From assembly GCF_033880585.1 (NCBI RefSeq), contig NZ_CP137624.1, forward strand, positions 682,001-746,000: DNA of 64,000 bases, given 5' to 3'. A model generated the notes under the pieces. That model was not told the origin of the DNA. It worked only from the letters and a program-made list of their open reading frames with translations, and ran no database searches. Of this stretch, positions 1-64,000 are shown one piece after another. The position numbers were made by a program, and so were the translations under genes. Source of the DNA: Lysinibacillus louembei (GTDB taxonomy: Bacteria; Bacillota; Bacilli; Bacillales_A; Planococcaceae). Positions within the stretch are counted from its first letter, which is position 1; each line of letters opens with the position of its first letter.

Positions 1-75
1 AAGTTCTCCAATAAATAACGCTACTTGAGATAGAATAAATAGTTTAGATTGTATAATACGTTGAATTAATCTCAT
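1..75 (-). CDS. AgrD-like autoinducer precursor (partial)
   Basis: Reading from 75 towards 1 there are 25 open codons beginning MRLIQRIIQSK and then running off the window, so the C-terminal half, which would hold the thiolactone or lactone ring residues, is not visible. The start codon overlaps the stop of the AgrB-like gene by one base (TGATG), and a GGAG ribosome site lies about ten bases upstream inside that gene. An N-terminal amphipathic, basic-hydrophobic helix directly after agrB is the hallmark of AgrD-type cyclic peptide precursors. Identity is inferred from this position and helix. It could also be another short membrane-active peptide. Confidence 0.5.
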   Translation of the reverse strand, partial: MRLIQRIIQSKLFILSQVALFIGEL

Positions 76-620
76 CACTTCAATTCTCCTTGAATTAACA
101 TACTACCACTTTGAATCACTAATCCATAAACAATATAAGATTGCATGCTCTCTGAAGAAAATAACAATACAATACTAATCATCACAATTCGAACATACAG
201 CTTTTTTCGTAAATATTGTCGATGTTGGTTATTAACAATTGGATGCTTCCCAGTTCCTACAGGTGCCTTCAGCAAAATAAGAAATACTGCAGCTGCACCA
301 ATCCCCCATACAACCCACATAGGAATCAATATAGAAGTCAGTATCAATGCCATAATAGGGAATACAAGTATACTACATATTATACAGCTTACAGCATTTT
401 GAAAATGTGCCCCAAACGCCACTTGCCGTATAAAATAAAAAACCATATGGATAATGAATGTTGGTAATAAACAGTTTAATAAAAATGCTACGCTGTACAG
501 TAACAATAACTTATAGAATTCTTTCAAGATTATACGGACACCATATTGTATTTTCTCCTGCTCTAGTCTCGTATATATTCGTTGTTTAATTAATATATTT
601 GTAATCTTTGCCTCTATCAT
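75..620 (-). CDS. agrB: AgrB-like membrane peptidase (autoinducer maturation)
   Basis: The 181-residue protein has a cytoplasmic N-terminus and about five to six hydrophobic segments. His72 and Cys79, in the stretch GAHFQNAVSC, reproduce the H-x6-C catalytic pair of AgrB cysteine peptidases (His77/Cys84 in Staphylococcus aureus AgrB). AgrB cuts the C-terminal tail of AgrD at the membrane and forms the ring of the secreted signal peptide. Length is close to the usual 190. The next gene overlaps its stop, which suggests translational coupling with the peptide gene. No AgrC kinase or AgrA regulator is visible on this side; they would lie beyond position 1 if present. Confidence 0.75.
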   Translation of the reverse strand: MIEAKITNILIKQRIYTRLEQEKIQYGVRIILKEFYKLLLLYSVAFLLNCLLPTFIIHMVFYFIRQVAFGAHFQNAVSCIICSILVFPIMALILTSILIPMWVVWGIGAAAVFLILLKAPVGTGKHPIVNNQHRQYLRKKLYVRIVMISIVLLFSSESMQSYIVYGLVIQSGSMLIQGELK

Positions 621-943
621 TTAACAAAATTCTCCCTAATTTTATTATAAACTACAAATATCCATTTTTTGTGTGCTATGTTTACGACAATAATTTTAAC
701 AGTTTTGAATGGTATTATGTTATACCATATCAAAAACGTCATAATTATCGTCGCAAATGTATTGCAATTATTGGTAAATAACATTTTTAATAGAAATATA
801 TGCGGTTTTGACAATGTACACCTACTTTTAAAAATAGTGTGTTAGAGTAAAAATAGTTAACTGATTTCCTCTAGGCGCTTTAATAACTTATTAGAGATGC
901 TTACAGGAAATCATTTTAATTATTACTTAAAGGAGGAGATAGA
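621..943. other. Intergenic region between agrB-like and toxin 1
   Basis: This 323-base AT-rich spacer lies between divergent genes. It holds the toxin-1 upstream element described separately (806-863) and presumably the agrB promoter. A 65-codon minus-strand frame covers part of it, but it has no convincing ribosome site or recognisable protein, so I do not call it a gene. Confidence 0.5.
806..863 (+). promoter_or_regulatory. Toxin-1 upstream element, copy 1 of a duplicated leader
   Basis: A TTGACA hexamer at 808-813 is followed after 17 bases by AAAATA at 831-836, then TGTTAGAGTAAAA. The same arrangement, with the block AAAATAG..TGTTAGAGTAAAA nearly unchanged, recurs at 3811-3873 upstream of toxin 3. 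It ends about 80 bases before the toxin-1 ATG. Shared sequence ahead of two otherwise different toxin genes suggests a common promoter or regulator site. The -10 match is weak, so the exact promoter is uncertain. Confidence 0.5.
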
Positions 944-1633
944 ATGAACTTTAAAAAAATTATTTCATTATTAACAGTATTTACAATTATCTTTAGCTTA
1001 CTAGCACCTCTGCAATCAAGTGCAAATGATTTCACAGGAGAAAATAACGAAACAAACCTCAATTTTGAATCTTTTATCGAGTATAATGAAGATGCTACTA
1101 ATGGTTTTTTAGAATCTGATTTAGTGTTTGATTCTAATGAAATTATTGTTGAACCAATGTGTGGTCCACCATGTGCCATGATAGCTGTTACAGTAGTTAA
1201 AGAAGGTGGAAAAGCTTTATTAAAAAGTGGGCTTAGACTGATAAAAACGGTAACACCTGCAACAGCTGGGGCTGCATCTAGAGCAGTAGCAAACTATGTT
1301 CCCAAAACTGTAACAATTGGTAAAGAAACGTATACAATAACTGCACGTAATATGCAGCATTACTTAGAGCGCCATTCCATGAAACATTGGAACGGTACTT
1401 GGGAATACAATCAAGATTTCTTTCATACAGGAATGACACTGAACAGGCTTGAAACCATAGCAACATCAGGTGTTAAGGCAAATGCAAGTAAAATAGCAAA
1501 TAGTACTAGTGATTTTGTGACAATCGATTATATGTATGAAGGAATTGGCTATCGAATTGGGGTAAATAAAGCAACAAAACGTATTGAACAACTTTACCCT
1601 AGAGCAACTTTTGTAAATCCTAATAACCCCTAA
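944..1633 (+). CDS. Exported toxin-like protein 1
   Basis: The 229-aa protein has a Sec signal peptide (cleavage likely after SSA, residue 27), an acidic stretch rich in Asn/Glu, the junction IIVEPM at 67-72, a short CGPPC loop (73-77), a hydrophobic/Gly-Ala segment, and a variable C-terminal domain from about residue 120. That domain carries clustered histidines (139, 144, 147, 161) and the block GYRIGVNKATKRIEQLYPR. The layout (export signal, acidic pro-region, hydrophobic segment, small C-terminal domain, partner gene 23 bases downstream) is that of SAR2788-like or polymorphic secreted toxins. I do not recognise the C-terminal domain. A GGAGGAG ribosome site precedes the ATG. A decayed copy of the C-terminus lies at 9777-10037. 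Confidence 0.6.
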   Translation: MNFKKIISLLTVFTIIFSLLAPLQSSANDFTGENNETNLNFESFIEYNEDATNGFLESDLVFDSNEIIVEPMCGPPCAMIAVTVVKEGGKALLKSGLRLIKTVTPATAGAASRAVANYVPKTVTIGKETYTITARNMQHYLERHSMKHWNGTWEYNQDFFHTGMTLNRLETIATSGVKANASKIANSTSDFVTIDYMYEGIGYRIGVNKATKRIEQLYPRATFVNPNNP

Positions 1634-1656
1634 AAGGCAGGGAGGAGTGACTTACT

Positions 1657-2280
1657 GTGTTCACTATTAAAACATGGGTGACTGATACATGGTATGGAGC
1701 TGAGCCACCTGTACCATCGATGAGCGAAGTCAAAAAGCACTTTTATTTATTCGAAGACCCTAAAAATCATCTTGCAATTGACCAAATCATCAATGATAGT
1801 AATGGAGAACCTTCTGGACTATTATTTGGTTTTGTTCATATTACTTACAATGGCCAAGAAATTTTGGGAAAGAGGATGTTTTCTCAAATCTTCATTACAT
1901 GGCATAGTTATGAGATGCTTTTAAAGCAAATGCAAACGCAAAATTTTGCAAATGTGGAACATCCAGAAACAGGCTACACAGCTGTTACTGTCCGCCCTGA
2001 TGATACAGCTCCAAATCAGATTATACTAGAAACCTTCTTTAAGGAAGGTGCTTATTATGAAACTATCTTGGACCAAGAAACGAATCAAGAAACTAAGATA
2101 TTCCATGATATAAAAACAATACATGAAACCTTCATACTGCCACGCAAAGAGTTTTTAAAGGCATTATATGATGCACTGATTAACTATCGCTGTATAAATC
2201 TTAAATTTTTCAAGGTTGAGGATTATAAACAACGCGCACAGGAGTATCTAGATAAATTACTAGCCACACCTTTATATTAA
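1657..2280 (+). CDS. Putative immunity protein for toxin 1 (family member A)
   Basis: This 207-aa soluble protein has no signal or membrane segment. It starts at GTG with GGAGG eleven bases upstream and follows toxin 1 by 23 bases, so it is very probably co-transcribed. It belongs to a local family with conserved blocks TIKTWV, HFYLFEDPKNH, LLFGFVHITYNGQE, MFSQIFITWH, KQNFA and LPRKEFLKALYDAL. Other members lie at 8234 and 9165, with remnants at 7826 and 8827. This copy has extra residues around 137-153 that the others lack. A cytoplasmic family amplified next to a toxin fits immunity proteins. I do not recognise a named family, so the role is inferred from context. Confidence 0.55.
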   Translation: MFTIKTWVTDTWYGAEPPVPSMSEVKKHFYLFEDPKNHLAIDQIINDSNGEPSGLLFGFVHITYNGQEILGKRMFSQIFITWHSYEMLLKQMQTQNFANVEHPETGYTAVTVRPDDTAPNQIILETFFKEGAYYETILDQETNQETKIFHDIKTIHETFILPRKEFLKALYDALINYRCINLKFFKVEDYKQRAQEYLDKLLATPLY

Positions 2281-2282
2281 AA

Positions 2283-2316
2283 TAAGAGCAACTGTCGAAA
2301 AAATAGTTGCTTTTAT
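2283..2316 (+). terminator. Stem-loop terminator after toxin-1/immunity pair
   Basis: The arms GAGCAACT and AGTTGCTT enclose an A-rich loop and are followed by a T-rich tail, immediately downstream of the immunity stop codon. Confidence 0.6.
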
Positions 2317-2728
2317 TAACTTAAGTTTAACGTTACTTACACAAATTAGAATTATTAAGCTTAGAGTAACATAAAAAGACTATATAGTATGGATATGTAT
2401 ATAGTCTTGCAAACCAACATGATATTTGTTATTGCCCACAGCCCTATTTACATTGAATTACTAAATAGGGTATATAAAAATTAGCTTGTAGACTTAAAAG
2501 ATTATATTAAATTTATAAAAGATATTTTCAAAAGAGCTATAAAAACCGATTAAACTACATAAGGCTAAAATGAGTTTTAGTAAGATGGACAGTTAGCTTG
2601 TTTACCACATAACAAATATCACTTAGTTAAAAGAAATAACTTTACTAAATAATCAATTGACTTCAATAGTTTGAGGATTTTTAATAGAAACTTTTACAAT
2701 ATCTAATTTATTTTTAGGAGGAATAATT
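2317..2728. other. Intergenic region before toxin 2
   Basis: No gene is seen in about 410 bases. The region contains two AT-rich hairpins (arms 2376-2386/2398-2408 and 2442-2450/2462-2470) and a separated 12-base inverted repeat (GATATTTGTTAT at 2421-2432, its complement at 2609-2620). These may be debris of an older insertion. The toxin-2 promoter lies at the downstream end. Confidence 0.4.
2657..2685 (+). promoter_or_regulatory. Candidate sigma-A promoter of toxin 2
   Basis: TTGACT (2657-2662) and TTTAAT (2680-2685) are separated by 17 bases and lie 44 bases before the toxin-2 ATG. This is unlike the element shared by toxins 1 and 3. Confidence 0.5.
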
Positions 2729-3259
2729 ATGAAAAAACTTTTACCTACTATTTTGTCTCTATCTTTAGTTTTAATGCTTATCACACCTAGTTATGGACTA
2801 GCTACAACAATAATACCTGATGATGCTATTATATATGAAAATGAGTTTTTAATTGATATTGGATATGAAGATTCTACGATAGATGAATACTACAGTGATG
2901 ATATGGAAGATTACATATTGTCAGAGGAAGTATTAGTACAGCCTATGATAGCTAATGTAATTATTCGTTATGTTGTAGTAAATGGTGCTAAAGTTGCTAA
3001 ACACCTATATAATTCTATTAAATATGCTCCAAAGTATCCGACAGGCTTTAAGGCTGTACAAAATGGCACTAAAAATCATACTGTTAACAATAAAGAATTA
3101 TTAGATGAATTGAGACAAATTGAAGCCGGTACTTGGCATAAAGTATACAAAGATGGCTATGATAAAAATGGGGGAAAAATTTCTATCCATTATTTCCAAA
3201 GTAAATCTGGGCTGGTGTATGATGTTAAAGTAAAAAATGGATGGAGTGTGAAAAAATAA
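2729..3259 (+). CDS. Exported toxin-like protein 2
   Basis: The 176-aa protein has a signal peptide (about residues 1-25), a very acidic Asp/Glu/Tyr middle (30-67), then EEVLVQPM (66-73), equivalent to IIVEPM in toxin 1, and a short hydrophobic stretch. The C-terminal domain (about 103-176) contains GTWHKVY and ISIHYFQSKSG followed by VKVKNGW. That domain resembles small secreted nuclease-like polymorphic toxin ends, but I cannot assign it to a named family. AGGAGG sits just before the ATG. The next gene begins two bases after the stop, giving tight toxin/immunity coupling. Confidence 0.55.
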   Translation: MKKLLPTILSLSLVLMLITPSYGLATTIIPDDAIIYENEFLIDIGYEDSTIDEYYSDDMEDYILSEEVLVQPMIANVIIRYVVVNGAKVAKHLYNSIKYAPKYPTGFKAVQNGTKNHTVNNKELLDELRQIEAGTWHKVYKDGYDKNGGKISIHYFQSKSGLVYDVKVKNGWSVKK

Positions 3260-3261
3260 TT

Positions 3262-3603
3262 ATGAATCAGCTTTTACTAAATTTCTCTACCAATAGCCAA
3301 AAAAAGTTAGAAAAATTGGTTTTGTTAAATATAGTAGGTGTTATAAGTGCTTTAGAGGAAAATGTAATCACTTTAGAGGAAGCTGAAAAGATTATATTCA
3401 GTCCATATGTAATGGATTTATTACATTCAAAAAGAATATCTAACGACGTTATAGAAGTTGTGCATTTAGGAACTGAACTTGAAGATATCGAGAGTTTGAT
3501 CCCTGGAAAGTTAATTGAAAGTTTAAATCATATTAAAATTAGGGCAATTGAATTATTAAAAGAAAGAAATATATATAAGATTGAAGAAAACATGATAACT
3601 TAG
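3262..3603 (+). CDS. Putative immunity protein for toxin 2 (DUF3969-like)
   Basis: The 113-aa protein is acidic, helical and cytoplasmic. I chose ATG 3262 because it follows the toxin stop by two bases; an earlier in-frame ATG at 3241 inside the toxin lacks a ribosome site. The GGAG at 3243-3246 is rather far (15 bases), so expression may depend on translation of the toxin gene. The segments TLEEAEKIIFSPY and LGTELEDIESLIP match my memory of the DUF3969 family, small proteins often found beside polymorphic toxins. The family assignment is from memory, and the immunity role is inferred from coupling. Confidence 0.55.
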   Translation: MNQLLLNFSTNSQKKLEKLVLLNIVGVISALEENVITLEEAEKIIFSPYVMDLLHSKRISNDVIEVVHLGTELEDIESLIPGKLIESLNHIKIRAIELLKERNIYKIEENMIT

Positions 3604-3630
3604 GGAGCAGCTATAGTTGCTCTTTTTTGC
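3604..3630 (+). terminator. Terminator after toxin-2/immunity pair
   Basis: A short hairpin with arms GAGCA(G)CTAT and ATAG-TTGCTC is followed by TTTTTT directly after the stop codon. Confidence 0.65.
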
Positions 3631-3810
3631 ATGAAAAGTAAGTTCTATCATAAGTATGATTCATATATAAATCTCTATGTAAATCATCTTAACTTCTTCA
3701 TAATATGACAGCAATCAAAATCACTGACATATGCAAATAAAATTGGTAGATTGAAATACTTTATACTAAATTAAATATTGAAAAAGCGTTTTTGATTAAA
3801 ATACATACAG

Positions 3811-3873
3811 TTACGACAAAAAACACCTCCCCTTGAAAATAGCATGTTAGAGTAAAATTAAATAATTTAGCTG
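3811..3873 (+). promoter_or_regulatory. Toxin-3 upstream element, copy 2 of the duplicated leader
   Basis: This region shares spacing and sequence with 806-863: a GACA hexamer, ACACCT, then AAAATAGCATGTTAGAG and a run ending in CTG. It ends 48 bases before the left end of an insertion sequence. The toxin-3 start is 39 bases beyond the right end. Removing the element would place this block about 87 bases before toxin 3, matching the 80 bases seen for toxin 1. Confidence 0.5.
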
Positions 3874-3965
3874 TTATTTATCACCTTTTTAATACGAAAT
3901 ACTGGATCTAAGTCAAGATTTCGGACACAAAAAGATTAAGTTTTTTTCTGCACAACAACGATGTA

Positions 3966-4736
3966 TTACGCTGCTGCACGACATATTAGTTCATACTCAT
4001 CTGGTGTTAGATAACCGATACTACCATGAATTCGTTTGCGATTATACCAACCTTTGATGAATTGAAATAAGGCACTTCTCGCTGTCTCAAAGCTTTCGTA
4101 TTTTGTTAGGTAAACTTCCTCTTTTTTCAGTGTGGCGTGAAATGATTCGATACAAGCGTTGTCCTAAGGACATCCTTTTCGACTAAACGACGGAATCATT
4201 TTGTGTTTTTTAAGTAGTTCTTGGAATGCTTCGCTTGTGTATTGTGTTCCTAAATCGGTATGCACAATGAGCCCAGGGTCAGGTTGTTGGTCATTGATCG
4301 CATTCTTAAGCGCTTCAAGTACAATTTCTGTTGTCATTGTACGAGAGAATTTATAGCCAACCACTTTTTTCGTGTGTAAATCAAGAACAGATGCTAGATA
4401 GCACCACCCATTGCGAAGTGTATGGATGTACGTAATATCCGCTACCCATTTTTCATTGATTGTCTTTGTAGTGAAGTCTTGTTTTAATACGTTTTCTCGT
4501 TCGTCCACTGATTTTTGTGTGGATGCTGGACGATATTTTTTTATGATGCATGATTGGATGCCTGCTTGTTTCATAAGACGTTGAACCCTTTTAATACTGC
4601 ATAAGTAGCCTTCTTTTTGGATCTTTTCAGAGATTTTAGGTGCGCCGTAGCGACCTTTACTTTCTTTGTGAATCACTTTAATCCGTTCAAGTAGCGCTTC
4701 ATTGGCGGCATGATAGCTATTGGAGTTCTTGCTCAT
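3966..4736 (-). pseudogene. IS3-family transposase orfB (DDE domain), amber-interrupted
   Basis: The rve/DDE integrase core is evident: KWVADITYIHT, VLDLHTKKVVGY, and IVHTDLGTQYTS followed by SFSRKGCP. At 4162-4164 an in-frame TAG replaces what is normally the Tyr of CPYDNAC. Reading continues cleanly after it through DNACIESFHATLKKEEVY to the natural end ELICRAAA at 3966, so the third catalytic acidic residue is lost from the terminated product. The N-terminal helix usually found before NEALLERI is also missing, which suggests an internal deletion as well. Confidence 0.8.
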
Positions 4737-4999
4737 CTATTTTCTTGCGAATATGGTCATAGCCTTTTTTAAGATTTCAAGCTCTGCCTTAAACGAAGAT
4801 TTTCCTTTTGGATCGCTTCTACATCCGACACAGTTAATTCTTGGGTTCCTTCAAGTGGAGAGTGCTGCTTAATCCATTTGTAAATTGTTACTTCCGACAC
4901 ACCATATTCGCTAGAGAGTTGACTGACCGGCGTACCTGAGCGATAAAGCTCAACTACTGTTTGTTTAAATTCTTGATTATATCGTTTGCGACTCATCAT
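4737..4999 (-). pseudogene. IS3-family transposase orfA, frameshifted
   Basis: This is a helix-turn-helix DNA-binding protein beginning MMSRKRYNQEFKQTVVELY with YGVSEVTIYKWI, typical of IS3 orfA. After ENLRLRQ the reading frame breaks: a single base appears to be missing near 4785, so the frame terminates at 4769. The expected ending ELEILKKAMTIFARK is preserved in the neighbouring frame and stops at 4737. Confidence 0.75.
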
Positions 5000-5091
5000 T
5001 CGGACACGACCTTTCGTTAGTTCAATCATAATGACTTAACCAAGTTGTGTCCAAGTATCTATACTACATTCACTTGAATAGGAGAATATTA

Positions 5092-5661
5092 ATGAAAAAT
5101 TTAATAAAAAAATATTTTATTTTTAGTATGGTTATGGTATTTTTATTTGCAAATCTTTCAATTGTTAATGCAGAAATTAACAAAAACGCTCTTCATCAAG
5201 AAACTTACCAGGATGATTTGTTTAATATAGGTTCATTTCCAATAAACAAAATTGAAAATAATAGTGAACTATATACTCAAAGTTTATTTAACGAAAATTC
5301 TGCAGAGATTCAGCCATATGTTCTGCCTGCGATACCAGCTGTTGTAGCGCTAATAGGTTCTTCAGGGCTAAGGTTTGCTGTTCAAACTTATGGAAGAACA
5401 GTCATTAAAACTCTTATCAAACAGCAAGAAAAGGTTGCTAGAGCTGCTGCTAAAGATTTAGGTTATATTGAATTAAAGAATCTCTCACATGGCGCAAAGG
5501 TATATTCGAGAAAGTCCGGTTCAGGACCTAAGTATATAACTAGAGATATGGATAGTCACACTGGTGGGGCATGGAAAGGAGCAGATACTATCCCTAACTT
5601 AGCGAGAAAAGAAACAAGATCGGGTACTTATGATGTATTTTTAGAAAGAATAGGAGATTAG
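5092..5661 (+). CDS. Exported toxin-like protein 3 (Ntox21-like C-terminus)
   Basis: The 189-aa protein starts at ATG 5092 (GGAG at 5081-5084); an upstream in-frame GTG lies inside the insertion-sequence end and is not the start. It has a signal peptide (about 1-27), an Asn/Glu-rich pro-region, AEIQPYVLP (71-79) matching the VEPM/VQPM junction of toxins 1 and 2, and a hydrophobic segment. The C-terminal domain (124-189) contains LSHGAKVYSRK, YITRDMDSHTGGAWK and TRSGTYDVFLERIGD. This block matches my memory of bacterial toxin 21 (Ntox21), a predicted ribonuclease of polymorphic toxin systems with a BECR fold. The cognate immunity candidate starts eight bases after the stop. Confidence 0.65.
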   Translation: MKNLIKKYFIFSMVMVFLFANLSIVNAEINKNALHQETYQDDLFNIGSFPINKIENNSELYTQSLFNENSAEIQPYVLPAIPAVVALIGSSGLRFAVQTYGRTVIKTLIKQQEKVARAAAKDLGYIELKNLSHGAKVYSRKSGSGPKYITRDMDSHTGGAWKGADTIPNLARKETRSGTYDVFLERIGD

Positions 5662-5669
5662 ATTGAGCT

Positions 5670-6194
5670 TTGAATAAACTACATGACTTTAAATTTAATA
5701 TAAACGAATTTAATATAACTCCATTTTTCCAATCAAAAGAAGAGCTTAGAATAAGATTTGGTACAGAGGTTTTTAAAGGCAATATAAAGACTTTAGAGGA
5801 AATAATTAACTATTTGTTTAACAGGAATGAAGAGATTGAAAGTACTTTTATAATAGGATCTAAATTTAATATGCAAAATGAAATTAAGTACAATAAAATT
5901 GGTCTTAAATCTTTTTTTGAAATTACTAACTGGAACGAGGTTCTTATAGAAAGTGATGATTTAGAGGGCACTGTAGTGTTCGCTACAATAGGAGGTTTAA
6001 AGCCAAGTGGTATTTTTCAATATTGTAAAAGTATTATTTTAGGTAGAATTCCACAAGCATATATTATGTTTTATAACAATTCTTTTCTTCTATACATTAG
6101 TACCGATGTTTTGGATATTATTTCCAAAAAAGAAGAAGATATAATTGCATTAAAAAATAACTATTCTAAAATTCATACCAAATACAATGCTTAA
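5670..6194 (+). CDS. Putative immunity protein for toxin 3
   Basis: The 174-aa protein is predicted soluble, with alternating hydrophobic beta-like segments and a Lys/Glu-rich C-terminus. The start is taken as TTG 5670, 13 bases after AGGAG, overlapping the end of the toxin transcript. I do not recognise the family. Its position directly behind an Ntox21-like toxin and lack of any export signal are the only grounds for calling it immunity. Confidence 0.5.
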   Translation: MNKLHDFKFNINEFNITPFFQSKEELRIRFGTEVFKGNIKTLEEIINYLFNRNEEIESTFIIGSKFNMQNEIKYNKIGLKSFFEITNWNEVLIESDDLEGTVVFATIGGLKPSGIFQYCKSIILGRIPQAYIMFYNNSFLLYISTDVLDIISKKEEDIIALKNNYSKIHTKYNA

Positions 6195-6439
6195 AATTCA
6201 TACCATATTAAAGGGTAATAAGATCCCTTTCCTATTTTACCTATCATTTTTTCTTCTAAAAGTTAGCCTAGAGATGTTAAATAAAAAATTTTTATATTAA
6301 TCTAAACAGCAACTATCCTAGTGATGGTTGTTGTTTGGTTAAGTACATGAACTTTAGAATACAACTTCAAAATGTTTTAGAAAAATTTTTATGAACAATC
6401 TTTTAGATAATTTTAAATGAGCATTTATATGACTAGTAC
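6195..6439. other. Intergenic region after toxin-3 pair
   Basis: A weak stem AAAGGG/CCCTTT (6210-6232) and a second hairpin with arms CAGCAAC/GTTGTTG (6305-6336) probably end transcription from the left. Nothing else was recognised before the transposase remnant. Confidence 0.4.
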
Positions 6440-7255
6440 CTTATGCCGCTTAAGGCTCATTTTTGATTTGTTCAAGTGGTGTCCCGCCTGTTGTTGCTCT
6501 GTACATGAACTCTATGGATATGCGTTGCGAATTGTTTTGTCTGAGTACGGATACCTTGTGGATACAACATACAATTCGTTTTGAGTGCACCGATGACATG
6601 TATCCCTTTAGAAAGTGCAACTTCGATGATTGTACGTGACGTATACCAACTATCACATAATAAATACTTCGGCTGTTTGAGTACGGGTACTTGATTCATC
6701 ATGTCTAACAAAAGTTGAATTTTACTGTCAGTGGTTTCTTTATCAAATAATCAAAAATCGTAAGGATACGCGTGTTGACCTGATTTTAGCATCAATTGCA
6801 CGACTTGATGCCCCCAAACACTTTTCCAATCCGTGTGCGAGAATCGATACCTGCAGCTTTCAATTGGGCAGGTTGCTCGTGACAAAGGCTTTGTTTTTTC
6901 GGGAAATCGTGTCGTCCTGCAAAAAAATACAGGCACATCTACAGAGATGCTTTGTTACATGTATTTTTGAGATTGGTGTAGAAAAAATGCTTCATTCCAA
7001 GGGCTTTTTTTAAGAAAATACCTGTGGGTTGTATGATGCTTTTGGTGGTGACTAAAAGCATGGACTTCTGTTAGTTTGCCAGTGAAACCAACACTCGACA
7101 TCCCATCAATAAAGTGTGTCAAATGCCGTAAAACGGGCTTTGAAAAGTAATAAGAAAACTGCCATTCGAGAAAACCTTTGTTGATTTGTTGGTGATGTGT
7201 TAATCTATTTATCGGACAAATACGCTCCTTTGGTGGATGATGGGGTCAGAGCTTT
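6440..7255 (-). pseudogene. IS701-like transposase remnant
   Basis: Minus-strand fragments in shifting frames assemble into one transposase. The N-terminal part reads HLTHFIDGMSSVGFTGKL and later FLKKSPWNEAFF. The middle part reads EKTKPLSRATCPI, SHTDWKSVWGHQVV and MLKSGQHAYPYDF. The C-terminal part reads YLLCDSWYTSRTIIEVALSK then VIGALKTNCMLYPQGI. Motifs such as GHQVV, CDSWY and GALKTN.(x)YPxGI resemble the DDE domain of IS701-type transposases. Stops and frameshifts near 6750 and 6945 break it. I could not locate terminal repeats. Confidence 0.65.
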
Positions 7256-7399
7256 CATTTTAACTAAAAGAGTGGATTCTGTCTTTTTATTTTGTTTGAT
7301 GGAAGCATTTTGAAGGTCATTTGCTCATTTAGAGTAATAAGAAAACTAAGAAATTTGATGATTTTAAGTTTAAATAAAAACGAAAAGAGTGGTTTCATA

Positions 7400-7750
7400 G
7401 TGAAGAACGAGATAATTGATGAGATTTTAAATGATTGGGTAAGAAAGTTAAACGAAGATGAATTTTATTTTACTCATGCTTTTGAAACTTTAATTGAATC
7501 ATTTACCTCACATGAAGCTTTTGATTTTATTGAACTAATGGTTCAAACAATACTAAAGCTAGATAACCCATTCTTAGTAAATCAATTTATATTTTTCACA
7601 GGTTGTTTGTACAGCAAGGCTAAAACTACTGAACTTCATCCTGTAATGGAAAAGAATCTACCAGCTATTGAAAAGCACATACTACAATTACAAAATTCAG
7701 GCGTACATCGGGAGTGGCAAGAATTAAAAAGAGATTTAAGACTTCCTTAA
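7400..7750 (+). CDS. Small cytoplasmic protein, immunity-like by context
   Basis: I chose GTG 7400 because AAGAGTGG lies 8 bases upstream; the frame is open back to 7292 but without a good site. The 116-residue product is helical and acidic at the N-terminus (NEIIDEILNDWVRKL), with the central block FDFIELMVQTILKLDNPFLV and a C-terminal EKHILQLQNSGVHREWQELK. I do not recognise it. Its location among immunity genes and lack of signal peptide suggest an orphan immunity protein, but nothing in the sequence proves that. Confidence 0.4.
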   Translation: MKNEIIDEILNDWVRKLNEDEFYFTHAFETLIESFTSHEAFDFIELMVQTILKLDNPFLVNQFIFFTGCLYSKAKTTELHPVMEKNLPAIEKHILQLQNSGVHREWQELKRDLRLP

Positions 7751-7825
7751 CTAAGTAATCTACTATAATTAAATCTGTAGGTAAACTGAATTTATAGGGA
7801 AGGCCCTTTTCTAGGATGGACTATA

Positions 7826-8122
7826 GTGGCTTCATTCTACTATGAAGAGGGCTTCTTTTTTAGTATGAGACTTTTCATTTACGCAAAGAATAAATTACTA
7901 TTACCTAGGGAACTTTTAGAACAGATATACAAACAAAACTTTGCGAATGTTACTCATCCAAAAAGAGGCGATAAATCTTTTATTACACTTCATCCTCATG
8001 ATTTCAGTCCAAATCAAATTATATTCAGCATATCCCTTGAAAGAGATACCACTCTATCTTGTGAGGAATTTCTAAAGACATTATATGATACGCTATTTGC
8101 TTATCATCAATGGACAAAATAG
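7826..8122 (+). pseudogene. Truncated copy of the family-A immunity gene
   Basis: The 98-codon frame aligns with the C-terminal two-thirds of the genes at 1657, 8234 and 9165: IYKQNFANVTHPKRGD, FITLHPHDFSPNQIIF and EEFLKTLYDTLFAYHQ. The N-terminal half (TIQTWV through YNGQE) is missing, and the start region is eroded. It is shorter than the intact members by about 85 residues and has no good ribosome site, so I read it as decayed. Confidence 0.65.
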
Positions 8123-8233
8123 CCAACCTTTCAACATCTATAAATGTTCATTTAAGGAATCGGCATTTTAGGCTGGTATATTACTTTCACTGTACCCCGT
8201 TGTAAAATAATTCAATATGGAGGAGTGATTTCC

Positions 8234-8782
8234 TTGTTTACTATTCAAACGTGGGTGTCCGATCAATGGCATAGCGATCCCATACCTATTAAGGAAATTG
8301 ACCAGCATTATTGCCTATTTGATGACCCTAAAAACCATGATTTTATTTGGGATGTGTTAGTTGAACGACAGGCAATTCTGTTTGGCTTTGTTCAAATTAA
8401 TTACAATGGACAGGAACTTATCGGACAAGAGATGTTTTCGCAAATTCTGATTACTTGGCATTACTATAAAGAAATTTTAAAGCAAATGCATAAACAAAAT
8501 TTTGCGAGCACTACACAGCCTGAGGGAGGAGATGAACCTGTTTTTACGGTTCATCCACATAATACAGACTCCTATCAAATTATACTTGAACTATTTCCCG
8601 AAAGAGGTATATCACACAAAGACTACAAAATCTTTATTTTACCTCGTAAGGAATTTTTAAAGGCACTTTACGATGCATTGATTGCTTATCATCAAACCGA
8701 CTTCTTTTTCTGTGCCACAGAGGAACATAAATTGGCTAAAAAAGAGCATATCGATTCATTATTAGCAGAGAAACTATACTAA
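8234..8782 (+). CDS. Orphan immunity-family protein (family A, copy 2)
   Basis: TTG 8234 is the start that aligns with the GTG of the 1657 gene, with GGAGG ten bases upstream; a GTG at 8225 overlaps the ribosome site and is less likely. The 182-aa product opens MFTIQTWVSDQW and shares LFGFVQINYNGQELIG, MFSQILITWHYY, KQNFAS and LPRKEFLKALYDAL with the other copies. It is about 90 percent identical by eye to the 9165 copy and more distant from the 1657 copy. No toxin gene precedes it; instead the 3' end of a gene like 11173 is found just upstream. Confidence 0.6.
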   Translation: MFTIQTWVSDQWHSDPIPIKEIDQHYCLFDDPKNHDFIWDVLVERQAILFGFVQINYNGQELIGQEMFSQILITWHYYKEILKQMHKQNFASTTQPEGGDEPVFTVHPHNTDSYQIILELFPERGISHKDYKIFILPRKEFLKALYDALIAYHQTDFFFCATEEHKLAKKEHIDSLLAEKLY

Positions 8783-8786
8783 ATAA

Positions 8787-8821
8787 ACGAAAACCAATTG
8801 CCTTTTGGTAGTTGGTTTTCT
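8787..8821 (+). terminator. Terminator after immunity copy 2
   Basis: The hairpin arms GAAAACCAA and TTGGTTTTC lie five bases after the stop codon. Confidence 0.6.
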
Positions 8822-8826
8822 TAGAA

Positions 8827-8945
8827 ACATGGATGACTAATACATAGTACGAAACTGTGTCATCTGTACTATCAATGTGGGAGATCGAAAAGCACTTTTA
8901 TTTATTGGAAGACTCCAAAAATCACCCTATAATAGTAAATGTAAA
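8827..8945 (+). pseudogene. N-terminal fragment of the family-A immunity gene
   Basis: In one frame the bases read TWMTNT-stop-YETVSSVLSMWEIEKHFYLLED and then SKNHPII. This aligns residue for residue with TWVTDTWYGAEPPVPSMSEV and KKHFYLFEDPKNHLAI of the 1657 gene. The Trp codon TGG has become TAG. The similarity is closest to the 1657 copy rather than the flanking 8234 and 9165 copies, and it breaks off after about 40 codons. Confidence 0.7.
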
Positions 8946-9164
8946 TCCATCAATAAGCCTTAAAGCCTCAAGTACTTTTAATTCAAGTGTTAAAAATGCC
9001 ATGAAGCTGGATTCGGTTAGTTTGTTGGGTAAACAATGGGTGTCTCAACATCTATAACTGTTAATCATATTAATGTATATTGAAGAACTTAGTGTTGGGG
9101 CCTGTATATTCCTTTCACCGTAACCTCTGTATATGAAATAATTCAATATGTAGGAGTGATTTTC

Positions 9165-9713
9165 TTGTTTACTATTCAAACATGGGTGTCCGATCAATGG
9201 CATAGTGATCCTGTGCCTATCGGTGAAATTGACCAGCATTATTGCCTATTTGATGACCTTAAAAACTATGATTTTATTTGGGATATATTAGTTGAACGAC
9301 AGGCAATTCTGTTTGGCTTTGTTCAAATTAATTACAATGGACAGGAGCTTATCGGACAAGAAATGTTTTCGCAAATTCTGATTACTTGGCATTACTATGA
9401 AGAAATTCTAAAGCAAATGTATAAACAAAATTTTGCGAGCGCTACACAGCCTGAGGGAGGAGATGAACCTGTTATTACGGTTTGTCCACATAATACAGAC
9501 TCCAATCAAATTATACTTGAAGTATTTCCCGAAAGAGGTATATCACACAAAGACTACAAAATCTTTATTCTACCTCGTAAGGAATTTTTGAAGGCACTCT
9601 ACGATGCATTGATTACTTATCATCAAACTGACCTTCAATTCTACGTTGTAGATGAGCATAAACAGGCAGCAAAAAGACATATTCACTCTTTATTAAACCA
9701 ACCTCTATACTAG
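9165..9713 (+). CDS. Orphan immunity-family protein (family A, copy 3)
   Basis: The start is TTG 9165, with TAGGAGTG upstream, matching the 8234 copy. The 182-aa product is nearly identical to that copy up to about residue 158 (LITYHQTD), after which the last 24 residues diverge (LQFYVVDEHKQAAKRHI versus FFFCATEEHKLAKKEHI). Divergence confined to the tail may reflect recombination or specificity change. No toxin precedes it. A decayed toxin C-terminus lies downstream at 9777. Confidence 0.6.
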   Translation: MFTIQTWVSDQWHSDPVPIGEIDQHYCLFDDLKNYDFIWDILVERQAILFGFVQINYNGQELIGQEMFSQILITWHYYEEILKQMYKQNFASATQPEGGDEPVITVCPHNTDSNQIILEVFPERGISHKDYKIFILPRKEFLKALYDALITYHQTDLQFYVVDEHKQAAKRHIHSLLNQPLY

Positions 9714-9714
9714 C

Positions 9715-9751
9715 CAAAATCCAACTACTTTCTGGGTAGTTGGATTTTGGC
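9715..9751 (+). terminator. Terminator after immunity copy 3
   Basis: The strong hairpin has arms CCAAAATCCAACTAC and GTAGTTGGATTTTGG and begins one base after the stop. Confidence 0.7.
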
Positions 9752-9776
9752 TAATCAGTTTAAAGATTTAAATTTC

Positions 9777-10037
9777 AACAACACCGTTGTCATTACCAAA
9801 GAGGAATAATTTGGATTAGAAAATACATGGTTTACGATAAAGCATAGCTCTTCTATTGCAAAATACATCTGTTATTGAATTATTGAATGAAGTACAGCCT
9901 ATTTGTTTGCATGGCTAGTGACAAATACAGCTTCAGATGGTTTTCCTGCAAATTCAAGCAAACATGTAGGTGAAGGTTTTATAGCATTTAATCATTCTCA
10001 CAATGGTATTGTTTATCAAATTGGTGTTAACATGAAT
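9777..10037 (+). pseudogene. Decayed C-terminus of a toxin-1-like gene
   Basis: One frame with four stops reads NNTVVITKEE, then later FPANSSKHVGEGFIAFN and NGIVYQIGVN. These align with KTVTIGKETY, VKANASKIANSTSDFVTID and GIGYRIGVNK of toxin 1 at the right spacing. The first half of the gene is absent. It follows the third immunity copy, so toxin and immunity order is reversed relative to the intact pair. Confidence 0.55.
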
Positions 10038-10153
10038 AGCTTAGCGATTGTAGTAATCAGCGCTATTATTCTCAACTTAGTATATTCGCTTATTAAACAA
10101 ATTCAATATACTAAAATTATATTCATCCTACGATTAGACGAAAGTTACATATT

Positions 10154-10330
10154 ATGAACAGTGCACTATTGGGGATTATTGTGTTCTACTCCTTAAATGT
10201 AGTTACTGGATTAGGTATATTATCAATTAATAGCCTATCAAGTAATACAACAGCACTTGGCGCATTTGTTAGCTTTATTATTTATTTTCTTACTAAGATG
10301 AGGATGTCGCAGCAAAACTATAAGCTTTAA
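10154..10330 (+). CDS. Possible 58-aa membrane peptide
   Basis: The frame beginning MNSALLGIIVFYSLNVVTG has two hydrophobic segments and ends MSQQNYKL. An open frame from ATG 10032 (MNSLAIVVISAIILNLVYS, 41 aa) overlaps its start by four bases; the two may be halves of one frameshifted membrane protein. Neither has a convincing ribosome site. Real expression is doubtful. Confidence 0.3.
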   Translation: MNSALLGIIVFYSLNVVTGLGILSINSLSSNTTALGAFVSFIIYFLTKMRMSQQNYKL

Positions 10331-10346
10331 TAAAGGAGCATCATCT

Positions 10347-10598
10347 ATGCGAAATTCAGGTTCCCCCTTCTCACTTGCGAAATTTTATTGGTTTATGCTT
10401 ATACCGCTGTTTTTAGTTGTTAGCTATTATGAGCTTTTTATCAATTGGCAGGTTCAGCGTTATTCTTTTCATGAATTAGAGGATTTCGGTCGATATGTTT
10501 TTGTGAGCTTCATTGCTTTCATAGAAGCACTTATCATCATTTATATACTCGCTATGCTGGAACGGATATTGAAGAAATATGCTTGGAATAATAATTGA
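10347..10598 (+). CDS. Small two-TM membrane protein, paralogue 1
   Basis: This 83-aa protein has two transmembrane segments and a good GGAG site seven bases before the ATG. It is a clear paralogue of the protein at 10914: both share IP(L/V)FL, YYELFINWQVQ, a FVxFIAF segment and a YIL ending before a basic tail. Not recognised as a named family. In this island such small paired membrane proteins could be immunity proteins to membrane-acting peptides, but that is inference. Confidence 0.6.
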   Translation: MRNSGSPFSLAKFYWFMLIPLFLVVSYYELFINWQVQRYSFHELEDFGRYVFVSFIAFIEALIIIYILAMLERILKKYAWNNN

Positions 10599-10632
10599 CT
10601 GATAGGAATTCAAAGATTGGAGAAGGTTACTA

Positions 10633-10821
10633 GTGAAAAAAAATATATACTTTAGTGTTTTAAATTGCACTTTGCTATGTGGAATAGGCATATTTCTAGC
10701 TTTTTACTGTTTCCACAATCAAGTAGAGTTAAAATCAGGCTTAGCACTTGTAGCAGGGACATTGATTGGTTATGGGATATACTCTTCTTTGCAATACTTA
10801 AAATTAGCTAGAGCAAAATAA
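10633..10821 (+). CDS. Small two-TM membrane protein
   Basis: The 62-aa protein starts at GTG 10633 with GGAGAAGG upstream. It has two hydrophobic helices (about 5-25 and 36-55) with a short loop FHNQVELKSG. It lies between the two paralogues and is probably in the same transcript. I do not recognise it. Confidence 0.45.
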   Translation: MKKNIYFSVLNCTLLCGIGIFLAFYCFHNQVELKSGLALVAGTLIGYGIYSSLQYLKLARAK

Positions 10822-10913
10822 CAAAGTTTTTTAAATTAGCTATCAAGAACTTAATCTTACAAATTTATGTCTATTTACGATAAGGAAATTTTTATTTTAA
10901 AGGAGTAACTTAG

Positions 10914-11162
10914 ATGCAATATTTACAGCGTTCTTTATATCTACCTAAAATTTATCGTTGGTTGTTTATACCAGTATTTTTAATCGCTATTTATTATGAG
11001 CTTTTTATCAATTGGCAAGTTCAATATTATTATTTTGAACAACTCGGGAGATTGGGTACATATATTTTCGTAGGTTTTATCGCATTTCTTGATGCAATCA
11101 TTGTAGTTTATATTCTTTACTCTATTCAATGGGCATTAGCTAAATGGGTATTGAAAAGGTAG
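10914..11162 (+). CDS. Small two-TM membrane protein, paralogue 2
   Basis: The 82-aa protein has AAAGGAG before its ATG. It is a paralogue of 10347 with the same core YYELFINWQVQ. The N-termini (QYLQRSLYLPKIYRW versus RNSGSPFSLAKFYWF) and C-termini differ. The gene ends ten bases before the next start at 11173, suggesting an operon. Confidence 0.6.
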   Translation: MQYLQRSLYLPKIYRWLFIPVFLIAIYYELFINWQVQYYYFEQLGRLGTYIFVGFIAFLDAIIVVYILYSIQWALAKWVLKR

Positions 11163-11172
11163 GTGCATTTCT

Positions 11173-11487
11173 TTGAAATTCAAAAAAACATCTATTTTAT
11201 TTATTATACTAATCGTCTTGTTCATTACAAAGCCATCTGAAGCTACTTTTGATAAATGGCTATTGAAAAAATATGGATATGCTTGTACTGAAGATATATG
11301 TTTAAGCCAGAAATCCTCAAAAGAAAATATAATTATCACGAAGGAAGAGAAAGATTATTTCTTTTTTAATATGAGAAATATTAAATTACAGGAAAAAGAT
11401 AATCGCCAAACCATGTTAATGTTCATCCAAGGAACTGGCATTTTAGGCTGGTATATTCCCTTCACAATAAAACCTGTAGTTAAATAG
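11173..11487 (+). CDS. Small exported or membrane-anchored protein
   Basis: The start is TTG 11173 with AAGGTAGGTG upstream. The 104-aa product has a signal peptide or anchor (MKFKKTSILFIILIVLFIT), a pair of cysteines (YACTEDIC) and the C-terminal block GTGILGWYIPFTIKP. DNA very similar to its last 60 bases occurs just before immunity copies 2 and 3 (about 8150-8210 and 9090-9145). This gene family was therefore probably once upstream of them. Function unknown. Confidence 0.5.
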   Translation: MKFKKTSILFIILIVLFITKPSEATFDKWLLKKYGYACTEDICLSQKSSKENIIITKEEKDYFFFNMRNIKLQEKDNRQTMLMFIQGTGILGWYIPFTIKPVVK

Positions 11488-11569
11488 TAATTCCATTCAT
11501 TGTGTTGCTTCTATATCTATAGAGCGATTTCAAAACGAGCATTAAAATAGCATTGGAGGTTAGATAAAT

Positions 11570-11938
11570 ATGAACCGCATTATGATTAGCAATGCCATTT
11601 CTATTCTTTTATCCCCATTTGTTGCAGCTATCATATTAGAAGGATTTATATTTGAGGCGATACCATTTAGCGCTTTTCTTATGTACCTCATCTATTTTAT
11701 TTGTTTCTTTCCGTTTATCGCGATTTTATACTTCGCAAGAGCCTCTATGCCTTTGCAGCTTTTGTTATGTATGGGCGTCACCTTTTTAGCTGCTCTTTGC
11801 TTAGAATGGCTCTATTTTGAGTCAAATGATACGATGCTGCGATTTCTTCTCGCAAGCCTGTTCGCTGGTTTTGTTTACTTTATCGTTCAACAGTTTGTGG
11901 AGAAAAGAATATTAAGTAAACTATCATTTATAGAATAA
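11570..11938 (+). CDS. Four-TM membrane protein, unknown
   Basis: The 122-aa protein has four hydrophobic segments, a good GGAGG site and a basic C-terminal tail (QQFVEKRILSK). It resembles small Bacillales UPF0715-type membrane proteins in size and topology, but I cannot see diagnostic residues. It closes the island before the iron-uptake operon on the other strand. Confidence 0.5.
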   Translation: MNRIMISNAISILLSPFVAAIILEGFIFEAIPFSAFLMYLIYFICFFPFIAILYFARASMPLQLLLCMGVTFLAALCLEWLYFESNDTMLRFLLASLFAGFVYFIVQQFVEKRILSKLSFIE

Positions 11939-11992
11939 GAGAGATCCATCAAAAAATGTGCTAAAAGCCAACTATGGCCTTTAACACATTCT

Positions 11993-12622
11993 TTATTTTT
12001 TCAATGGGCACACTAAACAGTAAGGCATGCCCTCTTCTTTTTTCTCCAGCTGATAATAGCGGCAGCAGGTTTTACGAACAGCTTTATTTACATGAATATA
12101 GTCTCGAATTGGATTTGTTAAACCAGCAATCGGGCGTGAAAGCTCTTCAACTATTTCCTCAAGGCGCTCTTGCTCATAAGAGGTGCTATTTTTTTCAAGT
12201 GCGGCATTTATTCGCACCGCAATATTTTCCCACAATATACGACGGTTAATTTTATAGTCCACAGCTAAAATATCTACAATATTTGCTAGATGCTCCTGTA
12301 GCAAATATTTTTTCCAGCAGTTCATTTGTGTTAGCTTCTCTCCCTCACTTATTTGCAGTGTAAAGGTCGCTGTATCAAAATATGCTGCATCTAACCAATT
12401 GCTTTTCCCCTGCTGTAGCTCGTAATAGTCTACACAGGCAGCCGCAGTCAGTACCGCATAGCGTTTAATAAATAAGGACGCTGAAATTGCCATGGAATCA
12501 GTTTGTAAATAGTCTGCATATCGCTTTACAATTTGCTCAAGCATCGCCCGACTTTCTAGCTCCTTTATCGGTAAGCCCTGTGCTTGTTCTACGAAGGCAA
12601 CTCCATAAGCCTGTAAATTCAT
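11993..12622 (-). CDS. FhuF-like ferric-siderophore reductase
   Basis: The 209-aa cytoplasmic protein ends in [10 protein letters not shown]....YCLVCPL. That CC-x(n)-C-x2-C arrangement is the [2Fe-2S] ligand set of FhuF-type reductases, which release iron from imported ferric siderophores by reducing it. It overlaps the ATPase gene by four bases (ATGA), the last gene of a siderophore ABC operon, which supports the role. The long N-terminal region is related to the IucA/IucC-type ferric reductase fold by analogy only. Confidence 0.7.
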
Positions 12623-13413
12623 TTAATATGCCGACCTTTTCCATTTGGAATACATAAAGGTGTACCGAAATAAGGATCTTTTTGTATGATGGATTTCAAT
12701 TGAAATATTTCCTCCACCATTTGCGAGGTCACAATTTCCTCTGGGGCACCTTCGATTGCTACTTTTTTATTATGGATAGCAACTAAATGGTCTGCATAGC
12801 GGCATGCTAAGTTTAAATCATGCAATACCATGACAACTGTTCGCTTTGATTGTCGATTTAGCTCAAACAAAAAGTCTAACAGCTCGATTTGGTGCGTCAT
12901 ATCTAAATAAGTTGTTGGCTCATCTAATAATATAATGGGTGTTTCCTGCGCTAAAGTCATCGCAATCCACGCACGCTGTCTTTGTCCACCTGACAAAGCA
13001 TCTACAGGTCTGTCCTTTAGAGCTAATAATTGTGTAGCCTCTAATGCCTGCTCTACTAGCATTTCATCCTTCTTTGACCACTGCTGAAACCAGCTTTGAT
13101 GTGGATAACGCCCTTGTTTAACTAGCTGCTGCACTGTAATACCTTCAGGGGCAACTGGACCTTGAGGTAAAATGGCAAGCTGCTTCGCAATTTGCTTTGT
13201 AGACATGGAATGCAGCTTTTGTGCATCAAGTAAAATTTCCCCTGAGGCAGGATTCAAAAGTCTCGCTAATGAGCGTAGCAATGTAGATTTACCACTTCCA
13301 TTTGCACCAACTAACACAGTAATTTTGCCAAGCGGAATATCAAAATCTAAACAATCAATAATCGTTTGATTGCCATACTGTAATGTAAGACCTTTCGTTT
13401 GAAGTCCTTGCAT
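12619..13413 (-). CDS. Siderophore ABC transporter, ATP-binding protein
   Basis: This 264-aa ATPase of the FecE/FhuC type starts at ATG 13413 (GGAGG just upstream); the frame is open further but that would enter the permease gene. Walker [10 protein letters not shown], signature LSGGQRQR, Walker B IILLDEPT and the switch histidine in VLHDLN are all present. It powers uptake through the two membrane subunits encoded upstream. The gene starts 11 bases after the permease stop. Confidence 0.9.
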
Positions 13414-13423
13414 TGTAAACCTC

Positions 13424-14458
13424 CTATCGATTGCGCGTTCTGAATAGTAAAAAGATAAAAAATGGTGCGCCAATTGCTGCTGTAAAGACGCCAGCAGGTA
13501 TATCAAGCGGTAAAAACATTGTTCTAGCAATTAAATCCGCAATAAGGACAAGCAATGCACCAACAATTGCTGTAATCGGTACTAAGCCAATAAAAGAGCG
13601 ACCAACTAAGCGACGAGCAATATGTGGAGCCATAAGACCGACGAATTCTATTCCCCCAACAAAGGCTGCTGCACTACCTGCTAGCAGTACAGCACATGCT
13701 AGAAATAAAAAGCGTTGACGTTGCAGACGAATACCTGTACTAATCGCTACATCATCACCTAGCTCCGTCACATTCATACTACGCCCAAGTAAAAGAATAA
13801 TTGGCACTGGAATTAACAGCCAGCAGCTGAGCGATATTACATCTTTCCACGTTGCAGCATATAGGCTACCAGTTAACCAAATATACGCCTTCGATACAAT
13901 AAATGTATCGCTATAAACTAATAAAAAAGTAACACCTGATTTTAGAATCGCTGAAATACCAATTCCGATTAACACAAGTCGAACGGGTGTCACACCTTTA
14001 TTCCACGATAACAAATAAATGATAATTGCTGTAATGAGACCCCCACAAATCGCAGCTAGCGGTAGGAAGGACATACTAATAACACCAGTAGCTAAGGTAA
14101 TAAATAGCACTGCGCCAAATGAAGCACCACTTGTAATACCTATAATATCAGGTGAAGCTAACGGGTTGCGGACAATACTTTGCAATATGAGTCCAGAGAC
14201 ACCTAATGCACTTCCTACTAAAATAGCTAAAAGCACACGTGGTAATCTCAATGTTTCAATGACAAATGTAAATTCATCTGTTTGATTAAAAAGCTGACGT
14301 AATACATCTATCGGGGAAATCCAATTACTTCCTGCTGAAAGGCTTAGCATGAAAATAGCAAGCAGCAGTAGCAGGCTGATTATTAATGTAATAAGCCATT
14401 TTTGTGAAAGCTGAAAGGATGCCTTGTTTTGGAACAAGCGTATATTCCAATACTTCAT
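13424..14458 (-). CDS. Siderophore ABC transporter permease 2 (FecCD family)
   Basis: The 344-aa membrane protein has about nine to ten helices and FecCD/BtuC signatures: [13 protein letters not shown] near the start, [29 protein letters not shown] and the C-terminal [18 protein letters not shown]. It pairs with the permease at 14455 to form the channel. Its ATG overlaps the preceding stop by four bases, so translation is coupled. Confidence 0.9.
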
Positions 14459-15459
14459 TGTTTCGACACCCCTTTTTTAGCTAAATAAATGAAAAATGGG
14501 CCACCAATAAATGCAGTCATTACACCAATTGGTACCTCCATTGGACTAATTAAAAATCGAGCTAAAATATCCGCAGCAATTAATAATGCAGCACCAATAC
14601 ATGCACCGTATGGAATCATCCAACGATAGTCATTGCCGACCAAGCCCTTCGCAATATGCGGAACAATTAAACCAATAAAGCCAATTGAACCAACAATCGC
14701 CACTGAACCACCTGCTAATATAATGATTAATATCCCCATCAATAGCTTTAAAATGGCAACATTTTGCCCAAGGCTTTTTGCGACATCATCACCAGAGCTA
14801 AAAATATTCATTGCCTTGCCCATAAAGCCGCTCACAATAAGTGCGATGACGAGCAATGGTAGCACATCAAATAACATCTGCAAATCTCTGCCTGCAATTG
14901 AGCCAGCTAACCAAAATAACACGGTTTGAATGGATTGCTCATCAATAACGAGCATCCCCTGTGTAAAGGAGATAAAAAATGCAGATAATGCTGTACCAGC
15001 CAATATTACCTTCATTGGTGTAACACCATCACGCCCAATATTGCTTAAAAGAAACACCCCAACTGCCGCAACTGCTGCCCCTAAAAATCCAAACCACATA
15101 TATTGTGTGAGCGATTGCATATTTAACCAAGTTAATGCAAATACGATAAAGAAAATAGCTCCCGCATTAATGCCTAATAAGTCAGGAGCCGCTAATGGGT
15201 TGCGTGTTAATGATTGAATTAAAATACCAGCAATCGCTAATGAGGCTCCTACTGTTAACGCGATTGTTGCACGAGCAAGCCTACTTGTCGCAATAATTAA
15301 ATGTGTCTCATTATTTGGGTCATAATTCGTAATAACTTCTAATGCAAGTGGAAACGATATAGAAGTTTGTCCCATAGCGAGACTACAAAAATAAAGAATA
15401 CCGAGTAACCCAACTAATAGTAATAAGCCTATTGTTTTATATTGTATGGAATGTAACAT
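14455..15459 (-). CDS. Siderophore ABC transporter permease 1 (FecCD family)
   Basis: The 334-aa permease carries the family motifs SRLARATIALTVGASLA, NPLAAPDLLGINAGA, GSIGFIGLIVPHIAK and PIGVMTAFIGGPFFIYL. It is the first membrane subunit after the binding protein, from which it is separated by a stem-loop (15484-15523) that may lower its expression relative to the binding protein. Confidence 0.9.
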   Translation of the reverse strand: MLHSIQYKTIGLLLLVGLLGILYFCSLAMGQTSISFPLALEVITNYDPNNETHLIIATSRLARATIALTVGASLAIAGILIQSLTRNPLAAPDLLGINAGAIFFIVFALTWLNMQSLTQYMWFGFLGAAVAAVGVFLLSNIGRDGVTPMKVILAGTALSAFFISFTQGMLVIDEQSIQTVLFWLAGSIAGRDLQMLFDVLPLLVIALIVSGFMGKAMNIFSSGDDVAKSLGQNVAILKLLMGILIIILAGGSVAIVGSIGFIGLIVPHIAKGLVGNDYRWMIPYGACIGAALLIAADILARFLISPMEVPIGVMTAFIGGPFFIYLAKKGVSKQ

Positions 15460-15483
15460 AGCATACCCTCTTCAAGTAATTGA

Positions 15484-15523
15484 AAAACGATGCTCGAAAA
15501 ATATTACCTTTTCGAGCATCTTT
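15484..15523 (-). terminator. Stem-loop between binding protein and permease
   Basis: The arms GATGCTCGAAAA and TTTTCGAGCATC form a strong hairpin in the only sizeable gap of the operon. On the minus strand it is followed by GTTTTTC. It looks like a leaky terminator or mRNA-stabilising 3' structure of the binding-protein message. Confidence 0.65.
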
Positions 15524-15527
15524 CCTA

Positions 15528-16499
15528 TTATTGTTCAAGTTCAAAATATGTGTATAAATCATCTAGCATTAAATTAGCTGCTTTTAAACCACCAGCGAAG
15601 TTCCAAATGATTTCATTTACTGTAAATACTTGATTATTCTTCACTGCATCTAAGTTTGCATAAAGCGGGTGTTTTGTCCATTCTTCATGTGTGCTCTTTA
15701 CAGCTGCATTATCCTCCATGAATTCGAAAATAATATCAGCATTCATACTTGAAATAGACTCTTTATCTGTAAGCTTAACAATTTCAAGATTTTGTCCGAT
15801 TAAATTTTTTGGTTCAGTAAAGCCGAGCTCTGTTAAAATTGAACCAGCAAAGCCTTGCACATAAATACGGGCATGGTCTTCACGGTAGTTTGTCACTGCT
15901 ACGCTAAGTGGATAATCTCCTTTTGCTGCAATTTTTTCTTTGAAATCTGCAACACGTGCATCCCAAGCTGTCATCAGCTCTTTTGCTTTTTCCTCTTCAT
16001 CTAAAGCTTTTCCTAAAAGCTCTGTTGTTTCATGAATATCATAAAGAGTTGTATTGACAATAGTTGGAGCAATTTGAGAAAGCTGCTCATAAATTTCCTC
16101 ATGACGTACTTGTGTAGCAATAATTAAATCTGGCTGTAATGCGGCAATTTCCTCTAAGTTTGGCTGCGTTTCTTGCCCAACAATCTTCGCATCTCCAACC
16201 TCTGTCTTAATATACTCATACATTGGCTGCTCTGCCCATGATTCAACAACACCAATAGGCTTCACACCAAATTGTGTAATTGTATCTGTTGCACCCTGAT
16301 ATAATGTCACAATTTTTTGTGGCTTACCTTTAATTTCTGTTTTACCTAGTACGTGCTCAATAACATGTACAGTTTCTTCTGCCTCTTCTTTTTTCTCTGC
16401 AGAAGTGCCCTCTTTCTTATCTGATGTATTACCGCAGGCAGCTAACACTAGCAATGCAGCAATAATTGTTGTAAATAGGAATCCTAACTTTTTGTTCAT
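15528..16499 (-). CDS. Ferric-siderophore binding lipoprotein
   Basis: The 323-aa product has a lipoprotein signal (LLVLAACGN, Cys22) followed by a charged linker and a type III binding-protein fold. Characteristic stretches are KIVTLYQGATDTITQFGVKP, PNLEEIAALQPDLIIATQ and the C-terminal FTVNEIIWNFAGGLKAANLM. It captures a ferric siderophore outside the membrane for the FecCD permeases. Hydroxamate or citrate-hydroxamate (YfiY-like) substrates seem plausible, but the sequence does not settle this. Two Fur-box-like sites precede the gene. Confidence 0.9.
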   Translation of the reverse strand: MNKKLGFLFTTIIAALLVLAACGNTSDKKEGTSAEKKEEAEETVHVIEHVLGKTEIKGKPQKIVTLYQGATDTITQFGVKPIGVVESWAEQPMYEYIKTEVGDAKIVGQETQPNLEEIAALQPDLIIATQVRHEEIYEQLSQIAPTIVNTTLYDIHETTELLGKALDEEEKAKELMTAWDARVADFKEKIAAKGDYPLSVAVTNYREDHARIYVQGFAGSILTELGFTEPKNLIGQNLEIVKLTDKESISSMNADIIFEFMEDNAAVKSTHEEWTKHPLYANLDAVKNNQVFTVNEIIWNFAGGLKAANLMLDDLYTYFELEQ

Positions 16500-16516
16500 T
16501 TGTTCATCTCCTAAAT

Positions 16517-16535
16517 GATAGTGATTTTCATTACT
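16517..16535 (-). promoter_or_regulatory. Fur box 1 upstream of the siderophore operon
   Basis: The 19 bases GATAGTGATTTTCATTACT match the GATAATGATAATCATTATC consensus at 14 of 19 positions. It lies 18 bases before the binding-protein start, where iron-loaded Fur would block transcription. Confidence 0.75.
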
Positions 16536-16548
16536 ATTAAATAATAAT

Positions 16549-16567
16549 CTAATTGATTATCATTTTC
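16549..16567 (-). promoter_or_regulatory. Fur box 2 upstream of the siderophore operon
   Basis: Read on the minus strand this is GAAAATGATAATCAATTAG, with an exact AATGATAATCA core. A second box 32 bases from the first suggests tight iron control. Confidence 0.75.
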
Positions 16568-16613
16568 AATGAGAATTATGAATGTTTATCAAATTTTTTA
16601 TGTATTTTATTTC

Positions 16614-16635
16614 ACAAAAAAACCGCCCAGAAAAG
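16614..16635 (-). terminator. Distal half of the split amino-acid-operon terminator
   Basis: On the minus strand this is CTTTTCTGGGCGG followed by seven Ts. Its partner arm CCGCCCAGAAAAG lies at 18091-18106, on the other side of the insertion sequence. Joined across the AAG duplication they form a perfect 13-base-pair rho-independent terminator with a 6-base loop. Confidence 0.8.
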
Positions 16636-16672
16636 TGAAGTGACCCCTAAAAGTTAGACACGGTTATTTCAT

Positions 16673-17572
16673 TTAGGCAGCTTGGATAAAATGAGTTCGG
16701 TATTGCACCGGACTCATTTTTAATTTTGCCTTCATGCGTTTAGTGTTGTAATAGTTTATATAGTTTTCAAGTTCCTTTTTAAACTGCTCTACACTTTCAA
16801 ATTCCTTTAAGTAGAGGAATTCAGACTTTATAATCCCGAAAAAGTTCTCCATCACAGAATTATCGTAACAGTTTCCTTTACGTGACATACTTTGCACAAT
16901 TCCTCTTGATTCAAGGACGTGGCGATATGGTTTCATTTGATAATGCCAACCTTGATCAGAATGCATCAGTAGCTGGTGCTCCTCTGGTAAGTGTTCTAAA
17001 GCCTTCTCCAACATCTCTGAAACCAAAGAGTACGTAGGTCTAGAGCCAATTGTATACGTGATAATTTCTCCATTAAACAAGTCTAAAACAGGCGATAAAT
17101 AAAGCTTTTCGCCAAATAATTTAAACTCTGTAATATCTGTTACCCACTTCTGATTTGGCGCTTCCGCTGTAAAGTTACGGTCTAAAATATTTGGCGCAAT
17201 TTTATCGACGGTTCCTTTATAAGACTTATATTTTTTCATGCGAACGAGGCACTTTAAACCTAGCTCTTTCATGATACGTTGCACTTTCTTATGATTCACT
17301 TTTTGTCCACGATTCGCCAGCTCATCACGAATACGACGGTAGCCATAACGCCCCTCATGTTCCTTATAAATCGCTTGAATTTCAGCTTTTAGCTTGGCGT
17401 CGGAATCGGGTCGATTCATCTTCTTTACTAAAAAGTAATACGTGCTTCGTTTCATGCCTGCGAATGCCACAAGCGCCTTCACCGAGTATTTATGCCTTAA
17501 TTCATAGATGACCTTTACTTTGTCTTCTTTGGTGATTGTTCCTTGGCTTGAACTAAGGCGTTCAACTTTTTT
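16673..17572 (-). CDS. IS3-family transposase orfB (DDE integrase)
   Basis: The catalytic half contains HTH_21-like GRYGYRRIRDELANRG and the rve core: WVTDITEFK (first Asp), LMHSDQGWHYQ (second Asp) and NCYDNSVMENFFG (Glu). The frame has no ATG near its start. It is open from the A6G run at 17566-17572, reading KKVERLSSSQGTITKEDKVK, and joins orfA there by -1 frameshifting, as in relatives. An internal GTG at 17482 would give 269 residues. Nothing is damaged, so the element may be active. Confidence 0.85.
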   Translation of the reverse strand, partial: KKVERLSSSQGTITKEDKVKVIYELRHKYSVKALVAFAGMKRSTYYFLVKKMNRPDSDAKLKAEIQAIYKEHEGRYGYRRIRDELANRGQKVNHKKVQRIMKELGLKCLVRMKKYKSYKGTVDKIAPNILDRNFTAEAPNQKWVTDITEFKLFGEKLYLSPVLDLFNGEIITYTIGSRPTYSLVSEMLEKALEHLPEEHQLLMHSDQGWHYQMKPYRHVLESRGIVQSMSRKGNCYDNSVMENFFGIIKSEFLYLKEFESVEQFKKELENYINYYNTKRMKAKLKMSPVQYRTHFIQAA

Positions 17573-18027
17573 AAATACTCGTTTTCCATACGTAGACGTT
17601 CAATTTCTGCTTGAAGTGCTTCTGGTGAGCCTTCTACTGGTGCTTGTTTTAGTTGTTTCTTCGTTTCTTGTTTCATGGATGGACGCCCTTTTTTCTTTGA
17701 TTGAAGGGCATCGAATCCTTTTGTTTCAAACTGTCTTCGCCATTTCCGAAGAGTAGATGGGTCAGCTATGTTAAAAATGACAGCTGTTTCAAGAGTGGAC
17801 GTACCGTGTTCAATCATGTAATTTAGTACGTCTAGTTTAAACTGTGGCGAGTAATTTGTATATCGTTTTATAAATGCTTCAGCCCCATGATATTCATATT
17901 GCTTCGCCCAAGTAAGGATAGCTTTGTGTTCTGCTCCAATTGACTTAGCGATTTCATAGGAACTTTCATGCCCATTTAAGTAGCGTAAAGCGGCTTGTAA
18001 TTTTTCTTCAGTTGTAAATTTAGCCAT
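17515..18027 (-). CDS. IS3-family transposase orfA
   Basis: The 170-aa product starts MAKFTTEEKLQAALRYLNG and has two helix-turn-helix segments (SYEIAKSIGAEHKAILTWAK and STLETAVIFNIADPSTLRKW). A C-terminal leucine-zipper-like coiled coil (LQAEIERLRMENEYLKKL) follows. The slippery AAAAAAG lies at that KKL position, where part of the ribosomes shift to orfB. orfA alone usually binds the ends and regulates. Confidence 0.85.
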   Translation of the reverse strand: MAKFTTEEKLQAALRYLNGHESSYEIAKSIGAEHKAILTWAKQYEYHGAEAFIKRYTNYSPQFKLDVLNYMIEHGTSTLETAVIFNIADPSTLRKWRRQFETKGFDALQSKKKGRPSMKQETKKQLKQAPVEGSPEALQAEIERLRMENEYLKKLNALVQAKEQSPKKTK

Positions 18028-18111
18028 ATCAAAACTGCACCTCCAATTATTAGATGTGTCTAACAATTGGGGTGCAGTTCAAAGATGCTTCTTTTCTGGG
18101 CGGTCTTACAT

Positions 18112-18834
18112 TTATAATACTTTTCCTAAAAATGCCTTCGTTCTATCATTTTTAGGGTTACCGAAAAGCTCGTCTGGTGTGCCCTCCTCGACGATATAGC
18201 CACCGTCCATAAAGACAACACGATCTCCTACTTCACGTGCAAAGCCCATTTCATGTGTGACAACAACCATTGTCATACCTTCTGCAGCTAAATTTTTCAT
18301 TACTTCTAGCACTTCCTTTACCATTTCAGGGTCAAGTGCGGAGGTTGGTTCATCAAATAACATTGCTTTCGGCTTCATTGCCAAAGCACGTGCAATGGCT
18401 ACACGCTGCTGCTGTCCGCCTGAAAGCTGCTCTGGATAATTGTATGCCTTGCTATCTAAGCCTACCTTTTTCAGTAATTCATGTGCCAGCTTCTCCGCTT
18501 CGGCACGGCCCATTTTGCGTATTTGCATCGGTGCCATCACGACATTATCAAGGATATTCATGTGAGGAAATAGGTTGAATTGCTGGAATACCATACCTAC
18601 CTCTGCGCGAATTTCATTAATATTTGTCTTTGGGTCATTTACTTTCACATTTCCAATATAAACAGCACCATCGGTTATTTCCTCAAGCAAATTAATACAA
18701 CGTAAAAATGTACTTTTTCCTGAGCCAGATGGACCGATAACACAAACTACTTGCTGCTCTTTAATTTCATAGTCAATCCCTTTTAATACTTCAAGTTCAC
18801 CAAAGGATTTATACAAGTTTTCAATTTTAATCAT
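18112..18834 (-). CDS. Polar amino-acid ABC transporter, ATP-binding protein
   Basis: The 240-aa ATPase has Walker [11 protein letters not shown]-loop [12 protein letters not shown], signature [15 protein letters not shown] and Walker [15 protein letters not shown]. The long tail with [13 protein letters not shown] is typical of the GlnQ/HisP group. It overlaps the permease gene by four bases. Transcription past this gene now enters the insertion sequence because its terminator is split. Confidence 0.92.
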
Positions 18835-19535
18835 CGCGCTAACCTCCCTTTTGCTTTACGAGGGATGTACGTATTGCTATAGCGCTTCTCAATAAATGCA
18901 ATTACTTTTGTTGCTATATATGTGAGAATCAAATATAAAAGCGCTGCAAAAAGATATGGCTCCCACTGTCTAAATGTCGCACCAGCTATTACTTTACTCG
19001 TATACAAAATATCCGGCGCTGCAATTACCATCAATAATGAAGAGTCTTTTAATAAGGCAATAAACTCATTTCCTAATGGCGGAATCATACGTCTAAATGC
19101 TTGTGGCAAAATGACTTTGCGCATTGCCTGTCCGTATGTTAGACCTAGCGAACGTGCTGCCTCCATTTGCCCCTTCGCAATACTTTGAATACCCGCACGG
19201 AAAATTTCTGCATTGTACGCAGCACAATTGATAATAAGCGCTGTAATACCAGATACCATATAGCCTAATGAGTGTCCAAAAATTGTTGGGAACAAGGCAA
19301 AGTGAATGATGAAAATTTGCACAAGCATCGGTGTACCACGTATTAAATCAACATAGATTTTACATGGCCAATAAATAAGTTTTTTCGTTGATACTTGCCC
19401 AAGCCCTAGCAGTAGCCCTAAAACGATACCGCCACAGTAGCCTGCTAAAGTTAAAACTAGCGTTATCCCAACACCACGTATAAACATATCACGGTAATTC
19501 CAAATGACGCCCCACTCTAAATTTAATAAATCCAT
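18831..19535 (-). CDS. Polar amino-acid ABC transporter permease
   Basis: The 234-aa membrane protein of the HisM/GlnP type has five predicted helices, the N-terminal [20 protein letters not shown] and the ATPase-docking loop [20 protein letters not shown]. It contains [13 protein letters not shown], a hallmark of the family. It is coupled to the ATPase gene and lies 82 bases from the binding-protein gene. Confidence 0.92.
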
Positions 19536-19578
19536 ATACGAACCTACTTCCTATTCGAAATTACGTAAACCTAGATAG

Positions 19579-19612
19579 CGCATTCAGAGAGATTTCTCTC
19601 TGAATGGCGTTT
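19579..19612 (-). terminator. Stem-loop between binding protein and permease
   Basis: The inverted repeat has arms CGCATTCAGAGAG and CTCTCTGAATGGCG. It occupies the same operon position as the hairpin at 15484 in the siderophore operon and probably sets a higher dose of binding protein. Confidence 0.6.
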
Positions 19613-19617
19613 ATCTA

Positions 19618-20412
19618 CTACTCTTTCCAAAATGCTGAGCCTGTAATTTCCTCTAGTTTTCCGTTCTCTTTAATTTTTTGTAAGCCTTCATTTAGTTTAT
19701 CTAATAGCTCTTTATTACCTTTGCGTACCATTAAGCCGTAGTATTCTCTTTCAAATGCGTCATCTTCAACGATTTTTAATTTTTTATCTGGATTTGCTTT
19801 CATATATTCATACACAACCGCATTATCACCAATTACTGCATCTGCATTGCCATTTAACATTTCTTGAATCGCAAGTGGCTGACTTTCAAATGCTAAAATA
19901 TTTTTGCTCATTTCACCTTGAAGCTTTTTCGCTGCTACATGTCCTGTCGCATTAATTTGTACAGCAATTTTTTTATCCTTTAGCTCATCTAATGAGCTGA
20001 TTGTTGAATCGCTAGGTAAGGCAATTAATAGCTTTGATTCATAATATGGCTCTGTGAAGTCAAATGTCTTTTGACGGTCTTCTGTAATCGTAATACCTGA
20101 TGCACCAATATCTGTTTCTTTGTTATTAATCATAGAGAAAACTGCATCCCAACCAACATTTCTCCACTCTACTTGAATACCTACTTCATCTGCGATTGCC
20201 TGCAGTATATCCACATCAATACCGACAATATTGCCATCTGCATCGATGGATTCAAACGGTGCAAATGTTGCCTCTGTACCTACCATATATACTTTATTAT
20301 CCCCATCTGTGCCAGGATCATTACTAGCGTTACCGCCATCCTTTGTTCCACAGGCTGCTAATACAAGCACTGCTGTGATAACCATTAGTAATACTGAAAA
20401 CTTTTGCTTCAT
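19618..20412 (-). CDS. Polar amino-acid binding lipoprotein
   Basis: ATG 20412 has GGGGGAG seven bases upstream. The 264-aa product has a lipoprotein signal (VLVLAACGT) and a SBP_bac_3 domain: VGTEATFAPFESID, GIDVDILQAIADEVG, DIGASGITITEDRQKTFDF and AVQINATGHVAA. It delivers an amino acid (glutamine, arginine or cystine class; not resolvable here) to the permease. Confidence 0.9.
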   Translation of the reverse strand: MKQKFSVLLMVITAVLVLAACGTKDGGNASNDPGTDGDNKVYMVGTEATFAPFESIDADGNIVGIDVDILQAIADEVGIQVEWRNVGWDAVFSMINNKETDIGASGITITEDRQKTFDFTEPYYESKLLIALPSDSTISSLDELKDKKIAVQINATGHVAAKKLQGEMSKNILAFESQPLAIQEMLNGNADAVIGDNAVVYEYMKANPDKKLKIVEDDAFEREYYGLMVRKGNKELLDKLNEGLQKIKENGKLEEITGSAFWKE

Positions 20413-20544
20413 AAACAATCTCCCCCTAAATATAAATACCTTATCTAATAATTCAGAAAAGTAATTCTTATATTTATTATAGTAATATTGTTAGCGGAAA
20501 AGCAATAGTTTTCAGAAAAAACCATTTATTCTGATAGTTTACAT

Positions 20545-20982
20545 TTACCATAGCATAGGCTTCGCAACCATAAACCAAAGCATAATAAGCAAGAGCACAA
20601 CATATAGCCATGTAGAGCGTCTAAGCTTTGCTATAAATTGCATTCGATTGAATGCTGATGTACCAAATGTTTTCATCGTTGGCTTAAAGGCTTGCGCCAA
20701 AAAGTAAATGGAAGCAATCATTAAAGCAATCGTCAGCACAATCCATGATGTGTGCCATGGCCATCCACCTCTCCAAATTAACAAAATTCCTGATAGTACT
20801 AAAACGTGCCCACCATGCTTTACTGTTGTAATGCTCGCTTGAAATGAATGAACATAGCCTACAAGTGCCGCATCATCGGCCTTTTCCATGCGTTTTAAAA
20901 TAGAAAATAGCACAAATAATGGACCGATTGACACAATTGCACTTGCTATATGTACATATAATAAAATATTAAAAAGTAGCAC
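20545..20982 (-). CDS. DUF2269-like integral membrane protein
   Basis: The 145-aa protein has four helices. The start LYVHIASAIVSIGPLFVLF and the conserved Gly-rich third segment (HGGHVLVLSGILLI) look like the DUF2269 group of predicted membrane proteins. A basic loop FNRMQFIAKLRRSTW precedes the last helix. Function unknown; it is a single gene. Confidence 0.55.
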   Translation of the reverse strand: MLLFNILLYVHIASAIVSIGPLFVLFSILKRMEKADDAALVGYVHSFQASITTVKHGGHVLVLSGILLIWRGGWPWHTSWIVLTIALMIASIYFLAQAFKPTMKTFGTSAFNRMQFIAKLRRSTWLYVVLLLIMLWFMVAKPMLW

Positions 20983-21162
20983 TGCTTAACACCTCTTTAA
21001 GTTTGTCTCTACTTTTTAGTATAGTGTAAAGATGCTGTTAATAATATGTAAAATGTTTTACAAAACGGACTTTTTGGGTATAAATTAAAGTATGCTGTTA
21101 GTGAGAAAGCTTGCTCATTCCTCCCTTATGACAAGCCTTCTCAACATTAAATAAGAAACGGA

Positions 21163-21801
21163 GTGATTGTTATAGGTATTCATCGTTTTTTCACAAGCTT
21201 AAATGATTTGGAGCGCATTATCCGCTGTCCTGGCCGCTTTAAGTTCGAGGAACATAATGTAGCGGCACATTCGTGGAAGGTATCACAATATGCCATGTTC
21301 TTTGCAACGCTAGAGGAGCGCGCTGGCAATACAATCGATTGGAAAGCTCTATATGAAAAAACAATTAATCATGACTTTGCAGAAGTCTTTATCGGCGATA
21401 TTAAAACACCTGTGAAGCACGCCTCTCCAGAATTAAAGGAAATGCTTGCACATGTTGAAGAAAAGATGATGGAGAAATTTATTCGGGAAGAAATACCGCC
21501 CGATTTTCAAGAAGTCTTTTTTGAGCGCATGAAGGAAGGCAAGGACGCTACAATCGAAGGTAGACTGCTGGAATTCGCAGACAAACTTGATCAATTTTAT
21601 GAGGCATTCGCAGAGTTAAAGCGTGGCAATACTGATACAGAGTTTGTTTACATGTATCAAACCGCCTTAGCAAAGCTATTATTAATTCCACTCGATGCTA
21701 CAGTGCACTATTTCCGCACTGAAATTTTAAAGGATGCGATGCAGGAAGATACACATATTGATGTTGCCACACTGACAAATGAAATTTTAAATAAGTCCTG
21801 A
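21163..21801 (+). CDS. YfbR-like HD-domain 5'-nucleotidase
   Basis: The HD metal site is visible: EEHNVAAHSWKV (first His), KTINHDFAEVFIGD (His-Asp pair) and LEFADKLDQFYE (last Asp). Such proteins dephosphorylate deoxyribonucleoside monophosphates. About 208 residues from GIHRFF onward match the family's usual start. The called start GTG 21163 sits inside the ribosome site GGAG. The codon best placed for initiation (eight bases after GGAG) and aligned with the usual Met is ATA at 21172, so the true start is uncertain. Confidence 0.75.
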   Translation: MIVIGIHRFFTSLNDLERIIRCPGRFKFEEHNVAAHSWKVSQYAMFFATLEERAGNTIDWKALYEKTINHDFAEVFIGDIKTPVKHASPELKEMLAHVEEKMMEKFIREEIPPDFQEVFFERMKEGKDATIEGRLLEFADKLDQFYEAFAELKRGNTDTEFVYMYQTALAKLLLIPLDATVHYFRTEILKDAMQEDTHIDVATLTNEILNKS

Positions 21802-21968
21802 TGCGAAGCTTCTTGATTCAGTTTCTTATCTTAATTTTGTAAAGTTAGCTTTATAACAAAGTTTACTTTACATTATTTTGTTATAGGATACATTTTTGAA
21901 CAAAAAATATTGTCATACTATTTGTATATGCTGGTTGATTTTTCTCTCATAATTAAGCATTTATATCC

Positions 21969-22700
21969 CTACTCCAAAGCTGTTGCATAAGCAATACACC
22001 GTTCGACATACTCCAAGATTTCTTCTGAAATTGGATATAGCCCCGTTTCTTCGATAGGGCGTTTTCTAATTTCCCAAAATTCCTCCATTAACTTTGTATC
22101 TTCCTGAAAGGTCTCTTTGGATATTTCAATTAACTCAGAGGCAATTTGAAAACCTTCGTCTGATTCAGCCTCTATATTATTTTGTATACACCTTTCAATT
22201 CGTCGTAGCAATGCAATATATTGCTGCGTTGTTTTATCGTTATGACTAATGTTTGGAAGTGCTTCTTGTAACAAGGTTTTATCTTCATCTTGGAAATAGT
22301 CAATCCATTTTTTAGATGATTTTTGTGAATTTTGAACAAGTGCCGTTACATGCTCCCAAGATAAAGGAGCTTCCAAATCAATCATATTAATTAATGAGGC
22401 TGTATGGGAAATGTTCATTTGAATATTCGATAGTTGCTCTTGTAGATAATTATGATGCGAAATTAGAACTTGTTTATAGGAGAGTTTATCCAATAAATCA
22501 CGTATATTTTCAAGAGGAAGTGCTAGAGATTTCAAAATAAGAATTTTCTCTAATTGAAATAAATCCTTTTCTGAATAGTAGCGCCGTCCATTATCATCCT
22601 TATAGCTTGGCGTAAGAAGGTTAATTTGATCGTAATAGCGCAGCGTGCGGATGGAAATATTTTTCTGTTTAGCTACTTCTCCTGTTGTCCATTGCTTCAT
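21969..22700 (-). CDS. MerR-family transcriptional regulator
   Basis: The N-terminus is a winged-helix MerR domain (TTGEVAKQKNISIRTLRYYD, DNGRRYYSEKDLFQLEKI), followed by a coiled coil and a C-terminal domain of about 120 residues with the Glu-rich FWEIRKRPIEETGLYPISEE, similar in layout to TipA-type effector domains. It is divergent from a CPBP protease, and the 85-base gap contains a MerR-style promoter with a dyad in a 19-base spacer. Autoregulation and control of the protease are likely. Confidence 0.85.
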   Translation of the reverse strand: MKQWTTGEVAKQKNISIRTLRYYDQINLLTPSYKDDNGRRYYSEKDLFQLEKILILKSLALPLENIRDLLDKLSYKQVLISHHNYLQEQLSNIQMNISHTASLINMIDLEAPLSWEHVTALVQNSQKSSKKWIDYFQDEDKTLLQEALPNISHNDKTTQQYIALLRRIERCIQNNIEAESDEGFQIASELIEISKETFQEDTKLMEEFWEIRKRPIEETGLYPISEEILEYVERCIAYATALE

Positions 22701-22722
22701 CTCATATCCTCCTAAAAAAGGG

Positions 22723-22753
22723 TTGCAGGTGACGTTACGTCATCTTCTATACT
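22723..22753 (+). promoter_or_regulatory. MerR-type promoter for the CPBP gene
   Basis: TTGCAG (22723-22728) and TATACT (22748-22753) are separated by 19 bases. The spacer holds the perfect dyad TGACGTTACGTCA (22730-22742). A stretched spacer with a centred dyad is the classical target of MerR activators that twist DNA to allow transcription. Confidence 0.8.
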
Positions 22754-22785
22754 CGAAGTATATCAAAAATAAGGAGAGAGCACGA

Positions 22786-23490
22786 ATGGAAATGAAACAA
22801 CTAGGCTGGAAAGAGCAAGACTTTTGGAGTTTGAAAGAATTCGTATTATTATTGTTGCTTGAATTCGTAATTGTAATAGGATGTATTAAATTTTTTGTAA
22901 AACCAATTTATTTGAGATTGCTTGATAATGAGCTATATGCCGGAACATTAACGGGGCTAACAATAGCGCTTATTTTAATGTTAGGTGTCTATGTTATTGC
23001 ACTCTATCCAAAAAAGCTTTCCTGGAGCGAGTTAGGAATAAAATCATTTAGCGTGAAGGAATGGAAACATATTCTACTATCCTCCATTCTCTTACTGGTT
23101 GGAGCTACAATCATTGTCATACTTACTAGCTTTATAGGGAATTCGTGGGAGAACAGCAAAACAGCAGCCATCCAACAAAACGTAACTTTCCTTACAGCTC
23201 TAATCGCTTTCGTCTCTGCGGCTGTAATCTCACCGATATATGAGGAAATTTTTTATCGTGGCTTTTTATATCGTTGGTTACGTACACGCATAGGATTTAC
23301 AGGTGCACTGATCATTAGCTCCCTCATCTTTACAATTGTTCATATTCCAACATATAACGTCATGCCAGTAAATTTCTTTAGTGGTGTTATTTTCGCTTTA
23401 GCATATGAACGAACAGGCTCGATTTGGCCATCTGTTGTTATTCATGGTTTAACGAATGGAGTAATGGTTTTACTGACAATTTGGGGATGA
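22786..23490 (+). CDS. CPBP-family intramembrane metalloprotease
   Basis: ATG 22786 has AAGGAGAG upstream, giving 234 residues; an upstream open frame overlaps the MerR gene and is not used. The family motifs are all present: SPIYEEIFYRGFLYRWL (EExxxR), FTIVHIP (FxxxH) and the final NVMPVNFFSGVIFALAYERT. Six to eight helices. CPBP (Abi) proteins process peptides and in bacteria often guard against bacteriocins. Adjacency to lantibiotic-type immunity genes fits this. Confidence 0.88.
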   Translation: MEMKQLGWKEQDFWSLKEFVLLLLLEFVIVIGCIKFFVKPIYLRLLDNELYAGTLTGLTIALILMLGVYVIALYPKKLSWSELGIKSFSVKEWKHILLSSILLLVGATIIVILTSFIGNSWENSKTAAIQQNVTFLTALIAFVSAAVISPIYEEIFYRGFLYRWLRTRIGFTGALIISSLIFTIVHIPTYNVMPVNFFSGVIFALAYERTGSIWPSVVIHGLTNGVMVLLTIWG

Positions 23491-23503
23491 CGGTATTTAA
23501 CTG

Positions 23504-23525
23504 ATTCCTTATAAATTCCTTATAA
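23504..23525 (+). promoter_or_regulatory. Tandem 11-base operator before the FEG transporter
   Basis: Two perfect, adjacent copies of ATTCCTTATAA (23504-23514 and 23515-23525) lie 9 bases before a -10-like TACACT (23534-23539). Direct repeats spaced one helical turn apart over the -35 region are typical OmpR-family response-regulator sites. The regulator gene at 25731 is the natural candidate. Confidence 0.6.
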
Positions 23526-23565
23526 TTGTTTTTTACACTAAAGCCATCAGAAAGGATGATGGTGA

Positions 23566-24273
23566 ATGCAGCAGTTTATTTTACAAACAGAAAATCTTAG
23601 TAAAGCTTTTAAAGGGCAACAAGTGGTGGACGATGTTTCTCTACATATTCCACGCCATACGGTTTACGGTCTATTAGGACCAAATGGGGCTGGTAAATCC
23701 ACGCTTTTAAAAATGTTAACGGGCATACTACGTCCAAATGTAGGGACGATTTCCTTCAATGATCATGCTTGGTCACGAGATGATTTACGGCATATTGGTG
23801 CACTAATTGAAACACCGCCGCTTTATGATAATTTAACAGCACATGAAAATTTGAAAGTGCGCACACTTACTTTAGGGCTACCTGAATCACGCATTGATGA
23901 GGTGCTACAAATCGTGGATTTAACACAAACTGGCAAGAAGCGAGCACGCCAATTTTCTTTAGGGATGAAGCAACGATTAGGTATTGCTATTGCATTGCTA
24001 CAAAAACCGCAGCTTTTAATTCTTGATGAACCAACAAATGGACTGGACCCGCTCGGTATTCAAGAACTGCGTGAGCTTATTCGCTCCTTCCCTTCACAAG
24101 GGATTACCGTTATTTTGTCGAGCCATATTTTATCTGAGGTTGAACAAATTGCGGATGTGATTGGTATTATTGCACAAGGGAAACTGCGCTATGAAGGTGC
24201 AATGCCTAAAGGGAATCAGTTGGAAGCATTATTTATGGAAATTGCCATCGCTAGCCGAAAGGAGGCATTTTAA
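23566..24273 (+). CDS. Lantibiotic-protection ABC transporter, ATPase (LanF type)
   Basis: The 235-aa ATPase has Walker A GPNGAGKST, signature FSLGMKQRLGIAIAL, Walker B LLILDEPTNGLDP and the switch His in LSSHILSEVEQ. The short length and context with two half-size permeases match SpaF/NisF/EpiF proteins, which expel lantibiotics from the membrane. The next gene starts inside its stop codon region. Confidence 0.88.
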   Translation: MQQFILQTENLSKAFKGQQVVDDVSLHIPRHTVYGLLGPNGAGKSTLLKMLTGILRPNVGTISFNDHAWSRDDLRHIGALIETPPLYDNLTAHENLKVRTLTLGLPESRIDEVLQIVDLTQTGKKRARQFSLGMKQRLGIAIALLQKPQLLILDEPTNGLDPLGIQELRELIRSFPSQGITVILSSHILSEVEQIADVIGIIAQGKLRYEGAMPKGNQLEALFMEIAIASRKEAF

Positions 24274-25004
24274 TGCTAAATCTTCTTTTAGCCGAACGTT
24301 TAAAATGGAAAAGAACAGCAATTACTAAAATATTGTGGATTGCCCCGTTAATTACTTTGCTGCTAGGCGCTGGCTTAATGGGCGGCCCATTCTTTCAAAC
24401 AGGTACTTATAACTGGTGGTATACGCTATTACTGCCTAGTGCTTTAGCGATGACTTGCGCCTTCGCAATTGAAAAAGATAGAAAACTAAAATTAGCTAGT
24501 ATTTTAACCTTGCCTATTGATTTAACAAAGGTTTGGTACAGCAAAATTGTAGCCTGTAGCATATGGCTTTTGATGAGTACAATGGTTTTCTTTTTCATGA
24601 TGAACATAGGCGGAACGTTTTTCGATTCTCACTATACACTTCTACAACAAATCGTTGGCTGCTTCTTTATCTTTTTTACAATGCTTTGGCAAATTCCTGT
24701 TTGTCTTTTTCTCGCAGCTAAATTCGGCATATATATAGCGATTTTGTTGAATATTGTGGGGACAGTAATTGGCGTTGTGTTTGCTATGAGTAAATTATGG
24801 TATTTAATGCCTTATTCGATTACACCTCGAATGATGGTCCCGCTCCTGCATATTTTACCGAATGGTCTACCTGCATCAGTAAATAGCCCGCTTCTTACAA
24901 CAACTAGCTTACTGTTTGGCTCATTAATTGCATGCCTATTATTTATCGCCCTTACTTTCATAACCGCTTTGTGGTTCCAGAAAAAAGGAGCGATTCATCA
25001 ATGA
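24273..25004 (+). CDS. Lantibiotic-immunity ABC permease (LanE/MutE type)
   Basis: The 243-aa membrane protein has six helices, beginning LNLLLAERLKWKRTAITKIL. The repeated aromatic segment TYNWWYTLLLPSALAMTCAF and the block KIVACSIWLL are usual in the EpiE/MutE group. It overlaps the ATPase and the next permease gene, so the three subunits are translationally coupled. Confidence 0.82.
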   Translation: MLNLLLAERLKWKRTAITKILWIAPLITLLLGAGLMGGPFFQTGTYNWWYTLLLPSALAMTCAFAIEKDRKLKLASILTLPIDLTKVWYSKIVACSIWLLMSTMVFFFMMNIGGTFFDSHYTLLQQIVGCFFIFFTMLWQIPVCLFLAAKFGIYIAILLNIVGTVIGVVFAMSKLWYLMPYSITPRMMVPLLHILPNGLPASVNSPLLTTTSLLFGSLIACLLFIALTFITALWFQKKGAIHQ

Positions 25005-25711
25005 AATTATTTCATGCAGAGCTATTGAAAACGAAACACAGCGCTTTTTTATACGTCCATCTAATTGTACCTGCTACTATTGCAGCTCTATTTATCGCCT
25101 ATTATTCATACACACCTTGGCATTGGGAAGGGAAATTAATCGCTTATTTTCAAGTGCTGGCTTGTGGGCTACCACTGATGATTAGCATTGTTTGTACAAT
25201 GCTAATTGAGCAGGAATCATCAGCAGGACATTTTCAATTAATGCTGACAGACACACGTAGAAAAATCACCTCATTTTTAATGAAGGCATTTTTAGCTTGT
25301 AGCTTTGGCTTTATTGCACTACTGCTTGCTGCTATTTTATTTAGTAGCGGCTTTTCCGCAAAAATGCCATTGACATTTTATTTAGGTGCGAGCTGTATTT
25401 TATTTGCAAGCAGCATTTTTCTCTATATATTCCACCTTGTTATCAGCCTACAGTTTGGTAGAGGTGCCTCTATTGGATTAGGCGTTGTCGGCTCCCTATT
25501 AGCCGCTTTACTTATTACAGGCTTAGGGGATACGATTTGGCCTTTTGTGCCATATGGCTGGGGGATACGTTTTATTTCACATTGGACGCTTGGCTCATTA
25601 ACAGCAGATGTGCAGATGGCGATTGTTGTTTGCTTTGTAGTCACAGCTAGCGCGATTGTTTTCGCCTCTATTTGGTTTTGGCGTTGGCAAGGAAGAAATT
25701 CACTTGATTAG
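25001..25711 (+). CDS. Lantibiotic-immunity ABC permease (LanG/MutG type)
   Basis: The start is ATG 25001, overlapping the preceding TGA, with GGAG ten bases upstream; the open frame before it lies within the E gene. The 236-aa protein has six helices, with SLQFGRGASIGLGVVGSL and PFVPYGWGIRF near the end, as in SpaG/MutG proteins. Together with E and F it should form the full immunity exporter. Confidence 0.82.
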   Translation: MKLFHAELLKTKHSAFLYVHLIVPATIAALFIAYYSYTPWHWEGKLIAYFQVLACGLPLMISIVCTMLIEQESSAGHFQLMLTDTRRKITSFLMKAFLACSFGFIALLLAAILFSSGFSAKMPLTFYLGASCILFASSIFLYIFHLVISLQFGRGASIGLGVVGSLLAALLITGLGDTIWPFVPYGWGIRFISHWTLGSLTADVQMAIVVCFVVTASAIVFASIWFWRWQGRNSLD

Positions 25712-25730
25712 AGTAGAGAGGGGGCAGATG

Positions 25731-26393
25731 ATGGCACATATATTAGTAGTGGATGATGCAGAGGATATTTTACAGCTAGTGAAAAATACTTTGCATAAGG
25801 ATGGTCATATTATTACGACAATTGCTAATGCGGTAGAGGCTTTAACGATAAATCTAGGGCATTTTGATTTAATTTTGCTCGATGTGATGATGCCACAAAT
25901 GGATGGCTTTACATTGTGCCGAGAAATTCGCTATAAGGTCGATTGCCCGATTTTATTTTTAACAGCAAAAGCGTTGGAGCAGGATATTATATATGGGCTA
26001 GGTTTAGGGGCAGATGATTATATAGCAAAGCCATTTAGCACGCATGAATTGCGTGCAAGAGTTCAAGCACATTTGCGACGTGAGCAACGGGATAAGCGCA
26101 GCATCCTTCATACGAAACATGCCTATTTCAATCTTTCTGGCAAGGAGCTTTTCGTGAAGGAGCAAAAAGTACCTTTAACGAAAAGTGAATATGAGATTTG
26201 TGAGCTACTAGCTCGCTATAAAGGACAAGTTTTTTCCAAAGAGCAGCTTTATGAGCAAGTTTTTGGCTTTGACGGCAAAGGTGATAGCACCGCCATTACA
26301 GAGCATATTAAAAATATTCGCGCAAAATTAAACGCATTGCAAATCGATAGCATTGATACTGTTTGGGGGATTGGCTATAGATGGAAGGAATAA
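25731..26393 (+). CDS. OmpR-family response regulator
   Basis: ATG 25731 follows GAGAGGGGG at proper spacing. The 220-aa protein has a receiver with Asp pair VVDDAED, phospho-acceptor in LILLDVMMP, LTAKA and YIAKPF, then a winged-helix DNA-binding domain with YEICELLARYKGQVFSKEQL and the final DTVWGIGYRWKE. It overlaps the kinase by 13 bases. It likely activates the FEG genes through the tandem 11-base repeats at 23504. Confidence 0.92.
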   Translation: MAHILVVDDAEDILQLVKNTLHKDGHIITTIANAVEALTINLGHFDLILLDVMMPQMDGFTLCREIRYKVDCPILFLTAKALEQDIIYGLGLGADDYIAKPFSTHELRARVQAHLRREQRDKRSILHTKHAYFNLSGKELFVKEQKVPLTKSEYEICELLARYKGQVFSKEQLYEQVFGFDGKGDSTAITEHIKNIRAKLNALQIDSIDTVWGIGYRWKE

Positions 26394-27733
26394 AAATACA
26401 AACCTTTTTCCTACGTTATCTTTTGCTGCTAACACTTGGCACTATTTTGCTCGCTCTCCTTTTAGCAGGCTTATTTTCACTCGCCTTCTCTACAAATATT
26501 GTGCTACCAGCCAATTATACCGAATGGCAAATTTCGCAGCTAAAGGGGCAACTTTCTTCAAGCGAGGTCATTACAGAAGATATGATTCCTCCACTAGCAG
26601 ATTATGCAATTGTATCAAAGGACGGACATTTTCTCTCTGGTAGCCTTTCACCACAGGAGACCTTAGAGGCACAGCAATTAATAGATAAAGGCAAGCGAGG
26701 ACAAGGGCAGTATTTTTATTCAGTTATCGAAAGAGCCAGTGAGCTTTGTATTATTCGCTATCGCATATCACCTGAGTATAGCTCCCCTCTTTTAAGAGCA
26801 TATTTACCAAATATTGAATTGCTCAGCATTATTGTATTTATCGTAGGCATCATTGCCTTAACAGCTACTATTGCGATCCATTTCGGTAAAAGCCTTCAGC
26901 ACAAAATGATTGGTTTACAAGAAGCGATTGAAAAAATTGAAAATCAAAACCTCGATTTTGACATTTCTCCTTCTGGCATTCAGGAAATTGATGGTGTCGC
27001 ATTATCGTTGGAGCAAATGAAAAATGCGTTAAGCCATTCTTTGCAACAGCAATGGCATCATGAGCATATGCGACGTGAGCAAATTGCTGCGCTTGCTCAT
27101 GACCTAAAAACACCTATCACAATTATTAAAGGCAATGCAGAGTTATTACAGGGTACAGCTCAAGACGCTGAGCAGCAAGCATACAATCAATATATTTTAA
27201 AAAATACACAAACCATCGAGCAATTCACACAGCAGCTTATTGATTTGTCAAATATGGACACACATATGCTAGAAGAAAAAGCAGACATAGATACAGAATT
27301 ATTTATTGAAGAACTAGAACAGCAGATGTTAGCGCTCGCTACGAAGAAAAGCATCGCCGTAAATGTGCAACGTAAATCGCTCCCTGCTGTAATCCATGCC
27401 AATGCTAAATTATTGCAGCGCGCGATTAGTAATATTATTAGCAACGCGATGGAGCATACACCGCCTAATGGGCAAGTAATGTTAACTATAGCAACAAACA
27501 ATGTCGCATTAGTATTGACAATTACCGATAGCGGTAGCGGTTTTTCACCACAGGATTTACAGGAGGCGATGAAGCAATTTTATCAAGGTGACCAAAGCCG
27601 CAATAATAACAATCATCATGGAATGGGCTTATATATTGCTGCAACTATTATTAAACAGCATCAAGGGCAAATAAAGCTTGCTAACAATGCTTGCACTAGT
27701 GGTGCTGAAGTGACCGTAACAATCCCAATTTAA
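26381..27733 (+). CDS. Sensor histidine kinase
   Basis: The 450-aa kinase has a helix at about 12-36, an extracellular loop of about 110 residues (to about 145), a second helix (149-172) and a HAMP-like linker. The kinase core has the H-box ALAHDLKTPI, N-box RAISNIISNAMEH, G1 ITDSGSGFS and G2 MGLYIA. Layout and neighbours match the SpaK/NisK class, which sense lantibiotics or cell-wall antibiotics. Confidence 0.9.
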   Translation: MEGIKIQTFFLRYLLLLTLGTILLALLLAGLFSLAFSTNIVLPANYTEWQISQLKGQLSSSEVITEDMIPPLADYAIVSKDGHFLSGSLSPQETLEAQQLIDKGKRGQGQYFYSVIERASELCIIRYRISPEYSSPLLRAYLPNIELLSIIVFIVGIIALTATIAIHFGKSLQHKMIGLQEAIEKIENQNLDFDISPSGIQEIDGVALSLEQMKNALSHSLQQQWHHEHMRREQIAALAHDLKTPITIIKGNAELLQGTAQDAEQQAYNQYILKNTQTIEQFTQQLIDLSNMDTHMLEEKADIDTELFIEELEQQMLALATKKSIAVNVQRKSLPAVIHANAKLLQRAISNIISNAMEHTPPNGQVMLTIATNNVALVLTITDSGSGFSPQDLQEAMKQFYQGDQSRNNNNHHGMGLYIAATIIKQHQGQIKLANNACTSGAEVTVTIPI

Positions 27734-27736
27734 AGG

Positions 27737-27768
27737 CTATCCGAAATGGTATTTTTCGGATAGCCACA
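27737..27768. terminator. Bidirectional terminator between kinase and DUF418 gene
   Basis: The arms GGCTATCCGAAA and TTTCGGATAGCC lie between convergent stop codons. Confidence 0.7.
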
Positions 27769-27774
27769 TGTAAA

Positions 27775-28815
27775 TTATATCTTTTCTCGTTTATTAAATA
27801 GCGGTGGCACTGATAAATATGTCCCCATCCGCCATAGCCATTCCATTGGCCCAAAGCGACAATAGTGTAGCCATGCTTTACTAAATAATAGCTGAACACA
27901 ATAGATGGCAAGGCAAATCCAGAGTGTTTGAATGAGCTGGATATTACCAATTAAGTCGAATGTACGTCCAACGAGCAGAATAAGCACCGTTTGTCCTAAG
28001 TAATTCGTTAGTGCCATACGTCCATAAGCTTTTAATGGCGATAATATTGTTTGTATAACCGGATATTGAAGCAGTAATAATAATGCACCGACATAAAATG
28101 CTGATACAAAAGGGCTCACTTGTAAACCAATTAAGTTAAATTGCTGAACATTTGTAATATGCTGTTTTAGCTCATTGTCCGTTAGTTGCTCAAATTGTAC
28201 ATTTCCTGCTGGTACATAGCTCCACTGATAAAACAACCCAGCTACACTAAAGCACAGCATTAGTATTGTAAGAATAACAAGCTGCTTACGAAGCTCCTTT
28301 AACTTTTCAAAAATCCGATACTTTCCAGCTGCTAAGCCGAGTAAAATGAGCGGTAATGGCATGGCAATTTTTATACCATAATACGCTGTAACTGCTAGTA
28401 ATAATAATGCTATGACAAGTGTTATTTCCTTCCTTACCTTATAAAATGGCAATGCTATAAAACCATATATTGCATAGACAGAGAGCGCTTCTCCTGGCTG
28501 AAAGAAGAAGTGAATAATCCCCATGCTAAGAAGGATAGCGAGACGCCGTGTAAATAACAGATATGCTCTCTCCCCTCTCGCTTTAGCACGTGAAATAAAC
28601 AAATAAAAACCCACTCCAAATAAAAATGAAAAAATAGAGAAAAACTTTCCTTCTACAAATAATAATAAAAATCGGTTATATGCAATATCTATTGTCGTTT
28701 CTAGTAAACCTACTCTCATCAGTGCAGGTATATTCACTAAAATAATGCCGAGCAATGCAAAGCCTCTTAAATAATCCAACACATCTATACGCTGTTTTCC
28801 TTCAATTGGTTGCAA
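27775..28815 (-). CDS. DUF418 (YeiB-type) membrane protein
   Basis: The 346-aa protein starts with RIDVLDYLRGFALLGIILVN, the signature of this family. About nine helices follow, with FSFLFGVGFYLF and RLAILLSMGIIHFFF. The C-terminal DUF418 part contains AYGRMALTNYLGQTV and a final FGPMEWLWRMGTY. These proteins are proposed membrane transporters or acyltransferase relatives; substrate unknown. Confidence 0.85.
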   Translation of the reverse strand: MQPIEGKQRIDVLDYLRGFALLGIILVNIPALMRVGLLETTIDIAYNRFLLLFVEGKFFSIFSFLFGVGFYLFISRAKARGERAYLLFTRRLAILLSMGIIHFFFQPGEALSVYAIYGFIALPFYKVRKEITLVIALLLLAVTAYYGIKIAMPLPLILLGLAAGKYRIFEKLKELRKQLVILTILMLCFSVAGLFYQWSYVPAGNVQFEQLTDNELKQHITNVQQFNLIGLQVSPFVSAFYVGALLLLLQYPVIQTILSPLKAYGRMALTNYLGQTVLILLVGRTFDLIGNIQLIQTLWICLAIYCVQLLFSKAWLHYCRFGPMEWLWRMGTYLSVPPLFNKREKI

Positions 28816-28923
28816 ACTTTTCCCTCCTCGATATAACTAACTTAACATCCTTTTATAATAATGACATAATAGCATTTTTTTAGTACAATTACATGAATAA
28901 TCATTCATTTTCGGAGGAATTAT

Positions 28924-30399
28924 ATGGAGCTTAAAATTCAATATGACACACAAAAAGTCCATCGTGTTAACTTAGCTATTATTATTGCTTTAGCCATTCT
29001 GATTTGTGGTCCTTTAATTATTTCGAGGGGAATGCTTTTTTTAGCAGTCGGTTTAATCGTTGTTGCATTGGCCCTTATTAATTATTTTTTACCAATCAAT
29101 CCTTATATTAAAGGCTTTATTTTCGGTATGATTCCTACATTAATTGTCTTTACATTGTTTTTAGTTGACCAATTTTCATTAAATAAGCACTATATTTTAA
29201 TTTGTTCCGTTGCAATTATTGCGCTGTATTTTAAAAGTAACCTGATCATTTTGTTCGGCATTATTATCAATATGAGCTTTATTACCGTTTATCTTTTAAA
29301 GCCCGAAAATTTGTTAGGAGCTACTAATTCTTTTATTACTTTTATGACGCTATTTTCGATTTTAAACGGTGTTATTATCGCATTTTACTTGATTGCTAGA
29401 TGGGGCAACGCATTAATTGACAATGCCAAGCAGCAGCAGGAGGAAATGCAACAATCATTACAGCAGCTACAAAGCACATTCCAAGAAATTGAAACAAGCA
29501 CACAAGCGCTGGACCAACACGTGACACAGTTCCAGCAAACAATGACACAGATTGCGACTAGCAGTCAATATATTTTATCTGCCTCTGAATCTATTTCAGC
29601 AAGCACACAGCAGGAAGCAGCGAGCCTACAATTTATTCGTAGTGCGATGAGCGATTCGGTCTATTTTGTCAATGATACGCTTGAAATTTCTAAAGATACC
29701 GTAGCACAATCAACAAATTTACAGCAGGAGGTTATGACAGGCTGGCATAAAATGCAGCATACGATGAGCCAAATGTCTGTAATGAGCAATGCAATGCATG
29801 CAACTGCTGATACGGTGAACGAGCTACAAAGTAGCCTGCAATTAGTGAATCAGCTACTGCTAGGCATTCAGCATATCGCAGGGCAAACAAACTTGCTCGC
29901 CCTCAACGCAGCTATCGAAGCAGCACGCGCAGGTGAACATGGAAAAGGCTTTGCGATCGTCGCAGATGAAGTGCGCAAATTAGCAGAAGAAAGTGCCTCA
30001 ATTACAGTGAATATTACGCAAGTAACGGAAAGCTTATTCGCTAAATCCACTGAAGCACAGCAACGCTCACAGGAGGGTGAACAAGCTTTACAAGAAGGTG
30101 AGCAGTCTTTACAGGAGGTTGGCGAATTTTTAAATCGCTTAAAAAATTCCTTTACACAAAGCACTGAAGATTTGACGCGAGGGATGAATGATTTAACAAA
30201 CGCTATTGCGCAATTCAATACAATCCAACAACAGGTAGACCGACTGAATGAGATGGCTAGTCAAAATGCAACATCGACAAGCTCAATCGTGCAGGCTGTC
30301 GAGGATGAAAATCAAATGCTGCAAACGATGAGTGAAATTACTAAGAAGGTGCATAGCTTGAACGATGCATTGAAGTCGCTCGTCACGGTAGAGAAATAA
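28924..30399 (+). CDS. Methyl-accepting chemotaxis protein
   Basis: The 491-aa receptor has a membrane-embedded N-terminus of about six helices (16-165) without a large outer domain. A long coiled coil follows, with the conserved signalling tip [20 protein letters not shown] then [19 protein letters not shown]. Such receptors probably sense membrane or cytoplasmic cues and feed CheA. Gln/Glu-rich heptads flank the tip. It is a single gene with good RBS GGAGG. Confidence 0.9.
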
Positions 30400-30700
30400 G
30401 AAAACTTGGTCAAATCCATTTTTTCATATTATCTGTTTAGGACTTTTCAATAAGAAGCCGATTCTAGGAGAAAAGCATAATTACAGGCTTTACTTTAAAA
30501 GGATTTTTTTATCTTTTAGTTCTTCTTATTATTGGGAGCATCCTTAAATATTTATTTTTTTAAATCAATTTGTAGTAATTCCCATATGTTATCATTTGAC
30601 AAATTCATGTAAAGACACTTACTTGCGCCAAGCAAATAGTTGCTCTACAATAAGAATCAAGCTACGTTGTACGTATTAATATTAAGTTTTAACCTTTATA
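30400..30700. other. Intergenic region after the chemoreceptor
   Basis: About 300 bases are AT-rich with no gene seen. The right end may carry the promoter for the structured region that follows: TATACT at 30698-30703 is a good -10, though I could not find a matching -35. Confidence 0.4.
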
Positions 30701-30707
30701 CTGTAAC

Positions 30708-30818
30708 AGGGAGTTTTATATCCGAGCTGGAATGGCGAGCCTTAGCTCCTTTGACCTAAGGATAAACAGGAATGCTCATGCGGACACCCACTTTGAGAAG
30801 TGTGGTTTAAAACTTTCT
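30708..30818 (+). ncRNA. Candidate structured RNA of unknown family
   Basis: A closing helix pairs 30708-30718 (AGGGAGTTTTA) with 30808-30818 (TAAAACTTTCT), mostly Watson-Crick. Inside are stem TCCG/CGGA (30721-30724/30781-30784), a perfect hairpin CCTTAG/CTAAGG (30740-30745/30756-30761) and a hairpin CCCACTT-TGAG-AAGTG (30787-30805). A TATACT lies just upstream. Downstream are a 30-base palindrome (30846-30875) and a strong terminator ending at 30972. I do not match it to a riboswitch or to 6S, SRP or tmRNA. The hairpin ending resembles right ends of IS200/IS605-type elements, an alternative. Confidence 0.45.
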
Positions 30819-30845
30819 ATATATTTACGGCAATGTGGCTTATCT

Positions 30846-30875
30846 TTCAAAATGTTGATATATCAGCATTTTGAA
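30846..30875. repeat. Long AT-rich palindrome
   Basis: TTCAAAATG and TGATATATCA are followed by the complement CATTTTGAA, a near-perfect 30-base dyad within the presumed transcript of the structured region. Confidence 0.6.
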
Positions 30876-30945
30876 GTACATAGGCAATATGGAAAAGCGC
30901 TTTTTACACTTACATTAAAACTAAAATTGATAGTAATCATTTGTA

Positions 30946-30974
30946 GACCACTTGTCATGAAGTGGTCTTTTTAT
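30946..30974 (+). terminator. Rho-independent terminator before speG
   Basis: A perfect 8-base stem GACCACTT/AAGTGGTC with a 6-base loop is followed by TTTTTAT. It ends the transcript from the left rather than serving speG. Confidence 0.8.
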
Positions 30975-31054
30975 ATGTTGGAAGAGAAAAAAAGTGAAAA
31001 ATTTCATTTGCTTCTATAGAATATAAATAATTATTGATTTTGGAGGCGTATGGG

Positions 31055-31582
31055 ATGGATCAGCGTATCAAATTAAGACCGTTAGAGCGTGAGGATTTAA
31101 AATATGTGCATAAGCTTAACAATGACTCAAGAATTATGTCCTATTGGTTTGAGGAGCCGTATGAGTCATTTGTAGAGTTACAGGATTTATTTGAAAAGCA
31201 TATTCATAAACAGAGTGAAAGGCGCTTCATTATTCAAAAAGGTGAGGAAATCCTTGGCTTAGTTGAATTAGTTGAAATCGACTTAATTCACCGCAATGCA
31301 GAATTTCAAATTATTATTGACCCTAACTGTCAAGGAAAGGGCTACGCTTATTCAGTAACAGTGCTCGCAATGCGCTATGCATTCAATATTCTTAACTTGC
31401 ACAAGCTCTATTTAATCGTTGATAAACAAAATGAAAAAGCCATTCACATTTATAAAAAAGCTGGCTTCCAAATTGAAGGTGAGCTGAAAGAGGAATTTTT
31501 CACTGCTGGCTCTTATCACGATGCGTATCGTATGTATATTTTCCAACGTGATTTTCATCAAAATAGCGAAAAATACTGTTAA
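31055..31582 (+). CDS. speG: Spermidine N1-acetyltransferase (SpeG)
   Basis: ATG 31055 has GGAGG eight bases upstream. The 175-aa GNAT protein begins [20 protein letters not shown] and contains [28 protein letters not shown], the acetyl-CoA loop [10 protein letters not shown] and [13 protein letters not shown]. These are SpeG hallmarks, including the N-terminal allosteric polyamine site region. It detoxifies spermidine/spermine by acetylation. A strong terminator follows. Confidence 0.88.
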
Positions 31583-31586
31583 CTAA

Positions 31587-31618
31587 AGGGCTCGTCTGAT
31601 TTTCGGACGGGCCCTTCT
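31587..31618 (+). terminator. Terminator after speG
   Basis: GC-rich hairpin arms AAGGGCTCGTC and GGACGGGCCCTT follow the stop codon. Confidence 0.75.
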
Positions 31619-31743
31619 GTTTTATGAACATCAATACACCACTCTCCTGTGAAATAGATTTTTTCATACTATTTCTAAATATAAATTTTAGCGGTATAAT
31701 GAAATTTATTGATTTTTCAAAAAATAAAGGTGGAGGCTTTATT

Positions 31744-32907
31744 ATGTCAAAGCAGCATATTGGAATTATCTTTGGTGGGATTTTATTTTTAGTTGTCGCA
31801 ATGGGCATTAGCCGCTTTGCCTTCACACCCCTTTTACCTTTTATGCGTGAGGATGAAGGCTTATCGTTACAAATTGGGGGCTGGCTAGCATCAAGCAACT
31901 ACATAGGTTATTTTCTCGGCTCGTTAGGGGCTGGCTTTATTTTTAAACGTAAAAAGGAATTTTTACTAGCAAATGTTGTGATTAATGTGCTCTCCATTGT
32001 CGCAATGGGGCTAACAGCAGTGCTAGCTCCTTGGCTTATTTTGCGCTTTATTGCTGGGCTAACAGGCGGCTTTATTTTTGTCTTAACATCTAGTATCGTC
32101 ATGGATTATTTAGCAACACACCTTTTAACTCGCTGGTCAGGCTTTGTCTTTAGTGGTATCGGTCTTGGCATCGCTATTTCTGGGTTGGTTGTGCCCTATT
32201 TAGAAAGCCTTGTGGCATGGCAAGGTACATGGATCGGGCTCGGCATTTTATCAGCGCTACTTGTGACAACAACGGCTGTTTTATGGCGAAATTTAACTGT
32301 ACATAATAGTGAAAAGGCTGTGAAATCTCATGATACAAATATTTGGAGAGGTTTTATGCCATGGCTCATTCTTGCCTATGGCTTAGAAGGCTTTGGCTAT
32401 ATTATTACTGGCACATTTTTAGTAGATATTATTTACAATATCGAGAGCTTGCGTGCATTTGCAGGCTATAGCTGGGTTGTTGCAGGAATTGCAGCAATTC
32501 CCTCTGCCCCATTATGGGTATCGCTAATGACAAAGCTATCACCTGTGAAGGCGATGGCAATTGCCTATGCATTACAAATTTTCGGCATCATCCTTCCCGT
32601 CCTTTCACAAACGGTATGGAGTGTGTTACTGTCAGCATTTTTATTCGGTATGACGTTCGTTGGGCTCGTTTCTATGACAACAGGCTATGCGCGCCAGCTC
32701 TTCCCTAAACAAAGCGGTATGGTCGTTTCGGTGCTGACAACATTTTATGCCTTTGGGCAAATTATCGGCCCAATTTTAGCAAGTAAATTAGAGGCTTATT
32801 ATAGTAGCTATAAAGCTCCACTGCTTCTTGCTGGCGCTGTCGTAACAATCGCATTGCTTATTTTATTAGTCGGTCATATGAAAGCGACGCGAAAAGCAAC
32901 AAGTTAA
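31744..32907 (+). CDS. MFS transporter, YbfB/YjiJ family
   Basis: ATG 31744 has GGTGGAGG upstream; the open frame before it has no site. The 387-aa protein has 12 helices. Its start IGIIFGGILFLVVAMGISRF with FAFTPLLPFM and GWLASSNYIGYFLGSLGAG are typical of the YbfB/YjiJ MFS group. The intracellular loop FIFKRKKEFLL and RFIAGLTGGFIFVLTSS match. Substrate unknown. Confidence 0.82.
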   Translation: MSKQHIGIIFGGILFLVVAMGISRFAFTPLLPFMREDEGLSLQIGGWLASSNYIGYFLGSLGAGFIFKRKKEFLLANVVINVLSIVAMGLTAVLAPWLILRFIAGLTGGFIFVLTSSIVMDYLATHLLTRWSGFVFSGIGLGIAISGLVVPYLESLVAWQGTWIGLGILSALLVTTTAVLWRNLTVHNSEKAVKSHDTNIWRGFMPWLILAYGLEGFGYIITGTFLVDIIYNIESLRAFAGYSWVVAGIAAIPSAPLWVSLMTKLSPVKAMAIAYALQIFGIILPVLSQTVWSVLLSAFLFGMTFVGLVSMTTGYARQLFPKQSGMVVSVLTTFYAFGQIIGPILASKLEAYYSSYKAPLLLAGAVVTIALLILLVGHMKATRKATS

Positions 32908-32926
32908 GTTGTTTTTCGCATCGCTG

Positions 32927-33526
32927 TTAAGCTAGATGAGCCTGTGAGTTTAAATAATGAACGATCTTTTCCTCATTCCTCAATTCAATGACATGCAGCT
33001 CTGTATCCCCTGTATGAAACAGCCATTGCTCCTCTATTGTCTTTCCTAACAAAATATTCAATAAATGTAGCAACGTTCCGCCATGTGCAACAAGCGCTAT
33101 ACATTGTAAATGCCCATAATCATGTAAAATGGTATATAACGCTTGCTCCACGCGAGAGCGAAATTGCAATTGTGATTCACCACCCTCAATCGCTATATGC
33201 AATGGACGTCCCCCCTCTGGCAATGGATATTTGATGAGTGCTTCCTGTCGAGACACTCCAGCTAATACACCGTTATTGTATTCCATCAAATCACCTTCAA
33301 TAGCAACCTCACATCGACACTGCTCACTTAAAATTTCCGCTGTTTGATATGCTCTTTGGAGAGGACTTGCAATGATCGTATCTATTTGAAAATGAGCTGC
33401 AACAAAGCTAGCTAGTTTTTTGACTTGTTCTATACCTAAATCTGTTAAAGGAAAATCCACCCTGCCTTCATGCACTTCTAAAATATCAGCCTGTGATTGT
33501 CCATGTCTAATAAGCAATAATTTCAA
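32927..33526 (-). CDS. Histidine phosphatase-family protein
   Basis: The 199-aa enzyme starts with MKLLLIRHGQSQAD, holding the catalytic RHG motif. The second Arg (ASPLQRAYQTAEIL), the acid Glu (LMEYNNGVLAG) and the second His (IALVAHGGTLLHLL) follow in order. The group covers phosphoglycerate mutase-like and alpha-ribazole phosphatase-like enzymes, so the substrate cannot be named. It converges on the MFS gene before it. Confidence 0.88.
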   Translation of the reverse strand: MKLLLIRHGQSQADILEVHEGRVDFPLTDLGIEQVKKLASFVAAHFQIDTIIASPLQRAYQTAEILSEQCRCEVAIEGDLMEYNNGVLAGVSRQEALIKYPLPEGGRPLHIAIEGGESQLQFRSRVEQALYTILHDYGHLQCIALVAHGGTLLHLLNILLGKTIEEQWLFHTGDTELHVIELRNEEKIVHYLNSQAHLA

Positions 33527-33614
33527 TATATATCCTCCTCAAAAATCAATATAGTAAATTATGTATTTGAAAGCGTTTTATTGTAAATAATTTTATAAGA
33601 TGAAAGCAAAAACA

Positions 33615-33645
33615 TTGACCCTATAGTTACTATAGGGTTTATTCT
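33615..33645 (+). promoter_or_regulatory. MerR-type promoter with perfect palindrome
   Basis: TTGACC and TATTCT are 19 bases apart. The perfect 21-base palindrome (ACCCTATAGT, one T, ACTATAGGGT, 33618-33638) lies between and over them. This is the Bmr/Blt/Mta type of operator, bound by drug-sensing MerR activators. No MerR gene is adjacent; the nearest is at 21969. Confidence 0.8.
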
Positions 33646-33681
33646 ATATGAAGTACAATTTATAATAGGAGAAAAATTTTT

Positions 33682-34860
33682 ATGTTTGAGAAAAGTTCAA
33701 AAGTCACCTTAAGTATTTTATTAATTAATTTATTTATTGCCTTTCTAGGTATTGGCCTCGTCATTCCTGTTCTTCCAACAATTATGAATGAATTAAATAT
33801 AAGCGGCTCAGTGGTCGGCTATATGGTTGCTGCCTTCGCTATTACACAGCTCATTATCTCACCTATCGCAGGAAAATGGGTAGATCGTTATGGTCGTAAA
33901 ATTATGATTGTAATTGGGCTATTTATTTTCGGCTTCTCAGAGTTTTTATTCGGTATTGGAACTACTGTATCTGTTCTTTTCATATCTCGTATGCTTGGTG
34001 GGGTCAGTGCGGCGTTTATTATGCCTGCTGTTACAGCCTTTATCGCTGACATTACAACAGTGGCTACACGTGCGAAAGCTTTAGGCTATATGTCTGCGGC
34101 AATTAGTACAGGATTTATTATCGGGCCTGGTATCGGTGGATTTTTAGCAGAGCTTGGCACACGCATTCCGTTTTATGCAGCAGGAGTTTTAGGGGTTGTC
34201 GCAGCAATTGGCTCTATGCTATTGCTGAAGGAACCAACGCGAGCAGAGGCTGAACCTGTGGAGCAAGGCGAGGAACAAAAGTCTGGCTTCCAGCGCATTT
34301 TTGTACCAATGTATTTAATCGCCTTTTTAATTATTTTTATTTCTTCATTCGGCCTAGCTGCCTTTGAGTCATTATTTAGCCTTTTCGTTGACCATAAATT
34401 CAGCTTTACACCAAAGGATATCGCCATCGTTATTACAGGTGGAGCAATTGTTGGTGCAGTAGCGCAAGTTGTCTTATTCGATAGGCTAACGAAGCGTCTC
34501 GGTGAAATTGCAGTAATTCGCTACTCGCTTATCTTCTCGACATTGCTTGTTTTCATTATGACTGTCGTTAACTCGTATATGGCGATTTTAATTACAACAT
34601 TTTTAGTATTTGTTGGCTTCGATTTAATTCGCCCTGCTGTTACTGCTTATTTATCAAAAATTGCAGGAAATGAACAAGGCTTTGTTGGAGGCATGAACTC
34701 CATGTTTACGAGCCTTGCTAATATTTTCGGCCCAATTATCGGTGGTGCATTGTTCGATAAAAACTTTGACTACCCGTACTATTTTGCGGCTCTCGTACTG
34801 GGTATCGGTTTTATCATTACGATTTTCTGGAGAAAGCCAAAAAATTATAGCAGCTATTAA
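33682..34860 (+). CDS. Multidrug MFS efflux pump (Bmr/NorA type)
   Basis: The 392-aa protein has 12 helices. Its motifs A (GKWVDRYGRKIM) and C (GYMSAAISTGFIIGPGIGGF) mark drug/proton antiporters of the DHA1 family. The N-terminus LINLFIAFLGIGLVIPVLPT is characteristic of Bmr, Blt and NorA. The upstream MerR-type promoter supports drug-induced expression. A single gene followed by a strong terminator. Confidence 0.88.
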   Translation: MFEKSSKVTLSILLINLFIAFLGIGLVIPVLPTIMNELNISGSVVGYMVAAFAITQLIISPIAGKWVDRYGRKIMIVIGLFIFGFSEFLFGIGTTVSVLFISRMLGGVSAAFIMPAVTAFIADITTVATRAKALGYMSAAISTGFIIGPGIGGFLAELGTRIPFYAAGVLGVVAAIGSMLLLKEPTRAEAEPVEQGEEQKSGFQRIFVPMYLIAFLIIFISSFGLAAFESLFSLFVDHKFSFTPKDIAIVITGGAIVGAVAQVVLFDRLTKRLGEIAVIRYSLIFSTLLVFIMTVVNSYMAILITTFLVFVGFDLIRPAVTAYLSKIAGNEQGFVGGMNSMFTSLANIFGPIIGGALFDKNFDYPYYFAALVLGIGFIITIFWRKPKNYSSY

Positions 34861-34868
34861 ATATTTGA

Positions 34869-34906
34869 AAAGCTTGAGCCAGTTCCAATTTTGCTCAAGC
34901 TTTTTA
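34869..34906 (+). terminator. Terminator after the Bmr-like pump
   Basis: The stem AAAAGCTTGAGC/GCTCAAGCTTTTT is strong and ends in Ts. Confidence 0.8.
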
Positions 34907-35071
34907 CATGCTCTCGAATATGTTGAAGAAATATCGGAAACAATAACTATCTGCTTGTTGAAAAATAAAACTTGAAAAAAGCAAGAAATTTCTGCATTAT
35001 AGTAAGTATAAAGTACAATAAGGTGCAAATTTCCTTTGCGCCTTTATTTACTAAAAAGGGGGATTTATATT

Positions 35072-36259
35072 ATGACAAAAACAACTGAGGTTATTACACA
35101 AACTGAAAATTTCGGTGCAAATAACTATCATCCACTACCGATTGTTATTTCAGAGGCAGAGGGTGTATGGGTAAAAGACCCAGAGGGCAATAAATATATG
35201 GATATGTTATCTGCTTATTCAGCAGTTAACCAAGGTCACCGTCATCCTAAAATTATTGAAGCATTAAAGAAGCAAGCAGATCGCGTAACATTAACATCTC
35301 GTGCATTCCACTCTGATCAGCTTGGCCCTTGGTATGAAAAAGTAAGTAAATTAACAAATAAAGAAATGGTATTGCCAATGAACACAGGTGCAGAGGCAGT
35401 TGAAACAGCAATTAAAACTGCACGTCGTTGGGCATATGAGAAAAAAGGTGTTGCGGAAAACCAAGCACATATTATCGGCTGTATCGGCAACTTCCACGGT
35501 CGTACAATGGCAGCTGTTTCTTTATCATCAGAGGCAGAATATCAACGTGGCTTCGGTCCATTATTACCAGGCTTTAGCTTAGTACCATATGGCGATATCG
35601 AAGCATTAAAAAATGCTATCACACCAAACACAGCAGCATTTATCGTAGAACCAATCCAAGGTGAAGCAGGCATCCTTATTCCACCAGCTGGCTTCTTAAA
35701 AGCAGCAAAGCAATTATGTGAAGACAACAATGTACTATTTATCGCGGACGAAATCCAAAGTGGTCTTGCGCGCTCTGGTAAAATGTTTGCATACGAATGG
35801 GAAGATATTACACCAGATATTTTAATTTTAGGTAAAGCACTAGGTGGCGGCGTATTCCCTATTTCATGTGTTGTTGCAAACCGTGACATTTTAGGTGTAT
35901 TCAACCCAGGCTCACACGGCTCAACATTCGGCGGAAACCCACTAGCATGTGCAGTATCTCTTGCAGCACTTGAAGTAATCGAAGAGGAAGATTTAGCAGC
36001 ACGCTCACAAGGCTTAGGTGACTACTTCCAAGAAGCACTTCGCCAAATCGAGCACCCTGCCATTAAAGAGGTTCGTGGACGCGGTCTATTTATCGGCTTA
36101 GAATTACACGAAGCAGCACGTCCATATTGCGAAAAATTAATGGAGCGCGGCTTATTATGTAAAGAAACACATGATACTGTAATTCGTTTTGCCCCGCCAT
36201 TAGTTATTACAAAAGAAGAATTAGATTGGGCAATCGACCAAATTAAAGCAGTGTTTTAA
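35072..36259 (+). CDS. rocD: Ornithine aminotransferase
   Basis: ATG 35072 has AAGGGGG upstream. The 395-aa class-III aminotransferase contains the PLP lysine in [14 protein letters not shown], the Asp of [15 protein letters not shown] and [15 protein letters not shown]. Sequence blocks [20 protein letters not shown] and [19 protein letters not shown] match RocD. It converts ornithine plus 2-oxoglutarate to glutamate semialdehyde, linking arginine breakdown to glutamate. Other roc genes are not in the window. Confidence 0.93.
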
Positions 36260-36264
36260 AAAAG

Positions 36265-36312
36265 GTGCCAGGCACAGAAACAATTCTGAATTGTTTTTGT
36301 GTCTGGCATTTT
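36265..36312. repeat. Palindromic repeat, copy 1 (acts as rocD terminator)
   Basis: The 44-base hairpin begins GTGCCAGGCACAGAAACAAT, mirrors it after TCTGA with two mismatches, and is followed by TTTTAT. It sits six bases after the rocD stop. A nearly identical copy lies at 36989-37033. Confidence 0.8.
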
Positions 36313-36420
36313 ATGATTAAAAATTCAACAGTTATGATATAACACAACCTATTTTCACAAAAAATGTTAAAATAATTAGAGGCGTACCGAATTAAATTTC
36401 AATTTTAAGGAGGCTTTATC

Positions 36421-36987
36421 ATGACGACATCATTTATTTATAATGTAGTTCCCTTCGGTATCATTTTATTATTAGTCTATGCTTTCATTGATATATTTTT
36501 AGATTATTTTAGAAAATCTCAGACAGACAAAGTGCACCGTTTTGTATTTTATGGATTTCTTTTTTATTTAATAAACCTTGTTCAAATTAGATGGGGTGGG
36601 CTCATTTTCCCTGCTAAAAATACAGATACACTAAATGTTCTCGTCTCCTCCAATGCTAGCAAAACAAATACTATTTATGAAACACTTTATACTGTTGCAG
36701 CTAGTTACCATTCGTTAGCGATTATTTACAATATGCTATTATGGATTCCAGTAGGCATATTTGCTGCGCTTCTTTTCAATAAACAGCCTTTGAAGAAAAG
36801 CCTTGTCATTGTACTGATTAGTTGCTTCTCCCTAGAATTAATGGAGTTTGCTTTAGCGTATTTTGGTTTTATTTTTAAAAGTACAAGCCTATTAAATATA
36901 TTAACATTAGCAGGCTCTATGCTAGGGGTGGTTATAGGTACGTGGATAGTGAAAACACTTCCTCTGACGCGACGAGCAGCATATTAA
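36421..36987 (+). CDS. VanZ-family membrane protein
   Basis: The 188-aa protein has five helices. The end IIYNMLLWIPVGIFAALLFN with KKSLVIVLISCFSLELMEF and SLLNILTLAGSMLGVVIG matches VanZ-type proteins (glycopeptide/teicoplanin-resistance relative). Its true role in most bacteria is unknown. It is flanked on both sides by the same palindromic repeat, which may have moved or been copied with it. Confidence 0.75.
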   Translation: MTTSFIYNVVPFGIILLLVYAFIDIFLDYFRKSQTDKVHRFVFYGFLFYLINLVQIRWGGLIFPAKNTDTLNVLVSSNASKTNTIYETLYTVAASYHSLAIIYNMLLWIPVGIFAALLFNKQPLKKSLVIVLISCFSLELMEFALAYFGFIFKSTSLLNILTLAGSMLGVVIGTWIVKTLPLTRRAAY

Positions 36988-36988
36988 A

Positions 36989-37033
36989 GTGCCAGGCACA
37001 GAAACAATTCAGAATTGTTTCTGTGCCTGGCAC
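36989..37033. repeat. Palindromic repeat, copy 2 (bidirectional terminator)
   Basis: A perfect 45-base palindrome starting GTGCCAGGCACAGAAACAAT occupies exactly the space between the VanZ stop and the EamA stop on the other strand. Confidence 0.85.
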
Positions 37034-37936
37034 TCATGTTTTGCGACTTCGTATAAATGCCTCTAACGCTCCTGTTCCGATTAATACCCCAACAATAATT
37101 AACAAACAGCCAACGACTTGATTGATACCAACTGGCTCCTTCAATAAAATAGCCGTTCCGAGCAAGCTAAACAATGTGTTGAAATTACCAAAAATCGCTG
37201 TTTCAGCTGCACCTATTTTAGCGATTGCTGAGTTGTAAATTACATGCCCGATAGCTGTTGCAAAAATGGCTGATACTAATAGTAAAATGATAGCCTTTGG
37301 TGCGACGGTGGTAAACGTGATAAATTGTGCAGGCTCTATAATCAACGCGAGCAACAATAAAACAAGTGAGCCGCTCAGCATCATATAGCCTGTTAACACA
37401 ACTGGATTTAATGTTTTCGAGGCCTTACTGATCACTAAAAAGCTAAAGGCTTGAGCTAGAATCGATAGGAAGACGAATAAATCGCCTAGTGCCACACCTG
37501 TAACACCCTCTCCCCCACGTAGCACAGCCATGATAACACCAAATGCGCCAATAACAAAGCCGACAAAACGCTTCCAGCTCATTTGTGTAAAACCAAAAAC
37601 AATTGCTAGTATGGCTGTTAGCAACGGGCTAAAGCCTAATATAATACTGCCCTTTACTGCGGAAGTATTGGCTAAGCCAAATGCTAGCAAGCCATGGTGA
37701 AGCACGACACCTAATATGCTTGCCGTCATCACCGCATATATATCGCTACGCGTAGGTTTTTGCAGCTTTTTCAAAAGTGCTAAAATCCCAACGACCGTTA
37801 TCCCTGCAATGAAAATGCGCACAGCTGTCATTGTTAAGGGGCTAAAATAAGAAACGAGCAGCTTTAAAGCTACAACATTTAAGCCCCAGGCTAGCATAAC
37901 AACTAATAAAATGAGGTAAATTTTCGCTTTCCCCAT
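37034..37936 (-). CDS. EamA/DMT-family exporter
   Basis: The 300-aa protein has ten helices in two EamA halves: the first starts KIYLILLVVMLAWGLNVVAL with FSPLTMTAVRIFIAG, the second has ALGDLFVFLSILAQAFSFLV and AAETAIFGNFNTLFSLLGTA. Drug/metabolite exporters of this type move amino acids or nucleosides; no substrate clue is visible. Its stop codon abuts the repeat. Confidence 0.85.
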   Translation of the reverse strand: MGKAKIYLILLVVMLAWGLNVVALKLLVSYFSPLTMTAVRIFIAGITVVGILALLKKLQKPTRSDIYAVMTASILGVVLHHGLLAFGLANTSAVKGSIILGFSPLLTAILAIVFGFTQMSWKRFVGFVIGAFGVIMAVLRGGEGVTGVALGDLFVFLSILAQAFSFLVISKASKTLNPVVLTGYMMLSGSLVLLLLALIIEPAQFITFTTVAPKAIILLLVSAIFATAIGHVIYNSAIAKIGAAETAIFGNFNTLFSLLGTAILLKEPVGINQVVGCLLIIVGVLIGTGALEAFIRSRKT

Positions 37937-38013
37937 ATCATTCCCTTCTTTCTATTGATAAAATCTCGTACAATTAGAAACATCTTAACATATTTCACCA
38001 AGGAGTGAGGATG

Positions 38014-38571
38014 ATGATTAAAACTCTTTTCATTACAGGCTACCGCCCACATGAGCTTGGTATTTTTAATGACAAACATCCAGGCATTGAAATTATTAAA
38101 AAGGCGTTAAAAAATAAATTGCTAACATTGCTCGATGACGGTTTAGAATGGGTGATTGTTAGCGGACAATTAGGTGTTGAGCTGTGGGCAACTGAGGTTG
38201 TTCGTTCATTAAAGGAGCAGTACCCAACACTTAAATACTCCGTCATTACACCATTTTTAGAGCAGGAGAAAAATTGGAACGAGCATAAGCAGGAACTATA
38301 TCAACGAATGATTTTACAGGCTGATTTCGTAACAAGTGTGACGAAGCGACCTTATGAGGCTCCATGGCAATTCATTGAAAAGGATAAATTTATTATTGAT
38401 AACACGGATGCTATGCTGCTCGTTTATGATGAAGAAAATGAGGCTTCTCCAAAATATGTGCTCAACCTTGTGAAAAAATATATGGAGCAGCATGACACTT
38501 ACGAGCTTTTCACAATAAATGCTTACGATTTACAAATGATTGCAGAGGAAATGCAGCAGGAAAATTGGTAG
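38014..38571 (+). CDS. ypsA: YpsA-like SLOG-domain protein (DUF1273)
   Basis: Of three clustered starts (GTG 38005, ATG 38011, ATG 38014) the last has the best spacing from AAGGAG. The 185-aa protein begins IKTLFITGYRPHELGIF and carries WVIVSGQLGVELWATEVV, the nucleotide-binding glycine loop of SLOG Rossmann folds, plus FLEQEKNWNEHKQELY. In Bacillus YpsA influences cell division. The usual partner gpsB is not the next gene here. Confidence 0.88.
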   Translation: MIKTLFITGYRPHELGIFNDKHPGIEIIKKALKNKLLTLLDDGLEWVIVSGQLGVELWATEVVRSLKEQYPTLKYSVITPFLEQEKNWNEHKQELYQRMILQADFVTSVTKRPYEAPWQFIEKDKFIIDNTDAMLLVYDEENEASPKYVLNLVKKYMEQHDTYELFTINAYDLQMIAEEMQQENW

Positions 38572-38643
38572 TATGCGCATCTTTTCATATCAGGAAAATT
38601 TGATATAATACAGGCAAAGCAACATAATTAGGAGGCTCTCACT

Positions 38644-38955
38644 ATGATGAAATTAGAAATGACAGTCGAACAGCAGCCGCTCTATATTTCACACGACACA
38701 TATCGCAGAGAATGCCGTTATACGCGTGGCATTCATATCCCCGTTGATGAGTTCTCTCAAATTATTAACCTGATGGAAGAAGATACGAAGCTGTACTTTG
38801 AGTTTCATAATGTAGCGAAAAAAATTGAGCCTGGTATTTATTTGAATGGACATTCAAGCCTTGCAAGACAAATTGATGATTATTATAAAAAAATGAAAAA
38901 CACTGAGATTATTGGTCTTAACAATGGTAAGGATTTTTATGTAAAGCTAACATAA
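38644..38955 (+). CDS. Small protein of unknown function
   Basis: The 103-aa soluble protein has a AGGAGG site. It has HIPVDEFSQIINLMEEDTKLYFEF and ends in a mixed basic stretch. It is not GpsB, which usually follows ypsA. I do not recognise a family. The terminator after it is shared with pbuX on the other strand. Confidence 0.5.
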   Translation: MMKLEMTVEQQPLYISHDTYRRECRYTRGIHIPVDEFSQIINLMEEDTKLYFEFHNVAKKIEPGIYLNGHSSLARQIDDYYKKMKNTEIIGLNNGKDFYVKLT

Positions 38956-38988
38956 AAAGGAAGGTTGGGCATTTCCCCAACCTTCCTT
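38956..38988. terminator. Bidirectional terminator before pbuX end
   Basis: A 15-base stem AAAAGGAAGGTTGGG/CCCAACCTTCCTTTT lies between converging genes. Confidence 0.85.
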
Positions 38989-40260
38989 TTATTTTTTCCG
39001 TCCAATCATATTAAAGAGAATGTTCAAGACGATTGCAGTGACAGAGCCACAGACGATACCATTTGATGTTAAAATATTTATGCCATATTCCTTAGGTAAT
39101 GATTCAAACAGCTCTGGTACAACAGCTACGCCGATACCAAGCCCAACTGCAATAGCAACGATCATCGCATTTTCCATTGATTTTGCGATTTCTGGTGCAA
39201 GCATTTTAATGCCTTGTGTAATAACCATACCAAACATCGCTAGCATTGCTGCTCCAAGTACAGGTGTTGGAATAATTGTCGTTAATGCCGCAAGCTTCGG
39301 TAAAAAGCCTAATGCAACTAACATGCCACCTGTAATGAAAATTACTTTGCGGTCACGCACGCCAGATACTTGAATTAAGCCAACATTTTGCGAAAACGTC
39401 GTATACGGAAAGGCGTTAAAAATCCCACCGATAATAGAAGCTAAACCTTCTGAACGATAGCCTCTCGCTAAATCCTTTGACGTCAATTTTCTATCACAAA
39501 TATCGCTTAGTGCATAATAAACACCTGTCGATTCCACAAGCGAAACCATCGCTACTAACGTCATTGTAATAATCGCTGATGTCTCAAAGGTTGGTGTTGC
39601 TAAATAAAATGGCATTGCCACATGCAACCAAGATGCTTCGATCACTGGTGTAAAATCAACCTTCCCCATAAACACAGCAATAACTGTGCCAATAACTAGC
39701 CCTAGCAATATGGCAATTGCACGAATAAAGCCATCAAAAAAGCGGTAAATCAATATAATAATTAATAATGTGATAAAGGCTAAGCCAACATTAGATGCTG
39801 ATGCAAAATCCTCTGCTCCTTGTCCGCCACCCATATTGTTAATTGCTACAGGGATAAGACTAACCCCAATAATTGTGACAACAGAGCCTGTCACGACAGG
39901 TGGGAAAAAGCGCACTAATAAACCAAAAATACCTGAAATTAATACAATGATAATACCAGAAGCAATAATGGCACCATAAATTGCTCCTAAGCCACCTGAT
40001 GAGCCGATTGCAATAATCGGACTTACCGCTGTAAAGGTACAGCCAAGTACAACAGGTAGCCCGACACCGATATATTTGCCCTTCCATACTTGTAATAATG
40101 TTGCGATACCGCACATCATAATGTCTATTGCGACTAAATATGTCATTTGTGCTGGTGTGAAATTAAGCTCTGCACCTATAATTAACGGCACTAAAATTGC
40201 GCCTGCATACATCGCAAGTAAATGCTGGATACCTAATGTTGTTGCCTTAAAGCCGTTCAT
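38989..40260 (-). CDS. pbuX: Xanthine permease
   Basis: The 423-aa NCS2/UraA-type symporter has about 14 membrane segments and the motifs FGMVITQGIKML, NVGLIQVSGVRDRKVIF and YTTFSQNVGLI. The N-terminal QHLLAMYAGAILVPLIIG is diagnostic for the nucleobase:cation symporter-2 family. It follows xpt by 23 bases in the classical xpt-pbuX purine salvage operon, under a guanine riboswitch. Confidence 0.9.
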   Translation of the reverse strand: MNGFKATTLGIQHLLAMYAGAILVPLIIGAELNFTPAQMTYLVAIDIMMCGIATLLQVWKGKYIGVGLPVVLGCTFTAVSPIIAIGSSGGLGAIYGAIIASGIIIVLISGIFGLLVRFFPPVVTGSVVTIIGVSLIPVAINNMGGGQGAEDFASASNVGLAFITLLIIILIYRFFDGFIRAIAILLGLVIGTVIAVFMGKVDFTPVIEASWLHVAMPFYLATPTFETSAIITMTLVAMVSLVESTGVYYALSDICDRKLTSKDLARGYRSEGLASIIGGIFNAFPYTTFSQNVGLIQVSGVRDRKVIFITGGMLVALGFLPKLAALTTIIPTPVLGAAMLAMFGMVITQGIKMLAPEIAKSMENAMIVAIAVGLGIGVAVVPELFESLPKEYGINILTSNGIVCGSVTAIVLNILFNMIGRKK

Positions 40261-40283
40261 AAAAAGTTTGACCTCCTACAGTC

Positions 40284-41058
<775 letters not shown>

Positions 41059-41144
41059 TAAAATAAATTAAATTAAAGAACGTCCCAATTATACGCACCT
41101 ACTTGCTTGAATGCAAGAGCAGAAAAGCAAAAATTTTATTGGAA

Positions 41145-41840
41145 TTATTTGTTTGCTAGCTTAATTGTCGTTTGTAATTGCTCCTTGAACGCTTGAAATG
41201 CCTTACCTTCTTTGCCATAATAGCTCATGCTGCGGCATGCTAAAACTTTCACGGTATTGCCATTTTTGTAGCGAAGCTCAGCAAAAGCACCAAGCTCCTC
41301 TAGCTCCTGCACTTTACTTATTTGGCTATAATGATCTGTTAGTTGCTCAGCAAAGCTTGCTCTAAACTGCTGGACGGCCTCTGTACCATGTAAAATCATC
41401 CATTGTGGCTGAAACTCCTCCAAAACCTCTTGGAAAATAGCTTGTCCTCTTTTATATAAAGCAGGACTTTCCTTCTGTGCTTGCTTAAGCTCCTGCGCAT
41501 TCTGCACTTGCAATGTGTTAACATACGTAGCAACAGCTTGCTCATTTACTTGTTGCGCCAGCCATTCTATAAAATAAGTCGTTCCGAGATACTCTCGCGA
41601 CTTTTGCTTCATCTCATAGCCATACATTTCATCAAATAGCAGACCATTTACTAATGCATCGATATAGACACCTTCATCTGTCGTATTACTATCAATTTTT
41701 GGTGCAGCGAATGCACCTACCACAAATATTGCTGATTTATATGGATTGCCATCCACTTGAAATGGTCGAAACGCTAAGCGTGCATCGCCCTCTGTTACCC
41801 ATGCTTTTATTTTTTTATAAAATCCTGTCGATACTGCCAT
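41145..41840 (-). CDS. Protein of unknown function, UDG-superfamily-like
   Basis: ATG 41840 has GAAGGAAG upstream, giving 231 residues. The stretches FRPFQVDGNPYKSAIFVVGA and WMILHGTEAVQQFRASF are reminiscent of the uracil-DNA-glycosylase-like fold (a GxNP-like loop is not obvious). I do not recognise the protein. Probably cytoplasmic. It lies alone between the xpt leader and an MFS gene. Confidence 0.5.
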   Translation of the reverse strand: MAVSTGFYKKIKAWVTEGDARLAFRPFQVDGNPYKSAIFVVGAFAAPKIDSNTTDEGVYIDALVNGLLFDEMYGYEMKQKSREYLGTTYFIEWLAQQVNEQAVATYVNTLQVQNAQELKQAQKESPALYKRGQAIFQEVLEEFQPQWMILHGTEAVQQFRASFAEQLTDHYSQISKVQELEELGAFAELRYKNGNTVKVLACRSMSYYGKEGKAFQAFKEQLQTTIKLANK

Positions 41841-41971
41841 TTGCTTCACTTCCTTCGAACAATGATTGCTTGCATTTTAGCATACTTTCAGCGCTGTTGT
41901 AAGCAACCTTTTAGAAATCGCTATCCAGTTGCTATATAATGGAGTAATTATGAACGACGAGGAGGATCGAA

Positions 41972-43159
41972 ATGGATTCGCACCATACAAATAAAAAAAT
42001 TACTAAACAAACATGGCTATTCGTCATAGCCATTTTTCTAATTGCAACAACTTTGCGTACACCGCTTACTGTCGTTGGACCTGTCATCCCATTTATTCGA
42101 GAGGATTTAGGAATCTCTAACGGATTAGCAGGCTTTTTAACGACAATTCCCTTGTTAGCCTTTGCCATCATTTCACCATTCGCTGCACCGATTGCACGTA
42201 AATTTGGAATGGAGCATACGCTGGTTTATTCTGTCATTTTATTGGCCGCAGGCATTGTTTTACGCTCTACAGGATATACAGCCTTGCTTATTGGTGGTAC
42301 CGCATTAATCGGAATCGCAATCGCCTTTGGCAATGTGCTTATTCCTAGTTATTTCAAATTGAAATTCCCTTTACATATCGGACTTTTAATGGGTATTTAT
42401 ACAGTATCAATGAATGCTTCCGCCGGGTTAGCTGCTGGCATAAGTCATCCTATTGCCGCTGCATCAACAGGCTGGCAAGGGGCGCTTGGTTTTTCCGTCA
42501 TTCTTTGTGTAACAACGATGATTGCATGGTTGCCATTATTACGTAGCAATAAAGTAGAGACAATGACACCAAGCACGAATCAGCAACGCACAAAGCTTTC
42601 TCGCTCTGGGCTTGCTTGGGCTGTCGCTTTAACAATGGGGCTGCAATCTTTCTTTTTCTATTCTCTAGCTACATGGCTACCGGAAATATTTGTGTCACAA
42701 GGTATCGCTCCTGAAAATGCAGGCTGGATGGTTACAGTTATGCAGTTTGCGCAAATTCCGATGACTTTTATTATGCCGATTATTGCAAGCAAGCTTTCTT
42801 CTCAGCGTCCTATCGCTATATTTTTTACAATTTGCTATCTTATCGGCTTTACAGGGCTATGGTTGGAATGGACTAGCTTAGCGATTGTTTGGATGATTTT
42901 TTTAGGCTTTGCAGGTGGTGCTTCTTTTGGCTTATGTATGATGCTCTTTACATTGCGAACAAATACAGCCTATGAGGCCGCTGAATTATCAGGCTTTGCG
43001 CAATCTATCGGCTATTTACTCGCCGCTATTGGTCCAACTGCGCTAGGCTATATTCATGATGTAACGGACAGCTGGTTTGTTCCAAATGCGACTTTTCTTA
43101 TCATTACAATCATGATTTTTATTACTAGTATGATTAGCTCTCAAAATCGCACAATCTAA
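41972..43159 (+). CDS. CynX/NimT-family MFS transporter
   Basis: The 395-aa protein has 12 helices. LIATTLRTPLTVVGPVIPFI and GLAGFLTTIPLLAFAIISPF, with GNVLIPSYFKLKFPLHIGLL and SLATWLPEIFVSQG, match the CynX/NimT (cyanate/2-nitroimidazole) group, of which Bacillus YycB is a member. Substrate uncertain. RBS GGAGG is good. Confidence 0.85.
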   Translation: MDSHHTNKKITKQTWLFVIAIFLIATTLRTPLTVVGPVIPFIREDLGISNGLAGFLTTIPLLAFAIISPFAAPIARKFGMEHTLVYSVILLAAGIVLRSTGYTALLIGGTALIGIAIAFGNVLIPSYFKLKFPLHIGLLMGIYTVSMNASAGLAAGISHPIAAASTGWQGALGFSVILCVTTMIAWLPLLRSNKVETMTPSTNQQRTKLSRSGLAWAVALTMGLQSFFFYSLATWLPEIFVSQGIAPENAGWMVTVMQFAQIPMTFIMPIIASKLSSQRPIAIFFTICYLIGFTGLWLEWTSLAIVWMIFLGFAGGASFGLCMMLFTLRTNTAYEAAELSGFAQSIGYLLAAIGPTALGYIHDVTDSWFVPNATFLIITIMIFITSMISSQNRTI

Positions 43160-43221
43160 TGCGAACATTTGTGCTTTTTGTGATATAATGAAAGGTATCA
43201 TTATAGTAAGGAGTACAAATT

Positions 43222-43776
43222 TTGAAAAAAAGAAAGAAAAAACGTAAAACGAGCTTCGTCACTTCATTGCTTCAATTGTTGTTATTAGCTGCCGGTGCTG
43301 CTGGCTGGTATTATACAAAAACGTGGAAAGGCATTGTAGCTGCCATTGTTATTTATTGCATTGTCCTTATTTGTGGCACGATTTGGTTTAAAACGAGACG
43401 ACTTGCCCGCTTACGCAAAGCAGGAATTAAAGAAGTGGATGCGATGTCTGGCGAGGAATTCGAGCAGTTTTTAGGTCAATTATTCAAACGACGTGGCTAT
43501 AAAGTTTCTTATACCGCTACTTCTGGTGATTACGGAGCAGATTTAATTTTAAAGGACCGCAAAGACATTATCGCCGTACAAGCAAAGCGCTATAGCGGCA
43601 CAGTCGGCGTAAAAGCGGTGCAGGAAATTATCGGGGCGGTTAAAATGTACAATGCTACAGAGGCGTGGGTTGTTACAAATAGCCATTTTACAAAGCAAGC
43701 AATTAAGCTGGCGAATATTAATGATGTCTACTTAGTTGACCGCGAAGAGCTGATTGATTTGATTTTGAAAAAATAA
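43222..43776 (+). CDS. Membrane-anchored Mrr-type restriction endonuclease domain
   Basis: The start is TTG 43222 with AAGGAG. The 184-aa protein has a Lys/Arg-rich N-terminus and two helices (about 14-28 and 37-52). The Mrr_cat domain follows (75-184): MSGEEFEQFLGQLFKRRGY, the catalytic Asp in SGDYGADLIL, and QAKR (Gln-x-Lys) in IIAVQAKRYSGTVG. It has the PD-(D/E)xK active site of type IV-like restriction enzymes that cut methylated DNA. Membrane tethering suggests action on incoming DNA. No methylase neighbour is present. Confidence 0.75.
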   Translation: MKKRKKKRKTSFVTSLLQLLLLAAGAAGWYYTKTWKGIVAAIVIYCIVLICGTIWFKTRRLARLRKAGIKEVDAMSGEEFEQFLGQLFKRRGYKVSYTATSGDYGADLILKDRKDIIAVQAKRYSGTVGVKAVQEIIGAVKMYNATEAWVVTNSHFTKQAIKLANINDVYLVDREELIDLILKK

Positions 43777-43784
43777 TAAAAGCC

Positions 43785-43817
43785 GTCTGAATTGGATGTT
43801 CAGACGGCTTGCTTTTT
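43785..43817. terminator. Bidirectional terminator after the Mrr gene
   Basis: The stem AGCCGTCTGAA/TTCAGACGGCT is followed by TGCTTTTT. Confidence 0.8.
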
Positions 43818-44520
43818 ATTTATCTAACTTGAAAACGACATTGCCAATGCCCATTTCCACATTTATATTAATTGTTACTTCCTTATTGCCATATGCCTCA
43901 TTCACATAAGTATCCTTGCCTTGTGCAATAAAACCATCAATATCGACTGAGCCAATTCCCTTTTCCACTGTAATTTTTACTCCTACCTCTGATGGTAGAG
44001 TGACAGTCGTTTGTCCAACACCTGACTCAATTGTTGTATCAAAGCTTTTTTCCCAATCGCCACCTAAATTGACGGATAAATCACCAACACCTGTTTCAAT
44101 TTCTAAATTTTCAAGCTGTAGCCCTTGTAAATCAAGATTTGCAACAGCAGCCCCTGTCTCTACATACAAATTCATTGGTACATCTTCATTTAGCTTCAAA
44201 GCCCAGTTACTTTTTATTTCAGAAAGTGCAAGGTTTTTCGAGCCTTTTTGTTCAATTGTAAGCTCGCCTGTATCGCCAGCTAGCTTATAACGAGTATGTG
44301 GTGCCAATTTCTTTTTATTATACTCTGCAACGCCTTCTAGCCATTGCTCTGCACCCTTGGCAACTGTCACTTCACCTACACCAAGCTCAAGATTAACATC
44401 TAACTGCTTCGCTCCATCTTTCTCAACAACAATGGCTTCCTCCTCAGTTTTGCTAGGCAAAATAGAGCTACACCCCGCTAACATGGCAATCGAAACACCA
44501 AGCACTACTAATTTTTTCAT
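43816..44520 (-). CDS. Toast-rack (LiaF-like) lipoprotein
   Basis: The 234-aa product has the lipobox MLAGCSS (Cys17). The body is a series of beta segments with repeated GVG/GIG turns: LELGVGEVTVAKG, IETGVGDLSVNLG, IESGVGQTTVTLP, VEKGIGSVDIDG and VEMGIGNVVFKL. This is the toast-rack fold shared with the N-terminal part of LiaF-type and DUF2154 proteins. It should sit on the outer face of the membrane. Role unknown; LiaF relatives govern cell-envelope stress signalling. Confidence 0.8.
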   Translation of the reverse strand: MKKLVVLGVSIAMLAGCSSILPSKTEEEAIVVEKDGAKQLDVNLELGVGEVTVAKGAEQWLEGVAEYNKKKLAPHTRYKLAGDTGELTIEQKGSKNLALSEIKSNWALKLNEDVPMNLYVETGAAVANLDLQGLQLENLEIETGVGDLSVNLGGDWEKSFDTTIESGVGQTTVTLPSEVGVKITVEKGIGSVDIDGFIAQGKDTYVNEAYGNKEVTININVEMGIGNVVFKLDK

Positions 44521-44617
44521 TTTTATATCCTCCCTCTACATACTTTATCTGTTACTTTCAGTATATAGAAGCTGTATTTTTCTAGAAACCCTCCTGCGGT
44601 GGAATTGCAACTACGTC

Positions 44618-45658
44618 TTAAGGCTGATATGGTGATTTTTGATAAAAATAGTTCGGCTTGTTAATATCATTCGACATTGGCTTATGATAAATATGTGTCG
44701 TAGCTGGTGATAGCGGCGGAATTAACCATGTCCAATTGCCTGTCACTTCGCGATTTGCTGCTTGCTCCTGCTGCTCGAAAAGCTTAAATTGCTGTGCTGC
44801 TGTATGATGATCGACAATGCTAACCCCTGCCATTTTAAAGGAGTGTAGTACAGCAATATTTAACTCAACTAATGCTTTATCCTTCCATAAAGAGCTGTTT
44901 GATTCACGTGCGATGCCGATAATATCTGCTACAGCAGGCAGCATATTGTAGCGCTCCACATCAGCAAAATTGCGTGCGCCAATTTCCGTCCCCATATACC
45001 AGCCATTAAATGGTGCTGCTGTATAGTCAATCCCGCCACAGTTCAAGCGCATACTTGAAATAATTGGAACGGCATACCATTTCAACTGTAGCTCCGCAAA
45101 ATGAGGATAATCTGGATGCGTTATTTCAACTTCTAGCACATGCTTGCGCGGAATCTCAAAGCATTTCGGCTTTCGGTCATCTACTTGAATTACTAATGGC
45201 AAGACATCAAAGCGTGTTCCTTCTCCTCGCCAGCCAAGCTCCATACACATTTGCGTAAACTGTAGTGAATCTGAATCACCAACTATACCATCCTTTGTTT
45301 CATAGCCTGCATAGCGAATCAGCTGATGATTCCAAATTCTTACACGCCCCGCAGCAAAAACCGTTTGTGTTGGTCGAATTTTCCCACCATTAGTCGCAAA
45401 ATCAATATGACGCAGCAAGGCTTCGAAAATAGCTTCTTCCTCTAATAAATGGCGCTCGTCAAAAACATGGAGCGACTGCCAAAAAAGACGCCCAATGCAT
45501 TTATTGCTATTGCGCCACGCAACCCGTGCACCAAATGTTAACTCCTCTGCCGTTAGCTCATACGGTCTCTGCTGTAGTCGCTGCGTTAGCCATTCGTCTG
45601 TTTTTTGATATTCTTTTTTATATAAATTGAAAAAATCATACATTTCCTGTTGCTTCAT
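44618..45658 (-). CDS. nos: Nitric oxide synthase oxygenase
   Basis: ATG 45658 has GGAGG eight bases upstream. The 346-aa protein is a bacterial NOS oxygenase without a reductase domain. [16 protein letters not shown] supplies the heme-ligating Cys. Other family blocks are [37 protein letters not shown] (substrate-binding region with [14 protein letters not shown]) and SWxW-like [15 protein letters not shown]. It makes NO from arginine with a separate reductase and protects Bacillales from oxidants and antibiotics. A single gene. The length matches the family. Confidence 0.95.
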
Positions 45659-45823
45659 TATTCCATCCTCCACTCACCTTCATTGTAGAAGATGCGTAAA
45701 GGGAAACCAATGCTTGATGCACGTCGCAAAACATGTATTTTTCATATATGACTAAATTTAGTCAAAATAAGGATAGAGAATTAAAGATTTATCAATTACT
45801 ATAAATAAAAAGGGGGAATGGAA

Positions 45824-45967
45824 ATGATTTGGATTATTTTAAGTATCGTCATATTTTTTATCGGGTTTTTAACGCCAATTAGTGGGCTATTTACACTTCC
45901 GATTAGTGTGGCATTAATGATTTGGGGGATTTTCGTATTATTTAAAACTAAGAGAATCACACGGTGA
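45824..45967 (+). CDS. 47-aa hydrophobic peptide upstream of a membrane protein
   Basis: The sequence starts MIWIILSIVIFFIGFLTPISG and ends LFKTKRITR. It has two hydrophobic segments with a Pro-rich hinge. AGGGGGAA precedes the ATG, and its stop overlaps the next GTG start, so it is probably translated and coupled. It is not recognised; it may be a small partner or immunity membrane protein. Confidence 0.5.
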   Translation: MIWIILSIVIFFIGFLTPISGLFTLPISVALMIWGIFVLFKTKRITR

Positions 45968-46323
45968 TTAGAAAAATAATAAGGTTACTGATTCCTGCTT
46001 TTTTCACTATCTTTTTTATAAGAGAAATATTCGTACGAGAACATAGGTCTTTCAAAGTACCTGCTATTTTGCTAGCAATCGTTACTGTATGTGCACTCGT
46101 ACAAAATATATTGGCATTTAAATACCATGCTAAAGAGAATACAAGTGAACCAATATTATTGAAGAAAATCATTGGATTACTTGTTTTTTCTGTCATTATT
46201 ATTTTGTTCCCCCAAGTAATTTTCATAGAAAGTCATTGGCTTTTCAAAATACCTGTGCTGCTGCTTATCTTTTACGCCCTTTTGCAATTCGTTCACTATC
46301 TAAAAGATAAGAGAGCTGCCTAA
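45964..46323 (+). CDS. Immunity-like membrane protein, paralogue A
   Basis: The 119-aa protein starts at GTG inside the previous stop. It has about four helices and two copies of a motif: IREIFVREHRSFKVPAIL and VIFIESHWLFKIPVLL. It is a clear paralogue of 48902. No bacteriocin gene lies next to it, so it looks like an orphan immunity-type protein. Family not recognised. Confidence 0.55.
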   Translation: MIRKIIRLLIPAFFTIFFIREIFVREHRSFKVPAILLAIVTVCALVQNILAFKYHAKENTSEPILLKKIIGLLVFSVIIILFPQVIFIESHWLFKIPVLLLIFYALLQFVHYLKDKRAA

Positions 46324-46343
46324 ATACAAGCCTTTAGGCAGCT
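46313..46343. terminator. Bidirectional terminator
   Basis: The stem AGCTGCCTAAA/TTTAGGCAGCT overlaps the last codons of the membrane protein and ends in TTGCTTT. Confidence 0.65.
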
Positions 46344-46347
46344 TGCT

Positions 46348-47247
46348 TTATTGCTCAGGCAAATAATTCACCTGCCAAATGCCATCTGCTGTTTTCGATA
46401 AACCAAAAAAAGCTCTTTTATATTTCGTAAAAATATAGGCCTTGTGATTTTCTTCAATTTTTTCATAAAGTTGCGTATGCTTAAAAGCAGGGTTGCTTTT
46501 TAAATCGCCTATGTCTTGACTAAATTCCTCAAATGTTGGTTTTACACTCTCTTCATTGATTAATTCATAAATGACTCGTATATCATTTTGCTCCATGGCA
46601 AATTGATATAACTGAAAAACTTCATGTGGTGCAAGATTAATCAGTAAAGCCTTATTCAATTCCTGTGAAAACTGAAGATATATTTTTTCAAGCTTCTCAT
46701 CCAGTAAAAGCTTGCCCTGCTCATTTAAAGTCAGTTGAAAAGTAAATAAATGCTCATATTCAGCCCAATCAGTTCCCAAATCCAATATATTTGTATCTTT
46801 CGCTAAATAAGCATCCTTTATCTTCTCTAATCCTTTAATTGTGATAATTGCAGGTACATCTATATAAAGCTCTGGCATGTCACGTAAAACTTTCTCTGCA
46901 CTAGGTGGAAACATAATTTTAGTTGAAGCCTTAATTGCCCCTCTTAATTCTGGATAATCTTCGATAGATTCTTCATTTACTTGAAAGTAAAATACGTCAT
47001 TTTCATAGTGAATCATACCTAATAAATCACCTCCAAAATTAGCCAAATTGGCATTTTTATCTGATGGAATCAGTTGGAGTAAAGCAAACAACATTAGGTA
47101 GCTCGTCAGCAAAATTGTTGCGATATAAAATGAGTTATTTTTTTGCTTAGCTTTTGTATTCTGCTGAATTTGCTTTCTCGTATTTTCGATAATTCTCCTT
47201 TTACTACCTTGCATTGCCTCAAAGCGTTTAAATTGCCATTTACTCAT
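46348..47247 (-). CDS. Anti-sigma-like membrane protein (partner of ECF sigma 1)
   Basis: The 299-aa protein has a basic cytoplasmic N-terminus of about 40 residues, one helix (41-61) and a large outer domain. The order sigma then transmembrane protein, with the ATG overlapping the sigma stop by four bases, is the rule for ECF sigma/anti-sigma pairs. The outer domain is not recognised and lacks a known protease site. It should hold the sigma factor at the membrane until a signal arrives. Confidence 0.7.
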   Translation of the reverse strand: MSKWQFKRFEAMQGSKRRIIENTRKQIQQNTKAKQKNNSFYIATILLTSYLMLFALLQLIPSDKNANLANFGGDLLGMIHYENDVFYFQVNEESIEDYPELRGAIKASTKIMFPPSAEKVLRDMPELYIDVPAIITIKGLEKIKDAYLAKDTNILDLGTDWAEYEHLFTFQLTLNEQGKLLLDEKLEKIYLQFSQELNKALLINLAPHEVFQLYQFAMEQNDIRVIYELINEESVKPTFEEFSQDIGDLKSNPAFKHTQLYEKIEENHKAYIFTKYKRAFFGLSKTADGIWQVNYLPEQ

Positions 47248-47717
47248 GTGAAGTCCACTCCTTCCAACTTTTCTTTCAAAAGCTCCCTACCTCGTTTCAA
47301 CCTAGATTTTACCGTGCTTTCAGGTGTCGCTATAATTGCTGAAATCTCCTTTGTTGTAAATCCTTCAAAATAATAATACGTAATGATTTCCCTAAATTTT
47401 AACGGCAGTGCCAACACTTCTTCCTCTAATGCTGAGGATTCATAGAGGATGTCTGTTATTTTTAAAATAGGTAGCTTTTTATAAAGGACAAGTTTTCGAT
47501 ACGCCCAACTCTTTAAATAATCTTTACATTTATTGGAAGTAATTTTAGTAAGCAATGCCTTTAATTCTTCGTGTGCTTGGTGATTGTAGGTGTAATAATA
47601 TTTAATAAAGACTTCCTGCACAATGTCCTCAGATGCTTGCACATCCTTTGTGTAATAATAGGCAATACGAAATAACAGGTCGGTATATTCATCCATCACA
47701 TCTTCTAAATGATTCAT
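47244..47717 (-). CDS. ECF sigma factor 1
   Basis: ATG 47717 has GAGGAGG upstream, giving 157 residues. Region 2 (DLLFRIAYYYTKDVQASEDIVQEVFIKYY) and region 4 (LALPLKFREIITYYYFEGFT and PESTVKSRLKRGRELLK) are clear. ECF factors like this redirect RNA polymerase to stress genes. The paired downstream anti-sigma is translationally coupled. Confidence 0.9.
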   Translation of the reverse strand: MNHLEDVMDEYTDLLFRIAYYYTKDVQASEDIVQEVFIKYYYTYNHQAHEELKALLTKITSNKCKDYLKSWAYRKLVLYKKLPILKITDILYESSALEEEVLALPLKFREIITYYYFEGFTTKEISAIIATPESTVKSRLKRGRELLKEKLEGVDFT

Positions 47718-47756
47718 TTTCGGCCTCCTCTCACTACTATAAACGATTCTCACCAT

Positions 47757-48089
47757 CGAAAAAGACGAATAATTTTTTTAGCGAATAAAAAAATGCTCCT
47801 CATTTTCAATGAATATAATGTGCGCTCAATATTGTTAAAAAATATGTATGATTCCCCCCTAAAATATTGCTCCTCTCCCCTTTGATTACAATTAGAAACA
47901 GAACCTTAATTTTGCCATTCCCTACTCCTGTTAATTACAATTGCGGTACGTAGATTGATACGATGTTATTACCTTGAGGTAAGACACTATGCTATAGCAA
48001 AAAATTCAAATACCTAAATCTTTACCTAGTATAGTCTACGAATTTTCTATTAATATTGAATCATAGTAGACAGAAGAAAGGACTATTTA
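47757..48089. other. Intergenic region before the bacteriocin-like gene
   Basis: No gene is seen in these 333 bases. It is AT-rich, and no clear sigma-A promoter was found for either side; a short TTGAGG-like hexamer near 47974 lacks a proper -10. An ECF-type promoter for autoregulation of the sigma gene could also be here but was not identified. Confidence 0.4.
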
Positions 48090-48893
48090 ATGATGAATGT
48101 AAATTTTAAAAAATGGCTATTAATCAGTGCAATTTTCATTACAGGGTTCACAACAATAATCTTCCCATTAGAAAGTTATGCTGCTGCTAAGAATGAAATT
48201 TCAAATGATTCTATTAATATGATTAAACAAACAAATAGTGAATTGATTTATGAAGTTGAACAAGATGGAGTGCTTTTACGTTACGAAGAGGAAATCCAAG
48301 AATATGAAAATAAAACGGAAGTCAAAACTAAAATCTATCAAGTAAATAATGGAGAAAAGGTATTAATAGAGGACTCTAAGAAAGAGTTTATAGAAACAAA
48401 CTCTTTCATTGAAATTATTAAAGATGATGAAAGTATCTTTTTTGATTTAGCAGAATCAAACAATGTTGAAATAGCCCTCATACAACCTTTCGCTTATAGT
48501 AGTTGGGTCAATTCAATGGTGTTAGGCTCCAAGCTCGGATATCGTAGAGATTTATCAGCAAATTATGGAGATGCGAAATATAGCTCCATGACTAAATCGA
48601 AAATTAAGCTTAATGATGCAAATTTCGATTCTTTTAAATCCCAAGTTGATGCTTTACGAAGTAGGGAATCTACTTTTATTTTTGAAGCAACAGCAGTGAG
48701 TGCTATAATTCATATAATCGATAAAGGTTTTACACAATGGTCAATTGGTGATCTTTTTACCCTTGCAAAAAAACTTGCTGTACCTGTTAATATAGCTTGG
48801 GAAGTTGCTCATTGGGTTTGGGACTACAACAAAGCTATTAATGCATGGTATGATATACCTGTAAAACATACAGGTGGGTTTTGGGGTGATTAA
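48090..48893 (+). CDS. Exported bacteriocin-like protein (geobacillin-26-like)
   Basis: The 267-aa product has a signal peptide (about 1-32, ending ESYAAA). A charged pro-region follows with EVEQDGVLLRYEEEIQEY and VKTKIYQVNNGEKVLIED, then EIALIQPF, echoing the VEPM/VQPM junction of the 1-6 kb toxins, and a Trp-rich C-terminus (WEVAHWVWDYNKAINAWYD). Layout and the EVEQDG block resemble geobacillin-26-type bacteriocins; I recall this from memory and cannot confirm it. The next gene starts eight bases after the stop and looks like its immunity protein. Confidence 0.55.
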   Translation: MMNVNFKKWLLISAIFITGFTTIIFPLESYAAAKNEISNDSINMIKQTNSELIYEVEQDGVLLRYEEEIQEYENKTEVKTKIYQVNNGEKVLIEDSKKEFIETNSFIEIIKDDESIFFDLAESNNVEIALIQPFAYSSWVNSMVLGSKLGYRRDLSANYGDAKYSSMTKSKIKLNDANFDSFKSQVDALRSRESTFIFEATAVSAIIHIIDKGFTQWSIGDLFTLAKKLAVPVNIAWEVAHWVWDYNKAINAWYDIPVKHTGGFWGD

Positions 48894-48901
48894 AAACGAT
48901 A

Positions 48902-49276
48902 ATGTCCTTTAGAAGAATAATAGGAATACTCATCCCTGCTTTTTTCACAATTTTCTTCATACGTGAAATATTTGTGAGGGAGCACTGGTCCTTCAAAATA
49001 CCTGCAATTTTAATTGCTGTAGTTACTGCCATAGCGCTAGTACAAAATATAGCAGCTATAAAATACGGTGATGTAAAAAAGCATGATGAGCAGATATCTT
49101 TTAGCAAAACAATTGCATTGTTGGTTTTCGCTTTTCTTATACTGCTTTATCCACAATTAATATTCGTAGAAAGTCATTGGCTTTTCAAAATACCAGTATT
49201 TCTAATGTTAATTTATGCAATTTCAAATCTTTTACTTTATATAAAGAACAAGAACTCTAAAAATAAGCATGACTAA
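48902..49276 (+). CDS. Putative immunity membrane protein, paralogue B
   Basis: The 124-aa protein has four helices and the same internal duplication as 45964: IREIFVREHWSFKIPAIL and LIFVESHWLFKIPVFL. It is separated from the bacteriocin-like gene by eight bases and shares a single terminator. Pairing of an exported toxin-like protein with a small membrane protein is usual for bacteriocin immunity. Confidence 0.6.
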   Translation: MSFRRIIGILIPAFFTIFFIREIFVREHWSFKIPAILIAVVTAIALVQNIAAIKYGDVKKHDEQISFSKTIALLVFAFLILLYPQLIFVESHWLFKIPVFLMLIYAISNLLLYIKNKNSKNKHD

Positions 49277-49278
49277 AA

Positions 49279-49325
49279 CCGTCTGAAAAGTGTGCAAATG
49301 CACAGCTTTTCAAACGGTTCTTTGC
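49279..49325. terminator. Terminator after the bacteriocin-like pair
   Basis: The arms AACCGTCTGAAAAG and CTTTTCAAACGGTT are followed by CTTTGCTTTTTT. The structure can also end hutG transcription. Confidence 0.7.
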
Positions 49326-49359
49326 TTTTTTAGAATGCTTTCAACTATAAATCAAGTTC

Positions 49360-50322
49360 TCAGTTGCCAATAGTTCTTATATACCTCGAGCTCAACGCCG
49401 TCAAAAACGCATAGGTTACAGCTTTCACTGTTTGTAGCTCGCTCGTGTCACGATGTGGGTCGATGCACACAAAGTCCATCGCACGAACCATTTCATATTT
49501 GCCCACTTCATATAGTAAATCAAATAGCTCGTCTGTACGCATTCCGCCTGGTGTTGAAGCAGGTACACCTGGAGCGTAGGCAATATCTAGCACGTCAATA
49601 TCGACCGTTACATAAATGAAATCCACTTTCTCTTGCAGTGCCGCCATGACCTCAGCAATTTGTTGCTGTGCCCCTTTGCTGCGCATTTGCTTCAGTGTAA
49701 TCATATTGACACCATAATGCTTAGCTGCCTCAATTAAAGATGGTGCATTATAGAAGCCGTGCAAGCCGATATTGTAAACATCCTCACCTTGCACAACGCC
49801 AGCCTCTAGTAATTGGCGAATTGGCGTGCCGTTTGATGGGCCGTTCGATAAATCGCGTAAATCTAAGTGTGTATCAAACTGTAAGATGCCGACACGTTTT
49901 CCTTCACGCAATGCGCGTACAAGTGGCGCTGTGATAGAATGGTCGCCACCGATTGATACGTAAAAGCTTTGCGGATGCTTTTGCATCACTTCCTGCATCG
50001 CTTCCTCAATATTGCGATGACATTGTAAAATATCCGTCGTATGCATTTTGACATCGCCAATATCTGCAACACGCAAATCACGAATATCGACTTGCTCATC
50101 AATATAGTATGTTGTGAATAGCTCCCAGCTTTTGCGGAAGGCGCTCGGAAATTCTGAGGCTGCTGATGCGCTAATGGATGAGCGTGATAATGGCACACCT
50201 AGCACAACAACCTGTGGCTCCTCTGTCATTTCCGCTACCGGGCATATCCAGTCCTTGACCTTTATATCCTGCCCATCTTGGCGCTGCCATTTAAAGCTTG
50301 GTTGTACAATTACCTCACTCAT
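49360..50322 (-). CDS. hutG: Formimidoylglutamase
   Basis: The 320-aa arginase-fold enzyme has the manganese-binding runs VSIGGDHSITAPLV, LQFDTHLDLRD and VDIDVLDIAYAPG. It hydrolyses N-formimidoyl-glutamate to glutamate and formamide, the last step of histidine breakdown. Its ATG overlaps the hutI stop by four bases. Confidence 0.9.
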   Translation of the reverse strand: MSEVIVQPSFKWQRQDGQDIKVKDWICPVAEMTEEPQVVVLGVPLSRSSISASAASEFPSAFRKSWELFTTYYIDEQVDIRDLRVADIGDVKMHTTDILQCHRNIEEAMQEVMQKHPQSFYVSIGGDHSITAPLVRALREGKRVGILQFDTHLDLRDLSNGPSNGTPIRQLLEAGVVQGEDVYNIGLHGFYNAPSLIEAAKHYGVNMITLKQMRSKGAQQQIAEVMAALQEKVDFIYVTVDIDVLDIAYAPGVPASTPGGMRTDELFDLLYEVGKYEMVRAMDFVCIDPHRDTSELQTVKAVTYAFLTALSSRYIRTIGN

Positions 50323-51587
50323 ACAAGAACGCCATCCTTCACAACGACTTGACCACCTTTAATAACTGTATGTGTATGGTTCATGCCATAGAAATATTGC
50401 ATTTGCTTATAGTTTGGTACGTTTAAAATCACGATATCTGCTTTTTTACCAGCCTCTAATGAGCCAACTTCATCGCCACGATTAATTGCATATGCTGCGT
50501 TGATTGTCGTTGCTGTAATAACCTCCTCCATCGTCATCCCCATATTTAAGCATGCCAAGTTTTGAATAAATGGCAGGCTAATTGTTGGCGACGAACCTGG
50601 ATTAAAGTCTGTTGAAATGGCAACAGGTACACCTGAATCGACCATTAAACGCCCTCGTGCAAAAGGTGCACGTAGGAAGAACGCTGTCCCTGGTAAAAGC
50701 ACAGCGATTGTGCCAGCCTCAGCCATGCGACGAATCCCCTCATCTGAGGCAACAAGTAGATGCTCCGCAGAAATAGCACCAACCTCTGCTGCTAACTCTG
50801 CCCCCTCATATGGCTCGATTTCATCAGCATGAATTTTCGGCGTTAAGCCTAATGCTTTACCCGCTAATAAAATGCGGCGTGATTGCTCTGGTGTAAAGAC
50901 GCCATGCTCACAAAATACATCGTTAAATTCAGCTAAACCGAGCTCCGCTACTTTTGGCAGCATTTCCTCGATAACGATATCAACGAATTTGTCGCTGTTC
51001 TCCTTATATTCCTTCGGGACAGCATGTGCACCCATAAATGTTGAAACAACATCTATGGCATGCGTTTCCTGTAGCCTTTTCGCGACAGTTAATTGCTTAT
51101 ATTCCGTTTCCCAATCAAGACCGTAGCCCGATTTTGCTTCAACCGTTGTAATACCGTGCTTTAAAAACGTATTTAAATGCACATACGTTTTATCGTATAG
51201 CTCATCAAAGCTCGCCTCACGCGTTTTTGTGGTTGTGTAATGAATACCGCCACCAGCATTCATAATTTCCATATATGTTGCACCATTTAAACGCATATTA
51301 AATTCGTTTTCACGTGTACCACCATGTACTAAGTGTGTATGTGCATCAACGAAGCCTGGTAAGACGATTTGCCCTTTCGCGTCAATCACTTCTGCACTTT
51401 CTACTAATGCTGCATAATCGCTTTTTAGCTGCTCAAGGGGAGCAATCTCGACGATTTCCCCCTCGGCCACTAACACTGCTACGTCTTGTAGCACATTGAT
51501 TTCTGCCATTTCCTCTTTGATACGAGGCTCTTTTTTCTCACTCGCTAATGTCACGACTTCATTTGCATTGATAATTAATAACGCCAT
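50319..51587 (-). CDS. hutI: Imidazolonepropionase
   Basis: The 422-aa amidohydrolase has the metal-site motif GFVDAHTHLVHGGTRENEF, plus FMGAHAVPKEYK, KIHADEIEPYEGA and STDFNPGSSPT. It opens the imidazolone ring to give N-formimidoyl-glutamate. Its ribosome site AAGGA overlaps the last codons and stop of hutU, so translation is coupled. Confidence 0.93.
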   Translation of the reverse strand: MALLIINANEVVTLASEKKEPRIKEEMAEINVLQDVAVLVAEGEIVEIAPLEQLKSDYAALVESAEVIDAKGQIVLPGFVDAHTHLVHGGTRENEFNMRLNGATYMEIMNAGGGIHYTTTKTREASFDELYDKTYVHLNTFLKHGITTVEAKSGYGLDWETEYKQLTVAKRLQETHAIDVVSTFMGAHAVPKEYKENSDKFVDIVIEEMLPKVAELGLAEFNDVFCEHGVFTPEQSRRILLAGKALGLTPKIHADEIEPYEGAELAAEVGAISAEHLLVASDEGIRRMAEAGTIAVLLPGTAFFLRAPFARGRLMVDSGVPVAISTDFNPGSSPTISLPFIQNLACLNMGMTMEEVITATTINAAYAINRGDEVGSLEAGKKADIVILNVPNYKQMQYFYGMNHTHTVIKGGQVVVKDGVLV

Positions 51588-51591
51588 TTTC

Positions 51592-53253
51592 TCAGTCCTT
51601 TAACATCGGCATTTGTACGCCTTTTTCTTTTGCTGTGCGAATTGCAATATCATATCCTGCATCGGCATGGCGCACAACCCCCATACCTGGGTCTGCTACT
51701 AATACTCGTTTAATTTTTTCCGCTGCTAGCTCGCTACCATCTGCTACAAGCACTTGACCTGCGTGCTGTGAGAAGCCCATACCTACGCCACCGCCATGAT
51801 GTAAGCTTACCCAGCTTGCACCGCTCGCTGTATTCACAAGTGCATTTAATAGCGGCCAGTCTGACACTGCATCTGTACCATCACGCATTCCTTCTGTTTC
51901 ACGGTTCGGTGAAGCTACAGAGCCTGAGTCTAAATGGTCACGACCGAATACAATTGGTGCTTTTAGCTCACCATTTGCTACCATTTCGTTTACGCGTAAT
52001 GCGAAGCGGTGACGGTCGCCATAGCCTAGCCAGCAAATACGTGCAGGCAGCCCTTGCCATTTCACCATTTTTTGAGCCATATCAATCCAGTTGACTAAGC
52101 CTTCATCCTGTGCGAACATTTCCTTCGCTAACGCATCTGTTTTGTAAATATCCTCTGGGTCACCAGATAATGCAGCCCAACGGAATGGCCCTTTACCTTC
52201 ACAGAATAGTGGACGAATGTATGCTGGTACGAAGCCTGGGAAGGCGAAGGCATTTTCAACACCCATTTCCTGCGCATATGCACGAATATTATTGCCGTAG
52301 TCGAATACTTCCGCACCCTTCTCTTGGAATTCTAACATTGTGCGCACATGCTCTGCCATTGTTTCCTTCGCTTTTTGCTCATATGTTTTCGGGTCAGCCT
52401 TGCGCAGTGCAAATGCTTCCTCTAAAGTCATGCCATTTGGTACATAGCCGTTGATTGGGTCATGCGCTGATGTTTGGTCTGTTACGAAATCTGGAATAAT
52501 GCCACGATTTAATAGCTCACGGTTAACATCTGCACAGTTGCCTACAAGACCGATTGATGCAGGCTCATTTTTCTCACGTAGCTCGTTGACTAACGCAATC
52601 GCCTCATCTACTGTTTCTACTAAATAATCACAGTATGCTTCTTTGATTTTACGCTCAATTTTCGCACGCTCTACCTCTACTACTAGAATGACTGCCCCAG
52701 CCATTTTACCTGCAAGTGGCTGTGCACCACTCATACCGCCCATACCACCAGTTAAAATGAATTTTCCACGTAAATCTGCTGAGCCAAATACTTTTTTACC
52801 AGCCTCTACAAAGCTTAAATACGTCCCTTGTAAAATTCCTTGCGCTCCGATGTAAATCCAGCTACCCGCTGTCATCTGTCCATACATCATTAAGTCGCGC
52901 TCTTCCAGCTCATAAAACTTATCCCAATTTGCCCATTGTGGCACTAAATTGGAGTTCGCAATTAATACGCGTGGTGCATTTTCATGCGTGCGGAATACTG
53001 CTACAGGCTTCCCTGATTGCACAATTAATGTCTCATCATTTTCAAGCTTCTTTAATGATTCAATAATTTGCTCATAGCTTTCCCAGTTACGTGCCGCTTT
53101 ACCGATACCACCATAAACAACTAGCTCATCTGGATTTTCCGCTACTTCAGGGTCAAGGTTGTTCATCAGCATGCGCATTGCTGCTTCCTGTGTCCATCCT
53201 TTACATGTTAATTCATTTCCTCTTGGTGCTTTAATGTTTGTTTTAAAAGCCAT
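51592..53253 (-). CDS. hutU: Urocanate hydratase
   Basis: ATG 53253 has AAGGGAGAG upstream, giving 553 residues, the family length. NAD-binding and active-site regions are present: [36 protein letters not shown] and [20 protein letters not shown]. It converts urocanate to imidazolonepropionate. It is the first enzyme gene after the transporter. hutH, which makes urocanate, is not in the window. Confidence 0.95.
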
Positions 53254-53268
53254 TATCAATCTCTCCCT

Positions 53269-54591
53269 TTAAAATAATAAAAATGCAATTGGTGTTACTA
53301 AAATTAACGTTAAAACTACGCGTTCAAACCAAATAATAATCATTTGACGAATAGATAACGGAATGTCTGTTGATAAAATAACTGGAATAACAGCCGAGAA
53401 AAATAAAATGGCTGATATCGATACAACTGCTACAATAAATTTCGTCACCATTGCTGCCTGTGTTACGACTAATGCAGGTAAAAACATTTCTGCAATTGAT
53501 AACGATACCGCTTTTGCTGCAAGCATTGGATCTGGTATTTGCAATATATAAGTAAATGGCACAAAGATATACGCAACGATATCAAAAACAGGTGTATACG
53601 TTGCAAGTACCACTCCTAATAAGCCTACTGACAAAATGGAAGGAATAACCCCCATCGTCATAATGAGTCCATCTTTCAAATGAAGATATAAATTCTTCAT
53701 TAGTGGCGGTGTTGCGTCAACTGCCACCATCGCTTCATGCCATGCTGTTTTCAAACGGTCCTTGCGTACAATCACTTCTGGTTGATGTGTTGAGCCTTCA
53801 TAGCAATCGTTACTCATGGAGCGTAGCGGGTAAATTCTCGCAGTGATAGCGGTTACAATAAAGGTAATGACTAAAGTCACCCAGAAGAATGCGTTCCAAT
53901 GCTCCATTAAATCAAGCGTTTTGGCAACAACGACCATAAATGTAGCTGATACAGTTGAAAAGCCTGTTGCAATAATTGCCGCTTCGCGGATCGTATACTT
54001 CCCTTCTTTGAAAACGCGATTTGTTAATAATAGTCCGACTGAATAGCTCCCTACAAACGACGCTACAGCATCGACTGCTGAACGTCCCGGTGTTCTAAAC
54101 AGCGGCTTCATAACGGGCTGCATAAATACCCCAATAAATTCTAATAAGCCATAGCTAACCAATAATGCTAAAAAGATTGCACCAATTGGAATCAAGACCC
54201 CTACAGGCTTAATCAGCTTTTCCATTAAAAACGGGCCAATATCAGGATTAAACAACCATGCTGGGCCGAAGCCAAAAATTAGCATAATACCAGCAGCTAA
54301 TCCGCCAATCTTGAAAATAGATAATATAATGTCAACTTTCGATTTTTTCCACTTGCCTGTAACAAACGGATATAACGCCCCAAGGACTAATATGAGAATA
54401 ATATAAACATTGATTACTTGTGGAACATTTGTCGAAAGAAACGTTACAATATGATCAATTAAAATAGATGACTTTCCTTGCCATTCAAACGTTACAAAGA
54501 AACTAAATATCCCAATCAAACTACACACAATCATTTTCACAGCTTGTTTAGGGCGAAACCCTAGGAGCTCTGTTTGTTGATTAGTTGTCAT
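53269..54591 (-). CDS. YjiH-type transporter of the hut operon
   Basis: The 440-aa membrane protein has about ten helices and two nucleoside-recognition (Gate) segments. FVGSYSVGLLLTNRVFKEGKY, FSTVSATFMVVVAKTLDLM and MLAAKAVSLSIAEMFLPALV match YjiH proteins. Its place as first gene of the hut transcription unit suggests it brings in histidine or urocanate. The substrate is inferred from context. Confidence 0.8.
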   Translation of the reverse strand: MTTNQQTELLGFRPKQAVKMIVCSLIGIFSFFVTFEWQGKSSILIDHIVTFLSTNVPQVINVYIILILVLGALYPFVTGKWKKSKVDIILSIFKIGGLAAGIMLIFGFGPAWLFNPDIGPFLMEKLIKPVGVLIPIGAIFLALLVSYGLLEFIGVFMQPVMKPLFRTPGRSAVDAVASFVGSYSVGLLLTNRVFKEGKYTIREAAIIATGFSTVSATFMVVVAKTLDLMEHWNAFFWVTLVITFIVTAITARIYPLRSMSNDCYEGSTHQPEVIVRKDRLKTAWHEAMVAVDATPPLMKNLYLHLKDGLIMTMGVIPSILSVGLLGVVLATYTPVFDIVAYIFVPFTYILQIPDPMLAAKAVSLSIAEMFLPALVVTQAAMVTKFIVAVVSISAILFFSAVIPVILSTDIPLSIRQMIIIWFERVVLTLILVTPIAFLLF

Positions 54592-54742
54592 TCTATCCCC
54601 CCTTACTTACACTTTAAATTTCTTTCAATTCTGAATAAATGGATTTACATTGCACAATATAGTAATATTTAAAGAAATAAATATCTACTTACGATTTAAA
54701 ATATAAATAATATAAGAAATAGAATTTATTAAAGGTGATAAC

Positions 54743-56200
54743 ATGCGTATTTTATTAATTGATCGAGATATTGAAGAGGCACGAGGCATTAGCTGGTATA
54801 TAAAAAATTACTTCCCTAGCCATGTTGAGGTGGAGTATGTGCAAGATACAGCGCAGTTACAAATTTCTATGGAGACATTGCAGCCACATGTCATCATCGT
54901 TGAAATTGAAATGGTGACACCTTCTATTGAAAAGCTGCTGCAACGCTATCAGCCACATATTGTCGCATTAACTGCACAGCCGATTTTTCAGCATGCCGCA
55001 AAAGCCATTCAATTACAAGCTGCCCAGTTATTTGTGAAGCCTATTCCATTAGAGCAGTTAAAAACAACATTGCTCGCTTTAAATATTGATCGCGCTAGAC
55101 CTATAGCAACAACAGCCGCAACGGATGTCCAGCTATATGTTGATTTATATTTAAAAAAGCCAACAATTATTGATATAAAGGAAAAGCATTTTTTCATTAT
55201 TGAGCCATCCCATTTTGAATCAAATTTACAGCTTTATCAATGGTTTATTGAGCTGCGTTTGTTCCAGCAAATGACGGCTTTACCTCTACAAAATCGCATT
55301 ATTTGTGTTGTGGAAAATGTAGGGCGTGACGAATTATTAAAGCAGCTCCGTTTACTGATTCAAGAATGGCATGTCGTCAGCTCACAATATATGAATATTG
55401 CATTGTACGATGGTGATAATGCCACGATACGTGAAATGTATGATGAGGTAAAAAAAGTGTTGATTCAACGCTTTTACAAAGGCTATGAGCATATTTTCCT
55501 TAGCTCTGAGCAATTTTCAATTGTGAGGCTTGACCCACTATTAACACCAGAGGAGCAGCAGCTATGGATTAATAGCTTGGAAGAGAGAGATACAGGTGCA
55601 ATTAAAGCATTCCTTTATCAGCTCGCAAAGGCAGATACATTTTATCATCATGATGATGTACGCATTCATTTAACAAGTGTACTTGCGCAATTGCGACGCT
55701 ATATGATGAAATATCATTTGCAGCAGCAAGCATCAATCGAGGCAGATTATCGCAAGCTTTTTCACTTGATTTTGGAGGGGCCGATTTTATATTCGATTTT
55801 GCAGGAAATGATGCTGTTTACGCAAATGCTTATAGATGCTGTGGAAAAGTCGAAGGAGCAGTTGAAGGCAGATTACAGCGAGTTAGCCATCGAGCTCATC
55901 CAGCGTGAATTTAGCGATAGCACGTTGAACTTGCACAGTGTCGCTCAGCAGCTCGGTATTAGCCCGAATTATTTAAGTACCCTCTTTTCTAAAAAACAGG
56001 GCATTCCTTTTAAGCGTTATGTGCAAAATGTGCGCATTCAAGCAGCTTCGAAGGCGTTGCTAGAAACGGATTTAGCGATTACAGAAATCGCACAGTTAAA
56101 TGGCTTTGAGGATGTTAATTATTTTATTAAAGTATTTAAGCAGCATTTAGGGACAACACCGTATCGTTATCGAGCGAATAATCCAATAGTGCAAAATTAA
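54743..56200 (+). CDS. AraC-family regulator with degenerate receiver domain
   Basis: The 485-aa protein has an N-terminal receiver-like domain (1-115), a middle region of about 270 residues, and a C-terminal AraC helix-turn-helix pair: STLNLHSVAQQLGISPNYLS and LAITEIAQLNGFEDVNYFIK, then GTTPYRYR. In the receiver the usual phospho-Asp is Glu54 in VIIVEIEMV, while the acidic residues (IDRD) and Lys of FVKPIP remain, so it is probably not phosphorylated in the normal way. It is divergent from the hut operon and is the obvious candidate regulator. Confidence 0.85.
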   Translation: MRILLIDRDIEEARGISWYIKNYFPSHVEVEYVQDTAQLQISMETLQPHVIIVEIEMVTPSIEKLLQRYQPHIVALTAQPIFQHAAKAIQLQAAQLFVKPIPLEQLKTTLLALNIDRARPIATTAATDVQLYVDLYLKKPTIIDIKEKHFFIIEPSHFESNLQLYQWFIELRLFQQMTALPLQNRIICVVENVGRDELLKQLRLLIQEWHVVSSQYMNIALYDGDNATIREMYDEVKKVLIQRFYKGYEHIFLSSEQFSIVRLDPLLTPEEQQLWINSLEERDTGAIKAFLYQLAKADTFYHHDDVRIHLTSVLAQLRRYMMKYHLQQQASIEADYRKLFHLILEGPILYSILQEMMLFTQMLIDAVEKSKEQLKADYSELAIELIQREFSDSTLNLHSVAQQLGISPNYLSTLFSKKQGIPFKRYVQNVRIQAASKALLETDLAITEIAQLNGFEDVNYFIKVFKQHLGTTPYRYRANNPIVQN

Positions 56201-56604
56201 AGAGATATTTGCTTGCGATTAACAAATAGAATAATAAGAGCGACATAAATAAAATACAAAAAACTAACTCCTATTAAAATCAATCCCATTGCTGCAGGTG
56301 GTACATCAAATGCATTTGTCATCGGGAATACTTTCGTAAAAACATAAACGAATAAACAAGCATAAGGCAACCACAAAAAGATACCTATGTAACTCCATTT
56401 TGATTTTTGCAAAACCTTTATATTTATAACACTACAGATGAGAATCAATAAAACAATACTCAGTGTACCCCACAGAATCAGTTTTGACATTTCTATATTC
56501 GTCACTCGGTTCAATCGATACACATTAAGCAAAAGTTGGGCTATTACTATAAATAATAATGCATGCAAAAGACTACTAGCATTTATTTTTAGAAAAAGCT
56601 TCAC
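56197..56604 (-). CDS. Four-helix membrane protein, unknown
   Basis: The 135-aa protein has four helices and a basic C-terminus. Its stop overlaps the AraC-type gene stop on the other strand. Segments LLHALLFIVIAQLLLNVYRL and GLILIGVSFLYFIYVALIIL are not diagnostic. Confidence 0.5.
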   Translation of the reverse strand: MKLFLKINASSLLHALLFIVIAQLLLNVYRLNRVTNIEMSKLILWGTLSIVLLILICSVINIKVLQKSKWSYIGIFLWLPYACLFVYVFTKVFPMTNAFDVPPAAMGLILIGVSFLYFIYVALIILFVNRKQISL

Positions 56605-56984
56605 ACCCTTTTTTATTTATAATAACGTAAGGTTTTGAAGGAAATCCCTTTCAATTATCACATTTTTTAAGCAGCTTAGACCCAAGCTGCTTAACATTTC
56701 TTATTTATTTCAACCATCTACTTGACAGAGAATTTACCATAACCAATATCTAGGTCTTTGTGCAACAATAAATTAAATAATATAAACCATTAATTCACGA
56801 AATATTCGGATATATTCGCTTGCACATAGATTAAACAGTCAACTTCTCCTAGCTTTTGTCACACGCACCTTGATAATAGATATCTATTTAACATCCATTT
56901 ATATAATTTTGCATTTGGTTAATGGAAAGCTTCTACGTGACTAATGTAAGTACGTTTTTAAATTTATCTATTAGGTTGCTAATA
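56605..56984. other. Intergenic region between membrane protein and dinD
   Basis: No gene is seen in about 380 bases. A clean hairpin (TTAAGCAGCTT/AAGCTGCTTAA, 56669-56696) looks like a terminator. The rest is AT-rich without recognisable signal. Confidence 0.45.
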
Positions 56985-57827
56985 TTATTCCTCTTTTTTA
57001 AAGATTAATCCCTTTTGTTGTTGCTTTTCAATCTGCTGTATACTTTTTGAAGGTGTTGGTAAATCTTCAGGCATTGTGCCACCAAGTTCTTCAATTGTTT
57101 TTCTGACTTTTATACCAACATCAAAATGTGTTTTATTGGCTTCTGCTTTTGAAGAAATGTTTTCTCTTCTTAATTTTTCATCTGTTTGAGTTGCTCGAAA
57201 CAGATTTGCTGCAAGTTCAGTACTTCCCATATGATCTAAAATCTTGTGACTCTTTTTCAATCCTTTTTTAGCATGGATTTCTTTCTGTCCTAACCCACCA
57301 TACAACCCTTTATATCCATAATTTTGAAATATAGCATAATCTGCTGGTGTTTCAACTCCAGCATTTTGTGCAGCCTCAGCTAGTGATTTATTGTGCTCTT
57401 TTAACTCATTTCTAATAGCCAAACGCTTTTTATCTTCACTTAAAGAATCAAACTCGTCTTGAAGTTCTTGCTTTCTTGTTTGAATCGCAAAATATGTTTG
57501 ACCTAATGCTACAACTTCTTTAGATGGATCTGCATTTTGTACAATTAAATAACAAGCATACCTTGAAAGTATTATATCCTCTATTACACGTTCTGCACCA
57601 GAACCGAGTTGGACCATTTTGCTGACGTCAGCAAAATGGTCATTAATTATATTTCCACTTGATTCACATGCAACTTTAGCCTTTTCAATAACATTTAAAA
57701 AATTTCGCCATTGAGTATATTGCAAGATTTGTTGCATATCTCGTGCATACCAAAACTCCTGTTCATACTCATTTATATTTTTATATTCTTCAAACATAGA
57801 CCTACCATATTTTTTAATATCACTCAT
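56985..57827 (-). CDS. dinD: DNA-damage-inducible protein D
   Basis: The 280-aa protein starts with a BRO-N-like domain: YEQEFWYARDMQQILQYTQW and GAERVIEDIILSRYACYLIV, QNADPSKEVVALGQTYFAIQ. The C-terminal part contains QNYGYKGLYGGLG, HKILDHMGSTELAANLFRAT and HFDVGIKVRKTIEELGG. All are typical of DinD, which interferes with RecA filaments in E. coli. No Gram-positive LexA box (CGAAC-N4-GTTCG) was seen in the 150 bases upstream, so regulation may differ here. It is alone in an otherwise empty region. Confidence 0.85.
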   Translation of the reverse strand: MSDIKKYGRSMFEEYKNINEYEQEFWYARDMQQILQYTQWRNFLNVIEKAKVACESSGNIINDHFADVSKMVQLGSGAERVIEDIILSRYACYLIVQNADPSKEVVALGQTYFAIQTRKQELQDEFDSLSEDKKRLAIRNELKEHNKSLAEAAQNAGVETPADYAIFQNYGYKGLYGGLGQKEIHAKKGLKKSHKILDHMGSTELAANLFRATQTDEKLRRENISSKAEANKTHFDVGIKVRKTIEELGGTMPEDLPTPSKSIQQIEKQQQKGLIFKKEE

Positions 57828-58707
57828 AAAAAATCCCCCTTTAGATTACTTATACATATAGTATAAAACAATAAAATACAAAAACACATACTACGCTATT
57901 TTATAGAGAAATTATTGTTTTATGTCTTTTGCTCTTGTTTCCCTTGGTTCTATTTCTGATAATACCTATGTCCTTTAATTCACATCAATATAAATAGAAA
58001 ATCCAAACTACCATGAAATATTGAATCAAAATTTCATAAGATAATTGGGATTTCCATTTAGCTGAATAATCTTATTTTTAATTATAAGATTTTATCAGTA
58101 TGTTAATATTTTCCTAATTCACTTTTTTCTAAATATCCTGTTTTGTCATGCTTACTTGAAGTTTGGTTTTCAAGTAACTAAACTTCTTGCTTATTTATCC
58201 TCTGTTGTTCTGACGATATTCAAAAAATCCTTTAATTTTTAACTACCCATTCTCATAAACTCACATCGTCATCCTCCCTTCATTTATTGCTTCAAAGAAT
58301 CTGAAAAAAGAGGAAATAAATTTACTTTCTACATTTGGTTAGAAAAAAATAGCCCACTGGATTTTCCTAGTGAGCTATTTTATAGAAATTTTAATAAAGT
58401 TTATGGTTATTGATGATGCTGTCCGATGTAATTGATATGAAAGTGACAAAATACATCCTAAATTAATACGATCAGGCTACAACTACTGAAAAATGGACTA
58501 TCACACCATTTTCCAAACAACGCTGTGCTTTTTGATTGAAATATTCACTATTTAGAAAAGGTGTGGATGTTTTTTGAAATTTTAAAAACACTGGATTAAA
58601 CGTTGTTACCTTCACTTTTAAATTGTTCAAGGAATTTCTGACTTCTTAGACAGCTTTTTCAGAAAATCATAGAAGTAATCTCAAAATAGTAAGATCCCTA
58701 TTATTTT
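57828..58707. other. Long gene-free region beside dinD
   Basis: About 880 bases contain no supported gene on either strand. Seen: a short palindrome TATAC-ATATA-GTATA (57850-57864) just before dinD, possibly an operator, and a terminator-like hairpin with arms AATAGC-CCACT/AGTG-AGCTATT at about 58348-58381. Composition is AT-rich and consistent with decayed genes, perhaps from the event that brought in dinD. Confidence 0.45.
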
Positions 58708-59778
58708 TCATTCACTCACTATCCATATCCCTGTATTTGACTGCTGCTCCATATGAAATACATGCTCACTAACCCCTGCTCGCCTGTATTGATAGCGCAC
58801 TTCTACCTGATTATCAGCAATTGGCGAAACCTTTCGATAGGCTGCCTCTAAAAATAGCTCGCCCATACGTGTAATCGATACTGAAGAATCTAACATGGAT
58901 TGTGCCAATGCACCATCACCAAAAAGACTATCATATAAAAACAAATCAAAATGTTGCTCTGCTGGGTAGCTGTTTGCTCCCTCCTTGGCTAAATAAATGG
59001 ATTCTGTATTTTCCTCTGTTGCCAGCCCTACAACCTCACCGTAAATTTTGTGTACAGGTGTAATTGTTCCAGCTTGTACTGTTTCACTAGCGGGGAAATG
59101 ATTAATTAAAAAATATTCGCGTGCGTTCAATAGCTGGTCATAGCCACCTACAATTGTTACACCATTTTCTTTATAATAGTCCATAATTTCTGATTGCACT
59201 TGCTTGCCATTTACTTTTAATTGCCCATTTTTCAGTACAATCCGATCCCCTGGCACAGCAACCACCTCATAATAAGCATCTGCATATGTTGGCAAATGGC
59301 TCGTCGTATTTGTCATTGTACGCACAATGTCACCAACCTTATAAACGACGCCATCATATAAATTCGCTTTGCGTTCGATGACTGTATGGAAAGTATTTGT
59401 ACTTCCCTCTAACGAAAAGGCTTCTCGATCGACATAATGCACTCCGTCCACTTTATCGAAATGCGGCAGCTCTGCCAATTCCTCATAGCGAATCGAAGAT
59501 AGCTTCTGCTTTTTTTGCAAGGCAGAAATTTGTGCTAAATCATCGAGTGGATCATATGGGATTTCTGGTCCTTCATTTGATGAAAGCTGCTCTATCGGGT
59601 TAAACGTAATAAATAGAAACAGCGCTACTACAGCGATTGCTGCGGTTACAAATGGTACTTGCCAAGAAGGCTTTTTCGCTGGCGCTCGCAAGTTTTCATG
59701 TACACGTTGCTTTATTCGTCTCTCCTGCATGGATGTGTCGCCCATCATTTTATCAAGCTTGCGTTTAAAGTCGCTCAA
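58708..59778 (-). CDS. Anti-sigma-like protein with signal-peptidase-type domain
   Basis: The 356-aa protein has a cytoplasmic N-terminus (1-40), one helix (41-60) and an outer domain. At 163-195 the sequence YYEVVAVPGDRIVLKNGQL and then KVNGKQV resembles the box D and following strand of S26 signal peptidases (VxxxxGDxVxxxNGxLxVNG). I do not see the usual SxSMxPT serine box before it, so catalysis is doubtful. Sigma is upstream and overlaps by four bases. The pair resembles ECF/anti-sigma systems with an unusual sensor. Confidence 0.7.
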   Translation of the reverse strand: MSDFKRKLDKMMGDTSMQERRIKQRVHENLRAPAKKPSWQVPFVTAAIAVVALFLFITFNPIEQLSSNEGPEIPYDPLDDLAQISALQKKQKLSSIRYEELAELPHFDKVDGVHYVDREAFSLEGSTNTFHTVIERKANLYDGVVYKVGDIVRTMTNTTSHLPTYADAYYEVVAVPGDRIVLKNGQLKVNGKQVQSEIMDYYKENGVTIVGGYDQLLNAREYFLINHFPASETVQAGTITPVHKIYGEVVGLATEENTESIYLAKEGANSYPAEQHFDLFLYDSLFGDGALAQSMLDSSVSITRMGELFLEAAYRKVSPIADNQVEVRYQYRRAGVSEHVFHMEQQSNTGIWIVSE

Positions 59779-60272
59779 TTGCTTTCGACCTCCTCTTCTT
59801 CAAAAAACTCTTTTAATTGCTGCTTCGCTCGTCGCAGCCGTGTTTTCACTGTATTTTCATTGAGCTGTAAATAGTCTGCTATTTCTACAATCGACTGCTC
59901 ATCATAATAAAAGAGTATTAATGGCTCACGATATTTTAATGGTAGCTGAAAAAGATTTTTCTCGAGCGCTGCAAGCTGCTCCTGCTCTAACATCATTTCC
60001 TCTATACCCTTTGTCGATGTAAAAATCGTTTCAAATAATACGTCTTTTTTATGCTTCCACGAGCGTAAATAATCCTTTGCGCGATTAGCTGTCACTTTAG
60101 TTAAATAGGTTTTTAACGACGCTTCCTGACGAAATTGCTCGCTTTTTTGAAAAAATGTAACAAATACTTCCTGCACAATATCTTCAGCTGTCGACCAATT
60201 TTTTACGTATAAATAAGCGATACGCACTAAATAGCGTGAATGCTCATCAATAATTTGGTCAATGTCATTCAT
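59775..60272 (-). CDS. ECF sigma factor 2
   Basis: The 165-aa protein has region 2 (LVRIAYLYVKNWSTAEDIVQ and EVFVTFFQKSEQF) and region 4 (LPLKYREPLILFYYDEQS, ENTVKTRLRRAKQQLKEFF). Related to sigma 1 at 47244 (same core VTFFQ/KYYYTY arrangement and LTKVTANRAKDYLRSW versus LTKITSNKCKDYLKSW), so they are paralogues. It is coupled to the anti-sigma-like gene that follows. Confidence 0.9.
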   Translation of the reverse strand: MNDIDQIIDEHSRYLVRIAYLYVKNWSTAEDIVQEVFVTFFQKSEQFRQEASLKTYLTKVTANRAKDYLRSWKHKKDVLFETIFTSTKGIEEMMLEQEQLAALEKNLFQLPLKYREPLILFYYDEQSIVEIADYLQLNENTVKTRLRRAKQQLKEFFEEEEVESN

Positions 60273-60292
60273 TTGTCAAACCTCACCCTTTT

Positions 60293-61531
60293 CTATTGCC
60301 ATATCATGTTACCGTTTACGTAAGTGGTAAATTGCTCGAATGATTTTTTCTCTGTCATTCCAAATCTACATACTTCATAGTTGGAAGCATTCATATTTGC
60401 ATAACCCTCCACTGTTGTAAAGGCAATTAATAATCCTACCTCTTTAGCTGCTCGCATAAACTCCTCATTATAATGCCCATATGGATAAGCTAACGAAATA
60501 GCGTCTGGCACTTGTTGTCGATTATGCTGTAAATCCATTATAATTTCTTCCTCCGAGCGCTCTAAAGCAATTCCTATACCCTCATTGAGTGAATGTAAAT
60601 CATACGTATGTGCTTCAAACTGAAAGACATCTGCTAGCTCTATCAAATCGGAATTTGTGAAAAATTGTAGTGGTCCTTCTGCATCGAATACTTGCCCCTC
60701 TTGCGCCCTATTTACACGCGAGGAAATAATATGCTGAATCGCGGTAAAGCCATGTTGCTTTAAAATAGGATAGGCATACTCCTTCGTTGATAGTAAACCA
60801 TCATCAAATGTAATTAATAGCGCATTTGTTGGTACAACAAGGCGTCCTTCCAAATAATCATAAAATTGATTTGCCATCAATGTTTTAAATTTATTATCCG
60901 CTAAGTAGTCCATTTGCTGTTCAAAAGCCTCTAGCGAAATTGTACTTGCTGTCGTTTTCATTAAGCTTTTTGGCAAAATATGATGATATACAAGTACTGG
61001 TAGCCCTTCATCGAGAGCAACGGATCGTTTAGACACATACCCTAATCGCTCCCCTATGTTTACGATATACCAATCTTTTTCCTCTTGTACTACAGGATAA
61101 CGATAGCCCTCTTCTAAATACATTAACGTTGCACTCTGCAAATTAGCTGCATCATAAACAATGGTTTTTTGTTGTGTTTTGATTGCAGCATGCTGCTCTG
61201 TATGTACTGCTGTCATTACTTTCTTTTTTTCAACAATCGCTTGCCCTTTGCGGACAAAGACAGTCATTTTCCCTAATCGTAGCTCATAATAAGCCTCATC
61301 TTCGCCGATAATAGCAAAAGGCTGATTCGCCTCTATCTCACCTATTTTCAGGAATGCCGTGTCTTTCATATAAATTGGCTGACGCTCCTGCAATATGATA
61401 AATTTTCTCTCCTCAGCTTGAAAGCCTTGTGCAAATGCCTCCGTTTCAACTGAAATCCATTTCGTATAAATAACTATAATCAATATAACTAAGCCAACAA
61501 GTAACAGCCCATTTATATAAACTTTTCTCAT
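60293..61531 (-). CDS. Membrane-anchored polysaccharide deacetylase
   Basis: ATG 61531 (or 61534) follows GGGAGG; an in-frame ATG at 61552 lies before the site. The 412-aa protein has one N-terminal helix, then two SH3-like regions (about 35-85, 110-165), then a NodB deacetylase domain: ITFDDG, HTYDLH and LAYPYGHYN. The enzyme class removes acetyl or other groups from wall sugars. The HxxxxH variant spacing and IPVLVYHHI start match Bacillus PdaA/PgaB-like or YadE-like proteins. Confidence 0.85.
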   Translation of the reverse strand: MRKVYINGLLLVGLVILIIVIYTKWISVETEAFAQGFQAEERKFIILQERQPIYMKDTAFLKIGEIEANQPFAIIGEDEAYYELRLGKMTVFVRKGQAIVEKKKVMTAVHTEQHAAIKTQQKTIVYDAANLQSATLMYLEEGYRYPVVQEEKDWYIVNIGERLGYVSKRSVALDEGLPVLVYHHILPKSLMKTTASTISLEAFEQQMDYLADNKFKTLMANQFYDYLEGRLVVPTNALLITFDDGLLSTKEYAYPILKQHGFTAIQHIISSRVNRAQEGQVFDAEGPLQFFTNSDLIELADVFQFEAHTYDLHSLNEGIGIALERSEEEIIMDLQHNRQQVPDAISLAYPYGHYNEEFMRAAKEVGLLIAFTTVEGYANMNASNYEVCRFGMTEKKSFEQFTTYVNGNMIWQ

Positions 61532-61644
61532 CATTTTACCTCCCTCTGTCATTTAAGCACCGTACAGACGGAGAAATGAAAAAATAGTTTCAAAAAATAA
61601 TTGGAAAATTTTTAGGGACTCTTTTATTTATAGCTTCTCTGAGA

Positions 61645-61765
61645 TATTTGCGAGTTCTCAAATTTATTTGCGACTTTCCCTTTTTATTTGCGAACTCTCG
61701 GATTTATTTGCGACTTTCTCTTTTATATTTGCGAGTTCTCAGATTTATTTGCCGCTCTCCCTGCC
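61645..61765. repeat. Six-unit 20-base tandem repeat
   Basis: Units start with TATTTGCGA at 61645, 61665, 61685, 61705, 61726 and 61746 (the last is TATTTGCCG). Odd units end GTTCTC or ACTCTC, even units end CTTTC, so the pattern alternates as 40-base pairs. One unit is 21 bases. No frame gives a sensible coding sequence. Confidence 0.85.
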
Positions 61766-61904
61766 TGCACTTACTGATTCAAGAGCTTTCAGCAAAATAT
61801 CGCCAATTATGAACAATTTCCAAACTTTCTGTATAAACCACTCGTTTTTGGCTACCATAACCTTGACAGAATAGATGGTTTTCCACCATAATTTTAGTCG
61901 TAAG

Positions 61905-61919
61905 CAATAATTATTATAA
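61905..61919 (+). promoter_or_regulatory. PerR box upstream of ahpC
   Basis: CAATAATTATTATAA matches the consensus TTATAATTATTATAA at 13 of 15 positions. PerR represses peroxide-defence genes, ahpCF among them, until metal-catalysed oxidation. It is 190 bases before the ahpC start, so the promoter must lie well upstream or a distal site is used. Confidence 0.7.
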
Positions 61920-62108
61920 AAAAGCAATAACTATTAATAAAGCGCATTTATGTATGTAATATGCTTGACATTCATTGTCATTGTTAAGCTTGCTACATAT
62001 GGCTCCAACGCCTTTTAGCATGTCTATAATGCATTTCATTTCTCATTTGGAGGCGCTTCGTGTAGAATAGTGATTGTAGTTTTTTCATAAACAAGGAGGA
62101 AATTTATC

Positions 62109-62672
62109 ATGGCATTAATCGGCAAAAAAATAGAAGAATTCCAAGCTCAAGCTTTCCAAAAAGGTGAATTCATCGACGTATCTTCAGAAAACTTCCAAGG
62201 TCAATGGAGCGTTGTTTGCTTCTACCCAGCAGACTTCACATTCGTTTGCCCAACTGAATTAGAAGATTTACAAAACCAATATGCAACTCTAAAAGAACTA
62301 GGTGTTGAAGTATACTCTGTATCAACTGACACACACTTTACACATAAAGCATGGCACGATTCTTCTGAAGCAATCGGCAAAATCGAGTACATCATGATTG
62401 GTGACCCATCTCACAATATTTCTAGAATCTTTGATGTGTTGGATGAAGAATCTGGTCTTGCTAACCGTGGTACATTCATCATCGATCCAGATGGTGTTGT
62501 ACAAACTGTTGAAATCAATGCTGACGGTATTGGTCGCGATGCAAGCACATTAGTAAACAAAATTAAAGCAGCACAATATGTACGCAACAATCCAGGCGAA
62601 GTTTGCCCAGCTAAATGGCAAGAAGGTTCTGCTACATTAAAACCAAGCCTTGAATTAGTAGGTAAAATCTAA
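62109..62672 (+). CDS. ahpC: Alkyl hydroperoxide reductase subunit C (peroxiredoxin)
   Basis: The 187-aa typical 2-Cys peroxiredoxin has the peroxidatic Cys in DFTFVCPTE (Cys47) and the resolving Cys in GEVCPAKW near the C-terminus. The active-site Pro/Thr are present. AAGGAGG lies just before the ATG. It reduces peroxides and is re-reduced by AhpF, encoded next. A terminator lies between. Confidence 0.96.
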
Positions 62673-62684
62673 GCAACAAAAACA

Positions 62685-62738
62685 AAGGCTGTCTGGAAAG
62701 TAGGCTAACACACCACTTTCCAGACAGCTATTTTTTTA
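62685..62738 (+). terminator. Terminator between ahpC and ahpF
   Basis: A 15-base stem GGCTGTCTGGAAAGT/ACTTTCCAGACAGCT is followed by ATTTTTTT. It lies inside the ahpC-ahpF operon, so it probably makes ahpC mRNA more abundant than ahpF mRNA. Confidence 0.8.
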
Positions 62739-62822
62739 ATATATAAAAGGCCATGTTGATTTTTTTTTGCCTTTTAATAGTTCTGGAGCTTTTTAAATTT
62801 ATTAAAACAGGGAGTTTTACTG

Positions 62823-64000
62823 ATGTTATTAGATGCAGATATTAAAGCACAATTAGCCCAATATTTAGAATTAATGGAGGGTGATATTGTACTAAAAGTA
62901 AGCGCTGGTGATGATAGCGTTTCTAAAGAAATGCTTGAACTAGTAAATGAACTAAAAACAATGTCTTCGCGTATTACAGTAGAAAATACAACACTTGCTC
63001 GCACACCTAGCTTTACGGTAGACCGTGCAAACGAAGCAACTGGTATCGTCTTCGCAGGCGTTCCACTAGGTCACGAGTTCACATCACTTGTTTTAGCTTT
63101 ATTACAAGTAAGTGGTCGCGCACCAAAAGTAGAGCAAGCTGTTATTGACCAAGTGAAAGCGATTCAAGGCGAATATCGCTTTGAAACATATATTAGCTTA
63201 AGCTGTCACAACTGTCCTGACGTTGTACAAGCACTGAACATTATGAGCGTATTGAATCCAAATATTTCTCATACGATGATTGATGGTGCAGCATTTAAGG
63301 AAGAGGTAGAAAGCAAGGACATCATGGCTGTGCCGACTGTTTATTTAAATGGTGAGCCATTTGGTAGCGGTCGTATGACATTAGAAGAGATTTTGGGTAA
63401 GCTAGGTGGCGGCCCAGATGCTGCTGAATTCGAAAACAAAGAACCGTTCGACGTATTAGTTGTTGGCGGTGGCCCTGCTGGTGCAAGTGCCGCTGTTTAT
63501 GCAGCGCGTAAAGGTATTCGTACAGGTCTTGTAGCAGAGCGCTTCGGCGGTCAAGTAAACGATACATTATCAATCGAAAATATTATCGGTACAACACATA
63601 CAGAAGGACCACGCGTTGTAGCAGGTCTTGAAGAGCATGTGAAGGACTATCCAGTAGATATTATGAATACACAGCGTGCAACACGTTTAGAAAAGAAAGA
63701 TTTAATTGAAGTCGAGCTTGAAAACGGTGCCGTATTAAAAAGTAAAACGGTTATTTTATCAACAGGCGCTCGCTGGCGCAATGTTGGCGTTCCTGGTGAA
63801 GCTGAATTCAAAAATAAAGGTGTTGCCTACTGCCCACACTGTGACGGTCCATTATTCGCAGGTAAAGATGTAGCGGTAATCGGTGGGGGGAACTCTGGTA
63901 TCGAGGCTGCTATTGATTTAGCAGGTATCGTAAAGAGCGTAACAGTCATTGAATTCAACGCCGAATTAAAGGCGGATGAAGTTTTACAAAAACGCCTGTT
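62823..64000 (+). CDS. ahpF: Alkyl hydroperoxide reductase subunit F (partial)
   Basis: The frame from ATG 62823 (AGGGAG upstream) stays open to the window end, about 392 of the usual 508 residues. The N-terminal thioredoxin-like domain has the redox pair CHNC. The FAD-binding [19 protein letters not shown], the second redox centre [10 protein letters not shown] and the NAD site [17 protein letters not shown] follow in the usual order. It carries electrons from NADH to AhpC. The C-terminus is cut by the window. Confidence 0.93.

Follow-up and report, generated by a model that had tools for sequence, protein, structure and literature searches.

A junction module shared by candidate Sec-exported toxins with exchangeable C-terminal domains in Lysinibacillus louembei and other Bacillota

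Introduction

How can a nuclease that is exported by the Sec pathway enter another Gram-positive cell? This question is raised by a stretch of 64,000 nt from the 3.96-Mb genome of Lysinibacillus louembei (NZ_CP137624.1, positions 682,001-746,000, forward strand), which we call the window. A sequence-only reading of the window had proposed that four exported proteins, here named A (ORF 944), B (ORF 2729), C (ORF 5092) and D (ORF 48090), share one delivery or processing module with different warheads, that the tetrapeptide joining both parts may be a cleavage site, and that the SAR2788 and geobacillin-26 families are possibly related. Our analysis supports a shared junction module for A, C and many relatives and links a protease gene to one class of these relatives.

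Toxin genes and their immunity partners

An ORF check confirmed the four genes (Table 1). Each product starts with a hydrophobic, signal-peptide-like N-terminus, followed by an acidic stretch, the tetrapeptide [VI][EQ]P[MYF] and a C-terminus that differs between the proteins, and a small gene lies 8-23 nt behind each of them or overlaps it. The net charge of the acidic stretch is -11 in A, -15 in B, -6 in C and -14 in D, and that of the basic 40-residue segment behind it is +4, +6, +4 and +5, respectively. This acidic-to-basic switch at the junction was found in 14 of 15 proteins measured, with L017 as the exception. The hydrophobic stretch that had been read behind all four junctions is present in A, B and C, where it is marginal (KD 1.5-1.75 over 19 residues) and poor on the Hessa scale, and is missing in D (maximum KD 0.76). 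The tetrapeptide has a single occurrence in each of the four proteins; the other 58 window genes, 15,857 residues in all, contain it one more time. Its chance expectation in four proteins of this size is about 0.05; as it was defined post hoc on A-D, this count is no test by itself.

Table 1. Features of the toxin loci in the window (positions in nt of the window; domain positions in residues).
Feature	Position	Strand	Description
agrB	75-620	-	PF04647, 5.4e-31; divergent from toxin A
Predicted toxin A	944-1633	+	Signal peptide ~1-27; acidic pro-region ~28-67; VEPMCGP 69-75; hydrophobic/basic candidate entry segment ~76-110; EndoU-like RNase domain ~115-226
Putative immunity gene of A	1657-2280	+	Homologue (L019n) directly behind an A homologue (34%, 4e-35)
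Predicted toxin B	2729-3259	+	Signal peptide ~1-25; strongly acidic pro-region; VQPMIAN 70-76; hydrophobic/basic segment; warhead ~93-176
Putative immunity gene of B, DUF3969	3241-3603	+	PF13108, E 2e-25
IS3-type element	3923-5052		Bounded by 3923-3941 and 5034-5052
Predicted toxin C	5092-5661	+	Signal peptide ~1-27; short acidic pro-region; IQPYVLP 73-79; hydrophobic/basic segment; Ntox21 domain 118-189
Putative immunity gene of C	5670-6194	+	Homologues directly behind Ntox21 toxins: L043 (40%, 1e-35), L002, L089
Lone immunity genes	7292-9713	+	Fill 7.3-9.7 kb
Lone immunity gene	7292-7750	+	Related to the gene for immunity behind toxin L069 (44%, 5e-31)
Paralogues/fragments of the 1657 gene	7826-8122, 8225-8782, 8857-9057, 9156-9713	+	
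Toxin candidate D	48090-48893	+	Signal peptide; beta-rich pro-domain ~44-95; IQPF 131-134
Small multi-pass membrane protein, probable immunity gene of D	48902-49276	+	Directly behind D

The C-terminal domains of A-C, which are of nuclease type, belong to different families. C matches Ntox21 (PF15526) with E 1e-23 and 83.9 bits, above the gathering cut-off of 25. For A, ten of the 13 aligned members of its C-terminal family match EndoU_bacteria (PF14436; best 7.7e-7), A itself does not, and a fold comparison linked it weakly to 5hkq, a CDI toxin complex; the same family is also found on an LXG effector of B. glycinifermentans and on HINT proteins of Streptomyces. The last ~84 residues of B correspond to the C-terminal end of FhaB/DUF637-type proteins from Gram-negative bacteria. 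Its residues 80-173 share 56% identity with the end of a DUF637 protein of P. aeruginosa, with clear similarity from ~93 onwards. The swap boundary lies directly after the hydrophobic segment. This warhead also occurs in haemagglutinin-type proteins of Moraxella, and the DUF3969 gene accompanies the Pseudomonas and Moraxella copies, too. Immunity families thus go with the warhead and not with the front (C with L043, L002 and L089; A with L019). The immunity proteins of A-C are cytoplasmic in appearance, and the candidate of D is 61% identical to a lone paralogue at 45964-46323.

A constant N-terminal part in front of unrelated ends, an immunity gene behind the toxin and additional lone immunity genes are all found here, and the anatomy of the locus, as judged from its gene content, is that of a polymorphic toxin locus of the kind described by Zhang et al. 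2012 (PMC3482391). A, B and C have the appearance of polymorphic toxins that are each paired with a cognate immunity gene, and the toxin bank of this genome probably acts against bacteria. The same locus in G018 holds a 36-residue remnant of A, with an intact homologue of its immunity gene behind it, and lone immunity genes; in G065 the sodC and fhuF-like flanks are present without toxins between them. Viral contigs, scanned separately with A, B, C and D, contained zero relatives.

Next to A lies a complete agrBDCA set that is read away from it, the part beyond agrB being located just left of the window with AgrC- and AgrA-like genes and an AgrD-like peptide (MRLIQ...KKDCHFIFYAEDMPKALQEQHPFMKKEE). 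In the window, the general AgrA-like pattern ACAGTTNNG shows no enrichment. Upstream of A lies a 90-bp segment (766-855) that has a counterpart upstream of C (3773-3860) with 73% identity (E 2e-8). Since the IS3-type element parts C from this counterpart and its likely promoter, C may be poorly expressed in this genome.

The junction module

We built a profile of the junction and the following segment from twelve relatives of other genomes, leaving out the window sequences. Against the whole 3.96-Mb genome it retrieved C (E 1.6e-9) and A (E 4.5e-4), both at the junction, and besides these nothing below E 0.7. In leave-one-out scoring, the 40.0 bits of C were reached by none of 1000 composition and none of 1000 class-preserving shuffles, and the 25.1 bits of A by 0/1000 and 17/1000, respectively.

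The case of B is less clear. It scored a non-significant 2.0 bits with the general profile (29 to 256 of 1000 shuffles reach this value) and 9.7 bits with a WG subtype made from L021, L070 and L096 (0/2000 composition, 52/2000 class-preserving shuffles). As part of the latter match falls within the B warhead, the score drops to 7.1 bits once the warhead-shared residues are removed (229/2000 class-preserving shuffles). B fits the architecture without reaching significance, and its membership in the junction module is plausible. A further match to the front of B (L053, from G036) proved to be an unrelated membrane protein and was rejected.

For D, the junction gave -3.4 bits, and IQPF is absent from its relatives L036, L037 and L045. 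Its pro-domain scored 19.6 bits against a pro-domain profile of the A-type relatives L020, L030 and L102, a value reached by 0/2000 composition and 1/2000 class-preserving shuffles, and D is the sole significant match to this profile in the window background. Judged from this comparison, the beta pro-domain of D is homologous to that of the A-type relatives. The idea of one module with different warheads thus holds for A, C and many relatives and is plausible for B; D joins through its pro-domain and not through its junction.

Comparison of dozens of Bacillota proteins, highly diverse in their C-termini, refines the junction to a heptad, (V/I/L)-Q/E-(P or A)-x-h-h-P. The module precedes EndoU-like, Ntox21, colicin-E3-type and several unnamed ends; in L072, for example, IQPMVIP stands ahead of a colicin-E3-type domain (PF09000, 6e-10). 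Over 47 proteins, whose heptads were chosen by eye from alignments and a few of which match only partly, it reads h-(Q/E)-(P/A/S)-x-h-h-P, with Pro at position 7 in 37 of 47. Position 3 separates two classes: it is Pro in 13 of 17 members with short or other fronts, and Ala or Ser in 26 of 30 long-front members of SAR2788 type, with Pro in one of the 30. The VEPM and IQPY of the earlier reading are the Pro version of this heptad, and the proline is conserved in the short-front class and not in the long-front one. The heptad is complete in A and C, and B and D show its first half only. The A relatives L020, L030, L031 and L102 retain CGPPC or CGPLC, and a scan of the genome contigs with the CGPPC block found matches in Lysinibacillus halotolerans only.

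It is very improbable that the four fronts are alike by convergence only, that is, through a signal peptide, an acidic linker and a chance tetrapeptide without any common module. Such an explanation holds at profile level for the junction of D and is possible for B; however, A and C are the sole significant genome matches to a profile made without either, which refutes it for these two, and the heptad was found again in samples of 261 and 400 genomes.

Structure prediction (AlphaFold, two-sequence alignments) reached a mean pLDDT of 50-54, with no confident model for the junction segment. Fold searches with these models gave no significant match and weak matches to CDI toxins only, and sequence searches of the PDB returned nothing informative.

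A subtilase gene beside long-front toxins

All fetched loci were searched with the S8 peptidase annotated beside SAR2788 in the L043 record. A subtilase gene adjoins the toxin at 25 of 30 long-front loci, whereas none was found at the 17 loci with short or other fronts, the window's included; D is counted among the latter on account of its absence from the window matches to the S8 query. At 23 of these loci the gene lies upstream of the toxin in the same orientation, separated from it by -26 to +87 nt, and is a fragment in L089; L091 and L106 have it behind the immunity gene instead. After clustering at 50% identity, 15 of 18 long-front clusters but only one of ten others carry it (Fisher p = 2.7e-4, a rough guide because the loci are non-independent). 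A separate Bacillota lineage, found by the family profile, has the subtilase at five of seven further loci. The linked subtilases are small, at ~240-330 residues, and carry a membrane segment or lipobox at the N-terminus; their D, H and mostly also S motifs can be recognised in the parts covered by the reading. We did not find a description of such a toxin-subtilase operon in the limited collection of literature searched.

The linkage tracks the type of front and not the warhead. Ntox21 toxins with a long front have the subtilase (L043, L088, L089), and those with a short front do not (C, L007, L010, L066); these are natural pairs of one warhead with different fronts. This behaviour is expected for a partner of the pro-region, and it argues against the view that the subtilase is no toxin maturase and acts on the envelope of producer or target or degrades incoming toxin. 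We regard that view as unlikely, although the linkage is one of gene position and places the gene behind the immunity gene in L091 and L106.

The window genome itself encodes no close homologue of the linked subtilases; the query gave two partial S8 matches, both to proteins of ~1450 residues. A proline adjoining the scissile bond is disfavoured by subtilases. These points bear on the proposal that the junction is a protease site in all members, cut by general extracellular proteases, so that the mature toxin would start at or near P(M/Y/F). The position of the junction is conserved over unrelated warheads and marks the charge switch, and the SAR2788 class has its dedicated subtilase; the proline, the missing protease in the whole short-front class and the lack of a close homologue in the window genome speak against it. 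We considered such a role of the proline for all members doubtful and did not accept it. As only long-front toxins of Ala/Ser type are accompanied by the subtilase and no close homologue is encoded in the window genome, a cut at the window's proline is not the best reading. Cleavage at the junction, as first suggested for the window proteins, is hence plausible in the SAR2788 class but lacks support at the proline of the window proteins.

Discussion

A, B and C combine a signal peptide, an acidic pro-region, the junction, a basic segment of weak hydrophobicity and, at the C-terminus, an exchangeable domain of nuclease type. The explanation that we favour, and hold to be reasonably probable, is that A-C would be polymorphic toxins that are exported by Sec, act on bacteria and are each paired with an immunity protein, and that D would be an exported toxin candidate. 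The acidic pro-region could mask the basic entry segment and so prevent harm while the protein is exported. The pro-region would be removed or shifted at the junction once outside, and the freed segment could then contact the one membrane that surrounds a related Gram-positive cell and aid the toxin domain across, with immune siblings being protected inside the cell by the immunity protein. In the SAR2788 branch, the opening would probably be performed by the membrane-anchored subtilase encoded beside the toxin. Because the window's short-front branch has Pro in place of Ala/Ser and no protease gene nearby, opening might there rely on general proteases or be unnecessary.

An alternative without any processing would take the segment behind the junction as a stop-transfer or anchor helix, leaving the toxin on the surface of the producer or its C-terminus in the producer's cytoplasm. 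The segment is indeed hydrophobic in A-C and lies downstream of a signal peptide, and cytoplasmic immunity proteins would suit such a topology. However, the segments contain charged residues and are weak candidates for membrane spans, and SAR2788 is present in the culture supernatant of S. aureus (PMC9973311), which supports release over anchoring, so that we consider an anchor quite improbable. Several points weigh against the favoured explanation: the marginal hydrophobicity of the segment, the scores of B, the junction of D and the IS3-type element between C and its likely promoter. Another is that alicyclobacillin 24 (Ali24, Geo26-type) was active when made without its signal peptide only (PMC13176240). 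A removable pro-region is thus not general, and if D is of Geo26-type, this finding argues against obligatory processing in D-like proteins.

More tentatively, the two classes of fronts might represent two branches of one delivery system in Bacillota. A membrane-anchored subtilase of the operon would open (V/L)-Q-(A/S)-S-h-h-P during exit in one branch, and the Pro branch, to which the window toxins belong, would use a shortened, protease-independent front; both would deliver a common set of warheads into Gram-positive cells and need no type VII machine for it. For the question of how a Sec-exported nuclease enters another Gram-positive cell, these loci yield a defined junction motif, a candidate entry segment and a genetically linked protease in related operons, and the pairs of one warhead with different fronts make processing and entry directly testable. 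Besides, the NCBI label "SAR2788 putative toxin" finds its place within a modular toxin system.

Comparison with known systems

The suspected relation to SAR2788 (NF038340) was borne out for the junction region. Residues 66-110 of C match positions 134-177, the last 44 of the profile, with E 2.2e-7; the whole-protein cut-off of 50 bits is not reached by C (30.8) or A (13.2), and B and D have no match. The window proteins thus resemble SAR2788 in the junction heptad, the next segment and export, but they lack the long beta pro-region and the subtilase neighbour and carry Pro instead of Ala/Ser. A relation of D to geobacillin 26 was not supported (NF035925, 10.6 bits, E 0.37, cut-off 40). D is similar to the class III bacteriocins Geobacillin 26 and alicyclobacillin 24 (PMC13176240) in size, signal peptide and the order of a beta-rich part and a helical, partly hydrophobic end.

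A similar combination of signal peptide, constant front, variable toxin end and adjacent and lone immunity genes is found in Sec-dependent polymorphic toxins with lineage-specific N-domains, such as MafB of Neisseria (Zhang et al. 2012, PMC3482391). In contrast, the front of the window toxins is unrelated in family scans and belongs to a Gram-positive organism, and where MafB has a surface lipoprotein partner, relatives of the window toxins have a free subtilase gene. The warhead family of A is shared with an LXG effector of the type VII kind; Pfam and NCBIfam gave no LXG match in the window toxins, which have Sec signal peptides instead. Finally, the contact-dependent CdiA/FhaB toxins have the warheads of B and C, and DUF3969 as a partner, in common with the window toxins, whereas their delivery front is entirely different.

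Gene neighbourhood and paired cysteines

Toxin A is directly adjoined by a complete agrBDCA quorum-sensing set in divergent orientation, whose AgrD-like peptide ends C-terminally in ...KKDCHFIFYAEDMPKALQEQHPFMKKEE, and this proximity suggests that toxin expression is under cell-density control. The regions upstream of toxins A and C have a 90-bp segment in common (73%), including the 13-mer TGTTAGAGTAAAA, which is exact in both. Toxin C is separated from its segment by an IS3-type element with imperfect terminal inverted repeats of 19 bp, inserted ~40 bp ahead of the toxin gene. Exclusively in A-type toxins (residues 73-77 of toxin A; relatives L020, L030, L031 and L102), a CGPPC or CGPLC cysteine pair is placed within the junction heptad and immediately after it; these cysteines could form a disulphide, which would need to open upon entry. 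About 2 kb upstream of the candidate toxin D, a lone paralogue (61%) of its predicted membrane immunity gene is encoded without a toxin.

Features in and next to the window
Feature	Position	Strand
agrBDCA set, part in window	75-620	-
agrBDCA set (L119), window genome	G000:C1:679868-682075	
Common segment upstream of A	766-855	
Toxin A	944-1633	
Common segment upstream of C	3773-3860	
IS3-type element	3923-5052	
Lone immunity paralogue	45964-46323	+

Related cassettes in other records

On the small E. coli plasmid pL65-4 (L044, 6767 bp), a stand-alone copy of the warhead domain of toxin B (54% identity) has a DUF3969 gene behind it. In another genus (L033, G114:C109), a 25-residue remnant has 96% identity to the C-terminus of B, a sign of recent transfer of this warhead cassette. 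Besides, a subtilase-SAR2788-immunity operon of Bacillota type occurs in CP079755.1 (L043), recorded as Klebsiella grimontii plasmid pNY3A, possibly reflecting a mixed assembly or transfer.
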